This document shows, one piece after another, positions 1 through 64,000 of a DNA stretch of 64,000 bases (position 1 is the first letter of the stretch; each line of letters starts with the position of its first letter). The translations under genes and the position numbers were made by a program. This DNA comes from Candidatus Blochmannia sp. SNP. GTDB taxonomy: Bacteria > Pseudomonadota > Gammaproteobacteria > Enterobacterales > Enterobacteriaceae. The notes under the pieces are model-generated. The model did no database searches, was not told the origin of the DNA, and saw only the letters and a program-made list of their open reading frames with translations. Where the stretch lies: the NCBI RefSeq assembly GCF_036549215.1, contig NZ_CP144371.1:124001-188000 (forward strand). Direction: 5' to 3'.

Positions 1-672
1 TTGAATATTTACTATTTTTTTTCCAATATTTAATAAACGTAAAATTTCAATAATTCCTTTACGAGGTATGATAACTGATTGATAAGGTAACAATGAGTCT
101 ACAATAGTTTTACAACTTGCTAAACGATGCCCATCCGTTGCTATAATACGTAAAGTATGTTCCTTGGTTTCAAAAAACATACCATTTAGGTAATAACGCG
201 CATCTTGCTGCCCCATAGAAAATTGGGTTAATTCAATCATTTCTTTCAAAGTAGATTGCGATATAATTAACTTTATTCTATTATTCCATTCTTCTAATTT
301 AGGAAAATCTGATGCAGAAAAAGTGGATAAAGAAAATGTACTGTATCCAGAACAAATAATTAATTTATTATCTTGTAACATAATGGACATTTTTGATGAT
401 CCAGGTAAACTACGACAGATTTCAAAAAACTTACGCCCTGGCGCCGTAATTGACCCAATAGGATATTTATCTCCTAACATCACTTTAGCTGTTATCTCTA
501 TTTCCAAGTCTGTAGCGGTAATATATAAACAATCATCATTAATTTTTAACAATACATGAGTCAAAATAGGCATCCTTGGTCTCCCACTAATAATACTTAC
601 AACTTTTTGTAAAGGTTGATACAAGGACGTCCTACTTACTGAAAAATTTATAGTAGATTTATTAGACGACAT
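1..672 (-). CDS. dnaN: DNA polymerase III beta subunit (sliding clamp), partial
   Basis: Encodes the ring-shaped clamp that tethers DNA polymerase III to DNA. The ATG is at 672 and the frame stays open for 224 codons to the window edge, so about the last 40 percent of a normal clamp (about 366 residues) lies outside. The translation shows domain 1 (starting MSSNKSTINFSVSR, then SGRPRMPILTHVLLKI) and most of domain 2, including the typical ATDGHRLA segment. It is divergent from rpmH. In most enterobacteria dnaA sits between rpmH and dnaN, but here the 320 bases upstream hold no gene. Identity is secure; the end is unknown because it is cut off. Confidence 0.95.
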   Translation of the reverse strand, partial: MSSNKSTINFSVSRTSLYQPLQKVVSIISGRPRMPILTHVLLKINDDCLYITATDLEIEITAKVMLGDKYPIGSITAPGRKFFEICRSLPGSSKMSIMLQDNKLIICSGYSTFSLSTFSASDFPKLEEWNNRIKLIISQSTLKEMIELTQFSMGQQDARYYLNGMFFETKEHTLRIIATDGHRLASCKTIVDSLLPYQSVIIPRKGIIEILRLLNIGKKIVNIQ

Positions 673-992
673 TTTAATTAATTACATAATAATCATTATA
701 AACTGAAAACCCAAACTAATTACACAATAATAAAGTGTATAAAACTAAAAACATAAACCTATTAATAATGATATTAAAGTATATATCATATATTAAAATA
801 ACTAGTTACCCCATGTTAACATTATTATAACAAAATCCATTATTTATAAAAAACAATAAGATAAATTTTTTAAATGTTTTTTGACTTTTTATACACTATC
901 CTATAACATAAAAACTGATTTCACATAGGATAACTAAATAAATAATTAAAAAATTATCTTTTATTACTAAGTAAACATACAAGAATTTAAAT
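673..992. other. dnaN-rpmH intergenic gap (dnaA absent)
   Basis: This divergent spacer occupies the place where Escherichia coli carries dnaA. It is A+T-rich with no open frame of note. It contains a plausible rpmH promoter near 881-909 and an imperfect inverted repeat around it (TATCCTAT near 897, ATAGGATA near 928). No cluster of DnaA boxes was seen. Confidence 0.6.
881..909 (+). promoter_or_regulatory. candidate sigma-70 promoter for rpmH-rnpA
   Basis: TTGACT at 881-886 matches the -35 consensus in 5 of 6 positions. After a 17-base spacer comes TAACAT at 904-909, a fair -10. Transcription would begin about 75 bases before the rpmH start and read into rnpA and yidD-yidC. In such A+T-rich DNA, chance -10 matches are common; the better evidence is the -35 and the spacing. 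Confidence 0.45.
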
Positions 993-1133
993 ATGAAACG
1001 CACCTTTCAGCCTTCCATATTAAAACGCAATAGAACACACGGATTTCGGATAAGAATGTCAACAAGACAAGGTCGTCGAGTATTATCAAGACGCAGGTCT
1101 AAAGGACGTGTTCGATTGGTTGTATCTGTTTAA
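993..1133 (+). CDS. rpmH: 50S ribosomal protein L34
   Basis: A 46-codon gene encoding the small basic L34 protein of the large ribosomal subunit. The translation begins [19 protein letters not shown] and ends [10 protein letters not shown]; it matches the family's invariant N-terminus and usual length of 44-47 residues. It lies 29 bases before rnpA, the universal rpmH-rnpA arrangement, so the two are probably co-transcribed. There is no clear Shine-Dalgarno sequence ahead of the ATG. It is easily missed by length-filtered gene finding. Confidence 0.97.
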
Positions 1134-1162
1134 ATATTATATAAAACTGTTAATGCAACTAA

Positions 1163-1510
1163 ATGAATAGAAAATTTTTACCTAAGCAGGCTCGATTGTT
1201 GACTGTAAATGAGTTTTTTTTCGTATTTAAAAACCCAGAACGTATTAAAATAACCGGAATCACTTTATTTAGTAGATCCAACCAACTAGGGCATCCTCGT
1301 ATCGGGCTAGCTATATCCAAAAAATATGTTAAAAACGCTTACGAACGAAATAGAATCAAAAGACACATGCGCGAAACCTTTCGTATAAACCAGCATAATT
1401 TATCATCTAAAGACTTCGTGCTAACTATTAACTCAAAAGAAATTATTCATTTTAAAAATAATACATTAATAAAAGAGCTTGAAAAGTTATGGTGTTGCCA
1501 TTTTTATTGA
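1163..1510 (+). CDS. rnpA: ribonuclease P protein component
   Basis: The protein cofactor of RNase P, which removes 5' leaders from tRNA precursors by supporting the catalytic RNA. The 115-residue product has the family RNR signature at residues 62-67 (RNRIKR) within AYERNRIKRHMRETFR, and the preceding RIGLAISKKYVKNA strand-helix element. The length is normal (E. coli 119). The last 22 bases overlap the start of the yidD-yidC frame, as in many proteobacteria, which suggests translational coupling. The RNase P RNA gene was not found in this window. Confidence 0.95.
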   Translation: MNRKFLPKQARLLTVNEFFFVFKNPERIKITGITLFSRSNQLGHPRIGLAISKKYVKNAYERNRIKRHMRETFRINQHNLSSKDFVLTINSKEIIHFKNNTLIKELEKLWCCHFY

Positions 1511-3414
1511 TAGAAAAAATAATAATATGGTTGATACATGGATATCAGATCAGTGTCAGTCCCATACTAGGCCATCATTGTCGTTTTCAAATAACATGTT
1601 CTCAATACGGGGTCGAATCAATACGTAAATTTGGAATACTACAAGGTAGTTGGATGACATGTATTCGCATATTACAATGTCATCCTTTAGCTTTAAATAA
1701 TAATGAAGATTTTATGTCTTCTTCATATTCACATATTCAGGGCATAATCAACATGGATTCGCAACGTAATTTCTTTGTGATAGCTTTTTTAATTATGTCG
1801 TTTATACTGTGGCAAACATGGCAAACGGAATATCATCAAAGAACTAATATTCAAAAAATAGATGTATATAAAAATGCATCCCCGATCATTCATCCTGAAA
1901 ATAATAACAACACACAATATATACACGATAAAAATCATGTAATTACAGTAAAAACAGATACACTTCTGTTGAAAATAAACACTTGTGGAGGAAATATCGA
2001 AGAAGCATATCTAACGAACTATTTAAAAAATTTAAATTCTAAAGAACCCTTCCCCTTATTAAGTACTTCACAAGAATTTATATATCAAACGAATAGCGGA
2101 CTAATAATTAAAAATACACCAAAACCTTCATTTAACGATAAGGAACTACTATATACTACTGAAACTGATCAAAACATATTTGTTCTACCAAAAAACAAAA
2201 ATAAATTACAACTAACTTTAGTACACCATGCTAACAATGGTATCACCTATACTAAGAATTATATTTTTAATAGAAACGACTATTCCATACATGTTTATTA
2301 TACCATAAAAAATATGAGCAATCATCCATTAGTAGTTAAATTGTTTGGAAATTTAGTGCAATCTACACATTATCCTAAATCATATGATGATAACAATAAC
2401 GGAGATAATTTTCCTCTATATTCTTACCGAGGATCAGTATATTCCACTGATAAACAAAAATATCAAAAATATAGCTTCAAAGATATAAAAAATATGAATT
2501 TAAAAATTAATACTTCTAACGGATGGATAGCAATGTCCCAAAAATATTTTGCGACAGCTTGGATCCCTCTTACTCAAGGAGATAACACATTTTATACCAC
2601 CTATCATAAAAACAATGATATTTCTACTATAGGTTTTCGATCTGATTCAATATGCGTTCCTGTAGGAGGACAAGGAGAATTAAAATCTATATTATGGATA
2701 GGACCAAAAATTCAAGAAAAAATGAAAATAACAGCTCCAAATTTGGACTTAGTGATTGACTACGGATGGTTGTGGTTTATTTCTCAACCATTATTTAAAT
2801 TATTGAGTTTAATTCACAATTATATAGGAAATTGGGGCATATCTATTATCATCATAACACTAATTATACGTCTAATTATGTATCCGCTAACTAAAGCACA
2901 ATATACTTCTATGGCAAAAATACGTATGCTACAACCTAAATTATTTGCGATACAAGAAGAATACAAACATGACAAATATCAATACCATCAAAAAACTATA
3001 GCATTATATAAAGAAGAAAAAGTAAACCCATTAGGGGGGTGTTTACCTCTATTAATTCAAATGCCAATATTCTTAGCCTTGTATTATATGTTATCAGGTT
3101 CTGTAGAATTAAGACATGCTAAATTTGGCTTCTGGATCCATGATTTATCTGCTCAAGACCCCTATTATATATTACCAATAATAATGGGAATTACCATGTT
3201 TTTTATACAAAAAATGTCACCTACTACTATTACTGACACAATGCAAAAAAAAATGATGACTATCATGTTAATAATTTTTACTATATTTTTTTTATGGTTT
3301 CCATCTGGTTTGGTGTTATATTATGTAGTAAGCAATGTAATTACCATTATTCAACAACAAATAATTTATCAAGGATTAGAAAAAAAAGGATTACATAATC
3401 AAAAATACTCTTAA
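1489..3414 (+). CDS. yidC: YidD-YidC continuous frame: membrane insertion factor plus insertase
   Basis: One uninterrupted 641-codon frame contains two proteins that are normally separate. Residues 1 to about 85 are YidD-like (GYQISVSPILGHHCRF, TCSQYGVES, GSWMTCIRI, CHPL). From Met89 (base 1753) the sequence is a full-length YidC of 553 residues: MDSQRNFFVIAFLIM at its N-terminus, the large periplasmic domain, then the conserved membrane core around residues 515-540 (LGGCLPLLIQMPIFLALYY). YidC inserts and folds membrane proteins, alone or with SecYEG, for example ATP synthase subunit c; YidD is an accessory factor. The stop that usually ends yidD is missing. AGGG lies 10 bases before base 1753, so YidC may still start independently. 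Whether a fused protein is made cannot be told from sequence. Confidence 0.9.
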   Translation: MVLPFLLIEKIIIWLIHGYQISVSPILGHHCRFQITCSQYGVESIRKFGILQGSWMTCIRILQCHPLALNNNEDFMSSSYSHIQGIINMDSQRNFFVIAFLIMSFILWQTWQTEYHQRTNIQKIDVYKNASPIIHPENNNNTQYIHDKNHVITVKTDTLLLKINTCGGNIEEAYLTNYLKNLNSKEPFPLLSTSQEFIYQTNSGLIIKNTPKPSFNDKELLYTTETDQNIFVLPKNKNKLQLTLVHHANNGITYTKNYIFNRNDYSIHVYYTIKNMSNHPLVVKLFGNLVQSTHYPKSYDDNNNGDNFPLYSYRGSVYSTDKQKYQKYSFKDIKNMNLKINTSNGWIAMSQKYFATAWIPLTQGDNTFYTTYHKNNDISTIGFRSDSICVPVGGQGELKSILWIGPKIQEKMKITAPNLDLVIDYGWLWFISQPLFKLLSLIHNYIGNWGISIIIITLIIRLIMYPLTKAQYTSMAKIRMLQPKLFAIQEEYKHDKYQYHQKTIALYKEEKVNPLGGCLPLLIQMPIFLALYYMLSGSVELRHAKFGFWIHDLSAQDPYYILPIIMGITMFFIQKMSPTTITDTMQKKMMTIMLIIFTIFFLWFPSGLVLYYVVSNVITIIQQQIIYQGLEKKGLHNQKYS

Positions 3415-3463
3415 ATTAATAAGAACATGATTTTTAACAAAAATATATTTTTTATCTCAATGA

Positions 3464-4903
3464 ATGTACTATCAATATAACAAAAAGTTTGTGAATTACA
3501 TAATTGATACAATAGTGGCAATTTCTACTCCTCCAGGACATGGAGGTATTGGAGTTATACGTATATCTGGAAATTCAGTTCCTGAAATTATTCCTAAATT
3601 ATTAGGAAAAATACTTGAACCTAGAAAAGCAGAATATTTGCCATTTTTAGATACAGACGGATTCATATTAGAAAAAGTAATAGCCTTATTTTTTCCTGAA
3701 CCAAATTCTTTTACAGGAGAAAACATACTAGAAATCCATGGACACGGTGGTCAAATGATTTTAGATATATTGTTAGAACGTATTTTAAAAATATCTTCTA
3801 ATATTCGCATAGCACATCCAGGAGAATTTACCAAACGAGCATTCTTAAATAATAAAATAGATCTCATACAAGCAGAAGCAATCGCTGACATCATTAATGC
3901 TTCTTCACATCAAGCTGCAAAATCGGCATCAAATACTCTACAGGGAATATTTTCCCGTCAAATACATACAATTTCAAAAAAAATTACTAATTTACGTACA
4001 CACATAGAAGCATCTATTGACTTTTCGGAAGAAGCAACTAATGTATTACCATATAATAATGTTAAAAAAAAATTAAAAACCATTATAAATGACATACAAC
4101 AAATATACGAATCAACCTGTCACGGTGTTTTGTTGCATGAAGGAGTAAAAATAGTAATTGCTGGTAACCCAAATGCAGGAAAATCTAGCTTATTTAATGC
4201 ATTACTTGGCATGGATAGAGCTATTGTAAGCACAATATCTGGAACTACACGAGATACGTTACATGAATCTATCCAATTAAATGGAATAACATGCCATATT
4301 ACCGATACTGCTGGATTGAAAAAAAACAGCGATAATGAAATAGAACAAATTGGAATAAAACGTGCATGGAATGAATTACATAACGCAGATCATGTTTTAT
4401 GGGTAATTGATTCTAACGATGATTCAAATAGAAAATGTAATATTGCATTAGAATATGTAGAAGAAATATTATTTGCTAAAAATAAAAAAATTCCCATCAC
4501 AATTATTCGCAATAAATCTGATTTAACTAAGGAAAAAATTGGAATCAATAAAATAAATAATTATACGTATATTACACTGTCGGCTTTGTTTGATAATGGA
4601 ACAGATTTATTGCGAAAACATTTACACGATCATATAAAATACAAAAAACAGAAAAATTATTCTTATAATTTAACTGAAAATCAAGGAAATTACATTGCCC
4701 GTAGGCGCCACTTAAATGCTCTTGAAAAAACTTCTAAATATCTTTTATCTGCTCAAGATCAACTATTATCTGTTATGACTATTAATGAACTTTTTGCTGA
4801 AGATCTTGGATTAGCGCATAATGAACTAAGTAAAATTTTTGGAAAATTTACTTCTGAGGATTTATTAGAAAAAATTTTTTCCACATTTTGTGTTGGAAAA
4901 TAA
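3464..4903 (+). CDS. mnmE: tRNA U34 carboxymethylaminomethyl modification GTPase
   Basis: With MnmG it makes the 5-carboxymethylaminomethyl group on wobble uridine of several tRNAs. The N-terminal folate-binding domain has TIVAISTPPGHGGIGVIRISG. The G domain has the P-loop GNPNAGKS at residues 234-241, the SGTTRD switch, DTAG and NKSD. The C-terminus ends FCVGK, carrying the essential cysteine. Its partner MnmG is encoded at 13842-15740. The ATG at 3464 adds about nine residues relative to E. coli; GTG at 3491 would give the usual N-terminus, and neither has a good ribosome binding site. It converges on glmU. Confidence 0.95.
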   Translation: MYYQYNKKFVNYIIDTIVAISTPPGHGGIGVIRISGNSVPEIIPKLLGKILEPRKAEYLPFLDTDGFILEKVIALFFPEPNSFTGENILEIHGHGGQMILDILLERILKISSNIRIAHPGEFTKRAFLNNKIDLIQAEAIADIINASSHQAAKSASNTLQGIFSRQIHTISKKITNLRTHIEASIDFSEEATNVLPYNNVKKKLKTIINDIQQIYESTCHGVLLHEGVKIVIAGNPNAGKSSLFNALLGMDRAIVSTISGTTRDTLHESIQLNGITCHITDTAGLKKNSDNEIEQIGIKRAWNELHNADHVLWVIDSNDDSNRKCNIALEYVEEILFAKNKKIPITIIRNKSDLTKEKIGINKINNYTYITLSALFDNGTDLLRKHLHDHIKYKKQKNYSYNLTENQGNYIARRRHLNALEKTSKYLLSAQDQLLSVMTINELFAEDLGLAHNELSKIFGKFTSEDLLEKIFSTFCVGK

Positions 4904-5132
4904 TATCATTCATAAAATTTATAAAAAATTAAATAATATTTCATAATATATAAACCTAAAACCATTATTTTTATAGTACACAATAACTTGTGAACCAACA
5001 AGAACATCATTATTTCATATTTAAACTAATATACTTTAGCACATAAATATACGATAAAATTAATGTCAAAACATAAAACTATAATAGAATATTTCGTATA
5101 ATACATAACCCTTAAATAAACAAAAAATAGAA

Positions 5133-6524
5133 TTATTTTTTATTTTTTGATTGTTTCCTCCAATTTAAAATAGAAAACTGTCGTATTCTACTAATAATAG
5201 TTTCATCGGCCGATACATCTTGAGTTACTGTAGTCCCAGCTCCAATAGTTGCATTTTTTCCAACAGTTATTGGAGCTACCAACTGACTGTCAGCTCCAAT
5301 AAAAACACCATCTCCAATAACAGTATGATGTTTTTTAACACCATCGTAATTACAAATAATCGTCCCAGCTCCAATATTCACTTGCGCGCCAATTTCCGCA
5401 TCACCTAAATAACTAAGATGTCTAACTTTTGATTGTTTACCCAATTGAACATTTTTTATCTCAACAAAATTTCCTACATGACTGTTTTCTTTTAATTCAG
5501 TTCCTGGTCTTAATCGAGCAAATGGGCCGATATTACTCTGCATACTTATTTTTGAATTTTCAATTATTGAAAACGGATATATCACTACATCATCTTCAAT
5601 CACTGTATCTTTCAGTATACAATTTGCTCCTATTCTTACTCTATTCCCTAAAGAAACATCTCCTTCAATAATCACATTTATATCAATATATACATCTCTG
5701 CCACATACTAATGTTCCTCTCAAATCAAATCTACCTGGGTCAGATATTGTTACTCCTGATGACAACAAACTTTGTGCTTGTCTTTGTTGATATTGTCTGT
5801 CTAAACACACTAAATCTGACTTACTATTTACTCCCATAATTTCGAACGTATCACAAGGATGGACAGTGTGTATAATATAACCTGATTGATGAGCTATCTG
5901 AATTATATCTGTTAAATAAAATTCATTATTTGATCTATGAATTGTTAATAGGTCTAACCAACGCTTTAAATTTTTAGAAACAGCTATAAAAATACCAGTA
6001 TTCACTTCTTTTATTTTTTTATGATCATCATTAATCATATCATCATGTTCTATTACATTAATAACATTGCCTTTTTGGTTTCGTATAATACGTCCATAGC
6101 CACTTGGATTAGATAATGTGGCTGTCAGTAAACTTATATCACACTGTGATTTAATAGTATGTAGTCGTTGTAATGTTCTATAGGAAATAAAAGGAACATC
6201 GCCATACAAAAAAAGGATTTCTTCTGTATCACTGATGATAGATAATGCTCTCTGCGCAGCATTTCCAGTTCCAACAAGTTCATGTTGCAATATCCAATGT
6301 ATAGGAACTTTATATTGATCTGTATTAATTTTTTCCATTATTGTTTCGCCTTTATAGCCATATACTACATATACGCACTGAACTCCCACCTGAACTACAG
6401 AATCAATTAAATGTTGTAAGATAAATTTTCCACCAATCCGATGTAGTGGCTTTGGTATATCAGATAGCATCCTGGTACCCTTACCAGCAGCAAGAATAAT
6501 TGCACTAAAACTAACATATGACAT
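5133..6524 (-). CDS. glmU: bifunctional UDP-GlcNAc pyrophosphorylase / glucosamine-1-P acetyltransferase
   Basis: Makes UDP-N-acetylglucosamine, the precursor of peptidoglycan and lipid A. The N-terminal uridylyltransferase carries the LAAGKGTRM signature at residues 11-19. The C-terminal half is a left-handed beta-helix of hexapeptide repeats (for example [18 protein letters not shown]) with the acetyltransferase segment [15 protein letters not shown]. The 463 residues compare with 456 in E. coli, so both domains are intact. It follows atpC in the same direction, as in E. coli, but glmS does not follow. It is retained together with LPS genes elsewhere in the window, consistent with a cell that still builds an envelope. 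Confidence 0.96.
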
Positions 6525-6639
6525 AATTTATATATCTCTTTTTTATTTATTAAACAAATTTCTTTACGCAATCATGATATATAATTACGCTTATACACAT
6601 AAAAATTTTTATATAATATATATTATATTCTAATCTACA

Positions 6640-7074
6640 TTAGATATGCTTATTCTTTTTAGTTAATTCAATCAATCTAAGTTTTGCAATAGCCTTAGAT
6701 ATTTCTGAAGTAATTTTAATGTAATCTACGTCATCATTATAACGTAAGTTTTTAATATGTTTTTCAGCCTCATGTTTCGCTTCTTCAGCTTTTTTTTCAT
6801 CTAATTCTTCAGCACGAATAGCTGTATCTGCCAATATTGTTACTATATTTTTTTGAACTTCAAGGATGCCTCCAGATATATATATATATTCTTCATCATC
6901 ACATAATTTTACTATACGTAACACTCCTGGCTTAATCGACGTAAGCAATGGAGCATGACCCGGAAAAATACCCATTTCACCTTCGGTGCCTGATACTTGA
7001 ATTTTCTGAACTACACCAGAAAATATCTGACTTTCAATAGAAACAACAGTCAAATGATAAGTACTTACGGACAT
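6640..7074 (-). CDS. atpC: ATP synthase F1 epsilon subunit
   Basis: A central-stalk subunit that couples rotation and can inhibit ATP hydrolysis. The 144 residues match the family (E. coli 139): N-terminal beta-barrel with [17 protein letters not shown] and [20 protein letters not shown], then a two-helix C-terminal domain rich in Lys and Glu. It is the last atp gene, 29 bases after atpD, and is followed after a 115-base spacer by glmU. Confidence 0.96.
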
Positions 7075-7103
7075 ACGAATACCTTACATTTATCAACAAA
7101 AGT

Positions 7104-9391
<2,288 letters not shown>

Positions 9392-9430
9392 GTTTTCTCG
9401 TTCTACAATAATAATAATACATTTTTAAAT

Positions 9431-10972
9431 TTACCAGGACTGATTTAATTTGAAGGTTGTAAGAATACTTTTAAATTTTTTTTCAATATTCATATTATAT
9501 ATACCATCATGGTCAATTATTTTCATAAGTTCCTTTTCCTTATAAGTCATATACAATATTAATGCAGATTCAAAATTACTTATCTTTGATACTTCAACAT
9601 CTTCTAAATAACCATGTATCGCTGCAAACAAAACAATAGATTGACATGAAAGGGACATAGGTGCATATTGTTTTTGTTTTAATAATTCAGTAACTTTTTG
9701 ACCATGTTTCAATTGTTTTTGTGTAACTTCATCTAATTCTGAAGCAAACTGAGAAAAAGCAGCTAATTCGCGATATTGAGCCAAAGCGGTACGAATTCCA
9801 CCAGATAATACCTTCATAATATTGGTTTGAGCAGATCCTCCAACTCGAGATACTGAAATGCCTGGATTTACTGCAGGACGAATCCCTGAATTAAATAAAT
9901 TAGATTCCAAGAAAATCTGTCCGTCAGTAATAGAAATAACATTAGTTGGGATAAACGAAGACACATCTCCTGCTTGAGTTTCAATAATAGGTATTGCAGT
10001 CAACGAACCAGTTCTTCCTGTCACCTTCCCATGAGTACATTGCGTAACATAATCAGAGCTAACTCTAGCAGCTCGTTCTAATAAACGAGAATGTAAATAA
10101 AATATATCTCCTGGATATGCCTCTCGTCCAGGAGGACGTCGTAATAATAAAGAAATTTGACGATAAGCTATAGCTTGTTTAGAAAGATCATCATATATAA
10201 TTAAGGCATCTTCTCCATGATCTCTAAAATATTCTCCCATAGCGCATCCAGCATAAGGAGCTAAATATTGTAATACAGCAGACTCAGAAGCAGATGCGAG
10301 AACCACGATAGTATTAGCTAATGCATGATGCTGCTCTAATTTTTTTACAACACTAGCCACAGTTGTTGCTTTTTGACCAATAGCAACATAAATACATTTA
10401 ACTCCGCTATAACGTTGATTAATAATAGTATCAATTGCTAATGCAGATTTTCCAGTTTGTCTGTCCCCTATAATTAATTCACGTTGACCACGCCCAATAG
10501 GAACCATAGAATCGACAGATTTATACCCGGTTTGAATTGGTTCATCTATCGATTTTCGATCTATTACACTAGGTGCACTAGCTTCTACCGGAAGATAACA
10601 AGAACATTGAATAGTTCCTTTATTATCCACAGGAATACCTAATGTATTTACGACTCTTCCCAATAATTCCGTTCCAACAGGTACTCGTAATATATTACCT
10701 GTGCATTTTGCCACCATTCCCTCAGATAAATTTAAATATGAACCCATAACTACCGCACCGACAGAATCACGTTCTAAATTTAATGCTACAGCAAACTGAT
10801 TGGATGGAAGAGCAATCATTTCGCCTTGCATTATATTTGTTAAACCATGTATATGAATTACACCATCTCCTACAGCAGTAATAGTACCTTCGTTACGAGT
10901 CTCATACGTTATATCAAATTGAGCAATACGCCGCCTAATTAATTCACTAATTTCATTTGAATTTAATTGCAT
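9431..10972 (-). CDS. atpA: ATP synthase F1 alpha subunit
   Basis: The nucleotide-binding, non-catalytic subunit that alternates with beta in F1. The P-loop [10 protein letters not shown] lies near residues 169-178, and the C-terminal domain is complete. The open frame extends upstream to 11017, but [19 protein letters not shown] starting at 10972 aligns exactly with the E. coli N-terminus and gives 513 residues, the E. coli length. AAGAAGA a few bases upstream can serve as a weak ribosome binding site. It is 41 bases after atpH. Confidence 0.97.
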
Positions 10973-11013
10973 AATCTTCTTATTTATACCTAAAGGAATA
11001 AAATTAAAAAATA

Positions 11014-11559
11014 TCAAGATTGTAGTATATGATTTAAGCGTAAAATACGTCCACGTATGCTGCCATCAATAATAGTATCTCCAACACGAATAATTATACC
11101 AGCTAGAATACTTTTGTCTATTTTATGAACTATGTTTACTTTTTTAGATAAACGCTTAGCCATTACATCAGAAATTTTCTTTAACTGTCTATAGTTTAAA
11201 GGAGAAGCAGAAATAATTTCTACTTCTACAGTACCCACATGTATAGCACATAGATTTACAAACTCTTTAAAAACAATTGGTAACAACGGTAATCGATTAT
11301 TTTCAGCCATAATATAAATCATATTTTTACTAAAAATATCAATTGGTTTTTTTTGATAATCTTCACAAATAGCAATAAACATATTTGATAATTTTTTTGA
11401 TTCTAAATATCTAAAAAATAAAGATCGTACTAAACTATGCTGACTCATCTTAGAAAACAAATCAAGAATTGATTCCCACTTTTTTATATTTTTATATGCT
11501 ATAGCTACATTAAATACAGCCACTGCATATGTATGGGCAATTACAACCATACTAGACAT
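11014..11559 (-). CDS. atpH: ATP synthase F1 delta subunit
   Basis: Peripheral-stalk subunit that joins the b-subunit dimer to the top of F1. The 181 residues (E. coli 177) begin [19 protein letters not shown], like other delta subunits, and end with the conserved [20 protein letters not shown] element split around residues 155-175. As usual for delta subunits the middle is weakly conserved. It starts one base after the atpF stop, so translation is probably coupled. Confidence 0.94.
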
Positions 11560-12042
11560 TTAATCCTCATATGACAATGTATTAATAATCTTATCTATAA
11601 GATTTATATCAACTAATTCATTTATAGAGTGTTCTATAATTTTTTCTGCACTTTCGATTGCAATTTTACTTATTTGCTTTCTTAATTCATCAGTAACACA
11701 TTTTTTTTCATACAATATCTGTTCTCGTGCTTGGGAAAAAATTCTATTTTGTTCTTTTTCTGCCTCATATTTAGCTTCATCAATTATTTGTATTTTGCAT
11801 TTATTTGCTTGTTGTATAATATCTTGAGCTTTAACTCGAGCCTGTGTCAAACAAAGCAAGGCTTTAGCATGAGCACGTTCAGATTCAATTTTAGCATGAT
11901 TAGCAGAAGTTAAGTTATCAGAAATTTCTTTTTGACGTTTTTCAATAATAGACATAAATGGAGACCATACATATTTCATACAAAACCAAACAAATAAAAT
12001 AAATGAAATAGATTGACCTAATATTGTTGCATTAATATTCAC
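11560..12042 (-). CDS. atpF: ATP synthase Fo b subunit
   Basis: The peripheral-stalk b subunit: one N-terminal membrane helix (ATILGQSISFILFVWFCMKY, about residues 5-24) followed by a long charged, Ala- and Glu-rich amphipathic helix that dimerises and binds delta. The 160 residues compare with 156 in E. coli. It lies between atpE and atpH in normal order. Confidence 0.95.
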   Translation of the reverse strand: MNINATILGQSISFILFVWFCMKYVWSPFMSIIEKRQKEISDNLTSANHAKIESERAHAKALLCLTQARVKAQDIIQQANKCKIQIIDEAKYEAEKEQNRIFSQAREQILYEKKCVTDELRKQISKIAIESAEKIIEHSINELVDINLIDKIINTLSYED

Positions 12043-12101
12043 AGTACCAATCTCAGCCTCTAATAATCAATAGAAAATAATATGTGTATAAATTTTAATT
12101 G

Positions 12102-12352
<251 letters not shown>

Positions 12353-12394
12353 ATCTACAATCTTCTGTGCCATAAATAATTTATACTATCTATT

Positions 12395-13841
<1,447 letters not shown>

Positions 13842-15740
13842 CTAACATACTCTATGACCCAATAAACCTTTTTTTTTCAACCAAACTAACAAATTAGAAA
13901 TAGCTGCAGGAGTTATACCAGAAATTCTAGAAGCTTGTCCAATCGAATAAGGTTTATAATCATTAAGTTTATCAATTACTTCTTTAGATAATCCAGAAAC
14001 AATATTAAAATCTATATCGGTTGGTAGTAATGTATGCTCGTTACAAATATTCCTCTCTATTTCCTCTTGTTGATGACGAATATAACCTTCATATTTTATT
14101 TGAATTTCAATTTGTTCAAATACCTGCCGATCCAACACAAACGAACTAAAAACTTTTAATTTAGATAAATTTGCATAATTAATTTCCGGTCTTCTTAATA
14201 ATTCTTCACCATTGACTTCATATATTAAAGGTGTCTTAAGGAAATTATTCAACTGTTTAGCATCTGTACTATATGGAAAAATGTAAGTATTACGTAATCT
14301 TTGACGTTCTTTTTCAATACTTTCTTTTTTTAAACAAAAACTTTTCCAACGTAACTCATCTACTAAACCCAGTTGTCGCGCAATTGCAGTTAATCTTAAA
14401 TCAGCGTTATCCTCTCGTAAAGACAAACGATATTCAGCACGTGATGTAAACATACGATAAGGCTCTTTTGTTCCATGCGTACATAAATCATCTACAAGTA
14501 CTCCTAAGTATGCTTGATCTCTTCTAGGATACCATCCTTCTTTATTTTGAGAGAATCTAGCAGCGTTTATTCCTGCTAACAGCCCTTGAGCAGCTGCCTC
14601 TTCATAACCAGTAGTACCATTAATCTGTCCAGAAAAAAACAAACCAGAAATAAATTTACTTTCTAATGTTAACTTTAAATCACGAGGATCAAAAAAATCA
14701 TATTCAATTGCATACCCCGGTCTTATTATATGAGCATTTTCTAATCCTTGAATTGATTTAATTATTTGTATTTGCACATAAAACGGCAAACTAGTAGAAA
14801 TACCATTAAGGTATATCTCAGGCGTTGTTAACCCTTCAGGTTCCAAGAAAATTTGATGAGCATTACGATCTGAAAAACGCGTTACCTTATCTTCTATAGA
14901 TGGACAATAACGAGGTGAAATCCCTTTTATTAATCCTGTGTACATAGGACTCTGATTTAGATTTGATCTAACTATTTCATGTGTTTTATCATTGGTATAT
15001 GTAATATAACAAGGAACTTGTTTAGGATGTTGTTTTTTAGATCCTATAAATGAAAATACAGGAACAGGATTATCACTATATTGTGCTTGTAAGGAATCAA
15101 AGTTTATCCCTTTACTATGTACACGAGGAGAAGTGCCTGTTTTTAAACGACCGACTCTTAAAGAGAATTCTTTTAATCGTTTAGATAATAATGAGGACGA
15201 TTCTACATCTCCAGCACGACCGCCTCTGGAGTTATTCATTCCAATATGCATTTTACCATTAAGAAATGTCCCTGTCGTCAATACAATGGATGTAGCATTA
15301 ACTTTCATTCCTATTTTTGGAATAAAAACTCCGACAATTTTATTTTTATTAATTATTAAATCTTCTACTGACGCCTGAATAATTAGCAAAAAATCTTGAT
15401 ATTCAAGAGTATTACGTATTACTTGACGATATAACATTTTATCTGCTTGCGCTCGGGTTCCTCTAACAGCAGCTCCTTTGCTTTTGTTAAGTATTCTAAA
15501 TTGAATGCCTGCTTTATCTATAGCACGTGCCATCACTCCACCCATTGAGTCAATTTCTTTTACTAAATGTCCTTTTCCTACACCACCAATAGCTGGATTA
15601 CAAGACATCTGCCCAAGTGTATCGATATTATGTGTAATTAATAAAGTATTGCATTTCATCCTAGCAGAAGCTAACGCCGCCTCTGTTCCGGCATGCCCTC
15701 CTCCAACAACAATAACATCAAAGTGAGTCGAATAAAACAT
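13842..15740 (-). CDS. mnmG: tRNA U34 carboxymethylaminomethyl modification enzyme (FAD-dependent)
   Basis: The FAD- and NADH-dependent partner of MnmE in wobble-uridine modification. The 632 residues (E. coli 629) include the dinucleotide-binding GGGHAG at residues 13-18, the [12 protein letters not shown] segment, the catalytic cysteine at residue 279 in [12 protein letters not shown], and a complete C-terminal MnmE-binding domain. In enterobacteria it heads the mnmG-rsmG-atp cluster beside oriC. That position is kept, but rsmG is gone. Both mnmE and mnmG are intact, so the pathway should work. Confidence 0.97.
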
Positions 15741-16418
15741 ACATTAACCTCATCATACAAACAATACCTATTTCATTAAAATAATTTCATATTAACAAAC
15801 ATTTTTCAATTGTACGCAACTATCCAAGTACTTACGCAAGAACGGAACAATAATAAATCACATCCATATTTGTACTATAAATGCACACATTACAATATGA
15901 TAATCCTTTATTCCATAAAATAGATTACCAATAACACTGGTATATAATCTTTTGCTTATTCAAAAGACATCGTTATAATGATTGTATTTAAAAGGATTAA
16001 AAAATTCAACTACAAAGAACAGATTAATTATTATTTACACAAAAACTGAAGCGGTATTGTTGTTTGGTGATTACATAATAATTACTTTAATTATGGAATG
16101 TATTACACAGACAATTAAATTTTACAATATTAATGATTAGTATCACATATATTTTAAAAATAAAAATTGAAGAATTACTATGATTTGACAATTTTTTGAT
16201 TAATATGTAAATATATAGAAATTCTTGAATCAATATTCCTAATTATGCTATTATAATGAAAGTAGTTTGTACTATATAAATAATCAATCTATATTTTACC
16301 ACTTACTATATTAGTGATAATATACAGTTTTAATAATAACGATATTAATGTAATACGCATTATATTGTTGTAATTAGGGTGATAAAATCATACAGAGGTG
16401 GTGCGTGCTATATATTAC
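15741..16418. other. mnmG to tRNA-Ile gap (syntenic with oriC side)
   Basis: In E. coli oriC and mioC lie upstream of mnmG, the position of these 678 bases. I see no gene. The stretch is very A+T-rich with only degenerate DnaA-box-like strings such as ATTTACACA near 16036. There is no 13-mer repeat array and no box cluster. An origin here is possible from position but is not supported by motifs. Confidence 0.5.
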
Positions 16419-16482
<64 letters not shown>

Positions 16483-16492
<10 letters not shown>

Positions 16493-16533
16493 TTATTATT
16501 AATATGTTATTTCCTCAGGCCTTTATTTTTTAT
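16483..16533 (+). terminator. possible terminator after tRNA-Ile; 9-bp direct repeat of tRNA end
   Basis: CTCAGGCCT ends the tRNA at 16483-16491 and recurs at 16514-16522. AGGCCT is self-complementary, so the two copies could pair as a 6-bp stem with a 25-base loop followed by a T-rich run, as in a factor-independent terminator. The stem would compete with the acceptor stem of the tRNA, so this is tentative. Confidence 0.3.
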
Positions 16534-16877
16534 TAAAGAGAATACGGAAATATTAATTTAGTATACAAACAGATCTGATAATATCGATAATATTGATTTT
16601 TCATTTTATATATAATAGCATCCATCAATATTAATTCTAATTTTTAATTTAACTATATGCATAGTCGTACCTACTGACACAAAATCAACTGTTTTTAAGT
16701 ATAATTTAATATCTGTATTCTATACGTATACGTTAAAAATTTTTAATTTTTGTGAAAACTTGTTTTATTTTTACGACGAATGATAAAAAATTGTAGTATG
16801 TGTATATAGGCGAGAGTAATAATAAACCATATAAAATTAAATAAATTTTGCACATATATATCAAAGGTTGTGACACT
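16493..16877. other. tRNA-Ile to metA gap
   Basis: No gene is seen apart from the terminator-like repeat at the start. I found no MetJ operator-like tandem AGACGTCT ahead of metA. An open frame on the minus strand here is only the shadow of metA. Confidence 0.5.
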
Positions 16878-17780
16878 ATGCCAGTTCGGGTATTAGACGA
16901 ATTGCCTGCGGTAAAATTTTTGCAGAACGAAGATGTTTTTATTATGCAAAAATCCCAAAATATTTTTAAAGAACTCCATTCTTTAAAAATATTAATTCTT
17001 AATTTAATGCCAAAAAAAGTTGAAACAGAAAACCAATTCTTACGATTATTATCAAATTCTCCTTTACAAATTGATGTCCAACTATTACGCATAGACGACC
17101 GCATCCCTAAAAATACACCTGTTGAACATTTAAATAATTTTTATTGTAGTTTTACAGATATTCAACATCAAAATTTTGATGGGTTAATTATAACTGGAGC
17201 TCCTCTAGGATTAATTGATTTTACAGATATAACTTTTTGGCCACAAATCAAGCAATTATTATTATGGGCAAAAGAGCATATTACTTCAATATTATTTGTT
17301 TGTTGGGCAACACAAGCGGCTTTAAAGATATTGTACAATTTTCCTAAATTTATTCGAAAAAAAAAACTAGTAGGAATCTACCAACATAACACTATAAATT
17401 CTCATGCACTTTTAACAAAAGGATTTGATGAAATATTTGCAGCACCTCATTCTCGTTATTCAGATTTCCCAAAAAATTTAATTTATCAAAACACAGATTT
17501 AGAAATCTTAGCAGAATCTGATGAAGCCGGCGTATATTTACTTGTTAGTAAAGATAAACGTTTGATATTTGTTACGGGTCATCCAGAATACGATGCACTG
17601 ACTCTATCTCAAGAATATTATAGAGATATAAAATCAGGACTAAATCCAACATTACCAGATCATTACTTTCCCCAAAATAACCCTAATTTAATTCCTAAAA
17701 TAAATTGGAGAAGTCATGCATATTTATTATTTTCCAACTGGTTAAATCATTATGTATATAAAATATCACAAAATGTTTAA
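16878..17780 (+). CDS. metA: homoserine O-succinyltransferase
   Basis: First committed step of methionine synthesis: activates homoserine with succinyl-CoA. From the ATG at 16878 the 300 residues start [16 protein letters not shown] like E. coli MetA; the longer frame from 16848 has no support. Catalytic residues are present: Cys142 in [11 protein letters not shown], His235 and Glu237 in TGHPEYD. The C-terminal tail is about nine residues shorter than in E. coli. Succinylhomoserine then feeds MetB (63667) and eventually MetE (23786), both in this window. This supports methionine supply to a host. Confidence 0.97.
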
Positions 17781-18174
17781 TTTTGTTTAAATAAAATGAA
17801 TAAAAATTCGTATTTTTAACTATTTATTTTACAAGGGCTAGGTTTTCAATTATCAATCATACTTGATAAATCATAATTAATACGTATGTATTCTTTATGC
17901 GCATAATCTTATTAAGAAGATATTATAAAAAATATAATTCAATTAAGTATAAATAAATGCATATAAATTTGATTTAAAATAAATAATTATTCAATATGCT
18001 TTAGTCTCCATAATCATAAATTTTAATTATATTGATATGTATTAAAAATATGATATGATCATTTTTATTATGTTACTTATAACGTAATCACTTTAATAGA
18101 CAATATTCAACTGAAAATTGATTTTAGACTTCTATTCCATTTACTTATTTTTAAAATAAAATGCGAAATAAATC
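17781..18174. other. metA-pgi gap
   Basis: About 390 A+T-rich bases without a gene. Small stem-loops such as TTATCAA/TTGATAA near 17855 and a few short palindromes are present. No convincing promoter was placed. Confidence 0.45.
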
Positions 18175-19830
18175 ATGAAAAACATCAATCCTACTCATAC
18201 ACAGGCTTGGAAGCATCTAAAACGACATTTTTATGACATACAAAATACATCAATTAATGATTTATTTAATCAAGATAAATATAGATTTACACATTTCTCT
18301 AAGACATTTAATAATGAAATTTTAGTTGATTATTCAAAAAACTTAATTACAAATGAAACCATTATTAAGCTGATATCTTTAGCTGTAGAATGTGATCTTA
18401 TAGGGGCTATCTCAGATATGTTTCACGGTGAAAAAATTAATTATAGTGAGAATCGTGCTGTGTTACATATAGCTTTAAGAAACAGAGAAAATACGCCCAT
18501 TTTAGTAAATGGATTGGATGTAATGCCACAAATAAATGCAGTCTTAGAAAAAATGAAAAAATTTTGTAATCGTATTATTCAAGGTAATTGGACAGGATAT
18601 ACAAATAAAATAATCACAGACATTGTTAATATAGGAATTGGGGGTTCCAATCTCGGCCCTTATATGGTAACTGAAGCATTAAAACCATATAAAAATCATC
18701 TAAATCTGCATTTTATTTCTAATATAGATGGAACTCATATTTTTGAAACATTAAAATGTTTGAATCCAGAAAATACGTTATTTATAATAGCATCAAAAAC
18801 TTTTACCACCCAAGAGACTATGACTAATGCACGTAGTGCACGTAGTTGGTTTTGTCAAGCTACCTCTAATAAAAAACATATATCTAAACATTTTATAGCA
18901 TTATCCACAAATGCTATTGAGGTTTGTAAATTCGGTATTGATCCATCAGAAAACATGTTTAAATTTTGGGATTGGGTAGGTGGCCGTTATTCGTTATGGT
19001 CATCCATTGGTTTATCTATAATGCTATCGTTGGGAGTTAATAATTTTGAATTATTATTAACTGGAGCCCATGCTATGGATTTGCATTTTTATCACACACC
19101 CCTAGATAAAAACCTACCGGTAATTTTAGCACTCATTGGTATTTGGTACAATAATTTCTTTCAAGTCGAAACCGAAGCAATTTTTGTTTATGATCAGTAT
19201 ATGCATCGTTTTACAACATATTTACAGCAAGTAAATATGGAATCTAATGGAAAATATATAGATCGCAATGGATACCCTGTTACATATCAGACTGGTCCTA
19301 TTATATGGGGAGAACCTGGAACTAATGGACAACATTCATTTTATCAACTACTTCATCAAGGAACTAAAATGATTCCATGTGATTTTATAGCCCCAGTAAT
19401 AAGTCATAATCCTATATCTGATCATCATGAAAAATTAATATCAAATTTTATTGCTCAAACTCAAGCATTAGCTTTTGGCAACACACATCAAAAAGTATTA
19501 CAAGAACCTAAAATATCTAACAAACATTATATATCCCAACAACATGCAGTTCCGTTTCAAATATGCAAAGGAAATAACCCCAGTAATTCCATTTTAGTTA
19601 AAAAAATTACTCCTTATACTTTAGGGGCTTTAATTGCTTTATATGAACATAAAATATTCACACAAGGTGTTATCTTCAATATTTATACCTTTGATCAATG
19701 GGGAGTAGAACTAGGAAAAGAACTGGCTAACAATATTTTATCAGAATTAAAATGCGAAAGTATCACTTCTAACAACTATGATAGCTCAACTCATGGTTTA
19801 ATTAATTATTACAAATCCTGGAGTGATTAA
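18175..19830 (+). CDS. pgi: glucose-6-phosphate isomerase
   Basis: Interconverts glucose 6-phosphate and fructose 6-phosphate in glycolysis. The 551 residues (E. coli 549) include the GIGGSNLGP loop, [17 protein letters not shown], the base glutamate in NMESNGKY, and the histidine in [15 protein letters not shown]. The C-terminal lysine is in [13 protein letters not shown]. With pfkA and tpiA it supplies upper glycolysis. It stands alone between metA and rsmD, converging on rsmD. Confidence 0.97.
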
Positions 19831-19994
19831 CATCATTCTTTCATTACAAAGCCACCTATTTATTCACTACTTGCATATATGCAACAAACCAATTACAATA
19901 AAAAGACTATGTATAATTATTGTTAAATAGACATACTTTATTCCAACTTTAAGTAGTATTTAATTTAGTTTTTATACTTATATATATATCAATT

Positions 19995-20585
19995 TTACGA
20001 TTTTCTTATAAAGAGATAACATATAATATTTTGAGTAATCTTTTTTCGATATAAAAACCAATAACTAGGGATCACATTAATATTAAAAATATTCTTATTT
20101 TTTGAAGTTTCTATGTAAATCCAAGATTCTTTTTTAAAAAGATTATACCGTTCTAACAAACAAATAACCTCAGGTATAACGTTATCTTGAAAGGGAGGAT
20201 CTAAAAAAATTATATCATAAGCATCAATTGACCGTCGTAACCAAGAACGACAATCAGTATATATGACCTCACTATTGTACGCTAAAAAAGATTGCACAAT
20301 TGTCGTCAATGCTGTAATGCAAATATATCTATTATCTAAAAAAGTTACTTTATTAGCTCCTCTAGACAATGATTCTAAACCCAATGCACCACTTCCAGCA
20401 AAACAATCTAAACAAATAGCACCAGAAATAATAGGATTAAGCCAACCAAATAACATTTCACGTATACGATTAGTAGTTGGACGCACATTAGCACACCGAA
20501 TAATAGGTATTTTACGCCCTTTCCACTTGCCTCCAATAATTCTAACCTTCCCAATAGCACTTAATCGCAGTTTATTTTTATACAT
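19995..20585 (-). CDS. rsmD: 16S rRNA (guanine(966)-N2)-methyltransferase
   Basis: Methylates G966 of 16S rRNA. The S-adenosylmethionine-binding segment CLDCFAGSGALGLESLSRG and the catalytic DPPF motif (IIFLDPPF) are present, and the N-terminus has RIIGGKWKGRKIP and RPTTNRIREMLF. The frame extends to 20594, but AAGAAGAG sits too close to that ATG and is well spaced for the one at 20585. About 196 residues, near the E. coli 198. rsmD divergent from ftsY is the enterobacterial arrangement. Confidence 0.93.
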   Translation of the reverse strand: MYKNKLRLSAIGKVRIIGGKWKGRKIPIIRCANVRPTTNRIREMLFGWLNPIISGAICLDCFAGSGALGLESLSRGANKVTFLDNRYICITALTTIVQSFLAYNSEVIYTDCRSWLRRSIDAYDIIFLDPPFQDNVIPEVICLLERYNLFKKESWIYIETSKNKNIFNINVIPSYWFLYRKKITQNIICYLFIRKS

Positions 20586-20725
20586 ATACTGCATCTCTTC
20601 TTACACGATAAAATAAGTAACTCATAATAATTTTAATTCTCTAATATAAAAACATCCACTATTAGAAACAATGTTAACTTTTATATTCCTCCGATAAAAT
20701 CTGATTGTTTATACATGAACTCACA

Positions 20726-20779
20726 TATTGTACACACTATAAAAATTATAGATTGGATCTATAATTATAATGTACAATA
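20726..20779. repeat. 54-bp near-perfect palindrome upstream of ftsY
   Basis: An outer 9-bp stem (TATTGTACA / TGTACAATA) encloses an inner 10-bp stem (AATTATAGAT / ATCTATAATT) with a 3-base TGG loop. The two stems are separated by slightly unequal A+T segments. It lies 52 bases before the larger hairpin. Confidence 0.8.
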
Positions 20780-20831
20780 ACTTAATATTTTCATATGCTC
20801 ACTATGCTTGGTTTGTTATGTTATTAGTTAA

Positions 20832-21013
20832 TCATATGTAATACTTACAATTAATCAATGATAAACGTATGCAAGCAATGGAAATATATTTGAGTCTTAT
20901 AAAAAGGACTATAGACAATAAATTATTTTATCCAAATAAAATAATTTATTGTTGTTCCTCATAATAAGACAATATATTTAACATCATTGATTAATTGTAA
21001 GTATTACATATGA
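20832..21013. repeat. 182-bp composite hairpin with perfect 31-bp arms, upstream of ftsY
   Basis: Arms 20832-20862 and 20983-21013 are perfect reverse complements over 31 bases. The centre holds a second perfect 17-bp stem (20915-20931 with 20936-20952) around a 4-base loop, and the parts between pair imperfectly. The whole folds as one long hairpin ending 54 bases before the ftsY start. There are no flanking target duplications and no transposase, so it does not look like an insertion sequence. Confidence 0.9.
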
Positions 21014-21067
21014 AAATATAAAAAATTAACATTTAATATATTGATAATAGCGACGAGGTCAATACAC

Positions 21068-22000
21068 ATGAATTCTGAACATAATTTGTTTAACAGACTA
21101 AAACAGAGTTTATTAAATACTCGAAAAAAATTAGGTGATAACATAATAAAGTTGGTTCGTAACAAAAATATTGATATCGATATATTAAATGATATTGAAA
21201 ATAAATTATTGGTTGCAGATATAAGTATGCAAACTACTCAAAAAATTATTAATAACTTGAAAAATTATATTAGCCTTCATGCTAATTGCAATAACAAATC
21301 TTTTTATGATTCATTACGTAATGAGATATTAAATATACTTATATCTATCGATAAACCATTACTTATACAGAAAAAAAAACCATTTATCATATTAATGGTA
21401 GGAGTTAATGGAGTTGGAAAAACTACTACTATTGGAAAATTAGCATATTACTACCGATTAAAAAATAAAACTGTAATGTTAGCGGCAGGAGATACCTGTA
21501 GAGTAGCAGCAACAGATCAGTTAGAAATTATAGGAAAACGTAGCGGTTGTGTTGCAGTAATAAAAAATAATACTACTGCCGATCCTGCCTCAGTAATTTT
21601 TGATGCTGTTAAAATAGCTCAAATGAAACTTATTGATCTGCTTATTATAGACACTGCGGGTAGATTACAAAATAAAATCCATGCAATGGAAGAATTAAAA
21701 AAAATTATTAGAGTTATAAAAAAAATTGATATAGAAGCACCTCATGAAACTATATTAGTTCTTGATGCTAATATCGGACAAAACTCTATCAACCAAGTGC
21801 GTATGTTCAATAACGCAATTAAAGTCACAGGAATAATTATGACCAAATTGGATGGTAGTGCTAAAGGAGGTGTTATCTTGTCTATTGCTGATCAATGTCC
21901 TATTCCAATACGATATATTGGAATAGGACAAAATATCGACGACTTTCAACCATTTGAACCACACAATTTTGTTGAAGCTATTTTTAAAAAACAAACCTAA
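21068..22000 (+). CDS. ftsY: signal recognition particle receptor FtsY
   Basis: Membrane-associated GTPase that receives the SRP-ribosome complex. The ATG at 21068 has GAGGT eight bases upstream; the longer frame begins with TTG and is not needed. The 310 residues comprise only the N and G domains: GVNGVGKTTTIGKLA P-loop, DTAGRLQ, and TKLDGSAKGG. The long acidic N-terminal A domain of E. coli FtsY (497 residues) is absent. ftsE and ftsX, which normally follow, are missing; rpoH comes next after 623 bases. Confidence 0.96.
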   Translation: MNSEHNLFNRLKQSLLNTRKKLGDNIIKLVRNKNIDIDILNDIENKLLVADISMQTTQKIINNLKNYISLHANCNNKSFYDSLRNEILNILISIDKPLLIQKKKPFIILMVGVNGVGKTTTIGKLAYYYRLKNKTVMLAAGDTCRVAATDQLEIIGKRSGCVAVIKNNTTADPASVIFDAVKIAQMKLIDLLIIDTAGRLQNKIHAMEELKKIIRVIKKIDIEAPHETILVLDANIGQNSINQVRMFNNAIKVTGIIMTKLDGSAKGGVILSIADQCPIPIRYIGIGQNIDDFQPFEPHNFVEAIFKKQT

Positions 22001-22623
22001 TGATAAAATACTGTACCTAAATTACATGAGCATTTATTTAAAATAAAATATTTATATTAAACAATAAAAATTTCTTTATAGATAATTACTACAAAATAAT
22101 ATTATTAACATCTATGATATTTTTGTGGATGTTTTTAAACATTATTAAATTTAAAAAAATAAAATATTAGTTACAGTTGATTTAAATCAAAGCTTTACGT
22201 ATACTGGGGTATGAATAAGGAAATAAAAATTAAATTACAAAGGTTATTATACTCGCAATAATTGTATAAATAAATCTGCTAATATATATATATAGAATTT
22301 TTACCCAAAAAAGCATACACATTATCAACGATGTTAACTTAAAATTTACATTCCTTACCACGATTAACTATAGACCATCTAGTATCATTAGAAACAATAT
22401 TTATTTATCGATGATAATAACAAATGACTTTATGCTTTGTGATGTTTTAATTCCATTAAACTGATAGCGCAATTAAATAATGGTTCTATTACAAATGTGT
22501 TATGCTATCTATTGATAGATACTCCTTTTAATATAACAGAATTATTTTATACTTAGTTTCATACATATCTCGTACGGGCATGATATAATCATCTGAATAC
22601 ATGCGATCATGGTAGGAGAATAA
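22001..22623. other. ftsY-rpoH gap (ftsEX missing)
   Basis: E. coli carries ftsE and ftsX here. No open frame or recognisable remnant remains. TATAAT at 22585-22590, 34 bases before the rpoH start, is a possible -10 box, but no matching -35 is evident. A small stem (TATCTA/TAGATA near 22510) is present. Confidence 0.5.
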
Positions 22624-23472
22624 ATGCCTAAAAATATTCAAAATAGCGTGACTTTAGTTCCTCAAGGAACTTTAGAAGCATATATAAGAGCAGCTAATTC
22701 TTATGCTCTGCTTACTTCGGAAGAAGAGCAAGCATTAGCTAAGCGATTATATTATCATGGAGATTTAGAATCAGCAAAAAAACTTATTGTATCGCATTTA
22801 AGATTCGTCATTCATGTTGCTCGTAATTATTCCGGCTATGGGCTACCACAAGCTGATTTAATACAAGAAGGTAATATTGGTTTGATGAAAGCTGTACGTC
22901 GGTTTAATCCGGAATTAGACGTTCGTTTAGTATCATTTGCTGTACACTGGATTAAATCAGAAATCCATGAATATGTTCTAAAAAACTGGCGTATTGTAAA
23001 AATAGCTACTACTAAAGCACAACGTAAACTATTTTTTAATTTAAGAAAAACTAAACAACGTTTAGGTTGGTTTAATGCAGGAGAAATAGAAATAGTTGCA
23101 AAAGCACTAAACGTAACTAGCAAAGATGTACGTGAAATGGAATCTCGTATGGCGGCACAAGATATGACTTTTGAGCAATCTTCAGATGAAGATAATCGAG
23201 GAATAATAGCGCCTATACTATATTTACAAGATAAAATCATCACTTCTAATGAAGAAAATGAATGGATTGATCAAGTTAGTGATAAATTGAACACAGCTAT
23301 AAATACTCTGGATAAACGCAGTCAACATATTATTCGTGCACGATGGCTAAACGTAGATAACAATAAAAGTACATTACAAGAATTAGCTAATCAATACGGT
23401 GTTTCTGCTGAACGAGTACGTCAATTAGAAAAAAATGCCATGAAGAAAATGAAATTAATAATACAGAACTAA
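22624..23472 (+). CDS. rpoH: RNA polymerase sigma-32 (heat-shock sigma factor)
   Basis: Directs transcription of heat-shock chaperone and protease genes. The 282 residues (E. coli 284) have region 2 ([31 protein letters not shown] around residues 58-88), the sigma-32-specific stretch [23 protein letters not shown], and region 4 ending with a helix-turn-helix ([19 protein letters not shown]). The AGGAGA ribosome binding site is unusually close to the ATG. It is one of only two transcription regulators in the window, the other being a MarR-type protein. Confidence 0.97.
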
Positions 23473-23785
23473 TTAATTTTTTATAAATACTATTTATAAA
23501 AACATAAACTATTAAACATATATTTATAAAATTTTAGTTACTTGACTACATACATAGTCATTTGATACTATTTTCATAGATGAAAAGATTAAAATAATTT
23601 AATATTATATATTATACTTAGTAGCTAATTGTGCATACTATATGTAATCAAGTATCGCTTTCTTAATATTAATTTAATAGTCATTAGAGTAACTGTTGAT
23701 ATCAACAACGGTTTTTAAAAATATTTTTTTTATTTTCATTCTTGCACTCACTTTATATAACTAAAGACAAACCATGGAGTAAATT
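23473..23785. other. rpoH-metE gap
   Basis: No gene. It begins with an 11-bp A+T stem-loop just after the rpoH stop (23478-23502) and contains a 14-bp perfect palindrome, TGTTGATATCAACA at 23694-23707, 78 bases before metE. No MetR-type TGAAN5TTCA site was recognised. Confidence 0.5.
23478..23502 (+). terminator. A+T-only stem-loop after rpoH
   Basis: TTTTTATAAAT pairs perfectly with ATTTATAAAAA around a 3-base loop, six bases after the rpoH stop. The position suits a terminator or a 3'-end stabiliser. There is no G+C in the stem and no clean T tract, so function is uncertain. Confidence 0.4.
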
Positions 23786-26074
23786 ATGACAATTGTTGGT
23801 CATACATTAGGATTTCCTCGTATTGGCTTACATAGAGAACTAAAATACGCTCTAGAAAATTATTGGAACGGAAAAATACAAGAAGATAAATTATTAGAAA
23901 TAGGTCGCACATTGCGCATGCGACATTGGAAACAACAGAAAGATTCTGGTATAGATTGGATCCCAGTAGGTGATTTTGCATGGTATGATCATGTTTTAAC
24001 TACCAGTTTAATGCTTAATAATATTCCAAATAGACATCGCTCTTTCCAAGAAAGGCTTACTTTAAATACGCTATTTAAAGTAAGCCGAGGTTATTCTTTG
24101 AATAAAAAGCTGATACCTCCTTCAGAAATGAAAAAATGGTTCAATACAAATTATCACTATATAGTACCTGAATTTATTGAAACTCAAGAATTTAAATTAA
24201 ATTGGACTCAATTATTTGATGAAATAGATGAAGCTTTATCACTAAAATATAAAATAAAACCAATACTACTTGGTCCAATTAGTTATCTTTGGTTAGGAAA
24301 AGTAAAAGGGAAAAAATTTAATCGATTATCATTATTACCTGCTTTATTATCAGTATATCAAGATATATTGACCATTTTTCAAAAAAAAAACATTGATTGG
24401 GTACAAATTGACGAACCCATATTAGTTTTAGAGCTTCCATCAAAATGGTTAGAAGCATATTTAAATGTATATGAACAACTTCATGGTAAAATTAAATTAT
24501 TACTAACTACTTATTTCGACAGCATATATCATCAACTAAATATCATCAGACAACTTAAAGTAGATGGTCTACATGTAGATCTAGTTTCTAGCCCTGATAA
24601 TGTATCTTTAATTCACGAACAATTACCAAAAAATTGGATATTATCAGCAGGAGTAATTAATGGACGTAATATATGGAAAACTAATCTGCATAGTTGGTTC
24701 AAAAAACTCTCCCCTTTAGTCGGAGAGCGTAAAATATGGATAGGATCTTCTTGTTCCTTATTACACAGCCCTATTGATCTAAATATGGAAAAAAAATTAG
24801 ATAAACATATCACAGAATGGTTTGCTTTTGCATTACAAAAATGTTCTGAAATAAAAATGTTATGCACTGCTTTAAATTATAAAAATAAAAATGACTCGAC
24901 ATATGAAGACATACTTAATCAATATTATATTGCCAACAATTTAAGATCTCACTCTACTACAGTTCATAATATACAAGTTAAAAAAAGACTCAAACATATT
25001 AATAAAATTCCACACTCTCGATACTCTCCATACACAACACGAGTTATATTGCAGCATAAAAAGTTTAATTTACCGTTATTTCCAACAACTACTATCGGTT
25101 CATTTCCTCAAACTGAAGAAATTCGTCAACTTCGTTCAAACTTTAAAAATAACCAAATCGATGAAAAAGATTATTGCGTTGGTATTAAAAATTATATTAA
25201 ACAAATCATTGCGGAACAAGAAAAATTAGATTTGGACGTTTTAGTTCACGGAGAACCAGAAAGAAATGATATGGTGGAATACTTTGGAGAAAACTTAAAT
25301 GGATTTATATTTACTCAAAATGGATGGGTACAAAGTTATGGTTCTCGTTGTGTGAAACCTCCAGTAATTATTGGAGATATTAGTCGTTCAAAACCCATTA
25401 CTACAAAATGGATAAATTATGCTCAATCATTAACTAACAAACCAATAAAAGGTATATTAACTGGACCTGTGACTATCATGTCTTGGTCATTCCTACGTGA
25501 AGATATACAACGTAAAATAATAGCGTTGCAATTAGCGTTATCAATACGCGATGAAGTAATAGATTTAGAAAAATCTGGAATTCGAATAATACAAATTGAT
25601 GAACCAGCTTTACGAGAAGGATTACCTTTAAAGAATTCTAATCAAAAAAAATATCTAGAATGGGCAGTTAATGTATTTAAGATAACTGCATCATCAGTAA
25701 AAGATGATACCCAGATTCACACTCATATGTGCTATTCTGAATTTAGTGATATTATTCATGCAATTATAAAATTAGACGCAGACGTAATCAGTATAGAAGC
25801 ATCTAGGTCAGACGAAAAAATATTAGAAACCATACAACATGTAGCAATAAACTTAAATGCAATTGGTCCAGGTATATATGATATTCATTCTATAAATGAA
25901 CCAACTCAGAATGATCTTATTGAAAAAATTAATCAATTATTAAAATATATTCCAAAAAATCGTTTATGGATCAATCCTGATTGCGGATTAAAAACAAGAT
26001 CATGGCCTGAAATTAAACGATCATTAGATAACATGGTATCTGCAGTAAAAATATTACGCAAACAGTACTCATGA
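23786..26074 (+). CDS. metE: cobalamin-independent methionine synthase
   Basis: Transfers the methyl group of methyltetrahydrofolate to homocysteine, the last step of methionine synthesis, without vitamin B12. The 762 residues (E. coli 753) span both barrel domains: N-terminal LGFPRIGLHRELKYALE, C-terminal TTTIGSFPQTEEIRQLR. Zinc ligands are visible in IHTHMCYSEF (His, Cys), ISIEASRSDE (Glu) and NPDCGLKTR (Cys). It begins the metE-udp-rmuC-ubiE-ubiB-ubiD block that follows E. coli order. metR, normally divergent from metE, is absent. Confidence 0.98.
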   Translation: MTIVGHTLGFPRIGLHRELKYALENYWNGKIQEDKLLEIGRTLRMRHWKQQKDSGIDWIPVGDFAWYDHVLTTSLMLNNIPNRHRSFQERLTLNTLFKVSRGYSLNKKLIPPSEMKKWFNTNYHYIVPEFIETQEFKLNWTQLFDEIDEALSLKYKIKPILLGPISYLWLGKVKGKKFNRLSLLPALLSVYQDILTIFQKKNIDWVQIDEPILVLELPSKWLEAYLNVYEQLHGKIKLLLTTYFDSIYHQLNIIRQLKVDGLHVDLVSSPDNVSLIHEQLPKNWILSAGVINGRNIWKTNLHSWFKKLSPLVGERKIWIGSSCSLLHSPIDLNMEKKLDKHITEWFAFALQKCSEIKMLCTALNYKNKNDSTYEDILNQYYIANNLRSHSTTVHNIQVKKRLKHINKIPHSRYSPYTTRVILQHKKFNLPLFPTTTIGSFPQTEEIRQLRSNFKNNQIDEKDYCVGIKNYIKQIIAEQEKLDLDVLVHGEPERNDMVEYFGENLNGFIFTQNGWVQSYGSRCVKPPVIIGDISRSKPITTKWINYAQSLTNKPIKGILTGPVTIMSWSFLREDIQRKIIALQLALSIRDEVIDLEKSGIRIIQIDEPALREGLPLKNSNQKKYLEWAVNVFKITASSVKDDTQIHTHMCYSEFSDIIHAIIKLDADVISIEASRSDEKILETIQHVAINLNAIGPGIYDIHSINEPTQNDLIEKINQLLKYIPKNRLWINPDCGLKTRSWPEIKRSLDNMVSAVKILRKQYS

Positions 26075-26314
26075 ATTATAACTAATTATTTTTAATGATT
26101 TCATAATAAACATCGCAATAAGATTACTAAATCTGTTATATTACTGTAAAATAAATCTATGAAATTTTTATTTAAAAAATAATCATTAAAAAAATTTTAA
26201 TTTATATTACTTATATTCTTAAAAATTTAAAAACTTTAAAAAAATCATAATCAATTTTTAAAACTATACAAAAAAATTTGAAATCACTCTCAACATAGTT
26301 AAGTAATACATTCT

Positions 26315-27097
26315 ATGTCTATAACTAACGTATTTCATTTAGGTTTAAAAACCAGTGATCTTCAAGGCGCAACTTTAGCTATTCTTCCAGGAGATCCTAA
26401 CAGAGTTAAAAAAATTGCATCGCTTATGCATAATCCAAAATATATTTCTAGCTATCGAGAATTTACCACTTGGTCTGCAAGAATTAATGAAAATACAATA
26501 ATCATTTGTTCTACAGGGATAGGCGGTCCATCCACTTCTATTGTAGTAGAAGAATTATCCCAATTAGGAATACGTACATTCTTACGCGTAGGCACTGCGG
26601 GTGCTATCCAAAAATATATAAAAATAGGCGATATATTAATAGTCACTGCTGCTGTCCGTTGTGATGGAGCCAGTCAACACTTTGCTCCGTTAGAATTCCC
26701 AGCAACGGCAGACTTATCATGTAGTGTGGCATTAATTAAAGCTGCTAAAAAAATTGGTATTAAATCGCACCATGGTGTGACTGTGTCTTCAGATACATTT
26801 TATCCCGGACAAGAAAGAAAAGATACATATTCTGGCCTAATTATTAAAAAGTTACGTGGTTCTATGGAAGAATGGAAAAATATGGGAGTTATGAGTTACG
26901 AAATGGAATCTGCAACACTGTTAACTATGTGCTTGACTCAAGGACTGAGGGCAGGAGTTGTAACGGGTATTATCGTAAATCGCACACAACAAGAAGCCCC
27001 AAATATTATTTGGATACACAATGCTGAATACATGGCGATTAAAGTTGTAATAGAAGGCGCTCGCATTCTTCTTAACAAAGAAGATAACTGCATATAG
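26315..27097 (+). CDS. udp: uridine phosphorylase
   Basis: Cleaves uridine to uracil and ribose 1-phosphate in pyrimidine salvage. The 260 residues (E. coli 253) contain the phosphate-binding [30 protein letters not shown] with the family GxGGPS signature, and the ribose-binding [13 protein letters not shown]. It follows metE with a 240-base spacer; the dlhH homologue that lies between them in E. coli is gone. Confidence 0.96.
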
Positions 27098-27363
27098 TTA
27101 ATTTGTTTGATAATATTAACTATCAATTGTTATTATTATTATTATTTAAATTTTTGATTTAATTTATTATGACATAATTTAATTGATTTTAAAAATTATT
27201 ATAAACATACTGTTTTTAAAAATACTTTCATATGAAAAATGTTTTAACATGATTAAAAATCATGCATTTTGAAACATAATATAACATTAAGCAATTCAGA
27301 TTTCTTAAATTATTTAAACATCATATATAATAATGAATAGTAAATAATTACCATAATATTTTT

Positions 27364-28932
27364 ATGGTTACATTTTATAATAGAGAATATATGACAATCA
27401 TCCCATTTTACTTGTATAATATAATTAGTATGTTAGCAGGTTCCCTACTCACTGGAGTATTCTGTAAAATTATAAAAAAACGTTGTATTAAAAGATATAA
27501 AAATGACTGTAAAGCCCATGAGAACGCATTAGGTATAATTAAACAAAACTTAAAAAATGAATCTGACTTACGGCATAATATTGAACAAAAATTACAAAAC
27601 AAATCACAAATAATATATGAACTATATGGGAAATTATCTACCACTGAAGAACGTTTAAAATTATTAGATCATTATCACCAAAAATCTGAGCAACTAAATC
27701 ATGAATTACATATACAATTAAATTTAAATCATACTCAAGAATTAAAACTACAAGAATTAAGTATCCGTTTAGAAGAATATAAGCTTGCAACAAAAGAAAA
27801 ACAAAAGTTATTTACTGATAGTGAAAATCGATTAGCTATGCAATTTGAAAATTTAGCAAATCGTATTTTTGAACAAAATGGATACAAGATAGATAAACAA
27901 AACCGAATAACTCTTGATAGAATGCTGTATCCATTAAAAGAACAATTAGAAGGATTTAAAAATCAAATACAAAACAACATTGAAAAAGAAAAGCAAGCAA
28001 GGCATACTTTAACGTATGAAATTCGTAATTTGCACCAATTAAACGCAAAAATCACTCAAGAAACTATTAATTTAACACAAGCATTAAAGGGAAATAATAA
28101 AACCCAAGGTAGTTGGGGAGAAGTAATTTTAACTCGTGCATTAGAAGCTTCTGGTATGCGTGAAGGTCATGAGTTTCATGTACAAGTCAGTATAAAACAA
28201 ACAAATGGGCATAGATTACAACCTGATGTAATTATCCATTTACCTCAAGGTAAAGATGTAGTCATTGATTCCAAAATATCTTTAGTGGCCTATGAACGTT
28301 ATTTCAATAGCAATAATGAAGAAGATCGACAATTAGCTATTACTGACCATGTCCACTCATTGCGTGCACATATAAAGTCATTAAGTAAAAAAGATTACCA
28401 AAAATTATTTGGATTAAATACATTAGATTACATTTTAATGTTTGTTCCTATTGAATCTGCTTTTATGTTGGCTATTGAGAAAGAAGCATCATTACTAACT
28501 GATGCCATGCGATACAATATCATGTTAATTAGTCCTACAACGTTATTGATTGCTTTACGTACTATTAACAATCTATGGCGCTATGAATATCAAAATTGTC
28601 ACTCAAAAAAAATTGCCGATAAAGCAGGACGATTATATGATAAACTACGACTATTTATGGATGACTTAAATAAAATTGGTCTATATCTAAATAAAGCAGA
28701 AATTATTTATAATGCAGCAAAAAATAAATTTTCTGAAGGAAAAGGTAATATTATAAGTCAAGCGGAAAGTTTTAGAGCACTTGGGGTACAAATAAAACAA
28801 CCAATTATCCCTAATGAAATTACTCCTCATTCTATATTTTTATGTGATAAAGAAAATAATTCTTCTAATCCATCCGATTTTGAAGATGACATCATCCGCA
28901 ATACATGTCATGAACCTTTAACTAATTCTTGA
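27364..28932 (+). CDS. rmuC: RmuC-like DNA recombination-limiting protein
   Basis: RmuC family (PD-(D/E)XK-like nuclease fold), thought to limit rearrangement at inverted repeats; the biochemistry is not settled. The 522 residues show an N-terminal hydrophobic helix (about residues 14-35), a long Gln-, Glu- and Lys-rich coiled coil to about residue 240, then the conserved domain with GSWGEVILTRALEASGMREG, DVVIDSKISLVAYERYF and FVPIESAF. The start could also be the ATG at 27391; neither has a clear ribosome binding site. Its retention is notable in a sequence so rich in inverted repeats. Confidence 0.92.
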   Translation: MVTFYNREYMTIIPFYLYNIISMLAGSLLTGVFCKIIKKRCIKRYKNDCKAHENALGIIKQNLKNESDLRHNIEQKLQNKSQIIYELYGKLSTTEERLKLLDHYHQKSEQLNHELHIQLNLNHTQELKLQELSIRLEEYKLATKEKQKLFTDSENRLAMQFENLANRIFEQNGYKIDKQNRITLDRMLYPLKEQLEGFKNQIQNNIEKEKQARHTLTYEIRNLHQLNAKITQETINLTQALKGNNKTQGSWGEVILTRALEASGMREGHEFHVQVSIKQTNGHRLQPDVIIHLPQGKDVVIDSKISLVAYERYFNSNNEEDRQLAITDHVHSLRAHIKSLSKKDYQKLFGLNTLDYILMFVPIESAFMLAIEKEASLLTDAMRYNIMLISPTTLLIALRTINNLWRYEYQNCHSKKIADKAGRLYDKLRLFMDDLNKIGLYLNKAEIIYNAAKNKFSEGKGNIISQAESFRALGVQIKQPIIPNEITPHSIFLCDKENNSSNPSDFEDDIIRNTCHEPLTNS

Positions 28933-29032
28933 TCAAATACGTCTAAAATATATAAATTAGTAAAAAATACTTATTTTATTAAATTTTCAATAAATAAAAA
29001 TCCAATGAAAGGTCTTACAACACAGAATAAAT

Positions 29033-29791
29033 ATGAATAATAAACATAAAAAAAATACGACTCATTTTGGTTTTCAAAAAATTCCCAAAAATAAAAAAAC
29101 ATTACTAGTATCCAATATCTTCCATACTATAGCATCAAAGTATGATTTAATGAATGACTTAATGTCCTTCGGCATACATAGAATGTGGAAACAATTCATG
29201 ATTTATCACAGTGCAGTGCATACCGGACAAAAAGTGCTAGATCTAGCCGGAGGTACTGGAGATTTAAGTATTAAATTTTCACGATTAGTTGGTAATTCAG
29301 GAATAGTAGTATTAGTAGATATCAATGATTCTATGATAGATCTAGGACAAAAAAAATTACGCAATTTAGGTATATTAAATAATGTGATATATGTACAGGC
29401 TGATGCTGAGGCTTTACCTTTCCCTGAAAATACTTTTGATTGTGTCGCTGTTGCTTTTGGTTTACGTAATTTCACAAACAAGAAACAAGCATTATGTTCA
29501 ATACATAGAGTTCTAAAATCTAAAGGTAAATTACTAATTTTAGACTTTGGAGTACCTACTTTTAAAATATTAAATATAATATACGATTTATATTCATTTC
29601 ACGTCTTACCCAAAATAGGTGAATTAATAGCTCAAGACGCTAATAGTTATCGCTATCTTGTAGAATCTATTCGTATGCATCCAGATCAAGAAACTCTGAA
29701 AAACATGATGACACAAACAGGATTCAATAATGTTAAATATTTTAATATGACTTATGGAATTGCAGTATTACACTGCGCACATAAATATTAA
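29033..29791 (+). CDS. ubiE: ubiquinone/menaquinone C-methyltransferase
   Basis: S-adenosylmethionine-dependent methylation of the quinone ring. The 252 residues (E. coli 251) show FGFQKIP near the N-terminus, [22 protein letters not shown] split around residues 27-48, the SAM motif [11 protein letters not shown], and the family FGLRNFTN segment. ubiJ, which normally lies between ubiE and ubiB, is missing from the following gap. Confidence 0.96.
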
Positions 29792-30320
29792 AACAACATA
29801 TTTATATTCACAAACTATTATTAAATCCTTAAAATTATTCTGCATAAAACTACAGTATCTAATTATTTTTATATTTTAATAAGAAATAGTTATATATTTT
29901 CAGTATTAAAAAAAAAAAATTATATTGTATAATGCATATATACTGTAATACTTATTATTGCTTTTAATAAGTATATAATGTGGGATATAAAAATGTTTTA
30001 TTTTAATAAAAAACAGTAATTTATAATTAAAATAACATTTTTTACAAAATATTTAGATAATATCTAGTTATACATTACTAATTTTATTCTATTTACATTG
30101 ATAATACCTTATTAAGGAATAAATCATATGATCCAATATTTCTAGATTCTTGCAAAAAATAAATATTACTTATGTTCAAAAATATTGAATTACAATGATT
30201 AATGATAAGTAGGCTCTTATACTAAGAATATATTAGAATTATTATAGTTTTCTTAAATATACTATTTAAAACATGATCAAAATATTTATCTAATTATTTA
30301 AATAAATTATAGGAAATTTA
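29792..30320. other. ubiE-ubiB gap (ubiJ missing)
   Basis: No open frame corresponding to ubiJ (about 200 codons in E. coli) survives in these 529 bases. A 10-bp stem-loop (29948-29957 with 29965-29974) and an A run near 29910 are present. UbiJ helps organise the ubiquinone-synthesis complex, so its loss is a trimming of accessory function. Confidence 0.55.
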
Positions 30321-31961
30321 ATGTTTGTTGATGAATTATATCGATTTTTTTACATAATTAAAACAATACTAAACTATGGATTAAGTGATTTTGTTCCTAC
30401 CCATCGACTAATTTTTCCATTAAGAATAGGCAGTAGATTTTTTTTACGTGTTTTAAATAAGCATTATCAACTAACTTTAGGAGAACGACTTCGTTTAGCA
30501 TTGCAAGAATTAGGTCCAATATGGATTAAATTAGGTCAAATACTTTCTACTCGTCGTGATATTTTCTCAGATTCTATTGCAGATCAATTGTCAATACTGC
30601 AAGATCGCGTGGCGCCTTTCGATGGTATCCTTGCTAAAACATATATAGAGCGTGCTATTGGTAATCCATTAGAAACATGGTTTAAAGATTTTCAAGAAAT
30701 ACCATTAGCATCCGCATCTATTTCACAAGTACATTCCGCCAGATTTAAAAAAAACAATAAAGATATAGTAATCAAAGTTATTCGCCCAGGTCTCTTGCCT
30801 ATTATTAAAACAGATATACGTTTAATGCATAGATTAGCCAATTGGATTTATAAATTCCTACCAGAAGGACGGAAATTTAAATTTTCAGAAGTTGTTTCAG
30901 AATATGAAAAAACCCTTTTTAACGAACTTAATTTGTTAAAAGAAGCAGCTAATACTATTCAATTACGAAGAAATTTTAAAAAAAGTCAAATATTATACAT
31001 ACCCAAAGTATATGTAGATTTTTGCAGCGAAAAAGTTATGGTTATGGAACGTATTTATGGTATACCTGTATATGATATAGTTGCATTAAAGAAACAAAGA
31101 ACTAATATGAAATTATTAGCAGAACGCGGGATAGAAGTGTTTTTTACTCAAGTATTTAGAGACAGTTTTTTTCATGGAGATATGCATCCTGGTAATATAT
31201 TCATTAGCTATAAACATCCAGATAATCCAAAATATATTAGTATTGATTGTGGTATTATCGGATCTTTAAATAAAAAAGATAAATACTATTTAGCAGCAAA
31301 TTTTATCGCATTTTTTAATCGCGACTATCGTAAGATAGCTGAACTACATCTTGACTCAGGTTGGATACCCGTAAATACTAACATCGAAGACTTTGAATGC
31401 GCAATGAGAACAGTATTTGAACCAATTTTTGAACAACCGCTAGAAAACGTTCCTTTTAGTAAAATATTACTATATTTATTTAATACCGCACGATGTTTTA
31501 ATATGGAAATACAACCTCAATTGATCCTATTACAAAAAACTTTATTATATATTGAAGGAATAGTGAGACAACTATATCCTCATTTAAATCTTTGGAAATC
31601 TGCTAGACCTTTTTTAGAAAAATGGATGCAAGATCAACTAAAATTTTCAACAACAATATGTGCCTTGACAGATAAAATACCTTATTGGATAGATAAGATA
31701 CCAGAATTACCTACTTTATTATCTAACGAATTTAAACGTTCTTGCATGCTACAAAAAAAAATAGAAATGTTGATAACAGAGTTAAAAACGCAACGAACCA
31801 AACAAAGCCAAGCATTATTCTTATTCGGGGTTGGAGCAACATTAATTACCAGCAGTATTTTCTTATGTATACAAGATAAATATTTTAAAAATTTTTCTAT
31901 TTTTTTATTTATCACTGGAATATTTATTTGGACAATAGGCTGGAAACGTATTATGCAGTAA
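30321..31961 (+). CDS. ubiB: ubiquinone biosynthesis protein UbiB (ADCK-like atypical kinase)
   Basis: Membrane-bound atypical kinase/ATPase needed for ubiquinone synthesis. The 546 residues equal the E. coli length. The family KxGQ motif is in [12 protein letters not shown] (residues about 69-80), the nucleotide-binding segment has VIKVIRPG, the catalytic [10 protein letters not shown] starts at residue 285, and IDCGIIG follows. Two C-terminal hydrophobic helices (after about residue 495) anchor it in the membrane. The tatABC and rfaH genes that follow in E. coli are absent; ubiD comes next. Confidence 0.96.
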
Positions 31962-32282
31962 TCATTATTACTATTATTATCAATATCACGTTTAATTTTA
32001 TTTCTAATAAAAGATTATTTTAACAATTCAAAAAATATCTCCATATATATGCTATACAAATTAAAATATTCTATATTCAATGTAACTATTTTGGCATAAT
32101 GATATTAACTACTATAGATTTAAACTATATTAGTTTACATTAACATGATTAAAATTTAAACTATTTTAAAAAATAACCTATTAATTGCAATATACAATAT
32201 ATATTATATATAATGTATATTGTGATCAGTAGTAATACCAAATTTAGAACAATAAATATAAACTTAATGCCTATTAAATATC
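31962..32282. other. ubiB-ubiD gap (tat and rfaH region lost)
   Basis: No gene. At 32188-32222 there is a 35-bp palindrome-like element whose outer arms CAATATAC and GTATATTG are perfect; it ends 60 bases before ubiD. Confidence 0.5.
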
Positions 32283-33770
32283 ATGAAATACAAAGATTTA
32301 CGTGATTTTATCAAAATTCTAGAGTATAGAGGAGACTTAAAAAGAATTACTCTTCCTATTAATCCTGATTTAGAAATAACAGAAATTGCTGATCGTACCA
32401 TTAAATCTGGAGGGCCAGCTCTCTTTTTTGAAAACCCTAAAGGATACACAATACCTGTTCTTTGTAACTTATTTGGTACACCCAATAGAATAGCTCTAGG
32501 TATGGGGAAAGAAAATATTCTATCATTACGTGATATTGGAAAATTGCTTGCATTTTTAAAAGAACCTGAACTCCCAACAGGGATACATGATTTTTTTTCT
32601 AAAATACCTAATTTTCGTCATATTTTACATATGCCTATCAAGCGTGTGAGTACAGCTCCATGCCAAGAAAATGTTTGGTGTAATAAAGATGTAGACATTA
32701 CACATATGCCAATAATGCGTTGTTGGCCCAAAGATATATCTCCTGTAATTACCTGGGGGATCACAATAACTCGTGGTCCAAGAAGAAAACGACAAAATCT
32801 TGGAATTTATCGCCAACAAGTACTATCTAAAAACAAAATTCTTATAAGATGGCTATCTCATCGTGGTGGAGCATTAGATTTTCAAGAATGGTATAAATAT
32901 ACTTCAGAAAAAAGATTTCCCATTACTGTAGCATTAGGAGCCGATCCAGCTACTTTACTAGGAGCAGTAATCCCTATCCCTAATACTTTATCAGAATATG
33001 CTTTCTCCGGTCTATTAAGAGGTTATAAAACTGAAGTAATTAAATGCATTTCATGTGACTTGGATGTTCCAGCTAATTCTGAAATTATATTAGAAGGATA
33101 TTTAGAACGAGGTAAAACAGCAATAGAGGGGCCTTTTGGAGATCACACAGGATACTACAATACTACTGCTCAATTTCCAGTATGCACTATTACCCACATT
33201 ACCCAAAGAAACAATCCAATTTATCATTCTACTTATACTGGACGCCCACCAGATGAACCTGCAATGCTTGGAATGGCAATGAATGAAGTATTTATCCCTA
33301 TAATACAAAAACAATTTCCAGAAATTATAGATTTTTATTTACCTCCTGAAGGTTGTTCATATAGACTAGCTATCGTAACCATAAAAAAACAATATATTGG
33401 ACACGCCAAGCGTATAATTTTTGGAATATGGTCCTTTTTAAAACAATTTATGTATACTAAATTTATTATTATATGTGACGACGATATTAATGCACGAGAT
33501 TGGAATGATGTAATATGGGCAATTACTACACGTATGGATCCTGCTCGAGATACCATAATAATAGAAAATACTCCAATTGATTACCTTGATTTTTCTAGCC
33601 CGATTTCTGGATTAGGCGCTAAAATAGGTATGGATGCTACAAACAAATGGCCCGGAGAAACTGAAAGAGAATGGGGTATTCCAATTAAAATGAACAATAC
33701 AGTACGACATTATATTGATAGTATTTGGGATAAATTAAACATATTTCATAAAAGAAAACAACAACAGTAA
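32283..33770 (+). CDS. ubiD: 4-hydroxy-3-polyprenylbenzoate decarboxylase
   Basis: Prenylated-FMN-dependent decarboxylase of ubiquinone synthesis. The 495 residues (E. coli 497) begin [19 protein letters not shown] and include the active-site glutamate region [12 protein letters not shown] and [16 protein letters not shown]. The enzyme needs UbiX for its cofactor; ubiX is not in this window. It belongs with ubiE and ubiB in a quinone block. Confidence 0.97.
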
Positions 33771-34243
33771 AATAGTTTTTTAATTACAGAAATCATCATA
33801 TTTTTATGATAATAAAAATTATAAATTATATTCTAACTATATAAAAGTCACTATATATTCTATTCTTTAATTAAAAACAGAATTTATAAATAAAATATAA
33901 ATTAATCACGAATTAATACATATCTTTTTATTGTAGATATGATAATACTCTTTATGATTAATAATCAATACACCTTAAAAATTATCCCTGTATTTATTCT
34001 ATTATGACTATTGATATAAATATTAAAATAATCTCAACTTTTAAATTTCTTACATCAAAAATAAGAACATATTAGTAGTATTAAGTCATTATTGTAAAAA
34101 ATATTTTTTTATTTATTATTATATTTAATTAATGCAATAATTATAAAATCTATTATTTTATAATATATACACAAGTTCTTATACATATCAAATAATATTA
34201 GTATGATGATTAAAATCACACATCAAGAAACCAAGTAGAATAT

Positions 34244-34290
34244 TATTATTAATTAAAATAAAAATATTATTTTTATTTTAATTAATAATA
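34244..34290. repeat. perfect 21-bp inverted repeat in the dsbA leader
   Basis: Arms 34244-34264 and 34270-34290 are perfect reverse complements around a 5-base loop (TATTA). They consist of A and T only. The structure ends 45 bases before the dsbA start codon. Confidence 0.85.
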
Positions 34291-34325
34291 TCTATATTTT
34301 AATAATCAATGTTTGTAGGATTATT

Positions 34326-34331
34326 AGGAGG
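34326..34331 (+). promoter_or_regulatory. ribosome binding site that sets the dsbA start
   Basis: A perfect AGGAGG four bases before the ATG at 34336. It favours this start over the in-frame ATG at 34309, which would place the Shine-Dalgarno inside the coding region. Confidence 0.75.
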
Positions 34332-34335
34332 TTGT

Positions 34336-34965
34336 ATGAAAAAATTACATCTTATTTTAATAATAATTTCTTTAATATTTTCATGCAAAAGCATTTCCTC
34401 TTCAATTATAGAAGGAAAACAATATATTCGATTAAATAAACCTATTCATAATGCTCCTAAACTACTAGAGTTTTTTTCTTTTTATTGTCCGCATTGTTAT
34501 CAATTCGAGCAAATTTATCATATTTCTAACAATATAGAAAAAACATTACCCAAAAACATAAATTTTTATAAATATCATGTAAATTTTTTAGGTAATTTAG
34601 GAAAACAATTAACACATGCTTGGGCTGTAGCAATAGCATTAGGAATAGAAAATAAAATCAGTCCCATATTATTTATAGCGATACAAAAACAACAATCTAT
34701 CCATACCATAGAAGATATTCGTGCGATATTTATCAAATCTGGTGTTAATGCAGAAGAATTTGATACTGCTTGGGATAGTATATTAGTAAAATCTTTAGTC
34801 TTAGATCAAGAACAAGCAGCAATAAATTTTCATCTAAGAGGGGTTCCATCAATATTTATCAATGGCAAATATATGATAAAAAACGACAAACTAGATATAT
34901 CATCAGTAAATGCTTACATGCAACAATTTTGTGAATTATTAAATTTACTCATAAATAAAACATAA
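34336..34965 (+). CDS. dsbA: periplasmic thiol:disulfide oxidoreductase DsbA
   Basis: Introduces disulfide bonds into exported proteins. From the ATG at 34336 the 209 residues begin with a signal peptide (MKKLHLILIIISLIF), followed by the thioredoxin-fold active site CPHC in FFSFYCPHCYQFEQ and the cis-proline loop RGVPSIFING. E. coli DsbA has 208 residues. dsbA just upstream of polA is the E. coli order. Its partner DsbB is not visible here. Confidence 0.96.
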   Translation: MKKLHLILIIISLIFSCKSISSSIIEGKQYIRLNKPIHNAPKLLEFFSFYCPHCYQFEQIYHISNNIEKTLPKNINFYKYHVNFLGNLGKQLTHAWAVAIALGIENKISPILFIAIQKQQSIHTIEDIRAIFIKSGVNAEEFDTAWDSILVKSLVLDQEQAAINFHLRGVPSIFINGKYMIKNDKLDISSVNAYMQQFCELLNLLINKT

Positions 34966-35097
34966 AATTTTTATAATTATTACACTCTAAATATGATCAT
35001 CTGGTTATATGACACAACTCCATTTTATTTTTATTATTTTAATATCTATGATAATATTATTATTTAGTGTTATTTATTAAATAAATATCCAACATTC

Positions 35098-35121
35098 TTT
35101 AATCTTTTCTACAAGATTAAA
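35098..35121. repeat. stem-loop in the polA leader
   Basis: TTTAATCTT (35098-35106) pairs perfectly with AAGATTAAA (35113-35121) around a 6-base loop. It ends 19 bases before the polA ATG, close enough to affect ribosome access. Confidence 0.6.
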
Positions 35122-35140
35122 TCATATATAAAATATCATT

Positions 35141-37936
35141 ATGATTACAACTATAAATAATCCGATAATTTTAGTGGATGGTTCTTTTTATATACACCGC
35201 GCATATCATGCATTACCATCATTAAAAACCAGCAATGGAGAACCAGTATGGGTAATATATGGAGTAATCAATATGATCAAAAGTCTGCTAGTGCAATATC
35301 AACCTACTCATATGGTAATTATTTTTGATACAATGGGAAAAACATTTCGTAATAACTTATTCGAAAAATATAAAGCTAATCGCATTAAAATCCCTAAGGA
35401 TCTATATATTCAAATAAATCCGTTATGCAAAATAATACACGCCATGGGATTACCAATACTTCAGGTACCTAATGTAGAAGCAGATGATGTAATAGGCACG
35501 TTAGCCATATTTTACGCGCAATCAGGGATTCCTGTATTAATTAGTACAGGAGATAAAGATATGGCTCAAATAGTATCGCCTAAAATAACTCTTATTAACA
35601 CTATGTCAAATATTATGTTCACTCCTAAAGAAGTAGAAAGAAAATTTGGAATACCGCCAGAGTTGATAGCTGATTATCTAGCATTAATAGGAGATCGATC
35701 TGATAATATTCCTGGAGTTCCTGGAGTAGGGAAAAAGACTGCGCAAATATTATTAAAAAAAATAGGCAATTTAAAAACATTATATGATAATTTGGATAAA
35801 ATTGATATATTGGGACTACGGGGCGCTAGGGGAATACAAAATATATTACAGATTAATAAAGAAATAGCATTTCTTTCTTATAAATTAACAACTATCAAAA
35901 CAGATGTGTCTTTGGACACATCTGTTCATCAATTATCAATACAACAAGTAAATATTGATACTTTGTTGTCATTATTTAAACGATATGAATTCAAGAATTG
36001 GTTAATAGATTTAAAATCAAGAAAATGGTTACATAAATATCAATGCTTAAATAAGCTATCATCACACCAATGCTCAAAAAATACGTTTTTACATCAAAAA
36101 AGTAATTTACTATTAGATCATGTCAAAGAAAAAAAAAATATTAAAATAATACATGATACTGAAATGCTTTATCATTGGATTGAAAAAATTAAAATATCCA
36201 AATTCTTTATATTTAACATACATACAGATATATTTAACGCTGCTACAGCTAATATTATAAGCATATGTTTATCTATAAATCCTAATGAAAGTGCGTATAT
36301 TCCTATAAAAACTAATTCAATTAGTAATCATCAAGATTTTTTATATCTTGATAAAATACTATCAATGCTACAACCAATTTTAGAAAATTCAGAAATAAAG
36401 AAAATTGGGCAACACCTAAAGTTTAGCCATGCTATATTTAAACGTTACAATATAAATTTGGTTGGTATGGCATTTGATGTTATGTTAGAATTATATATAT
36501 TGTACGGTACCTCTGATTATCAAGACATAAAAAATTTTTTAGATAAAGACACATTCAACGCTGTTACAGATTTTAAAAATAATTGCCATAAAAATGGCAT
36601 TATCTCAGACATACGCAATATACAATCACAATCTCTACATGCTGCTAAATTTATTAAATCTCTATTTAACTTACATCATATTTTATGGCCAAAAATAAAC
36701 ACAAACGACAAACTAAAAAAAATATTTGAAGAAATAGAAATGCCTTTAATATCTATATTATCTCGTATCGAAAGTTATGGCGTGTTAATAGATAAAAAAT
36801 TACTTAACGCTCATTCAGTAGAATTAGATTCTCGACTTAATGAATTAAAACTGGAAGCATATCAATTGGTAAATACTTCTTTTAATCTTTCTTCAACCAA
36901 GCAATTACAAGAAATATTATATAGTAAGCAAAAATTACCAATTTTAAAAAAAACACCTACTGGCACTCCTTCAACCAATGAAGAAGTATTAAAAAAATTA
37001 GCTAAAAAATACCCAATGCCAAAAATCATTTTACAATATCGCAGTTTAGCTAAATTAAAATCCACTTATACCAATAAATTAACCGCTATGATTAACGAAA
37101 AATCAAATCGAGTACATACCTCATATAATCAAACTAGAACTTCTACGGGACGTCTTTCTTCTACTAACCCAAATTTACAAAATATTCCAAATAGAAATTA
37201 TGATGGTAGAAAAATACGTCAAGCTTTTATTGCTCCTAAAAATTTTTTAATTGTAGCTGCAGATTATTCACAAATAGAATTAAGAATAATGGCGCACCTA
37301 TCTCAAGATATCAAATTAATTAACGATTTTATTTCTGAAAAAGATATTCATACTGCAACAGCTTCTGAAATATTTGTAACTGCACTACATTTAGTGACTA
37401 ATGAACAAAGACATCAAGCTAAAACTATCAATTTCGGATTAATTTATGGAATGAGTGCATTTGGATTAGCACGTCAATTATCAGTAACATGTAAAGAGGC
37501 ACAAAAATATGTAGATCGTTATTTTAAACGATATCCTGGAGTCATGAGATATATGAAACATATTCGAGAACATGTCAATAAATATGGCTATGTATCTACA
37601 TTAGACGGACGAAAATTATATTTACCAGATATTTTTTCTTCTAATATTTCCCAGAAAAAAAGTGCTGAAAGAGCAGCAATCAATGCTCCTATGCAAGGAA
37701 GTGCTGCTGACATTATTAAAAAAGCAATGATATCTGTTGATAATTGGTTACAAAAGGATGAAATTCCAGCACGTATAATTATGCAAGTGCATGATGAATT
37801 AGTATTTGAAGTACACCATGAAATCATAAATCCAGCTGTAAAACAAATCAAAAAATTAATGGAAGAATGCTTTGTTATTGATATACCGCTAAAAGTAGAT
37901 ATTGGTATTGGAAAAAATTGGGAACAAGCACATTAA
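35141..37936 (+). CDS. polA: DNA polymerase I (proofreading site apparently dead)
   Basis: Okazaki-fragment processing and repair polymerase, 931 residues (E. coli 928). The 5'-3' nuclease domain (about 1-290) is intact: ILVDGSFYIHRAYHA, EADDVIGTLA, STGDKDMAQ. The polymerase domain is intact: motif A DYSQIELRIMAHLS (Asp708), the O helix RHQAKTINFGLIYG, motif C HDELVFE (Asp885). The middle 3'-5' exonuclease domain keeps its fold-like sequence but not its metal ligands. Positions equivalent to E. coli Asp355, Glu357, Asp424, Tyr497 and Asp501 are Asn359, His361, Ser429, His500 and Phe504. Polymerase and nick translation should work; proofreading should not. Confidence 0.97.
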   Translation: MITTINNPIILVDGSFYIHRAYHALPSLKTSNGEPVWVIYGVINMIKSLLVQYQPTHMVIIFDTMGKTFRNNLFEKYKANRIKIPKDLYIQINPLCKIIHAMGLPILQVPNVEADDVIGTLAIFYAQSGIPVLISTGDKDMAQIVSPKITLINTMSNIMFTPKEVERKFGIPPELIADYLALIGDRSDNIPGVPGVGKKTAQILLKKIGNLKTLYDNLDKIDILGLRGARGIQNILQINKEIAFLSYKLTTIKTDVSLDTSVHQLSIQQVNIDTLLSLFKRYEFKNWLIDLKSRKWLHKYQCLNKLSSHQCSKNTFLHQKSNLLLDHVKEKKNIKIIHDTEMLYHWIEKIKISKFFIFNIHTDIFNAATANIISICLSINPNESAYIPIKTNSISNHQDFLYLDKILSMLQPILENSEIKKIGQHLKFSHAIFKRYNINLVGMAFDVMLELYILYGTSDYQDIKNFLDKDTFNAVTDFKNNCHKNGIISDIRNIQSQSLHAAKFIKSLFNLHHILWPKINTNDKLKKIFEEIEMPLISILSRIESYGVLIDKKLLNAHSVELDSRLNELKLEAYQLVNTSFNLSSTKQLQEILYSKQKLPILKKTPTGTPSTNEEVLKKLAKKYPMPKIILQYRSLAKLKSTYTNKLTAMINEKSNRVHTSYNQTRTSTGRLSSTNPNLQNIPNRNYDGRKIRQAFIAPKNFLIVAADYSQIELRIMAHLSQDIKLINDFISEKDIHTATASEIFVTALHLVTNEQRHQAKTINFGLIYGMSAFGLARQLSVTCKEAQKYVDRYFKRYPGVMRYMKHIREHVNKYGYVSTLDGRKLYLPDIFSSNISQKKSAERAAINAPMQGSAADIIKKAMISVDNWLQKDEIPARIIMQVHDELVFEVHHEIINPAVKQIKKLMEECFVIDIPLKVDIGIGKNWEQAH

Positions 37937-38017
37937 TACTATTTACTATTAATTTAGTATATATGCTATATAAGATAATATCTATAGATATTAAATACCA
38001 ATTCAAATAATTTATTT

Positions 38018-38037
38018 ACTATATAAATTTATATAGT
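38018..38037. repeat. 20-bp perfect palindrome between convergent polA and engB
   Basis: ACTATATAAATTTATATAGT reads the same on both strands. An 18-bp palindrome, TAATATCTATAGATATTA, lies nearby at 37976-37993. The genes converge here, so either could act in termination; the Spot 42 RNA gene found at this place in E. coli is not seen. Confidence 0.6.
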
Positions 38038-38098
38038 TTATTTAAACATAGAAAAACTATTATTGTAATTAATTTATAACATGTATTATTTTATTACT

Positions 38099-38701
38099 TT
38101 AATATTTAAACCAATTATTAAGAGTGATTTTTAACAACTCTATTCCATGTTTCTTAACAGTAGAAAAGGGTACAACTTGTATGCACGTTGTACCCTTTAT
38201 CTTCATGTCCTGTGCCACTTTTTGAGTTGTAACTTTTAAAATACTTCTAGAAACTTTATCTGATTTACTTAATAAAGTAAAAATTGGGACTTTCATTGAA
38301 AGCGCACTTTCAATGATTTTTTGATCTAAATTTTTTACAGGATACCTAATATCCATGATTAATATCAATCCTTTTAAATTTTTTCTTTTCTCCAAGTATT
38401 CACATACTATGTCATGCCAACAATTTTTTCTCATGTTTATATCTTTAGTATAACCATAACCAGGAAAATCAATAAGACGAATACCTGGTTTTACTTCGAA
38501 TAAATTGATAAGTTTCGTGCATCCTGGCGTTTTACTAACTTTAGTAAGTTTTTTTTGATAAGTTAGAGCATTAATAGCACTAGATTTTCCACTGTTAGAA
38601 TAACCAACGAAAGCCACCTCCATACCTATCTTTCCGTTAGGTAATTTACAAATTTCAGGCACACTTACTAAAAAATAAGTACTATGATAATTATATTTCA
38701 T
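38099..38701 (-). CDS. engB: ribosome biogenesis GTP-binding protein EngB (YsxC/YihA)
   Basis: Essential GTPase for assembly of the large ribosomal subunit. The 200 residues (E. coli 210) have the P-loop GYSNSGKS at residues 33-40, the switch TPGCTKLINLF, DFPGYGYTK from residue 78, and LSKSDK as the base-specificity motif. It is convergent with polA, as in E. coli. Confidence 0.95.
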   Translation of the reverse strand: MKYNYHSTYFLVSVPEICKLPNGKIGMEVAFVGYSNSGKSSAINALTYQKKLTKVSKTPGCTKLINLFEVKPGIRLIDFPGYGYTKDINMRKNCWHDIVCEYLEKRKNLKGLILIMDIRYPVKNLDQKIIESALSMKVPIFTLLSKSDKVSRSILKVTTQKVAQDMKIKGTTCIQVVPFSTVKKHGIELLKITLNNWFKY

Positions 38702-38880
38702 ACATATATATTATGTATAGTCATAGTAAAATGAAAAATGAATCACCTGTTTTTATATATTTAAGTCATTAAATATATAAAAATATTAAACACTATTTAA
38801 TTTATTAAAATAATTCTGCAAAAATTATTTTGTTATAGTTACTAACTATATGACAGTTATCTTATAAATCATAAAAAATT

Positions 38881-40311
38881 TTAAACACTATAATATAAAT
38901 CAAACTCTACAGGATGCGGAGTCATATGCACTAACCTAATTTCTTCTTGGCATAACAGAATATAGGTATTAATGTAATCTTCACTAAAGACATTACCTCG
39001 TGTTAAAAATGCATGATCTTCTGCCAAATAACTCAATGCCTCATCAAAAGATCTAGCCATACGCGGTATTGATAACGATTCTTTTTCAGAAATAGTATAT
39101 AAATTTTTATCTATAGGTTCTCCAGGATGGATTTTATTAAAAATCCCATCTAATCCAGCCATAAGCAACGCAGAAAAAGCTAAATAAGGATTAGCAGCTG
39201 GATCAGGAAAACGAACTTCAATACGACATGATGCATGAGTATTTTTTTTTGATTTATTAATAATCGATGGAATTCGAATAGCGCTGGAACGATTACCAGC
39301 AGAATAAGTCAACATTATTGGAGCTTCATAATTTGGAACTAAACGTCTATATGAATTGGTAGTTGGATTAGTTATAGCATTTAATGCTTTAGCATGACGC
39401 AAAATCCCTCCAATATAAAACAAAGCTATCTCAGAAAGATGTCCATATTGATCACCCGAAAATAAATTAGTATCTTTTCTATGTAAAGATATATGACAGT
39501 GCATACCTGATCCGTTATCATTTATAATAGGTTTTGGCATAAACGTTGCAGTTTTACCAGAACTATGAGCAACATTATGTACTACATATTTATATATTTG
39601 TATTTCATCAGCTTTTTTAGTAAGAGTATTAAATCGAGTTGCTATTTCATTTTGTCCAGATGTTGCAACTTCATGATGATGAGCCTCTATAATTAATCCC
39701 ATTTTTTCCATTATTAGAGCCATAGTAGAGCGCAAATTTTGCGAAGAATCTATTGGAGGTACTGGGGCGTATCCACTTTTCACTCTAGGGCGATGACCTT
39801 TATTTCCGTCTTTATATATTTTACCGCTATTCCACGCCGATTCTCGATCATCAACGATCACATAAGATCCTGATCTTGTCGTTTCAAAACGAATGTCATC
39901 AAATAAGAAAAATTCTGGTTCAGGCCCAAACATTACAATATCAGCAATACCAGAATTATATAAAAACATTTCTGCCCGTTTAGCTATAGAGCGCGGATCC
40001 CTATCATAATTTTGCATAGTACTAGGGTCAAGTACGTCACAACGAATAATTATTGTTTTATTTTCGTAAAATGGATCTATTATGAAACTAGTGGGATCAG
40101 GCATTAAAACCATATCCGACTCATTAATACTTTTCCAACCCTTAATAGAAGATCCATCAAAAATCTTACCATTATTAAATAAATGATCATCAACTTGCAT
40201 TTTAGGAATAGTAATATGTTGTTCTTTCCCTTTTGTATCGGTAAAGCGTAAATCAACAAATTTTATTTGATTTTCATCAAGAATAGAAAAAATTTTTTCG
40301 ATATCTGTCAT
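38881..40311 (-). CDS. glnA: glutamine synthetase
   Basis: Assimilates ammonia into glutamine. From the ATG at 40311, which has GAGAG upstream, the product has 476 residues (E. coli 469); the frame runs on to 40341, so a slightly longer start is possible. Seen are [49 protein letters not shown] and [22 protein letters not shown]. The adenylylation tyrosine is kept in DKNLYTIS. A few extra residues sit before RIEVRFPDP. glnL and glnG, the nitrogen two-component genes that follow in E. coli, are absent, so nitrogen-responsive control is probably lost. Confidence 0.97.
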
Positions 40312-40998
40312 ATTTATTCTCTCAGCCATTATAGATTCCATGATAGCAAAGTTGTAAATAACATTTTATAATGTACTACTTATAAAAATTATTGCTGTCA
40401 ATACTTTTCCAAAAATTTATTTAGTTTGAATATATCCATTTTAGAATAATCATTGATACTATTAGTATTTGATGTATTTAGCAAGTTTTATTAATATTTA
40501 CCTAAATTTAAGATTTTTAATCTGAAAATTATAATATCACTTACTGTAACTTCGCGAAAATATTATTTAACAAAACAAATATTTATTATATAAATAATTA
40601 TTTTTAATCATTTACAAACTAACACAGTATTTTATTGCTATAAACAATACGCACTATAAGGCTCAACAATGAGTATATAGTTTTTTATAAATTAAAAATT
40701 AATTTGTGTAATAAGTTTATTATCTTTACAGAAAATAATTTATGCGTAACCATATATGTTATGTATATCAGTGCTAATATAAAAAAACAATTTTTTGGCA
40801 TCAATACAATGTAATCATTATGAATCTAAAAATATAAACATTGCAATATGCTATTTCAACACTATCATTTACATGATAAAACAAATAAATAATTTTATTT
40901 CAACAATTTTTATATTCACTACATGAATAAACTCCGATTTGTAAAAATAATTTTAAATTTAAACAATATTAATTTTTATTATATGCGAATATTAAAAT
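40312..40998. other. glnA-rpoZ gap (spoT missing here)
   Basis: In E. coli spoT follows rpoZ. These 687 A+T-rich bases hold no open frame. No spoT remnant can be read; spoT could lie elsewhere in the genome. Confidence 0.5.
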
Positions 40999-41187
40999 TT
41001 ACTTAGTAATCAAATCTTCTTCTATTTCTCTAAGAGCAAGCACAGTATATTTGTCATTATTATTTTTTTTAACTAATGTTTCTTTTCCACCAATTTGCAT
41101 TTGCCGTGCACGCCGTGCAGCAACTAATATTAAATCAAATCTATTGCCAATTCTTTCTACAGCATCTTGTACGGTAATACGCGCCAT
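40999..41187 (-). CDS. rpoZ: RNA polymerase omega subunit, short form
   Basis: Helps assemble RNA polymerase by clamping the beta-prime subunit. The N-terminal 60 residues ([38 protein letters not shown]) align with E. coli omega without gaps of note. The product stops at 62 residues where E. coli has 91, so the flexible C-terminal tail is missing. The core that binds beta-prime is kept. It follows gmk in the same direction. Confidence 0.95.
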
Positions 41188-41286
41188 TTTATTTTACCAT
41201 ATGTATATGTTTTATAGGATTTTATCCTTGTTAATTTTTAAATTGCTACCATAATAAAATATTATTGTGTAAATCTCATATTATTA

Positions 41287-41928
41287 CTACATATCTGGTA
41301 ACAACAAGTTATTTATTAATGTTGCATAGCGTATTTTCTGATATGCTACACGCAATTGTTCAGACAAAATAATTGATTGTAAATGTATTAGAGCAATATT
41401 AAAGTCGTCATTTACCACAACATAATCATATTCTTTAAAATGACTAATTTCATCCATTGTATGCTTCATACGTTCGGCAATAATTTTTTTTGTATCTTGT
41501 CCTCTAAAACGCAACCGACGCGATAATTCTTTTTTTGATGGAGGTAAAATAAAAATAGTATAAATATTACTTGATATTTTATTTCGAATTTGCTGCGCTC
41601 CTTTCCAATCAATATTGAGTACAACATGTATGCCGGTATTTAACATAGTTTTAACATCATTTTTCAATGTACCATAATAATGATTAAAAACTTTTGCATA
41701 TTCAAAAAATTTATTTTTATTAATCATATATTTAAATTTTTCTCTTGAAATAAAATAATAGTCTTTTCCATGAATTTCCCCAGATCTCTTAATACGTGTA
41801 GTATAAGAGATAGATAATTTAATTTTATAAATGAAACAATTACATTGCATTAAAGTTTGAATTAACGTAGACTTTCCCGTACCACTTGGAGCAGATATAA
41901 TACATAATGTTCCTAAATTTTTCATCAT
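41287..41928 (-). CDS. gmk: guanylate kinase
   Basis: Phosphorylates GMP to GDP. The P-loop region ISAPSGTGKSTLIQTL, then SISYTTRIKRSGEIHGKDYYF and VVNDDFNIAL, fit the family. I chose the ATG at 41928 (213 residues; E. coli 207) because it places the P-loop as in E. coli; the frame extends to 41979 without homology. gmk followed by rpoZ is the standard pair. Confidence 0.95.
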   Translation of the reverse strand: MMKNLGTLCIISAPSGTGKSTLIQTLMQCNCFIYKIKLSISYTTRIKRSGEIHGKDYYFISREKFKYMINKNKFFEYAKVFNHYYGTLKNDVKTMLNTGIHVVLNIDWKGAQQIRNKISSNIYTIFILPPSKKELSRRLRFRGQDTKKIIAERMKHTMDEISHFKEYDYVVVNDDFNIALIHLQSIILSEQLRVAYQKIRYATLINNLLLPDM

Positions 41929-42085
41929 AAAAATATATAATTTCTGATTATATAAACAGGTAAATTTATAAAAATACATTTTTGTTTATACGCAATTAAA
42001 CCATGGCATACAACCTACAATTAATTCCAGTCGATACTAAAAATTATCATTTACATGGTCATGTTTAGTTATTAACAATTTCTTA

Positions 42086-42196
42086 ACAAAAGATCCTCGG
42101 TAAAACTTAATAATTATTCGATAGTTTAATGATGATCATACATACATTTTTATATACTAAATTTATAAAGTGTGTTTTATACCGAGGATCTTTTGT
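42086..42196. repeat. 111-bp inverted repeat with G+C-richer arms, upstream of gmk
   Basis: The left arm starts ACAAAAGATCCTCGGTA at 42086. The right arm (42174-42196) is its reverse complement, with two extra bases (TA) inside. Outside that small insertion, pairing is perfect over about 21 bp. The inner ends pair imperfectly further (ACTTAATAA near 42106 with TTTATAAAGT). The stem contains AGATCCTCGGT, the most G+C-rich string in this gap. Confidence 0.85.
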
Positions 42197-42243
42197 TTAT
42201 GTTACCAAATGCCATAGTATATTGTATAATACAATATATCATA

Positions 42244-42684
42244 TTAATTTAATATATTATTTTTCTGCCGTATTTCAAGTAAATTACATACTTCTCTAAA
42301 ATTTTTAAGTTGTATATCAGACAAAGGAGAAAACATACGATCTAAAATAATATTATGCGTATCTTTGGCAATACGTAGTTTATCACGTCCTTTTTCTGTA
42401 ATATGAACATACTTGACTCTACGATCTGTCAAGCTTTGTTGTCGATGTAACATTTCATCTTTTTCCAATGCATCAAGTACTGTTACCACAGTTCTTGAAG
42501 AAAATCCCATATAATTCTTAATGTCTGTTGCACTAGTTTTACCGGTAGTAATAAGATGTAATATTTTCATTTTAGACATCGAAAGTCCTTCATTAATTAA
42601 TTGACCGTTTATTTCTTTACGTAAACGATGATAAATACGGGATAAAGATTCTACCATATTTGAAATGTCTGTTAATCTATTCAT
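42244..42684 (-). CDS. MarR-family transcriptional regulator
   Basis: 146 residues with the MarR layout: an N-terminal dimerisation helix (DISNMVESLSRIYHRLRKEI), a winged helix-turn-helix (KTSATDIKNYMGFSSRTVVTVLDALEKDEML, residues about 49-79), the basic wing TDRRVKYVHITEKGRDKL, and a C-terminal dimerisation helix. This family usually represses genes in response to small aromatic ligands or oxidants. I cannot assign a named orthologue or target. It stands alone between gmk and yicC, where E. coli has ligB, yicG and dinD. It is unusual for a genome this stripped of regulators. Confidence 0.88.
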   Translation of the reverse strand: MNRLTDISNMVESLSRIYHRLRKEINGQLINEGLSMSKMKILHLITTGKTSATDIKNYMGFSSRTVVTVLDALEKDEMLHRQQSLTDRRVKYVHITEKGRDKLRIAKDTHNIILDRMFSPLSDIQLKNFREVCNLLEIRQKNNILN

Positions 42685-43140
42685 AATTATGTGTCTCTAC
42701 ATTAAATCAATAACGATAATAGGACTATATTTGACAGTTTTAATTAATAGCAGGCTAAATTGGAAAACAAACCATCTGAAGTATTTTTATTAAAATAATA
42801 ACCTTCAGATAATTATTTAAACCTGACAATTAACAATATTTATTTAATTAACTATTTCGGTTCATACCTCCTAAATTATTGTAATTCCACTAAATTAATA
42901 TTTTCAGTTATATTAAAATAACCTGACATTATTACTCTAAAACACATATATTCTGATATATATTTTCTATATTGTTTACTGTTTTTATTTTATCGGAGTT
43001 TTTTTAAATTTGAAATATTACTGTAGGAAAAAGAAAATTTCTGATAGATTTACAAAAAATTATTTTTTATTATTTTTTATCATTTATTTTTAATTTAAAA
43101 TTATATATCTGCAATTAAATAGATAATGAACTATAATTTT

Positions 43141-43201
43141 TAAATAACATTCTTATAAAAAAATAAAAAGTTTTTTTATTTTTTTATAAGAATGTTATTT
43201 A
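43141..43201. repeat. perfect 29-bp stem with 3-base loop
   Basis: Arms 43141-43169 and 43173-43201 are exact reverse complements; the loop is GTT at 43170-43172. The stem has a run of A facing a run of T near the loop. Both neighbouring genes are on the minus strand and several hundred bases away. Confidence 0.9.
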
Positions 43202-43533
43202 AATTTATATTTAATAATAAATAATATTTTTGTACAATAATATATTATTCATTTAAGTACATATAAATTCATAAAAATAATGATATTCAGATAAATATCT
43301 CTATATATCCGTTTGATTTATACTAAATATTTAGCTTATAAATTTGTATATTACTTTAATAAAAAGTAGATTTTTAAGAAACATTATTTATCTTATAAAT
43401 ATAATAACTATATATATGATAATAGTATATATATAAATAATATCAAATATATTACATTTTGATTAAAATAAAGTTATTACGCTAATAATATATTCATATT
43501 AATGAAATTGTATAATTGAAGATAATAAATAAC

Positions 43534-43621
43534 AATTTTTACATAAATAAAATATATAATTCTAATATTAAGGTCTTAGTGCTAATATAGTTAATTAAAA
43601 TATTTTATTTATGTAAAAATT
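43534..43621. repeat. 88-bp hairpin with perfect 22-bp arms downstream of yicC
   Basis: Arms 43534-43555 and 43600-43621 are exact reverse complements. Inner segments (43556-43570 and 43584-43599) pair with a few mismatches. It begins 86 bases past the yicC stop on the minus strand, so it could be a transcript 3' end. Confidence 0.85.
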
Positions 43622-43706
43622 ATCGAAATCAACTATTGACAATAAATATACATACCAAACAGATAATTTAAGTTAAATAGAAAACTATTTACTTAATTAC
43701 TATATT

Positions 43707-44582
43707 TTATTCAATATTTTGAGTTTGTTCTCGCATTTGTTCAATGAATATTTTTAAAGAAATTGCTGATCGAGTAATATAAGAATTTATAGATTTTGAA
43801 GTTAATGTATTAGCTTCTCTATACAGTTCTTGTATTATAAAATCCAATCGTCTACCAATAGATCCTTTTTGATCAAGAACACGATGCATTTCTTGGATAT
43901 GACCCGTTAAACGATCTACCTCTTCTGAAATATCAATTTTTTGAGCCACTATTAACAACTCCTGTTCCAATCGTATTGGATCAGCATAAACACAAACATC
44001 CTTCATTTGCTCCAAAAGTTTTGTTCGCTTCCACTCTAATACTTTAGGAATATATTGACGTATTGTATTAACTTCCTTATACATCAAATGTAAACGTTCA
44101 ATAATTTTGTTTTTTAAAAAAATACCTTCTTTTTCCCTATTTTTTACTAAATTATGCAATGTATCTTTAAAACATATCAATAATTCAGTACTAACATTAT
44201 TCATGTTATTTTGTTCACATGTTATTACCCCTGGCCAAGATAAAATATCCATTAAATTAATATCACCTTCATTAATTAATGTTTTTACCCATTTTGCATA
44301 TGAAATAAGATCATGAACTAACTTTTTATTAATAACCAGTGTATTAATATTATTAATATCATAATTAGTATTCATTTTAATTCGTAAAGAACATTCTATT
44401 TTTCCTCTAATAAGAGAATCTTCAATTTGCTTACGAACCATCCACGATAAATCAAAAAGATATTTAGGTAAATCAATATGAATATCTAAATAACGTTGAT
44501 TTAAAGAACAAATTTCCCAGGTAACATTACCCCATGTATATTTCACTTCATGCCTTGAAAAAGCGGTCATACTATAAACCAT
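43707..44582 (-). CDS. yicC: YicC-family endoribonuclease/stress protein
   Basis: YicC-like protein, described in recent work as an endoribonuclease or RNase adaptor; its cellular role is not well settled. The 291 residues (E. coli 287) start MVYSMTAFSRHE, have SLNQRYLDIHIDLP and the conserved C-terminal DRLTGHIQEMHRVLDQKGSIGRRLDFIIQEL region near residues 225-255. rph and pyrE, which normally neighbour yicC in E. coli, are absent from the following gap. Confidence 0.94.
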   Translation of the reverse strand: MVYSMTAFSRHEVKYTWGNVTWEICSLNQRYLDIHIDLPKYLFDLSWMVRKQIEDSLIRGKIECSLRIKMNTNYDINNINTLVINKKLVHDLISYAKWVKTLINEGDINLMDILSWPGVITCEQNNMNNVSTELLICFKDTLHNLVKNREKEGIFLKNKIIERLHLMYKEVNTIRQYIPKVLEWKRTKLLEQMKDVCVYADPIRLEQELLIVAQKIDISEEVDRLTGHIQEMHRVLDQKGSIGRRLDFIIQELYREANTLTSKSINSYITRSAISLKIFIEQMREQTQNIE

Positions 44583-45278
44583 AACAACACCTAAATTTTA
44601 TTAAAATATAACAAAAATAAATTTTAAAATTTAAAAAAAATAAAATAATTTAATCCTATCATTCATATAAAAATCATAACTTTAATCATACGCATAATAT
44701 ACAAATATTACTTATTAAAAATTTTTAGGATTAATGTAGTATTTATAAAATTTATATTATTTTACTCAATAATAAAGATATATTAATACCATAACTAATA
44801 ATAATTTATAAAACTTTTATTTACTCTAAATACAATATTCTAAACTTTAAAACTATATTATGCATATATAAACACCATTGTTATAATAAAATAAAATTAA
44901 TTAATAAATACAAATAACATTAAATAAGAATTTTTTCATTAAAACTGATGTAATATCATTACATCTATAACATAGATGTGCATACACATATACGTATATA
45001 TCGTATGTAGTACATAATTTTTATATCCTAATATTAATATAAAAATCGATATAAATATATCGTTGTTAATAATAAAAAATCATTTCTCTCTATATAAAGA
45101 CTAATCGCAATATTTATATATTATTTATAAATATAATAACTTATCAAACATACCGTTGTTTTTGAAATTTTATTTCAACAAATTAATAATATATTTTATT
45201 TACATAATTATTTAAAAATAATTACATTACTACTTTAACAAATACAATTTAATTTTCATTATATTAATTGACTATATT
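44583..45278. other. yicC-dut gap (rph, pyrE, slmA missing)
   Basis: E. coli has rph, pyrE and slmA here. None is present and no remnant can be read in 696 bases. Small stems include GATGTAAT/ATTACATC at 44947-44965 and CGATATA/TATATCG near 45045. Confidence 0.55.
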
Positions 45279-45728
45279 CTACATCGAATGACCAAAACCA
45301 TTAGACCCACGCTTGGTAGGAATAAACGATTTAACTACAGAAAACTTAACTTTAATTATTGGTATAAAAACCAACTGTGCTACCCTTTTTCCAGGATGCA
45401 CAACATATTCTTTTGATCCACGATTCCATAAAGATACTATTAACTCTCCTTGATAATCTGAATCTATGAGTCCCACCAAATTTCCTAAAACAATACCATA
45501 TTTATGCCCCAACCCTGAACGAGGCAAAATAACACCTGCTATCCTTGCATCAGAAATATGTATCGCAATACCAGTATAAATTAAATGAGTTTCTCCAGGA
45601 TAAATAATTAAAGATTTATTCAGGCAAGCTGGCAAATCTAATCCGGCAGATCCTGCTGTGGCATATCTTGGAAAACGAAAATGGTTACGTACACGATTGT
45701 CAATAATTTTAATATTAACTGTTTTCAT
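45279..45728 (-). CDS. dut: dUTP diphosphatase
   Basis: Hydrolyses dUTP to dUMP, keeping uracil out of DNA and supplying dTMP synthesis. From the ATG at 45728 (E. coli-like [13 protein letters not shown]) the product has 149 residues. All five motifs are visible: AGSAGLDL (25-32), [19 protein letters not shown] (86-96, catalytic Asp90), GKRVAQLVF and RGSNGFGHS. It overlaps the end of coaBC by 14 bases, suggesting coupled translation as in E. coli. Confidence 0.95.
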
Positions 45729-46926
45729 TATAACGCTTAATAATTTCATTAATAAGTTGTTGTGCCAATAATTTTTTTTTTCTTAAAGGCAATATAATAC
45801 TACCTTTATTCCAAAACAAATATAAAGCATTATTATCACTATTGAATCCTTGATTCACATGAGAAATATTATTAGCACAAATTAAATCTAAATGTTTAGT
45901 AACACGCTTATCTTGAGCATATTTTTCTATATTCTTAGTTTCAGCAGCAAATCCAACAACATAAGGACGTTTATCAACTAATGATCCTACTTCCGACACA
46001 ATATCAGGATTTTTAATCATAATTATTTTTAAAGTATTTTTATCCTTTTTAATTTTTTCAGGAGAAGAACGATAAATACGATAATCTGATACCGCTGCAC
46101 AACCAATAAAAATATGCTGATTTTTAATGTTTTTCATCACTGCTTCTTTCATATCTAACGCAGAAATAATATCAATACGTCTCACTCGAGTAGGAGTATG
46201 CAAATGTACTGGTCCTGAAATTAATGTAACTTTTGCTCCTTTATCTGCGGCAGCTTGTGCAATAGCAAATCCCATTTTTCCTGAGCTATAATTAGTAAAA
46301 AACCGAATAGGATCTAAAGCTTCATGAGTAGGACCAGCAGTAATCATAATATTAAGATGACTTAAAGAACCGTCATGAGAAAAATAATGCTCCACATAGT
46401 CAGCGAGTATCTTTGGATCCGTCATGCGCCCATAACCAATATCATTACAAGCTTGATATCCATAATCTGGGCCCCAAACTAACACCCCTCTTTTTCTCAA
46501 AATATCTAAATTAGCTTGAGTTACAATAGCTTTATACATTTGTTGATTCATAGAAGGTGCAACAGCAATAGGAGCTGTTGTAGCTAAACATAAACTACAT
46601 AATAAATCATTAGATAATCCTACAGATAATCTAGCTAATAAATTGGCTGTAGCCGGAGCAAGTAAAACTAAATCAGCCCATTTAGCCAATTTTATATGAG
46701 GCATTGTCATCTCCTCTATTTGAGGAGAAAAAAAGTTATCTAAAACTGGATAACAGGATATTGTTTGTAAACTTAAAGGAGTAACAAATTTTTTTGCAGA
46801 TTTTGTCATAATCACTCTAACTTCTGAACCTCTTTCTTTTAAACATCGTACTAAGTCTATAGTTTTATATGCGGCAATACCACCACTTACTCCTAATATG
46901 ATACGTTTATTAATTAATCCCGTCAT
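45715..46926 (-). CDS. coaBC: bifunctional phosphopantothenoylcysteine synthetase/decarboxylase
   Basis: Two steps of coenzyme A synthesis: joining 4'-phosphopantothenate to cysteine, then decarboxylation. The 403 residues (E. coli 406) have the FMN-binding decarboxylase ([18 protein letters not shown], catalytic His77 in [18 protein letters not shown], substrate-clamp cysteine in [12 protein letters not shown]) and the synthetase ([22 protein letters not shown] near residue 195 onward). CoaD, two steps later, is encoded at 48114. dut overlaps its 3' end. Confidence 0.96.
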
Positions 46927-47411
46927 ATTATATTCACATAATTTTAATGATTATTTGTTTTATGTGTTATATCATAAAAATTGATAGTTTTTATTAATAT
47001 AAATAAAATTAATGAATTTTTATTAATTAAACATTTTTAGTAAAATAATAGTCTTGTGCACAATATACAAATTCCTATATAATATGTTTTGATAAATCTA
47101 CGAAAAGCATGGATTTATGCATATACAGACAATAACAAAACCAAAATTTCGATTTTAAATCTATTAAATTTAGATATATATCTATATTAATTTTTAAAAA
47201 AATTATTTATTAATTATATTTATAAACAAAAAATGAAGAATATAAATAAATAATCATAATATAATATGCATATCTTATGCTAAATATTTAACTGAAGGCT
47301 CAATAAAGAAAATATTCACAAATTTATAGAAAAATAAATAAAATAATTTTCTTATTATTATTATTATTATTTTTAAATAGTTATTTAATAATAACAATTA
47401 GGAGAATAATT
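46927..47411. other. coaBC-rpmB divergent spacer
   Basis: No gene; radC (yicR), which sits here in E. coli, is absent. It includes a short TTA/ATT microsatellite near 47350-47370 and a 6-bp stem (GTTATT/AATAAC). AGGAG at 47400-47404 is the rpmB ribosome binding site. Confidence 0.5.
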
Positions 47412-47642
47412 GTGACACGAATATGCCAAATTACTGGAAAACGTCCTATGAATGGAAATAAACGTTCTCACGCAATGAATGCAACCAAACGCTGGTTTAT
47501 ACCTAATATTCATTCCCATCGTTTTTGGATTGAAAGTAAAAAGCGCTACTTTACGTTACGGATATCTACAAAAGGTATGCGATTAATTGATAAATTAGGC
47601 ATTGAATACTTTTTATCTAATTTATATTCCAAAAATAAATAA
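47412..47642 (+). CDS. rpmB: 50S ribosomal protein L28
   Basis: Large-subunit ribosomal protein, 76 residues (E. coli 78). The translation [20 protein letters not shown] and [17 protein letters not shown] is diagnostic. The start codon is GTG at 47412, with AGGAG upstream; no in-frame ATG would give the conserved N-terminus. rpmG follows 21 bases later, the conserved rpmB-rpmG pair. Confidence 0.97.
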
Positions 47643-47663
47643 TATTGAAAAAGGAATTACGCA

Positions 47664-47834
47664 ATGGCTAAAGAAATACGAGAAACGATTCGTTTATTTT
47701 CTTCTTCTAATAATGGACATTATTACAGTACTACTAAAAACAAACGCACTAACCCTGACAAAATAAAATTAAAAAAGTTTGATCCTTTTGTGCAAAAACA
47801 TGTCTTATACATAGAAGGAAAAGCAGTTAAATAA
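47664..47834 (+). CDS. rpmG: 50S ribosomal protein L33
   Basis: A 56-codon gene. The protein starts [19 protein letters not shown] and contains [14 protein letters not shown] and [15 protein letters not shown], matching E. coli L33 (55 residues) along its length. AAGGAA lies 8-9 bases before the ATG. The zinc-binding cysteines of some L33 forms are absent, as in E. coli. It is co-directional with rpmB. mutM, next in E. coli, is missing. Confidence 0.97.
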
Positions 47835-48057
47835 ATAAAAAAGAGATAAATATTTCTTATAACTTATTATTAAAATAATCTAAATAAATTTAGATTCAGA
47901 TAAATATGCTATGAAATTAATACACTATATTATGGTTTTAAAATATAATACGATATATTTAATTCCAATTTAGAACCAACCAGTAGCGGTCATCATATTA
48001 AATTTTTTTGACACCATTACATTACTCATTACTAATAAGTAATGACTACATACAATA

Positions 48058-48085
48058 CTATCTGTATAATTGATTATACAGATAG
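48058..48085. terminator. bidirectional terminator-like hairpin between rpmG and coaD
   Basis: CTATCTGTATAAT (48058-48070) and ATTATACAGATAG (48073-48085) are perfect complements with a 2-base centre. A second small stem, TCATTACT/AGTAATGA, lies just before it (48027-48046). The flanking genes converge, so a shared terminator is expected here. Confidence 0.6.
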
Positions 48086-48113
48086 AGTACTTACTTATAA
48101 GGCTTTTAAAAAA

Positions 48114-48623
48114 TCACAAGGTCTCTATATTTTTTGAAGTATTTCTTAATTTTTCCATAACTTTTTTGGCAATAAAATTAGGAATAAATTGATCTATTTT
48201 CCCTCCATATTGAGCAATCTCCTTAACTAATCTAGAAGAAAGATATGCCCAAATTCCTGTAGATGTCATAAATATCGTTTCTATTTCTTTTTCAAAATAA
48301 TTATTAATTTTTGCAAGTTGTATCTCATATTCAAAATCTGATCTAGTTCTTAAACCACGAATTAAAATATTTACTTGTTTTTTTTTCATAACATTTATTG
48401 TTAAGTCATTAAACCCAAACACTGTTACATTAGATAATGTTGCAGTTGCTTGTTTTGCAAATACTACACGTTCCTTAAGACTAAACATAGGATTTTTTTG
48501 TGGATTTTCAGCTACTGCTAAAAATATTTCATCAAAAATTTTATGGGCTCTAATAATTATATCTAAATGCCCATAAGTTAATGGATCAAACGTTCCTGGA
48601 TACATTGCATGAGTTATCATCAT
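48114..48623 (-). CDS. coaD: phosphopantetheine adenylyltransferase
   Basis: Adds AMP to 4'-phosphopantetheine, the penultimate step of coenzyme A synthesis. The nucleotidyltransferase motif is YPGTFDPLTYGHLD (Thr replaces the more usual Ile; the catalytic His is residue 19). LIRGLRTRSDFEYE and the C-terminal SSRLVKEIAQYGG follow. The 169 residues compare with 159 in E. coli; the second Met (48620) would match the E. coli start exactly. It acts in the same pathway as coaBC. Confidence 0.96.
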   Translation of the reverse strand: MMITHAMYPGTFDPLTYGHLDIIIRAHKIFDEIFLAVAENPQKNPMFSLKERVVFAKQATATLSNVTVFGFNDLTINVMKKKQVNILIRGLRTRSDFEYEIQLAKINNYFEKEIETIFMTSTGIWAYLSSRLVKEIAQYGGKIDQFIPNFIAKKVMEKLRNTSKNIETL

Positions 48624-49358
48624 ATATAAAAATTACATTTTTCAGTGATTAAAACAAACCCCACAAAGCACATTTATCTATATAATAAATTAAACAAATT
48701 TTTTATTTATATAGTCTGAATTTAAAATTTAAATATTTAGTGAAAATACAAATATATCTCAAAAGAGAAAAAATCAGATACTAATCATTAAACATATTTT
48801 AGCAAATAAATAGATTTAATTCCCATATTTCTAGATATTCAAACTATTCGTATTAAAATTTAACAAATATTCATCAAAGATAAAAATATCAACTCTTATG
48901 CCACAACCTTAATTAAGTATAATTATTATCTAATACATGCATGCACTTTAAAAAAAATATTATTAAAATTTAATTATTTATATTATAAATACCTACATAT
49001 AATTATAAATTCCAATATAAACAATTTCAATATTATACATATATGTATATTACAATTGTACATGAATATACAAAAATTAAAACAATACCTTTCTATTTAT
49101 ATAAAATACACAAAATTATTTGTTTATAATCATGGTGCATCGAGAATGAGTATAAACACATCAAATCATACTATAATATTCCAATCACTATGTTTTCTAA
49201 TTTAATTCTATATTTTAATTATATTGTATAAAGGTGGTTTCAATGTGTAATGTTACACATGGGTATTACTATATTTTTAAATAATAACAAAATCATGATA
49301 ACACTTAAATTTTATATCATTAAATCAACAATTAATATTTTTTTTTAAATATAAAAAA
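48624..49358. other. waaA-coaD gap
   Basis: 735 bases with no readable gene. It is A+T-rich, with short palindromes only. In E. coli waaA and coaD are adjacent, so this gap marks decay or expansion rather than a known lost neighbour. Confidence 0.5.
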
Positions 49359-50642
49359 TCACCTTCTAATTAATAAATAATTATCTAATAAATATAATAA
49401 TTGTTGCAACGCACCTTGATTATGTTTTAGAACTTTAATAGCTCTATAACCATAATTTAAACGACACTGTTTATTTGTAAGCAGCATAGCAATAGTACTT
49501 ATTAAAGATTTAGTATCAGTTACAGTAATTAATCCATCTGATTCATATAATTTAATACAAATATCATGAAAATTAAAAGTATATGGACCCATAATCAACG
49601 GAATAGAGTGTGCTGCTGGCTCTAACGGGTTATGTCCTCCATGTTTCACTAAACTACCTCCAATAAAAGCTATATCCGAAATACCATACAACAACATCAA
49701 CTCTCCTATAGTATCATTAATAATTACCTGTGTTTCTTGAGATGGCGCAACTCCACCACTTCTCATAATATAGGAAAATCCAGCTTGTTCAGTAATACTT
49801 CTAACGTTAATAAAACGTTCTGGATGGCGCGGAGCTAAAATCATCAGTAAATTAGGAAATATTGTCAAAAGATGTTTATGTGCTTGTAGCAATAATTTTT
49901 CCTCCCCTTCATGAGTGCTACTAGCGATCCATACCTGTCGTTCTTTAATCCAAGTTTTTTTTAAAAATGAAATTTTATTTAACAAATCCTGAGACATCTC
50001 AATATCAAACTTTAAATTACCTGTAACAAATAACTGATTTTTTTTTAATCCTAACTTAAGAAATCGAATAGCGTCCCCTTTATTTTGAGCAGCGATAAAA
50101 GTAATACGTTCCATAATTAATGAAATAAAATAACTAAACCTCTTATACCCAATAAAAGAACGAAATGAGAGACGAGCATTAACAATAACAAAAGGAATAT
50201 TTCGTTGATATAATATATTAATAAGATTCGGCCATAATTCAGTTTCCATAGCAATAACCAATCTGGGTCTAACTTGATCAATAAATCGTTTCATAGAACC
50301 AGGTAAATCATATGGTAAATAACTACAATGTGTATTGCCCTGAAACCTAGACTGTGCCAATTCTATTCCTGTTGGAGTCATCGCGGTTAATGTAATAGTT
50401 ATTTTCGGATAACGTTTTTGTAAAGCACGTATCAGAGGAATAGCTGCTAATGTTTCCCCAAGAGACACAGCATGCAAAATAATACCATCAGATTTAACAG
50501 GTTTATGATAGAATCCATAACGCTCTAACCAACGTTTACGATATGATGGTGATTTCCTACTACGCCATAATAATCGTATCCATATTATAGGTTGAGCAAT
50601 ATACATAATAATACTATATATTCCAATATATAGTACAAACAT
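49359..50642 (-). CDS. waaA: 3-deoxy-D-manno-octulosonic acid (Kdo) transferase
   Basis: Adds Kdo to the lipid A precursor. The N-terminal membrane anchor (FVLYIGIYSIIMYIAQPIIW) is followed by RKRWLERYGF, the catalytic-face SLGETLAAIPLIRAL, METELWPNLI, and the sugar-nucleotide domain GGSLVKHGGHNPLEPAAH. I use the ATG at 50642 (427 residues; E. coli 425); the longer frame begins with TTG. With waaC, waaF and hldD it forms the surviving inner-core set. Confidence 0.96.
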   Translation of the reverse strand: MFVLYIGIYSIIMYIAQPIIWIRLLWRSRKSPSYRKRWLERYGFYHKPVKSDGIILHAVSLGETLAAIPLIRALQKRYPKITITLTAMTPTGIELAQSRFQGNTHCSYLPYDLPGSMKRFIDQVRPRLVIAMETELWPNLINILYQRNIPFVIVNARLSFRSFIGYKRFSYFISLIMERITFIAAQNKGDAIRFLKLGLKKNQLFVTGNLKFDIEMSQDLLNKISFLKKTWIKERQVWIASSTHEGEEKLLLQAHKHLLTIFPNLLMILAPRHPERFINVRSITEQAGFSYIMRSGGVAPSQETQVIINDTIGELMLLYGISDIAFIGGSLVKHGGHNPLEPAAHSIPLIMGPYTFNFHDICIKLYESDGLITVTDTKSLISTIAMLLTNKQCRLNYGYRAIKVLKHNQGALQQLLYLLDNYLLIRR

Positions 50643-51424
50643 ATGATATCTCAAAATATTCAGTTAATATATCTATAACTACCACTTTAAGGAAAGTATG
50701 TGAAATTTAATCATATATCAATATTGATATATCTCATAAAATACGATTTAACAATCCATTCCTATAAAAATTAAAAAATAAATTATTAAAATATATATAT
50801 ATAAATTTAATAAAATTTCAATAATAAAAACAATATTATCTATTTTATTTTAATATTTTTCATATTAATAAAAAATAATTAAAATTACTAATTTTAGTAC
50901 ATATTTATATATGAATATAATCATAATTTACTTAAAAATTAATATTTGTTATTGCATAAATTGTTTCATTTTACTCAAATAATATTAAACAATTCAAACA
51001 ATCAAATATACGTAAATTAACAATACTCAAAAATATACAACATTCTAAAATTATAATATAGCTCTATACAATCACCGTAATTTCATAGATACAGAAGTGG
51101 AAACGCTGAAATATTAAACATATCCTAATAACTTTTATTAAAAAAATAAATACCTGAAATTTATATACCAAACTCATTAATTATAAATAATTAATACCAA
51201 ATATCATATAATTTTAATTGCTTTAAAATAATAGTATTAAATTATACATAATATATATTATACGTTCTAAATATTGATTTTTTCAAACAAAATAACTTTA
51301 AATTATTAAAAATACATAAATGTTAAAACTATAACTAATAGTAATATTTTTATACTTAAAAGAATCTATGCTCAAAAACAATAATGTTATTATTAAATTA
51401 TAATAAATAAGTTTAAGAATATTC
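50643..51424. other. waaA-waaC gap (outer-core LPS genes lost)
   Basis: E. coli has the waaQGPSBOJYZU and waaL genes in this place. All are missing in these 782 bases. A 20-bp perfect palindrome (ATATATCAATATTGATATAT) is at 50713-50732, about 70 bases upstream of waaA on the minus strand. Confidence 0.6.
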
Positions 51425-52399
51425 TTAAGTCATTGTCAAAGTTAAAACCTTCTGAAATATTTCCCAGACATACATAGGACTCAAATGTTCCATTTTTTTA
51501 GTTGAAGAATATAAAATAATTTGATTTTGTCCATATGTTCCAATTAATTCAGGATCAGTTGGTCCATATAATGTTAAATTAGGACAACCAAGTGCTGCTG
51601 CTAAATGACTAAGTCCAGTATCAACAGATATTATTGCTGTCGCTCCAGCTATTTGCATAGCAATTTCTTGTAATGTTAATTTTGGTAAGACTGTTATTTG
51701 GTTATAAAATAATTTTACTAATCGATTAATACGTAATTCTTCATTTTTTGTCCAAAAAGGTAATTTAATATGATAACCTGCATTAATAGCACACCGTGCT
51801 ATAACGCTCCAGTTAAATTCCGGCCAATGTTTTTTTACTTGGGTAGTAGAATGAAAAAATATTAAATAAGGAACATTATTTTTTTGAGGTGGAAATAAAT
51901 GCTCAATATTATATTTTCCTACACAAGACGGTACAGGATATTTTAAACTAAACGAAAAAAGCTGACGAATACGTTCTACAGCATGTTGGATTTTATTTAC
52001 ACAATGTCGTTTATGATAAAATAAAGAACTAATAGGTTCCCGTATACTTATATAATCCATTCCATGTTTTTCGCCACGCGAAAAACATGTTATTAACAAC
52101 GATGTCTTCAATAAACCCTGAGCATCAATAATTACATCATATTCTGTTTTTTTTAATTCTTGAATACATTCATAATACTTCTTCCATGAAGAAGTATTAT
52201 GCCAATTTTTAATCCAAAATCTAAGGTTTATAGGAATAATTTGATGTATCGCTGGATGCCAACTAAGAATCTCAGAAAAAGTTTCTTCTACAACCCAGTT
52301 AAATGATATATTCGGTACAGAAACTGATGCATCAGTAATCGCAGGCAAGGTATGTATAATATCTCCCATAGAAGAAACTTTTATAATTAAAACCTTCAT
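51425..52399 (-). CDS. waaC: LPS heptosyltransferase I
   Basis: Adds the first L-glycero-D-manno-heptose to Kdo2-lipid A. The 324 residues (E. coli 319) begin MKVLIIKVSSMGDIIHTLPA and contain the GT9-family IISVDTGLSHLAAALGCPNL and LYGPTDPELIGTYG. It is 17 bases downstream of waaF on the same strand, as in E. coli. Confidence 0.96.
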   Translation of the reverse strand: MKVLIIKVSSMGDIIHTLPAITDASVSVPNISFNWVVEETFSEILSWHPAIHQIIPINLRFWIKNWHNTSSWKKYYECIQELKKTEYDVIIDAQGLLKTSLLITCFSRGEKHGMDYISIREPISSLFYHKRHCVNKIQHAVERIRQLFSFSLKYPVPSCVGKYNIEHLFPPQKNNVPYLIFFHSTTQVKKHWPEFNWSVIARCAINAGYHIKLPFWTKNEELRINRLVKLFYNQITVLPKLTLQEIAMQIAGATAIISVDTGLSHLAAALGCPNLTLYGPTDPELIGTYGQNQIILYSSTKKMEHLSPMYVWEIFQKVLTLTMT

Positions 52400-52416
52400 G
52401 AAAAAACATTTATTAA

Positions 52417-53460
52417 TTAATGTAATAACTTCTTTAATGCCTTTAAAACTTGATCTGGAGTAATGTTTATTAAACTACTATGATAACCATCATATAAAGT
52501 GCTATATTTTTGCATAGTATAACATCCTTTAATACAACGGAGCACAATAGATTGACTAAATAAAGGAGGAGTAAAATCAGGATTACTAGGACCGTACAAT
52601 CCTACTACAGGACATTTCAATGCACAAGCTATGTGCATCAAACCAGAATCATTACTAACAATTCCCTTACATGCTGCTATAATTGCAATAGCTTCACTTA
52701 AAGATGTAATCCCTATAAGATTGTCATAATATTGTTTCAAATTTTTCAGAATACTATATTTAATAAATTTATTAATTAATTGATCTGTAGAAGACCCCAA
52801 AATCACCACATGGTATCCACAATAAATTAATTGCATAGCTAATGTTACATAATGGTAATGAGGCCAACTTTTAGACAATCCAAATCCTGAACCTGGACAT
52901 AATCCAATCAATAGTTTCTTATGACTATCTAAATTAAATTTACATAATACATCTTCAATTTCTTTTTTGTTTATATTTAAATAAGGCCATGGTAACGGAT
53001 TAGGTAAATCACAAAAATTTTTTATAATATTTCTATCATATGCTAAAGCAGCATAACGTTGTATCATTAACGGAAACGATGCGAATTTAAGTATCCTTAA
53101 ATCATTTATTACACCGTACCTCATCTCTCCACGCCATCCAGTACGAATTGGAATATCTGCAAAAAATGGTATTAAAGCTGATTTAAACGAATTAGGTAAT
53201 ATTATTGCCTGTTGATATTTTTCATTTTTTAAAACTCTTCCCAGACGAAAACATTTTGAAAGCTCTAATACTCCATGTCCATAAGGAATAAATAACGTGC
53301 GATTCACTTCAGGGATATAATGAAAAAGATCTTTACACCACATTGAAGTAATCACATCAATCTGTATGTTAGAACAATATTTACTAATAAGTAAACGATA
53401 CATGCTATGTGACATCACAGCATCACCAATCCATGAAGGACTAACCACTAACACTTTCAT
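52417..53460 (-). CDS. waaF: LPS heptosyltransferase II
   Basis: Adds the second heptose of the inner core. The 347 residues (E. coli 348) begin MKVLVVSPSWIGDAVMSHSM and include LCPGSGFGLSKSWP and GIVSNDSGLMHIACALKCP with LYGPSNPDFTPP, typical of GT9 enzymes. It lies between hldD and waaC, 23 bases after hldD; the three are probably one transcript. Confidence 0.96.
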   Translation of the reverse strand: MKVLVVSPSWIGDAVMSHSMYRLLISKYCSNIQIDVITSMWCKDLFHYIPEVNRTLFIPYGHGVLELSKCFRLGRVLKNEKYQQAIILPNSFKSALIPFFADIPIRTGWRGEMRYGVINDLRILKFASFPLMIQRYAALAYDRNIIKNFCDLPNPLPWPYLNINKKEIEDVLCKFNLDSHKKLLIGLCPGSGFGLSKSWPHYHYVTLAMQLIYCGYHVVILGSSTDQLINKFIKYSILKNLKQYYDNLIGITSLSEAIAIIAACKGIVSNDSGLMHIACALKCPVVGLYGPSNPDFTPPLFSQSIVLRCIKGCYTMQKYSTLYDGYHSSLINITPDQVLKALKKLLH

Positions 53461-53483
53461 ATAACCACAACACTATACTTGAC

Positions 53484-54452
53484 TCACTGCATAATATGAT
53501 AACGATCAATATCGTTACATGATAACCATTTTAAATACTGGTATATACCTTGATTAATATCAATAAACTGCTTATTATATCCTGCTTTCCTTAACTGATA
53601 AATATTTGCTTGAGTAAAAAACTGATAATGGTCACGGATTTTGTTTGGCATAGAAATATACTCAATAGTTATATCTTTATGAAAAAAACTTAGTATAGTA
53701 TTCGCAATTACTTCAAATGACACAGCCTTACCAATACCACAATCAAAAATTCCAGACATATTATTACTCCAAGCCCAAAGATTTATATCAACAATATCTT
53801 CAACATGTATAAAATCTCGTTTTAACTCTTTACTCCCAACAAATAATATTGGGCGTTTCTTACTTTTAATTTGTCTATATAATTGAAATATTATACTCGC
53901 CATACTACCTTTATGTTCTTCATAAGGCCCATAAACATTAAAATATCTTAATCCACAAATTTGAGACGTAACCTTTGGCAACATTGCATGTACATATTGA
54001 TCAAACAAAAATTTAGAATAACTATATATATTAATGGGTCGTTCATATTTCTGAGAATTAACAATCATACTAGTATCTTTCCCATACACCGATGCAGAAG
54101 AAGCATATATAAAGGGAATATTGCTTTTAACACAATACAATAATAGATCCTTAGAATATTGATAATTATTTTCCATCATATATTTACCGTCCCATTCAGT
54201 AGTGGAAGAGCAAGCTCCTTCATGAAACACTACATCTATATTTTTAATATAAGAACCAACAGGACTGTCCACTATATTTTTAATAAAACGATTCTTATCT
54301 ATGTAGTCTGCAATATACACATTTATTAAATTCTTATATTTCATTCCATTCTTTAAATTATCTACTACTAAAATATTTTTATATGAAATATTATTTAATG
54401 CTTTAATAATATTGCAGCCTATAAATCCCGCTCCACCAGTAACTATAATCAT
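53484..54452 (-). CDS. hldD: ADP-L-glycero-D-manno-heptose 6-epimerase
   Basis: Makes the activated L,D-heptose used by WaaC and WaaF. The 322 residues (E. coli 310) form an extended short-chain dehydrogenase: NADP-binding TGGAGFIG at residues 5-12, FHEGACSSTTEWDG, and the catalytic YSYSK tyrosine-lysine pair, followed by LRYFNVYGPYE and KRDFIHVEDIV. It heads the minus-strand hldD-waaF-waaC cluster. hldE, needed upstream in the pathway, lies outside this window. Confidence 0.96.
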   Translation of the reverse strand: MIIVTGGAGFIGCNIIKALNNISYKNILVVDNLKNGMKYKNLINVYIADYIDKNRFIKNIVDSPVGSYIKNIDVVFHEGACSSTTEWDGKYMMENNYQYSKDLLLYCVKSNIPFIYASSASVYGKDTSMIVNSQKYERPINIYSYSKFLFDQYVHAMLPKVTSQICGLRYFNVYGPYEEHKGSMASIIFQLYRQIKSKKRPILFVGSKELKRDFIHVEDIVDINLWAWSNNMSGIFDCGIGKAVSFEVIANTILSFFHKDITIEYISMPNKIRDHYQFFTQANIYQLRKAGYNKQFIDINQGIYQYLKWLSCNDIDRYHIMQ

Positions 54453-54966
54453 ATATTACTCGTATAATTACATACATATTAGGTATAATAAATACAATAA
54501 CTTAAATTCTTTTTTAATACTTTTATATAAAATATAATCATATATATTGTTTATATCACTATGTTGATATATTATTTTCTATGTTGTTACAACCAATAAA
54601 TACCAACACAAAATAATCATTAATTATGATTTGATTAATAACACTAAGAATCAAAATATATCATGAATAATATTCATTTATTAATATATTCATAATATAA
54701 TATGCCAAATTTTGTTAAAACACAAAATATGTTATACATATACGTGTATATTTATAATTAAAAATTTAATACATTTATACACTACAATTGATTAAATATT
54801 ATTTAAATTCATTTATACAAATATTATTTAAACTAAAACATATATTTTTTAAAATTTTATTATGATTATTAATAGTACTATTGATTTAATCAAAACTATA
54901 TTATACTTATTCACAAGAATAAATAAATTTAATAATATAATGTTGTTTTAAATAAGGCTATAACCC
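54453..54966. other. hldD-yibN divergent spacer
   Basis: No gene in 514 bases. A 14-bp direct repeat (AAATATTATTTAAA) occurs twice near 54795 and 54820. Promoters for the hldD and yibN operons must lie here but none is clear. Confidence 0.5.
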
Positions 54967-55416
54967 ATGTATATACAGGAAATAACAATATTTTTACAAC
55001 AACATACGATACTAAGTATCGTATGGATACTCTTATTAATCGCAACTTTATATACTACAATTAATAGTTATTTATTCAAATCTTCCGAAATATTGCGTGA
55101 TCAAGCGATTTTATTAATAAACAAAAAAAAAGCAATAGTAATAGATATTCGTAGTCACGATGACTATTGCTCAGGACACATAACAAACAGCATTAATGTT
55201 TCAATAAAAGACATCAAAAACAATAATATTTGTAAATTAAAAAAATTTAAAAGATCTCCATTAATTGTAGTACATGATAATAATTCACTAGCTCACTCAA
55301 TTAAACAACACTTGTACAAATTAAAATTCGAAGAAGTATATGTACTTCATGGTGGTATAGTTGGTTGGAAATTTGATAATTTTCCTTTGTTACTAACAAA
55401 CAAAATATTAAAATAA
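54967..55416 (+). CDS. yibN: membrane-anchored rhodanese-like protein YibN
   Basis: 149 residues (E. coli 143): an N-terminal membrane helix (ILSIVWILLLIATLYTTI, about residues 15-32) and a cytoplasmic rhodanese fold (IDIRSHDDYCSGHITNSINV, then VYVLHGGIVGWKFDNFPL). The loop that holds the active-site cysteine of true sulfurtransferases here reads VVHDNNSLAHSI with no cysteine, so thiosulfate sulfurtransferase activity is unlikely. YibN has been linked to membrane-protein insertion through YidC; treat that role as tentative. It is first in the yibN-grxC-secB-gpsA-cysE operon. Confidence 0.9.
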   Translation: MYIQEITIFLQQHTILSIVWILLLIATLYTTINSYLFKSSEILRDQAILLINKKKAIVIDIRSHDDYCSGHITNSINVSIKDIKNNNICKLKKFKRSPLIVVHDNNSLAHSIKQHLYKLKFEEVYVLHGGIVGWKFDNFPLLLTNKILK

Positions 55417-55427
55417 TGAGAGTAAAA

Positions 55428-55697
55428 ATGGCTTACATTGAAATTTACACAAAAATAAATTGTCCTTACTGTGATCGTGCCAAAAAATTATTAATAAAAA
55501 AATCATTAGATTTTAAAGAAATTCCCATAGATCATAATAACTCATCAAATAGTATGTATATAGAAATGCAACAGCGATCTAATGGTTGTACTACAGTACC
55601 ACAGATTTTTATAAATGGTTTACATATTGGAGGATCAGATGATTTGATATCATTAGATAACGAGGGACAATTAAATTTAATTTTAACTAAAAAATAA
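55428..55697 (+). CDS. grxC: glutaredoxin 3
   Basis: Glutathione-dependent disulfide reductase. From the ATG at 55428 (MAYIEIYTK, like E. coli MANVEIYTK) the 89-residue product has the CPYC active site at 12-15, the cis-proline TTVPQIFING and the GGSDDL glutathione-binding element. The frame also has an ATG at 55416 overlapping the yibN stop, but GAGAG precedes the later one. It is the second gene of the operon. Confidence 0.96.
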   Translation: MAYIEIYTKINCPYCDRAKKLLIKKSLDFKEIPIDHNNSSNSMYIEMQQRSNGCTTVPQIFINGLHIGGSDDLISLDNEGQLNLILTKK

Positions 55698-55748
55698 AAT
55701 TAAAAAATAATAATTTTTTATTAACATCGAAGATTATAAGGTGTTGAT

Positions 55749-56180
55749 GTGCTAGAAAATAATAAAAATAATGCGGCATTTCATGTAAAACGAATATATA
55801 CCAAAGATGTTTCGTTTGAAGCTCCAAACACTCCTGAAGTTTTTCAAACAACCTGGAATCCAAAAATTACGGTAGATTTAAATAGCAATTCAGCTAATAT
55901 CTATGCTAATGCCTATGAAGTAGTATTATGTATCACTGTTACTGCAAGAATTGAGGAAAATACGGCTTTTTTATGTCAAGTAAAACAAGCCGGGATTTTT
56001 AATATTTCAGGACTGAATAAAACACAGATGATACATTGTCTCGGTGCATATTGTCCAGGTATTTTATTTCCTTACGCCAGTGAATGCATAAGTAGCCAAG
56101 TGTCTAGAGGAACTTTCCCTCAATTTAATTTAGATCCAATTAATTTCGACATTTTATTTATTAAGTCTTTAAAAATATGA
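55749..56180 (+). CDS. secB: protein-export chaperone SecB
   Basis: Cytosolic tetrameric chaperone that keeps exported proteins unfolded for SecA. The 143 residues (E. coli 155) contain [36 protein letters not shown] and [17 protein letters not shown]. The C-terminal acidic tail of E. coli SecB is missing, making the protein shorter. The start is GTG at 55749; an overlapping ATG is out of frame. It lies in the conserved grxC-secB-gpsA order. Confidence 0.96.
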
Positions 56181-56228
56181 TAATACATCCTAAAAATTAG
56201 TATTCTGAAATAATTGAGTTTCACGACT

Positions 56229-57242
56229 ATGTCTATTGTACATCCTACTATTACAATAATTGGAGCCGGATCCTACGGTACAGCCATGGCTATTGCGTTA
56301 TCTAAAAACGGCCATACAGTATTATTATGGGGCCATAATAATACTCATATTCAAACACTTAAAACTCACCGATGTAATCAAGCCTATTTACCAAATATAC
56401 CTTTCCCGCCATCGTTATATTTAGAAAAATCTCTATCAGTAACCTTAGCTACCTGCCTAAATTTATTAATTGCAGTACCAAGTCATGTATTCAGTCATGT
56501 TTTGATGCAAATAAAGCCAAACTTAAAGCACAATACGCGTATTATCATAGCATCTAAAGGTTTAGAACCTAAAACTGGTCGTTTTTTAAAAGATGTGACA
56601 CGTGATATTTTAGGAAATGATGTGCCTATTGCAATTATTTCTGGCCCAACTTTTGCTAGAGAACTCGCTATAGGATTGCCTACTGCAATAACATTAGCTT
56701 CCACCGACGCTATATTAAATTACGATTTACAAAAAATACTACATTGCAATAAAAATTTTAGAATATATAGTAATACTGACATTATTGGTATCCAAATAGC
56801 AGGAGCAATAAAGAATATTATCGCTATTGGAGCAGGTATTTCTGATGGAATAGGGTTTGGATCAAACGCACGAACAGCGCTAATTACACGAGGTTTAGCT
56901 GAGATGTCACGCCTCGGAACAGCAATTGGAGCAATGCCAGAAACTTTTATGGGATTGGCTGGATTAGGAGATTTAGTATTAACCTGCACTGATGATCAAT
57001 CACGCAATCGTCGCTTTGGGATATTGTTGGGGCGAGGTTTCAATACGCATCATGCCCAAAAAAATATTGGACAAATAATAGAAGGATTCTTAAACGTAAA
57101 AGAAGTATATATGTTATCTATTAAATACAAAATAGATATGCCCATTACTGAACAAGTGTATCAGATATTATATCAAAATAAAAATGTTCATGATGCAGCT
57201 TATTCTTTATTACAACGTACACAAAAAAAAGAAAAAATTTAA
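56229..57242 (+). CDS. gpsA: glycerol-3-phosphate dehydrogenase (NAD(P)+)
   Basis: Makes sn-glycerol 3-phosphate for phospholipids. From the ATG at 56229, preferred over TTG at 56214, the 337 residues begin with the NAD-binding [12 protein letters not shown] (GAGSYG at 12-17) and include [31 protein letters not shown] with the catalytic lysine, and [15 protein letters not shown]. coli GpsA has 339 residues. It is 48 bases after secB. Confidence 0.97.
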
Positions 57243-57306
57243 TAACTAGAATAATTAATAGTATGTCTATTTAGTTATTAATAATATTATGAAATAAGGT
57301 AAACTT

Positions 57307-58059
57307 ATGCCTTTAAATATATTAGAAATAGTTTGGAATAACATTAAAGTTGAAGCAAGGTTATTAACCGAATCTGAACCTATATTGGCTAATTTTATAT
57401 ATATGACTATATTAAAACATAAAAATTTTAAGAATGCGTTAATTCATATACTATCTAAAAAATTGAATAATGTAGATATACCTATAACTGATATAACCAA
57501 AATGTTAGAAAATATATATAATTCTGATGAAAATATAATTACTGCTGCAGCACAAGATATTTATGCAATACATTTGAATGATCCATCTGTAACCAAGTAT
57601 TTTACTCCTTTTTTATATTTTAAAGGATTTCATGCATTACAAGCACATCGCATTTCTCATTGGCTATGGAATAATAATCGTCAAGAATTGTCTATGTATT
57701 TTTATAACCATATTTCTACTGCTTTTAATGTCGATATTCATCCTGCTGCAAGTGTTGGAAGCGGTGTTATGATAGATCATGCTACTGGAGTAGTAATCGG
57801 AGAAACATCAGTTATAGAAAATGATGTATCTATAATGCAATCTGTCACTTTAGGAGGAACTGGTAAAATAAATGGCGATCGGCATCCTAAAATTAGACAA
57901 AAAGTGATGATTGGAGCCAGTTCCATTATTCTAGGCAATATTGAAATAGGATATGGAGCCAAAATTGGAGCCGGATCTGTTGTACTACATTCCGTGCCAC
58001 CGTATGCTACGGTGGCAGGAAAACCTGCCAGACTTGTAAAAAAAATTAATAAATTATAA
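57307..58059 (+). CDS. cysE: serine O-acetyltransferase lacking the C-terminal tail
   Basis: Activates serine with acetyl-CoA, the first step of cysteine synthesis. The N-terminal helical domain (NILEIVWNNIKVEARLL) and the left-handed beta-helix are intact, with Asp157-His158 in MIDHATGVVIGET and SVTLGGTGKINGDRHPKIR. The product has 250 residues, whereas E. coli has 273. After AGKPARLVKKINKL it stops, without the roughly 20-residue tail that in E. coli ends GDGI and docks in the cysteine synthase active site. Catalysis should survive; complex formation with CysK probably does not. It is last in the yibN operon. Confidence 0.96.
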   Translation: MPLNILEIVWNNIKVEARLLTESEPILANFIYMTILKHKNFKNALIHILSKKLNNVDIPITDITKMLENIYNSDENIITAAAQDIYAIHLNDPSVTKYFTPFLYFKGFHALQAHRISHWLWNNNRQELSMYFYNHISTAFNVDIHPAASVGSGVMIDHATGVVIGETSVIENDVSIMQSVTLGGTGKINGDRHPKIRQKVMIGASSIILGNIEIGYGAKIGAGSVVLHSVPPYATVAGKPARLVKKINKL

Positions 58060-58746
58060 TAATTTACTGCATGAAAATAAAATATATACTATTTTAAGTA
58101 AATATTCACGACGTAACACAATAAAATACTGTTATACCGAACGTATATGTAAGACTATAATATTTATTAGTATAAATCATTAAATATACAAAAAGATTTT
58201 CATATTTTGACAGGTAAAATTAATAATATATACTACAAATATAAATATATTACAATCTATACATAATTTAATCAAATGCGCAATATACACAATAAAATTT
58301 AATACTTTCTTTATCAGAAAATTAAAATAATTGTATATCTAAAACACTAACTATATGATTAAAAATATTTTCTTCTTATATGTAATCTTATAAAATTATA
58401 CTAGTACATAGATTAAATCTTAAAAAGATATAAAACTAATCTATTTCATTACAAGTAGATACAATATGATACAATTGATATATTTAATACAAATATAAAC
58501 CAAATAAATGAAAATAATATTTCAGTATTCAATTTCTAAAAGTACTATTACCTAATATTCTTTAATTTAACTAAACATTTAGTAAATTAAAAATTTACTA
58601 TAATTTTATATATAATTATATATATTTAATATAGCTTTTTATTTGTATATGTTTTACATAGCCATATTTTTATTTAATTTGCATAATTAAATAAAAATAT
58701 GGCTATGATCTGCTCTGCTAATAAACAACATAATAGAGTTCTACAT
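58060..58746. other. cysE-pfkA gap with leader hairpins
   Basis: No gene. A 9-bp stem (58580-58600) and a 23-bp perfect inverted repeat (58657-58707) lie toward the pfkA end. The in-frame ATG at 58699 falls inside the second hairpin and is not the likely pfkA start. Confidence 0.6.
58657..58707. repeat. perfect 23-bp inverted repeat in the pfkA leader
   Basis: Arms 58657-58679 and 58685-58707 are exact reverse complements around TGCAT. The base of the stem is CATAGCCATA. It ends 39 bases before the pfkA start. Confidence 0.9.
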
Positions 58747-59709
58747 ATGATAAAAAAAATAGGAGTGCTAACAAGCGGTGGTGACTCTCCAGGAATGAAT
58801 GCGGCTATTCGAGGCGTAGTACGAGCAGGTCTTTCTGAAGGATTAGAAGTGTATGGAATATATGATGGTTATTTAGGGTTATTTCAAAATCGAATGATGC
58901 AATTAAGTCGTCGTAGTGTTTCAGAAATAATAAATCGAGGGGGTACTTTTCTTGGTTCTGCACGTTTTCCCGAATTTAAAGAAGATGCCATTAGAGCAAC
59001 AACTATTAATAATATATATAAACGCAAATTAGATGCCCTTATAATAATTGGAGGAGATGGATCTTATTTAGGAGCTAAAAAACTAAGTGATATAGGATTC
59101 CCTTGTATAGGATTACCTGGTACTATCGATAACGATGTTGCTGGAACAGATTACACGATTGGTTATTTCACAGCTTTAGAAACAATTGTTGATGCAATTG
59201 ATAGATTGCGTGACACATCCTCTTCACATCAACGTATTTCTATTGTAGAAGTAATGGGGCGTTGTTGTGGCGATTTAACTATGGCAGCAGCAATAGCTGG
59301 AGGTTGCGAATTTATTGTAGTTCCCGAAGTAGAATTTAATGCGCAAGATTTAGTAAATGAAATTAAATCTGGTATTTCCAAAGGAAAAAAACATGCAATA
59401 GTAACTATTACCGAACGTATTTGTAATATATTTTATTTAGCACAATACATTGAAGAAAAAACTGGTAGAGAAACTCGTGCTACCGTTTTAGGATATATTC
59501 AACGCGGAGGAAAACCAGTGGCTTACGATCGTATTCTAGCATCTAGAATGGGAGCATATTCTATTGAGCTATTATTACAAGGTTATAAAGGACGTTGCAT
59601 TGGAGTACAAAACGAAAAATTAGTACATCATGACATCAATGATGCAATACAACATATGCAACGTCCATTTCGTCAGGATTTACTAAAAACAGCTAAAAAA
59701 CTATTTTAA
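58747..59709 (+). CDS. pfkA: 6-phosphofructokinase
   Basis: ATP-dependent phosphorylation of fructose 6-phosphate, the control step of glycolysis. From the ATG at 58747 the 320 residues match the E. coli length and N-terminus ([20 protein letters not shown]). ATP-binding GGDGS, catalytic [15 protein letters not shown] and [11 protein letters not shown] are present, as are the allosteric-site arginines near AIRGVVRAG. The longer frame from 58699 starts inside a hairpin. It converges on tpiA. Confidence 0.97.
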
Positions 59710-59903
59710 ATTTAAGTAACCACTATTATCCAATGATATTATCATTCAACATAATATATATTTCGATTTCATATGCTATATAACTATACATATGTATGAA
59801 TTGTATTATCTATTGTTATTTATTCGCTTCTGCGAATACCATATGTCTGTTGTAAAAACAACATCAACACATTTTTATTTATATAACATATATTATTTAT
59901 TGT

Positions 59904-60680
59904 TTAACCATGATACGACTTATCATGGTTTTCAGCTGCTTGCACAATTTTATAAAAACTATCTACATTTAAAGAAGCAGATCCTACTAGTACACCATCA
60001 ATGTCTTTTTGATTAAAAAATTGAGTAACATTTTCTGGTGTTATAGACCCTCCATATTGAATAACTATTTCATTGGCTATAGACACATTATAATTCGCAA
60101 TATAATTCCGGACTAACTTATGAACTATTTGTACCCTTTCTGGAGACGCGCTCATACCACTTCCTATCGCCCATATAGGCTCATATGCAATAACTGAATT
60201 GTTAAACACTTCCACACCAAATAATTTAATGACTGACTTAATTTGATTAAGACATACCGATTCAGTATGTCCAGAATCAAATTCTCTTTTATTCTCTCCT
60301 ATACATAAAATAGGAATTAATCCGATCTTTTTTAAGATAAAAAACTTTTTAGCAATATATGTATCGTTTTCTTTATGATGTATTCTTCGTTCAGAATGCC
60401 CGATCAAAACGTATCGTGTATTTAAATCTTGTAACATTGCTGCAGAAACATCCCCAGTAAATGCTCCAGATACATGAACATCAACATTTTGCGCACATAA
60501 CCAAATATTACTATTTATTAAATAACGCATAACTAAATCTAAATACACCACAGGAGGAGCTATAGCCACGCTGCATTTAGAAATATTAGCACATGCCTCA
60601 ACTAATTTAATTATTAAGTTAGTTATGGTGTTTTTGTTACCATTTAATTTCCAGTTTCCTATCACCAATAGGCGTCGCAT
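59904..60680 (-). CDS. tpiA: triose-phosphate isomerase
   Basis: Interconverts dihydroxyacetone phosphate and glyceraldehyde 3-phosphate. The 258 residues (E. coli 255) have Asn9 and Lys11 in GNWKLNG, catalytic His95 in IGHSERR, Glu167 in AYEPIWAIGSG, and the phosphate loop IQYGGSI. It follows fpr on the minus strand. An inverted repeat lies 26 bases before its start. Confidence 0.97.
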   Translation of the reverse strand: MRRLLVIGNWKLNGNKNTITNLIIKLVEACANISKCSVAIAPPVVYLDLVMRYLINSNIWLCAQNVDVHVSGAFTGDVSAAMLQDLNTRYVLIGHSERRIHHKENDTYIAKKFFILKKIGLIPILCIGENKREFDSGHTESVCLNQIKSVIKLFGVEVFNNSVIAYEPIWAIGSGMSASPERVQIVHKLVRNYIANYNVSIANEIVIQYGGSITPENVTQFFNQKDIDGVLVGSASLNVDSFYKIVQAAENHDKSYHG

Positions 60681-60706
60681 ATTGTCTCTCTTATTAAAAT
60701 CATTCT

Positions 60707-60792
60707 ATACGTACTGGTCATTGTACATTAATTTCAAGAACATAAATAAAAAATAGATGAAATATATATATCGTACAATGACCAGTACGTAT
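60707..60792. repeat. 20-bp perfect inverted repeat in the tpiA leader
   Basis: ATACGTACTGGTCATTGTAC at 60707-60726 is the exact reverse complement of 60773-60792. The 46-base loop is A+T-rich. On the minus strand the structure ends 26 bases before the tpiA ATG. Its arms are more G+C-rich than the surroundings. Confidence 0.9.
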
Positions 60793-60885
60793 ATTTACAA
60801 ATATAACGAAATATAAATTTCGATATGCTGAGACTAAAAATTGCGATAGTTTCAATAATCAATTTAAAATACATTACAAAGTTAC

Positions 60886-60928
60886 AATAATAATATTAAC
60901 ATTATATAACAATGTTAATATTATTATT
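60886..60928 (-). terminator. 18-bp stem-loop at the end of fpr
   Basis: Arms 60886-60903 and 60911-60928 are exact reverse complements around a 7-base loop. The right arm overlaps the fpr stop codon. It could end fpr transcription before tpiA or protect the 3' end. It is almost entirely A and T and lacks a clean U run on the minus strand. Confidence 0.5.
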
Positions 60929-61676
60929 ACCAATAACGTTCTTGAGTAATTTGACCTGGATTGCGTCGTATATGATCTTTCATGCCGTATTTTTTTTTCA
61001 ATATTTCTTTAGTATCAGATATCATCTGCGGATTACCACACAACATTACATGACTATTGCTAATATCTAATTGCAATCCCACTTTTTTTTCTAAAGAATT
61101 ATTTTCTATTAAAGTAGGTATACGGCCAAAAAGCGAATCAGAAGATTCTTCTTGACTTATAATTGTTTGTATACGCAATTTACTAGAATAAATATCTTTT
61201 AATTTTTTCATTTTAGATAAATAATTTAAATTTTTATAAAACCGTGCTGCATGTACTAATACAATATTTGAAAATCGATCCAATCTTTCATTATGATCCT
61301 CAAGTATTGATAGATACGGACCAATTCCTGTCCCACTAGCCAACATCCATAAATTTGTACAACTTGGTATTTCGTCAAGTACAAAACGTCCATACGCTTC
61401 TTTAGTAAGCATAATATTGTCACCAGAACATAAAGTACGCAACAATGGAGTAAATTTCCCTTTTAACACAGTAGCTATATAAAATTCTAGATTTGGATTG
61501 TTAGGGGCATTAAGATATGAATAAGCACGGTGCATAATTACCCTATTTACATATATCCCCATTCTAGTAAATTGTCCAGCAACAAATGTATTTATTGGCG
61601 CTTGTACAATAAGACTAAATAACTGATCTGTCCAGTGTTTCACTGCAACAATTTTTCCAACAACCCATGTAGACAT
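60927..61676 (-). CDS. fpr: ferredoxin/flavodoxin-NADP+ reductase
   Basis: FAD enzyme that passes electrons between NADPH and flavodoxin or ferredoxin, serving Fe-S and other reductive reactions. The 249 residues (E. coli 248) have the FAD-binding RAYSYLNAPNNP, the NADP-binding ASGTGIGPYLSIL, and MLCGNPQM, ending in ERYW like E. coli. The genes between tpiA and fpr in E. coli (yiiQ, yiiR) and those beyond it (glpX, glpFK, hslUV and others) are gone. Confidence 0.96.
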   Translation of the reverse strand: MSTWVVGKIVAVKHWTDQLFSLIVQAPINTFVAGQFTRMGIYVNRVIMHRAYSYLNAPNNPNLEFYIATVLKGKFTPLLRTLCSGDNIMLTKEAYGRFVLDEIPSCTNLWMLASGTGIGPYLSILEDHNERLDRFSNIVLVHAARFYKNLNYLSKMKKLKDIYSSKLRIQTIISQEESSDSLFGRIPTLIENNSLEKKVGLQLDISNSHVMLCGNPQMISDTKEILKKKYGMKDHIRRNPGQITQERYW

Positions 61677-61793
61677 AAAGTTGACCTATATTTAAATTAT
61701 TTAATTTTATTTCAGTTACTTCTGTGAGATAATTAAGATGAATATTAAATGAAAGCATACATATATTGCCATGTTATTCTTATAAGATCTACA

Positions 61794-61816
61794 ATATATA
61801 TATATATATATATATA
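61794..61816. repeat. (AT)n dinucleotide tract
   Basis: An uninterrupted alternating AT run of 23 bases, followed by a small AATTCTT/AAGAATT stem. Such tracts are slippage-prone and length-variable. Confidence 0.8.
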
Positions 61817-62233
61817 ATTCTTTCAAGAATTGATATAATATCTTCAAAAATTGTTTTTCAATTCAACAACAATTTATTATACTAAAATTATATATTCGAA
61901 CAATTATTTTAACGTTATTACGTCAATATAAATATCCTACATACACAAGATTTTTCGTTTACAAAACCATATTTTTTTCGATAAATGAATTATTATATAT
62001 ACGTTATTTATTCATACTAACATTTCTAATCATATATGCACAAATTCATAAATTAAGCTACAGTAGCAATCAGATGATTAAATTAAGGTTAATTTAATGA
62101 TTAACATTATTATTCAAACATATTGATAATAATAATAATAATATAAATTTAAGTATTTAATTATAATTTTTTATAAATATTGTTGCCCCAACAGATCTTA
62201 TATTACTATTTTTACCTAATAAAATTAACATCA

Positions 62234-62281
62234 TGAAATCTCATTGTAATAATTTATGGAAATTATTACAATGAGATTTCA
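62234..62281. repeat. perfect 22-bp hairpin with 4-base loop
   Basis: Arms 62234-62255 and 62260-62281 are exact reverse complements; the loop is ATGG. It lies about 560 bases past the start of fpr and about 870 before rpmE, so it is not an obvious terminator of either. Confidence 0.9.
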
Positions 62282-62682
62282 ACATAAATAAAATATTTGC
62301 TCCTACCCATACTACATTATAATTATATTCATATTTTATATATTTGATAAACTAAACTACAAATAATCTATTTAGTCTCCGTCAATAATAACTATAATAT
62401 AAACACAGTTATTGCTCTAATTTATATATTAACTTTTATATCTCTGATAAAATATTTATGTAAATAATTATCTGTTGGAAATCACTATTTTTAGTATAAT
62501 TAAAAATTCAATATAATTGTTATGTATTGATTATTACAATAATATTATATAATATAGCGTATTCTTGATATGATTACATGCGCCTAATATTAATGAATCA
62601 TTATAGGCATCAATATTATATAGTAATAGCACATTTATTAGCTAAATCAATATTGATATACGATATCAACAAAAAATACGCT

Positions 62683-62711
62683 CTATATTTCAGTTAAAAA
62701 CTGAAATATAG
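62683..62711. repeat. perfect 13-bp hairpin
   Basis: CTATATTTCAGTT and AACTGAAATATAG pair around AAA. The surrounding 150 bases add an outer 8-bp match (AGCGTATT near 62557 with AATACGCT near 62675). Confidence 0.75.
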
Positions 62712-63155
62712 TTATTTTTAACTAAAACAACGGTCATTCTTAACTAAAAACATATATGATCATTATTTGGTAAATATAACCATAATAGATTATAAAATTA
62801 ATTTATTTCTATTGCGGTACAATCCAATTTTTGTATTATATAATAATATCCCTAAAGTTTAGATGCACTGCGTTTAAAAATACATAAATTATTATGAATT
62901 TTTATAAAAATTTTATATAAAATAAAAATAATATCTATTGATAATAGATAGTTAAAAACTGTTAATTTATTACTCATCTATCTTTAGACTATGTACGTAT
63001 ACGATTAACAGAGCGAATTTTCTGATATATACATGATTATATGTTAATATTTAATGTGTTAAATTCCATAAAACAGAACTTATAATTTCATCGTTTTTTA
63101 CAAAATATCCTATTAACTATTAGAAACGCAGTATTAATTAATACGAGAATGTGCC

Positions 63156-63404
63156 ATGAAAAAAAATATTCACCCAAAATACAATAACATCTCTGCGTAT
63201 TGTTCATGTGGAAATATTGTTAATACTAAATCAACTTTAAATCGAAACTTAAATCTAGATGTTTGTAATCTATGTCATCCGTTTTATACAGGTACACAAC
63301 GTATAGTAGATACGCGTGGCCGTGTAAATCTTTTTAATAAACGCTTTAATATCGCTATTAATAATAACTTTTTAACTATTAATAAAAAATTGAACAAAAC
63401 ATAA
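63156..63404 (+). CDS. rpmE: 50S ribosomal protein L31 (zinc-binding form)
   Basis: Large-subunit protein. The start [20 protein letters not shown] and the segment [16 protein letters not shown] carry the four zinc-binding cysteines (16, 18, 37, 40) of the C+ type. [11 protein letters not shown] matches E. coli, after which 12 or so extra residues extend the C-terminus (82 versus 70). Its neighbours in E. coli, priA before and metJ after, are both absent. Confidence 0.95.
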
Positions 63405-63556
63405 ATATATACGTTATCGCATCTACATTTGTATGCATCATAACACGTGACGTAAACAAAATATACTACAGGTGTCAACATAAATCGTCAAATTTTATTA
63501 CTATTACTACTACATATCATTAATATCAAAATATATTTACTATATAGTCATTATAA

Positions 63557-63586
63557 ATAATAAATATATATATATATATTTATTAT
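63557..63586. repeat. 30-bp perfect A+T palindrome upstream of metB
   Basis: An ATAATAAATATA half-site and its mirror flank an alternating TA core; the 30 bases read identically on both strands. It ends 80 bases before metB. Low complexity makes it weaker evidence than the mixed-sequence hairpins. Confidence 0.6.
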
Positions 63587-63666
63587 CAGATATACAAATA
63601 ATATTAGTATATTAATGATATTAGTGATATGTTAAAGAATATAGATAATCAAATTAATTACTTATT

Positions 63667-64000
63667 ATGAATATTAAAAAATCTACAATCAGTGTTAGAA
63701 GTGGTTTGAATATTGATGAGCAACATGGATGCGTTGTTCCTCCTATTACTCTTTCAACTACTTATAATTTTTTTGGATTAAATCAACCGCGTCTTTATGA
63801 TTACTCACGACGAAAAAACCCTACTCGAGATGTAGCTCAACAAACTTTATCAGATTTAGAATATGGAAAAAATGCAATTATGACAAGTAGCGGTATGTCT
63901 GCTATTTATTTAATATGCTCCGCTTTGCTTGAACCAAATGATTTATTAATAGCACCTCATGATTGCTATGGAGGAACTTACCGGCTATTAGATGCCTTAC
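63667..64000 (+). CDS. metB: cystathionine gamma-synthase, partial
   Basis: Combines succinylhomoserine from MetA with cysteine to form cystathionine. The open frame starts MNIKKSTISVRSGLNIDEQ and runs off the window after about 111 codons of a normal 386. PPITLSTTYNF, YDYSRRKNPTRDV, SSGMSAIYL and APHDCYGGTYRLLDAL match E. coli MetB closely, so it is MetB rather than MetC. The pyridoxal phosphate lysine lies outside. metJ, normally divergent from metB, is not present in the 262-base spacer from rpmE. Confidence 0.96.
   Translation, partial: MNIKKSTISVRSGLNIDEQHGCVVPPITLSTTYNFFGLNQPRLYDYSRRKNPTRDVAQQTLSDLEYGKNAIMTSSGMSAIYLICSALLEPNDLLIAPHDCYGGTYRLLDAL

Follow-up and report, generated by a model that had tools for sequence, protein, structure and literature searches.

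Long palindromes have been described from Blochmannia vafer, floridanus and pennsylvanicus, nearly all of them at least partly intergenic, and the excerpted text of that 2010 study infers that selection maintains them, as they would otherwise decay (PMC3017870). The repeats analyzed here come from the same genus and are likewise mostly intergenic; unlike that account, as excerpted, ours counts shorter arms, includes genes and records homogenization and turnover of the arms. Among literature titles, we found none that ties Blochmannia palindromes to template switching, the palindromes of the genus being treated in PMC3017870. In yeast genes, the excerpt of PMC8604942 describes arm homogenization and spacer inversion, with multi-residue protein changes brought about by a flipped spacer, as in the present case; unlike the yeast case, ours concerns a bacterium and mostly intergenic repeats, and the comparison concerns the footprints, not their density. 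Template switching in RNA hairpins yields perfect stems in one step and multi-base compensatory changes, again as here, but concerns RNA genes (PMC8794818, in excerpt), whereas most of the Blochmannia repeats are DNA features that show no clear evidence of acting as RNA. Similarly, the quasi-palindrome mutations of E. coli, in which an imperfect repeat is perfected in replication, a process likewise proposed here, come from laboratory reporters (PMC6357072, in excerpt), whereas Blochmannia presents a natural, genome-wide pattern. Perfect inverted repeats within protein genes, as found here, are also reported from nematomorph mitochondria, where they reach 284 bp (PMC6649704, in excerpt); we liken these on occurrence, not mechanism. 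We propose, at a probability of about 0.85, that the Blochmannia hairpins are footprints of template switching in replication (quasi-palindrome correction), with selection playing a minor part apart from the removal of most coding events.

Inverted repeats in the window

The window, a 64-kb stretch of the genome of Candidatus Blochmannia sp. SNP, holds 15 perfect inverted repeats (arms of at least 15 bp, spacer of at most 100 nt), four of them in called coding sequence. An earlier note had reported hairpins shortly before seven start codons, an observation that is partly confirmed as a whole: six of the seven hairpin-to-start distances are as claimed, and that of tpiA is 25 bases rather than 26. 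The repeat upstream of ftsY is perfect, with 31-bp arms and a 120-nt spacer (20832-20862/20983-21013), and ends 54 nt before the ATG at 21068; nested within it is a perfect hairpin with 17-bp arms and a 4-nt loop (20915..20952) that is imperfect in the relatives G010 and G013. The perfect dsbA hairpin (34244..34290; 23-bp arms, 1-nt loop) has 33-bp arms in G010 and a gap in G013; it lies 45 bases before a start placed at 34336, the tenth residue of the frame beginning at 34309 and the first in the family match. Before pfkA, 39 bases from the start, stands a perfect hairpin with 23-bp arms (58657..58707); it is imperfect in G010, and in G013 the letters differ and the arms are perfect over 31 bp. 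The perfect repeat before tpiA (60706..60793; 21-bp arms, 46-nt spacer) is imperfect in all nine aligned relatives, and the loopless perfect palindrome 80 bases before metB (63557..63586; 15-bp arms) is non-palindromic in G010 and G013. The two remaining cases are unremarkable, since shuffles of 115 kb already contain about 102 repeats with arms of 10 bp or more: polA has a hairpin with 9-bp arms, a length common by chance (35098..35121; 19 bases, counted by hand, before a start taken as 35141), and ubiD a quasi-palindrome with arms at 81% and a longest perfect run of 9 bp (32178..32232; 60 bases before the start).

Further perfect repeats include hairpins at 38750..38783 (15-bp arms, 4-nt loop), at 60886..60928 (18-bp arms, overlapping the end of an fpr-like gene by two bases) and, in a gap between divergent genes, at 62234..62281 (22-bp arms, 4-nt loop; imperfect in G010 and G013), along with a repeat at 43534..43621 (22-bp arms, 44-nt spacer). 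Between a MarR-like gene and gmk lies a repeat with 18-bp arms and a 77-nt spacer (42085..42197), whose pairing is largely retained with different letters in several relatives. The perfect hairpin at 43139..43203 (31-bp arms, 3-nt loop) also has perfect arms in three relatives, where their length is 24 bp (G010), 30 bp (G013) or, in other letters, 31 bp (G007). By eye, a short frame at approximately 63157-63404, absent from the gene list, resembles ribosomal protein L31.

Excess over chance and position relative to genes

We extended the census to 464 kb of this Blochmannia genome, including 115 kb of intergenic DNA. Gene calls were based on open frames of 60 codons or more and a codon score, a procedure that misses tRNAs and some short genes; a tRNA-Gly sits within a repeat counted as "intergenic" (L016 7451-7538). 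The excess over shuffled intergenic DNA, for which the earlier note had proposed a search, is directly seen: 60 perfect inverted repeats with arms of at least 15 bp vs 0.2 in shuffles, and 26 vs 0 for arms of at least 20. Mirror repeats (3) and direct repeats (2) in the same 115 kb are near chance. Among the 89 quasi-palindromes scoring at least 14, 86 are strictly perfect. That the repeats are chance palindromes of an AT-rich genome might be suggested by their AT-rich arms and by G028 (18% G+C), where mirror repeats with arms of at least 12 (20) nearly equal inverted ones (24), and AT-richness alone therefore yields some repeats; nevertheless, the excess over shuffles and the near-chance mirror and direct counts refute this explanation.

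The many intergenic palindromes of similar size could equally recall a dispersed mobile or REP-like family. However, the arm sequences are unrelated, as originally observed, with a 12-mer common to only 6 of 3486 pairs and a 14-mer to none, which refutes a REP-like or MITE family unless its copies have fully diverged. Fold-back artefacts of assembly or amplification deserve mention since palindromes are said to have hampered the assembly in PMC3017870 (in excerpt), but repeats with arms of at least 15 occur in the syntenic region of 13 of 14 separate genus genomes, many at shared sites with different letters, making such an origin scarcely credible.

The distribution of the repeats is independent of transcription signals and extends into genes, with 16 of 84 repeats in coding sequence. 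Omitting two repeats at stretch edges, we tested the 66 intergenic repeats that have a gene on either side, 56 of them with a flanking start, against random placement within the same gap. The supposed enrichment 20-80 nt before starts did not hold up (8 observed vs 9.8), nor was there any pre-start excess within 80 nt (12 vs 13.6 expected) or 150 nt (17 vs 22.9). Among these 66, gap orientation was unbiased (tandem 40, with 35.7 expected; divergent 16, with 20.1; convergent 10, with 10.2), and 17 lay within 80 nt of a gene end vs 14.8 expected, giving no clustering just after gene ends. Arm G+C is 0.144 vs 0.204 for the gaps as a whole, and G+C-rich stems of the terminator type were thus not seen. 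The first of two ideas previously offered for the pre-start hairpins, 5′-leader stem-loops selected for mRNA stability or translation tuning, draws on several of the longest window repeats preceding starts and on some repeats whose arms are perfect in more than one species although their letters differ. It is nonetheless very improbable, given the absent pre-start excess, the presence of repeats within genes and convergent gaps, and arms that are unconserved overall and poorer in G+C than their surroundings.

Evolution of the arms among relatives

Comparison of 92 repeats across nine genomes, in which species pairs are not independent, gave an arm divergence of 0.145 per base vs 0.152 in flanks (ratio 0.95; 0.84-1.07). 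Transversions make up 30% of the paired changes vs 33% in flanks; the double changes being 70% transitions (67% in flanks), no G-U funnelling is visible. We then polarized the fixes of ancestral mismatches, a test that followed after unpolarized arm differences had proved unskewed (115 vs 129 expected in 59 changed repeats, which counts against template switching), and obtained, with gaps counted, a one-arm imbalance of 113 vs 67.5 in 44 repeats. When substitutions alone are counted, the imbalance persists (76 vs 50.5, sd 7.1, P=0.001; 32 repeats with 138 fixes). In 10 of the 24 repeats with at least three fixes, all fixes fall on one arm, compared with a coin-flip expectation of 2.7 and a background-clustering expectation of about 4.0 (0.168 × 24, by hand). 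The skew of fixes holds at a gap identity of at least 0.75 (P=0.003) and is not significant at at least 0.80 (P=0.15, 10 repeats); that of all derived arm substitutions pooled is not significant either (103 vs 89.7, P=0.13), which also counts against template switching.

Spacer inversions are clear at three intergenic loci and one coding locus. The intergenic cases comprise a 3-nt flip in G004 vs G001/G009, a flipped hairpin core in G011 vs G001, and a flipped 15-nt core in G001 vs G011 that is exact bar one base of length. Over 57 comparisons of spacer orientation, the direct form fits better in 31, the inverted in 20 and neither in 6, which counts against template switching.

These data also bear on whether the repeats are selected structural elements irrespective of starts, for example terminators, protectors of mRNA 3′ ends or elements of transcription control, in line with the 2010 suggestion for Blochmannia. 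Consistent with this, 30 of the 92 repeats are retained in the nearest sister, their arms diverging more slowly than the flanks (0.064 vs 0.127), and some of these may be under selection; further, a covarying hairpin with a T-rich flank lies in the convergent gap 47412-48114, and G-T mismatches exceed A-C ones on the transcript strand of decayed stems (28 and 15, leaning toward RNA), with an equal lean between T-T (28) and A-A (14). On the other hand, 16 of the 66 repeats lie in divergent gaps, mismatches are nearly absent, arm G+C is low, the paired changes share the transition ratio of the flanks, and repeats in coding sequence behave alike despite the amino-acid cost. As a general account we consider it unlikely, and the present evidence argues against the 2010 inference of selection for Blochmannia palindromes.

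Repeats within coding sequence

Covariation across species, for which the earlier note had proposed a check, is present and extends into genes. In the perfect repeat within ftsY (21896..21930; 15-bp arms), two left-arm bases are changed in this genome only, converting F S to C P, and now match the right arm; in that within metE (24054..24086; 15-bp arms), three adjacent left-arm bases are changed, converting K I to R L, again now matching the right arm. Each of these one-arm changes thus alters two residues. G013 carries an exact inversion of a 15-nt spacer in coaA, which alters three consecutive residues. Paired changes occur in the coding repeats of pepA, leuC, recB, a Rid-family gene and birA. 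Both sisters were present for 11 of the 16 coding repeats, and 12 of the 16 were usable for a count of pair positions, from which we dropped gapped rows (L017 6642, both sisters; L017 20436, G013) and left out repeats with no usable sister or running over a gene end (window 4506, L028 18416 and L034 15918). In this count, 16 positions changed on both sides vs 3.0 expected, all 16 to complementary bases; 36 changed on one side only, which counts against template switching.

Proposed template switching and the missing repair-gene matches

Together with the one-arm fixes and spacer inversions, this covariation within coding sequence supports the second idea of the earlier note, repeated template-switch mutagenesis, so that its interpretation is partly supported as a whole. 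We envisage that, probably during replication, the nascent strand would fold back or cross over at an imperfect inverted repeat, whereupon one arm would template the other and the repeat become perfect in a single step. Later rounds could copy new mutations between the arms or erase them, extend the arms and flip the spacer, while deletion would also remove whole palindromes. Selection would have little role apart from removing most events in coding sequence, where it presumably thins them. For the genus as a whole, it seems somewhat more probable than otherwise that inverted-repeat arms undergo concerted evolution at about the flank rate, owing to frequent switching and the loss of enzymes that abort it or cut its products, with covariation then arising by mutation alone. 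If so, mutation-made covariation would also be expected at synonymous and replacement sites, as in leucyl aminopeptidase and biotin ligase.

Template switching would make the repeats products of mutation rather than the regulatory features they were supposed to be, with a bearing on the published inference that selection keeps Blochmannia palindromes, and would provide a natural bacterial lineage in which it can be counted by comparison. It would also supply changes of several residues at once to the proteins of a symbiont whose genome is decaying. Moreover, it cautions against reading RNA function from perfect covarying stems alone in genomes of this kind.

SbcCD cuts hairpins, and ExoVII guards against mutations of the template-switch type. 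For sbcC, sbcD, recA, recJ and xseA we obtained no above-cut-off match in any of the 14 genus genomes, and loss of SbcCD, ExoVII, RecJ and RecA may have let the products of switching survive. The proposal that the hairpins are kept because hairpin-cleaving repair is lost is consistent with the missing sbcC and sbcD matches, yet in G005, which also lacks them, the shared gaps hold no repeat of this kind. The absence of these matches throughout the genus leaves the differences between lineages unexplained. Loss of ExoI does not account for repeat density either: G003, the one genome without it, carries 2 repeats in 43 kb.

Outside the genus, we compared 30 genomes, 15 with an sbcD match and 15 "without", a label that admits weak matches below the cut-off such as that of G051. 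Within the same family, ten genomes without a match had 21 repeats with arms of at least 15 in 400 kb vs 5 in ten with one, the two sets differing in base composition; at 33-45% G+C, a hand count gave 1 repeat for the three genomes lacking a match and 2 for the two that have one. With five genomes added of each kind, those added as "without" having weak sub-threshold matches, hand sums came to 20 repeats in about 152 kb of non-coding DNA without a match and 5 in about 67 kb with one. The recB gene was found in all 14 genus genomes, in G005 as two frames.

Inverted repeats exceed chance and have no preferred position

The genome of the window is a single contig of 783,877 bp, in which the window occupies bases 124001-188000, and the comparison set comprised 14 genomes of the genus. 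Searches with NCBIfam and Pfam identified ftsY, rpoH, metE, ubiE, ubiB, ubiD, dsbA, polA, pfkA and tpiA near the hairpins, along with an fpr-like reductase and, consistent with metB, an enzyme of Cys/Met metabolism. An earlier note had placed perfect or near-perfect hairpins shortly before the starts of seven genes (ftsY, dsbA, polA, pfkA, tpiA, ubiD and metB): six of these distances were right (polA by hand) and tpiA was off by one. Perfect arms span 15-31 bp in five of the hairpins and 9 bp, a length frequent by chance, in those of polA and ubiD. A MarR-like winged-helix gene at 42244-42684 on the minus strand (Pfam MarR over the cut-off; no NCBIfam family at 1e-10) is retained, although the genome had been considered almost devoid of transcription factors. 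A short plus-strand frame at 63157-63404, missed by the gene caller, resembles ribosomal protein L31 by eye.

For the wider genome, we sampled 20 stretches of 20 kb outside the window. Gene calling from open frames and a codon score gave 334 genes, and the tally covered perfect repeats whose spacers did not exceed 60 nt. At arm lengths of 15 or more, the 114,929 bases of intergenic DNA held 60 inverted repeats where dinucleotide shuffles gave 0.2, and at 20 or more the figures were 26 and 0, confirming the anticipated excess over shuffled controls; mirror (3) and direct (2) repeats were near chance in the same DNA. Coding DNA (348 kb) held 14 inverted repeats versus 0 in one shuffle. The longest arms measured 39 and 56 bp, and 86 of 89 quasi-palindromes lacked any mismatch. 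As had been remarked of the hairpin arms, the repeats have almost no sequence in common; arm G+C is 0.144, below the 0.204 of the gaps as a whole. Each 56-bp arm (stretch L029, 11785-11900) is palindromic in itself.

The positional bias toward starts that had been proposed did not emerge. Among 84 repeats with arms of at least 15 and spacers of at most 100, 40, 16 and 10 lay in tandem, divergent and convergent gaps, respectively (35.7, 20.1 and 10.2 expected from gap length); genes held another 16, and 2 sat at the edges of stretches. Twelve lay within 80 nt of a start versus 13.6 under random placement within their own gap, and there was no marked excess within 80 nt of gene ends (17 versus 14.8 by the same placement). 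The recurring pre-start position thus needs no cause of its own, given how long the gaps are and how many palindromes they contain. Nor was passage through G-U visible, as would bear on RNA stems: transitions made up 42 of 60 double changes (0.70) versus 0.67 in the flanks. Decayed stems between tandem genes carry, on the transcript strand, more G-T than A-C mismatches (28 versus 15), but strand composition is the simpler reason, because T-T likewise exceeds A-A (28 versus 14).

Repeats change as fast as their flanks yet stay perfect

We recovered the syntenic region from 13 relatives, in some cases partially (between 25 and 34 of its 34 genes were located), plus a second block from six. The alignments revealed three behaviors: repeats perfect here and imperfect in sisters (tpiA, metB and that at 62234), repeats whose letters differ between the two genomes, each copy being perfect (relative G013 for pfkA; G007 for 43139), and missing repeats (dsbA in G013). 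Of 92 repeats in nine genomes compared with the nearest sister, 59 were changed, 30 shared and 3 absent. Taken over all 92, arm divergence is 0.95 times that of the flanks (95% 0.84-1.07). A selected structure would be expected to change slowly, and these arms do not; nevertheless, the repeats stay perfect. In the 30 shared repeats the arms are slower than the flanks (0.064 versus 0.127), partly a product of how that class is defined. A repeat at 42085-42197 between the MarR-like gene and gmk (18-bp arms, 77-nt spacer), which keeps much pairing with different letters in several relatives, may be a genuine signal in RNA or DNA. In the second-block gap 13883-14690, G001 carries a palindrome with 28-bp arms that G011 shares; G004 lacks it and G009 lacks most of it, suggesting palindrome deletion.

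One-arm fixes and spacer inversions

An unpolarised count gave no excess of one-armed change (115 versus 129 expected). We then polarised the changes with an outgroup, singling out mismatches that were ancestral and had been fixed in the focal species. With gaps included, the one-arm imbalance of these fixes was 113 versus 67.5 in 44 repeats; with substitutions only (138 in 32 repeats) it was 76 versus 50.5 (sd 7.1; P=0.001), a ratio of 1.50 against 1.22 for random placements in the same alignments, which also cluster somewhat. Of the 24 repeats carrying three or more fixes, 10 had every one on the same arm. The skew persists at gap identity of at least 0.75 (16 repeats, P=0.003); at 0.80 or above it loses significance (10 repeats, P=0.15). 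Such fixes make up about 1.1% (73/6654) of lineage-specific intergenic substitutions in the trio of G013, G010 and the genome of the window (G000).

Spacers were inverted at several loci. In gap 45715-47412, G004 has 37-bp arms identical to those of G001/G009 and a 3-nt spacer that is the reverse complement of theirs; G011 carries the central hairpin core of gap 47412-48114 in the opposite orientation to G001; the same two genomes differ in a second-block gap by inversion of a 15-nt core, bar one base of length; and a fourth locus can be read this way if one further change is allowed. Across 57 spacer comparisons the inverted fit was better in 20, the direct in 31 and neither in 6, so clear inversion is occasional.

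Paired changes inside genes

In metE, changes to three adjacent left-arm bases (K I to R L) brought that arm into agreement with the right one; an ftsY coding repeat shows the same with two bases (F S to C P). Relatives retain the other form in both. In coaA (pantothenate kinase; stretch L032, 4015-4055), the 15-nt spacer is exactly inverted in G013 (stretch L167) relative to G000 and G010, altering three consecutive residues (M P L to I N G), with an adjacent substitution altering a fourth. The pepA palindrome (stretch L017, 15482-15521; 40 bp, 20-bp arms), GC-rich within an AT-rich genome, is perfect in all three species, in which the third positions of adjacent Gly and Arg codons are G/C, A/T and C/G, complementary every time and synonymous. 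Paired changes, some altering amino acids, also occur in recB, leuC, birA and a Rid-family gene. A urease subunit repeat (stretch L022, 1306) and that at 16959 changed on one side only; the cardiolipin synthase and 2-oxoglutarate dehydrogenase genes have repeats with little or no change. The 12 usable coding repeats contain 16 pair positions altered on both sides, every one of them complementary; independence would predict 3.0 such double alterations. Another 36 positions changed on one side and 329 on neither; the sisters are not independent.

Neither a leader nor a terminator role explains these coding repeats and their changes, and this, with the lack of excess before starts, speaks against the suggestion of 5'-leader stem-loops. 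The competing suggestion of template-switch mutagenesis is supported by the polarised one-arm fixes, the occasional spacer inversions and the complementary paired changes in genes: Blochmannia palindromes, including those in genes, would be formed and held perfect by mutation through template switching. Williams and Wernegreen are reportedly the authors of the report on long palindromes in three Blochmannia genomes. That report counted 20, 10 and 6 of them and held that selection must be at work, as the palindromes would otherwise decay (PMC3017870). The template-switch mechanism is already known from E. coli reporters (PMC6357072), yeast (PMC8604942) and RNA genes (PMC8794818); in yeast, arm homogenisation and spacer inversion are its two marks (PMC8604942), and both are seen in the Blochmannia repeats. 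What is new here is comparative evidence, drawn from aligned genomes, that mutation would make the palindromes of the genus and keep them perfect, genes included.

Repair genes

SbcCD cuts hairpins, and some of the other missing nucleases would trim priming strands. No match to sbcC, sbcD, recA or recJ was found in any of the 14 genus genomes, while most or all control genes matched; xseA gave none over the cut-off in the genus genomes and three weak matches. ExoI is present in 13 of 14 and recB in all 14. RecBCD may reset forks (PMC6357072). This gene content fits a lineage unable to cut hairpins and without some of the nucleases that would trim priming strands. It does not explain why, in the same region, G005 has no repeats and G000 has 0.64 per kb of gaps. 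G005, alone among the genus genomes in showing no such repeats across the compared region, has its recB broken into two overlapping frames (G005:C1:337404-340960). Among 30 genomes outside the genus, with and without sbcD, its effect is not separable from base composition, although only the group without sbcD showed arms of at least 20 bp (7 versus 0 in the group with it, 600 kb each). Other reduced genomes of the family carry long perfect palindromes, with arms of up to 32 bp in G060 (stretches L090-L091), 38 bp in G021 (L078-L079) and 44 bp in G023 (L080-L081).
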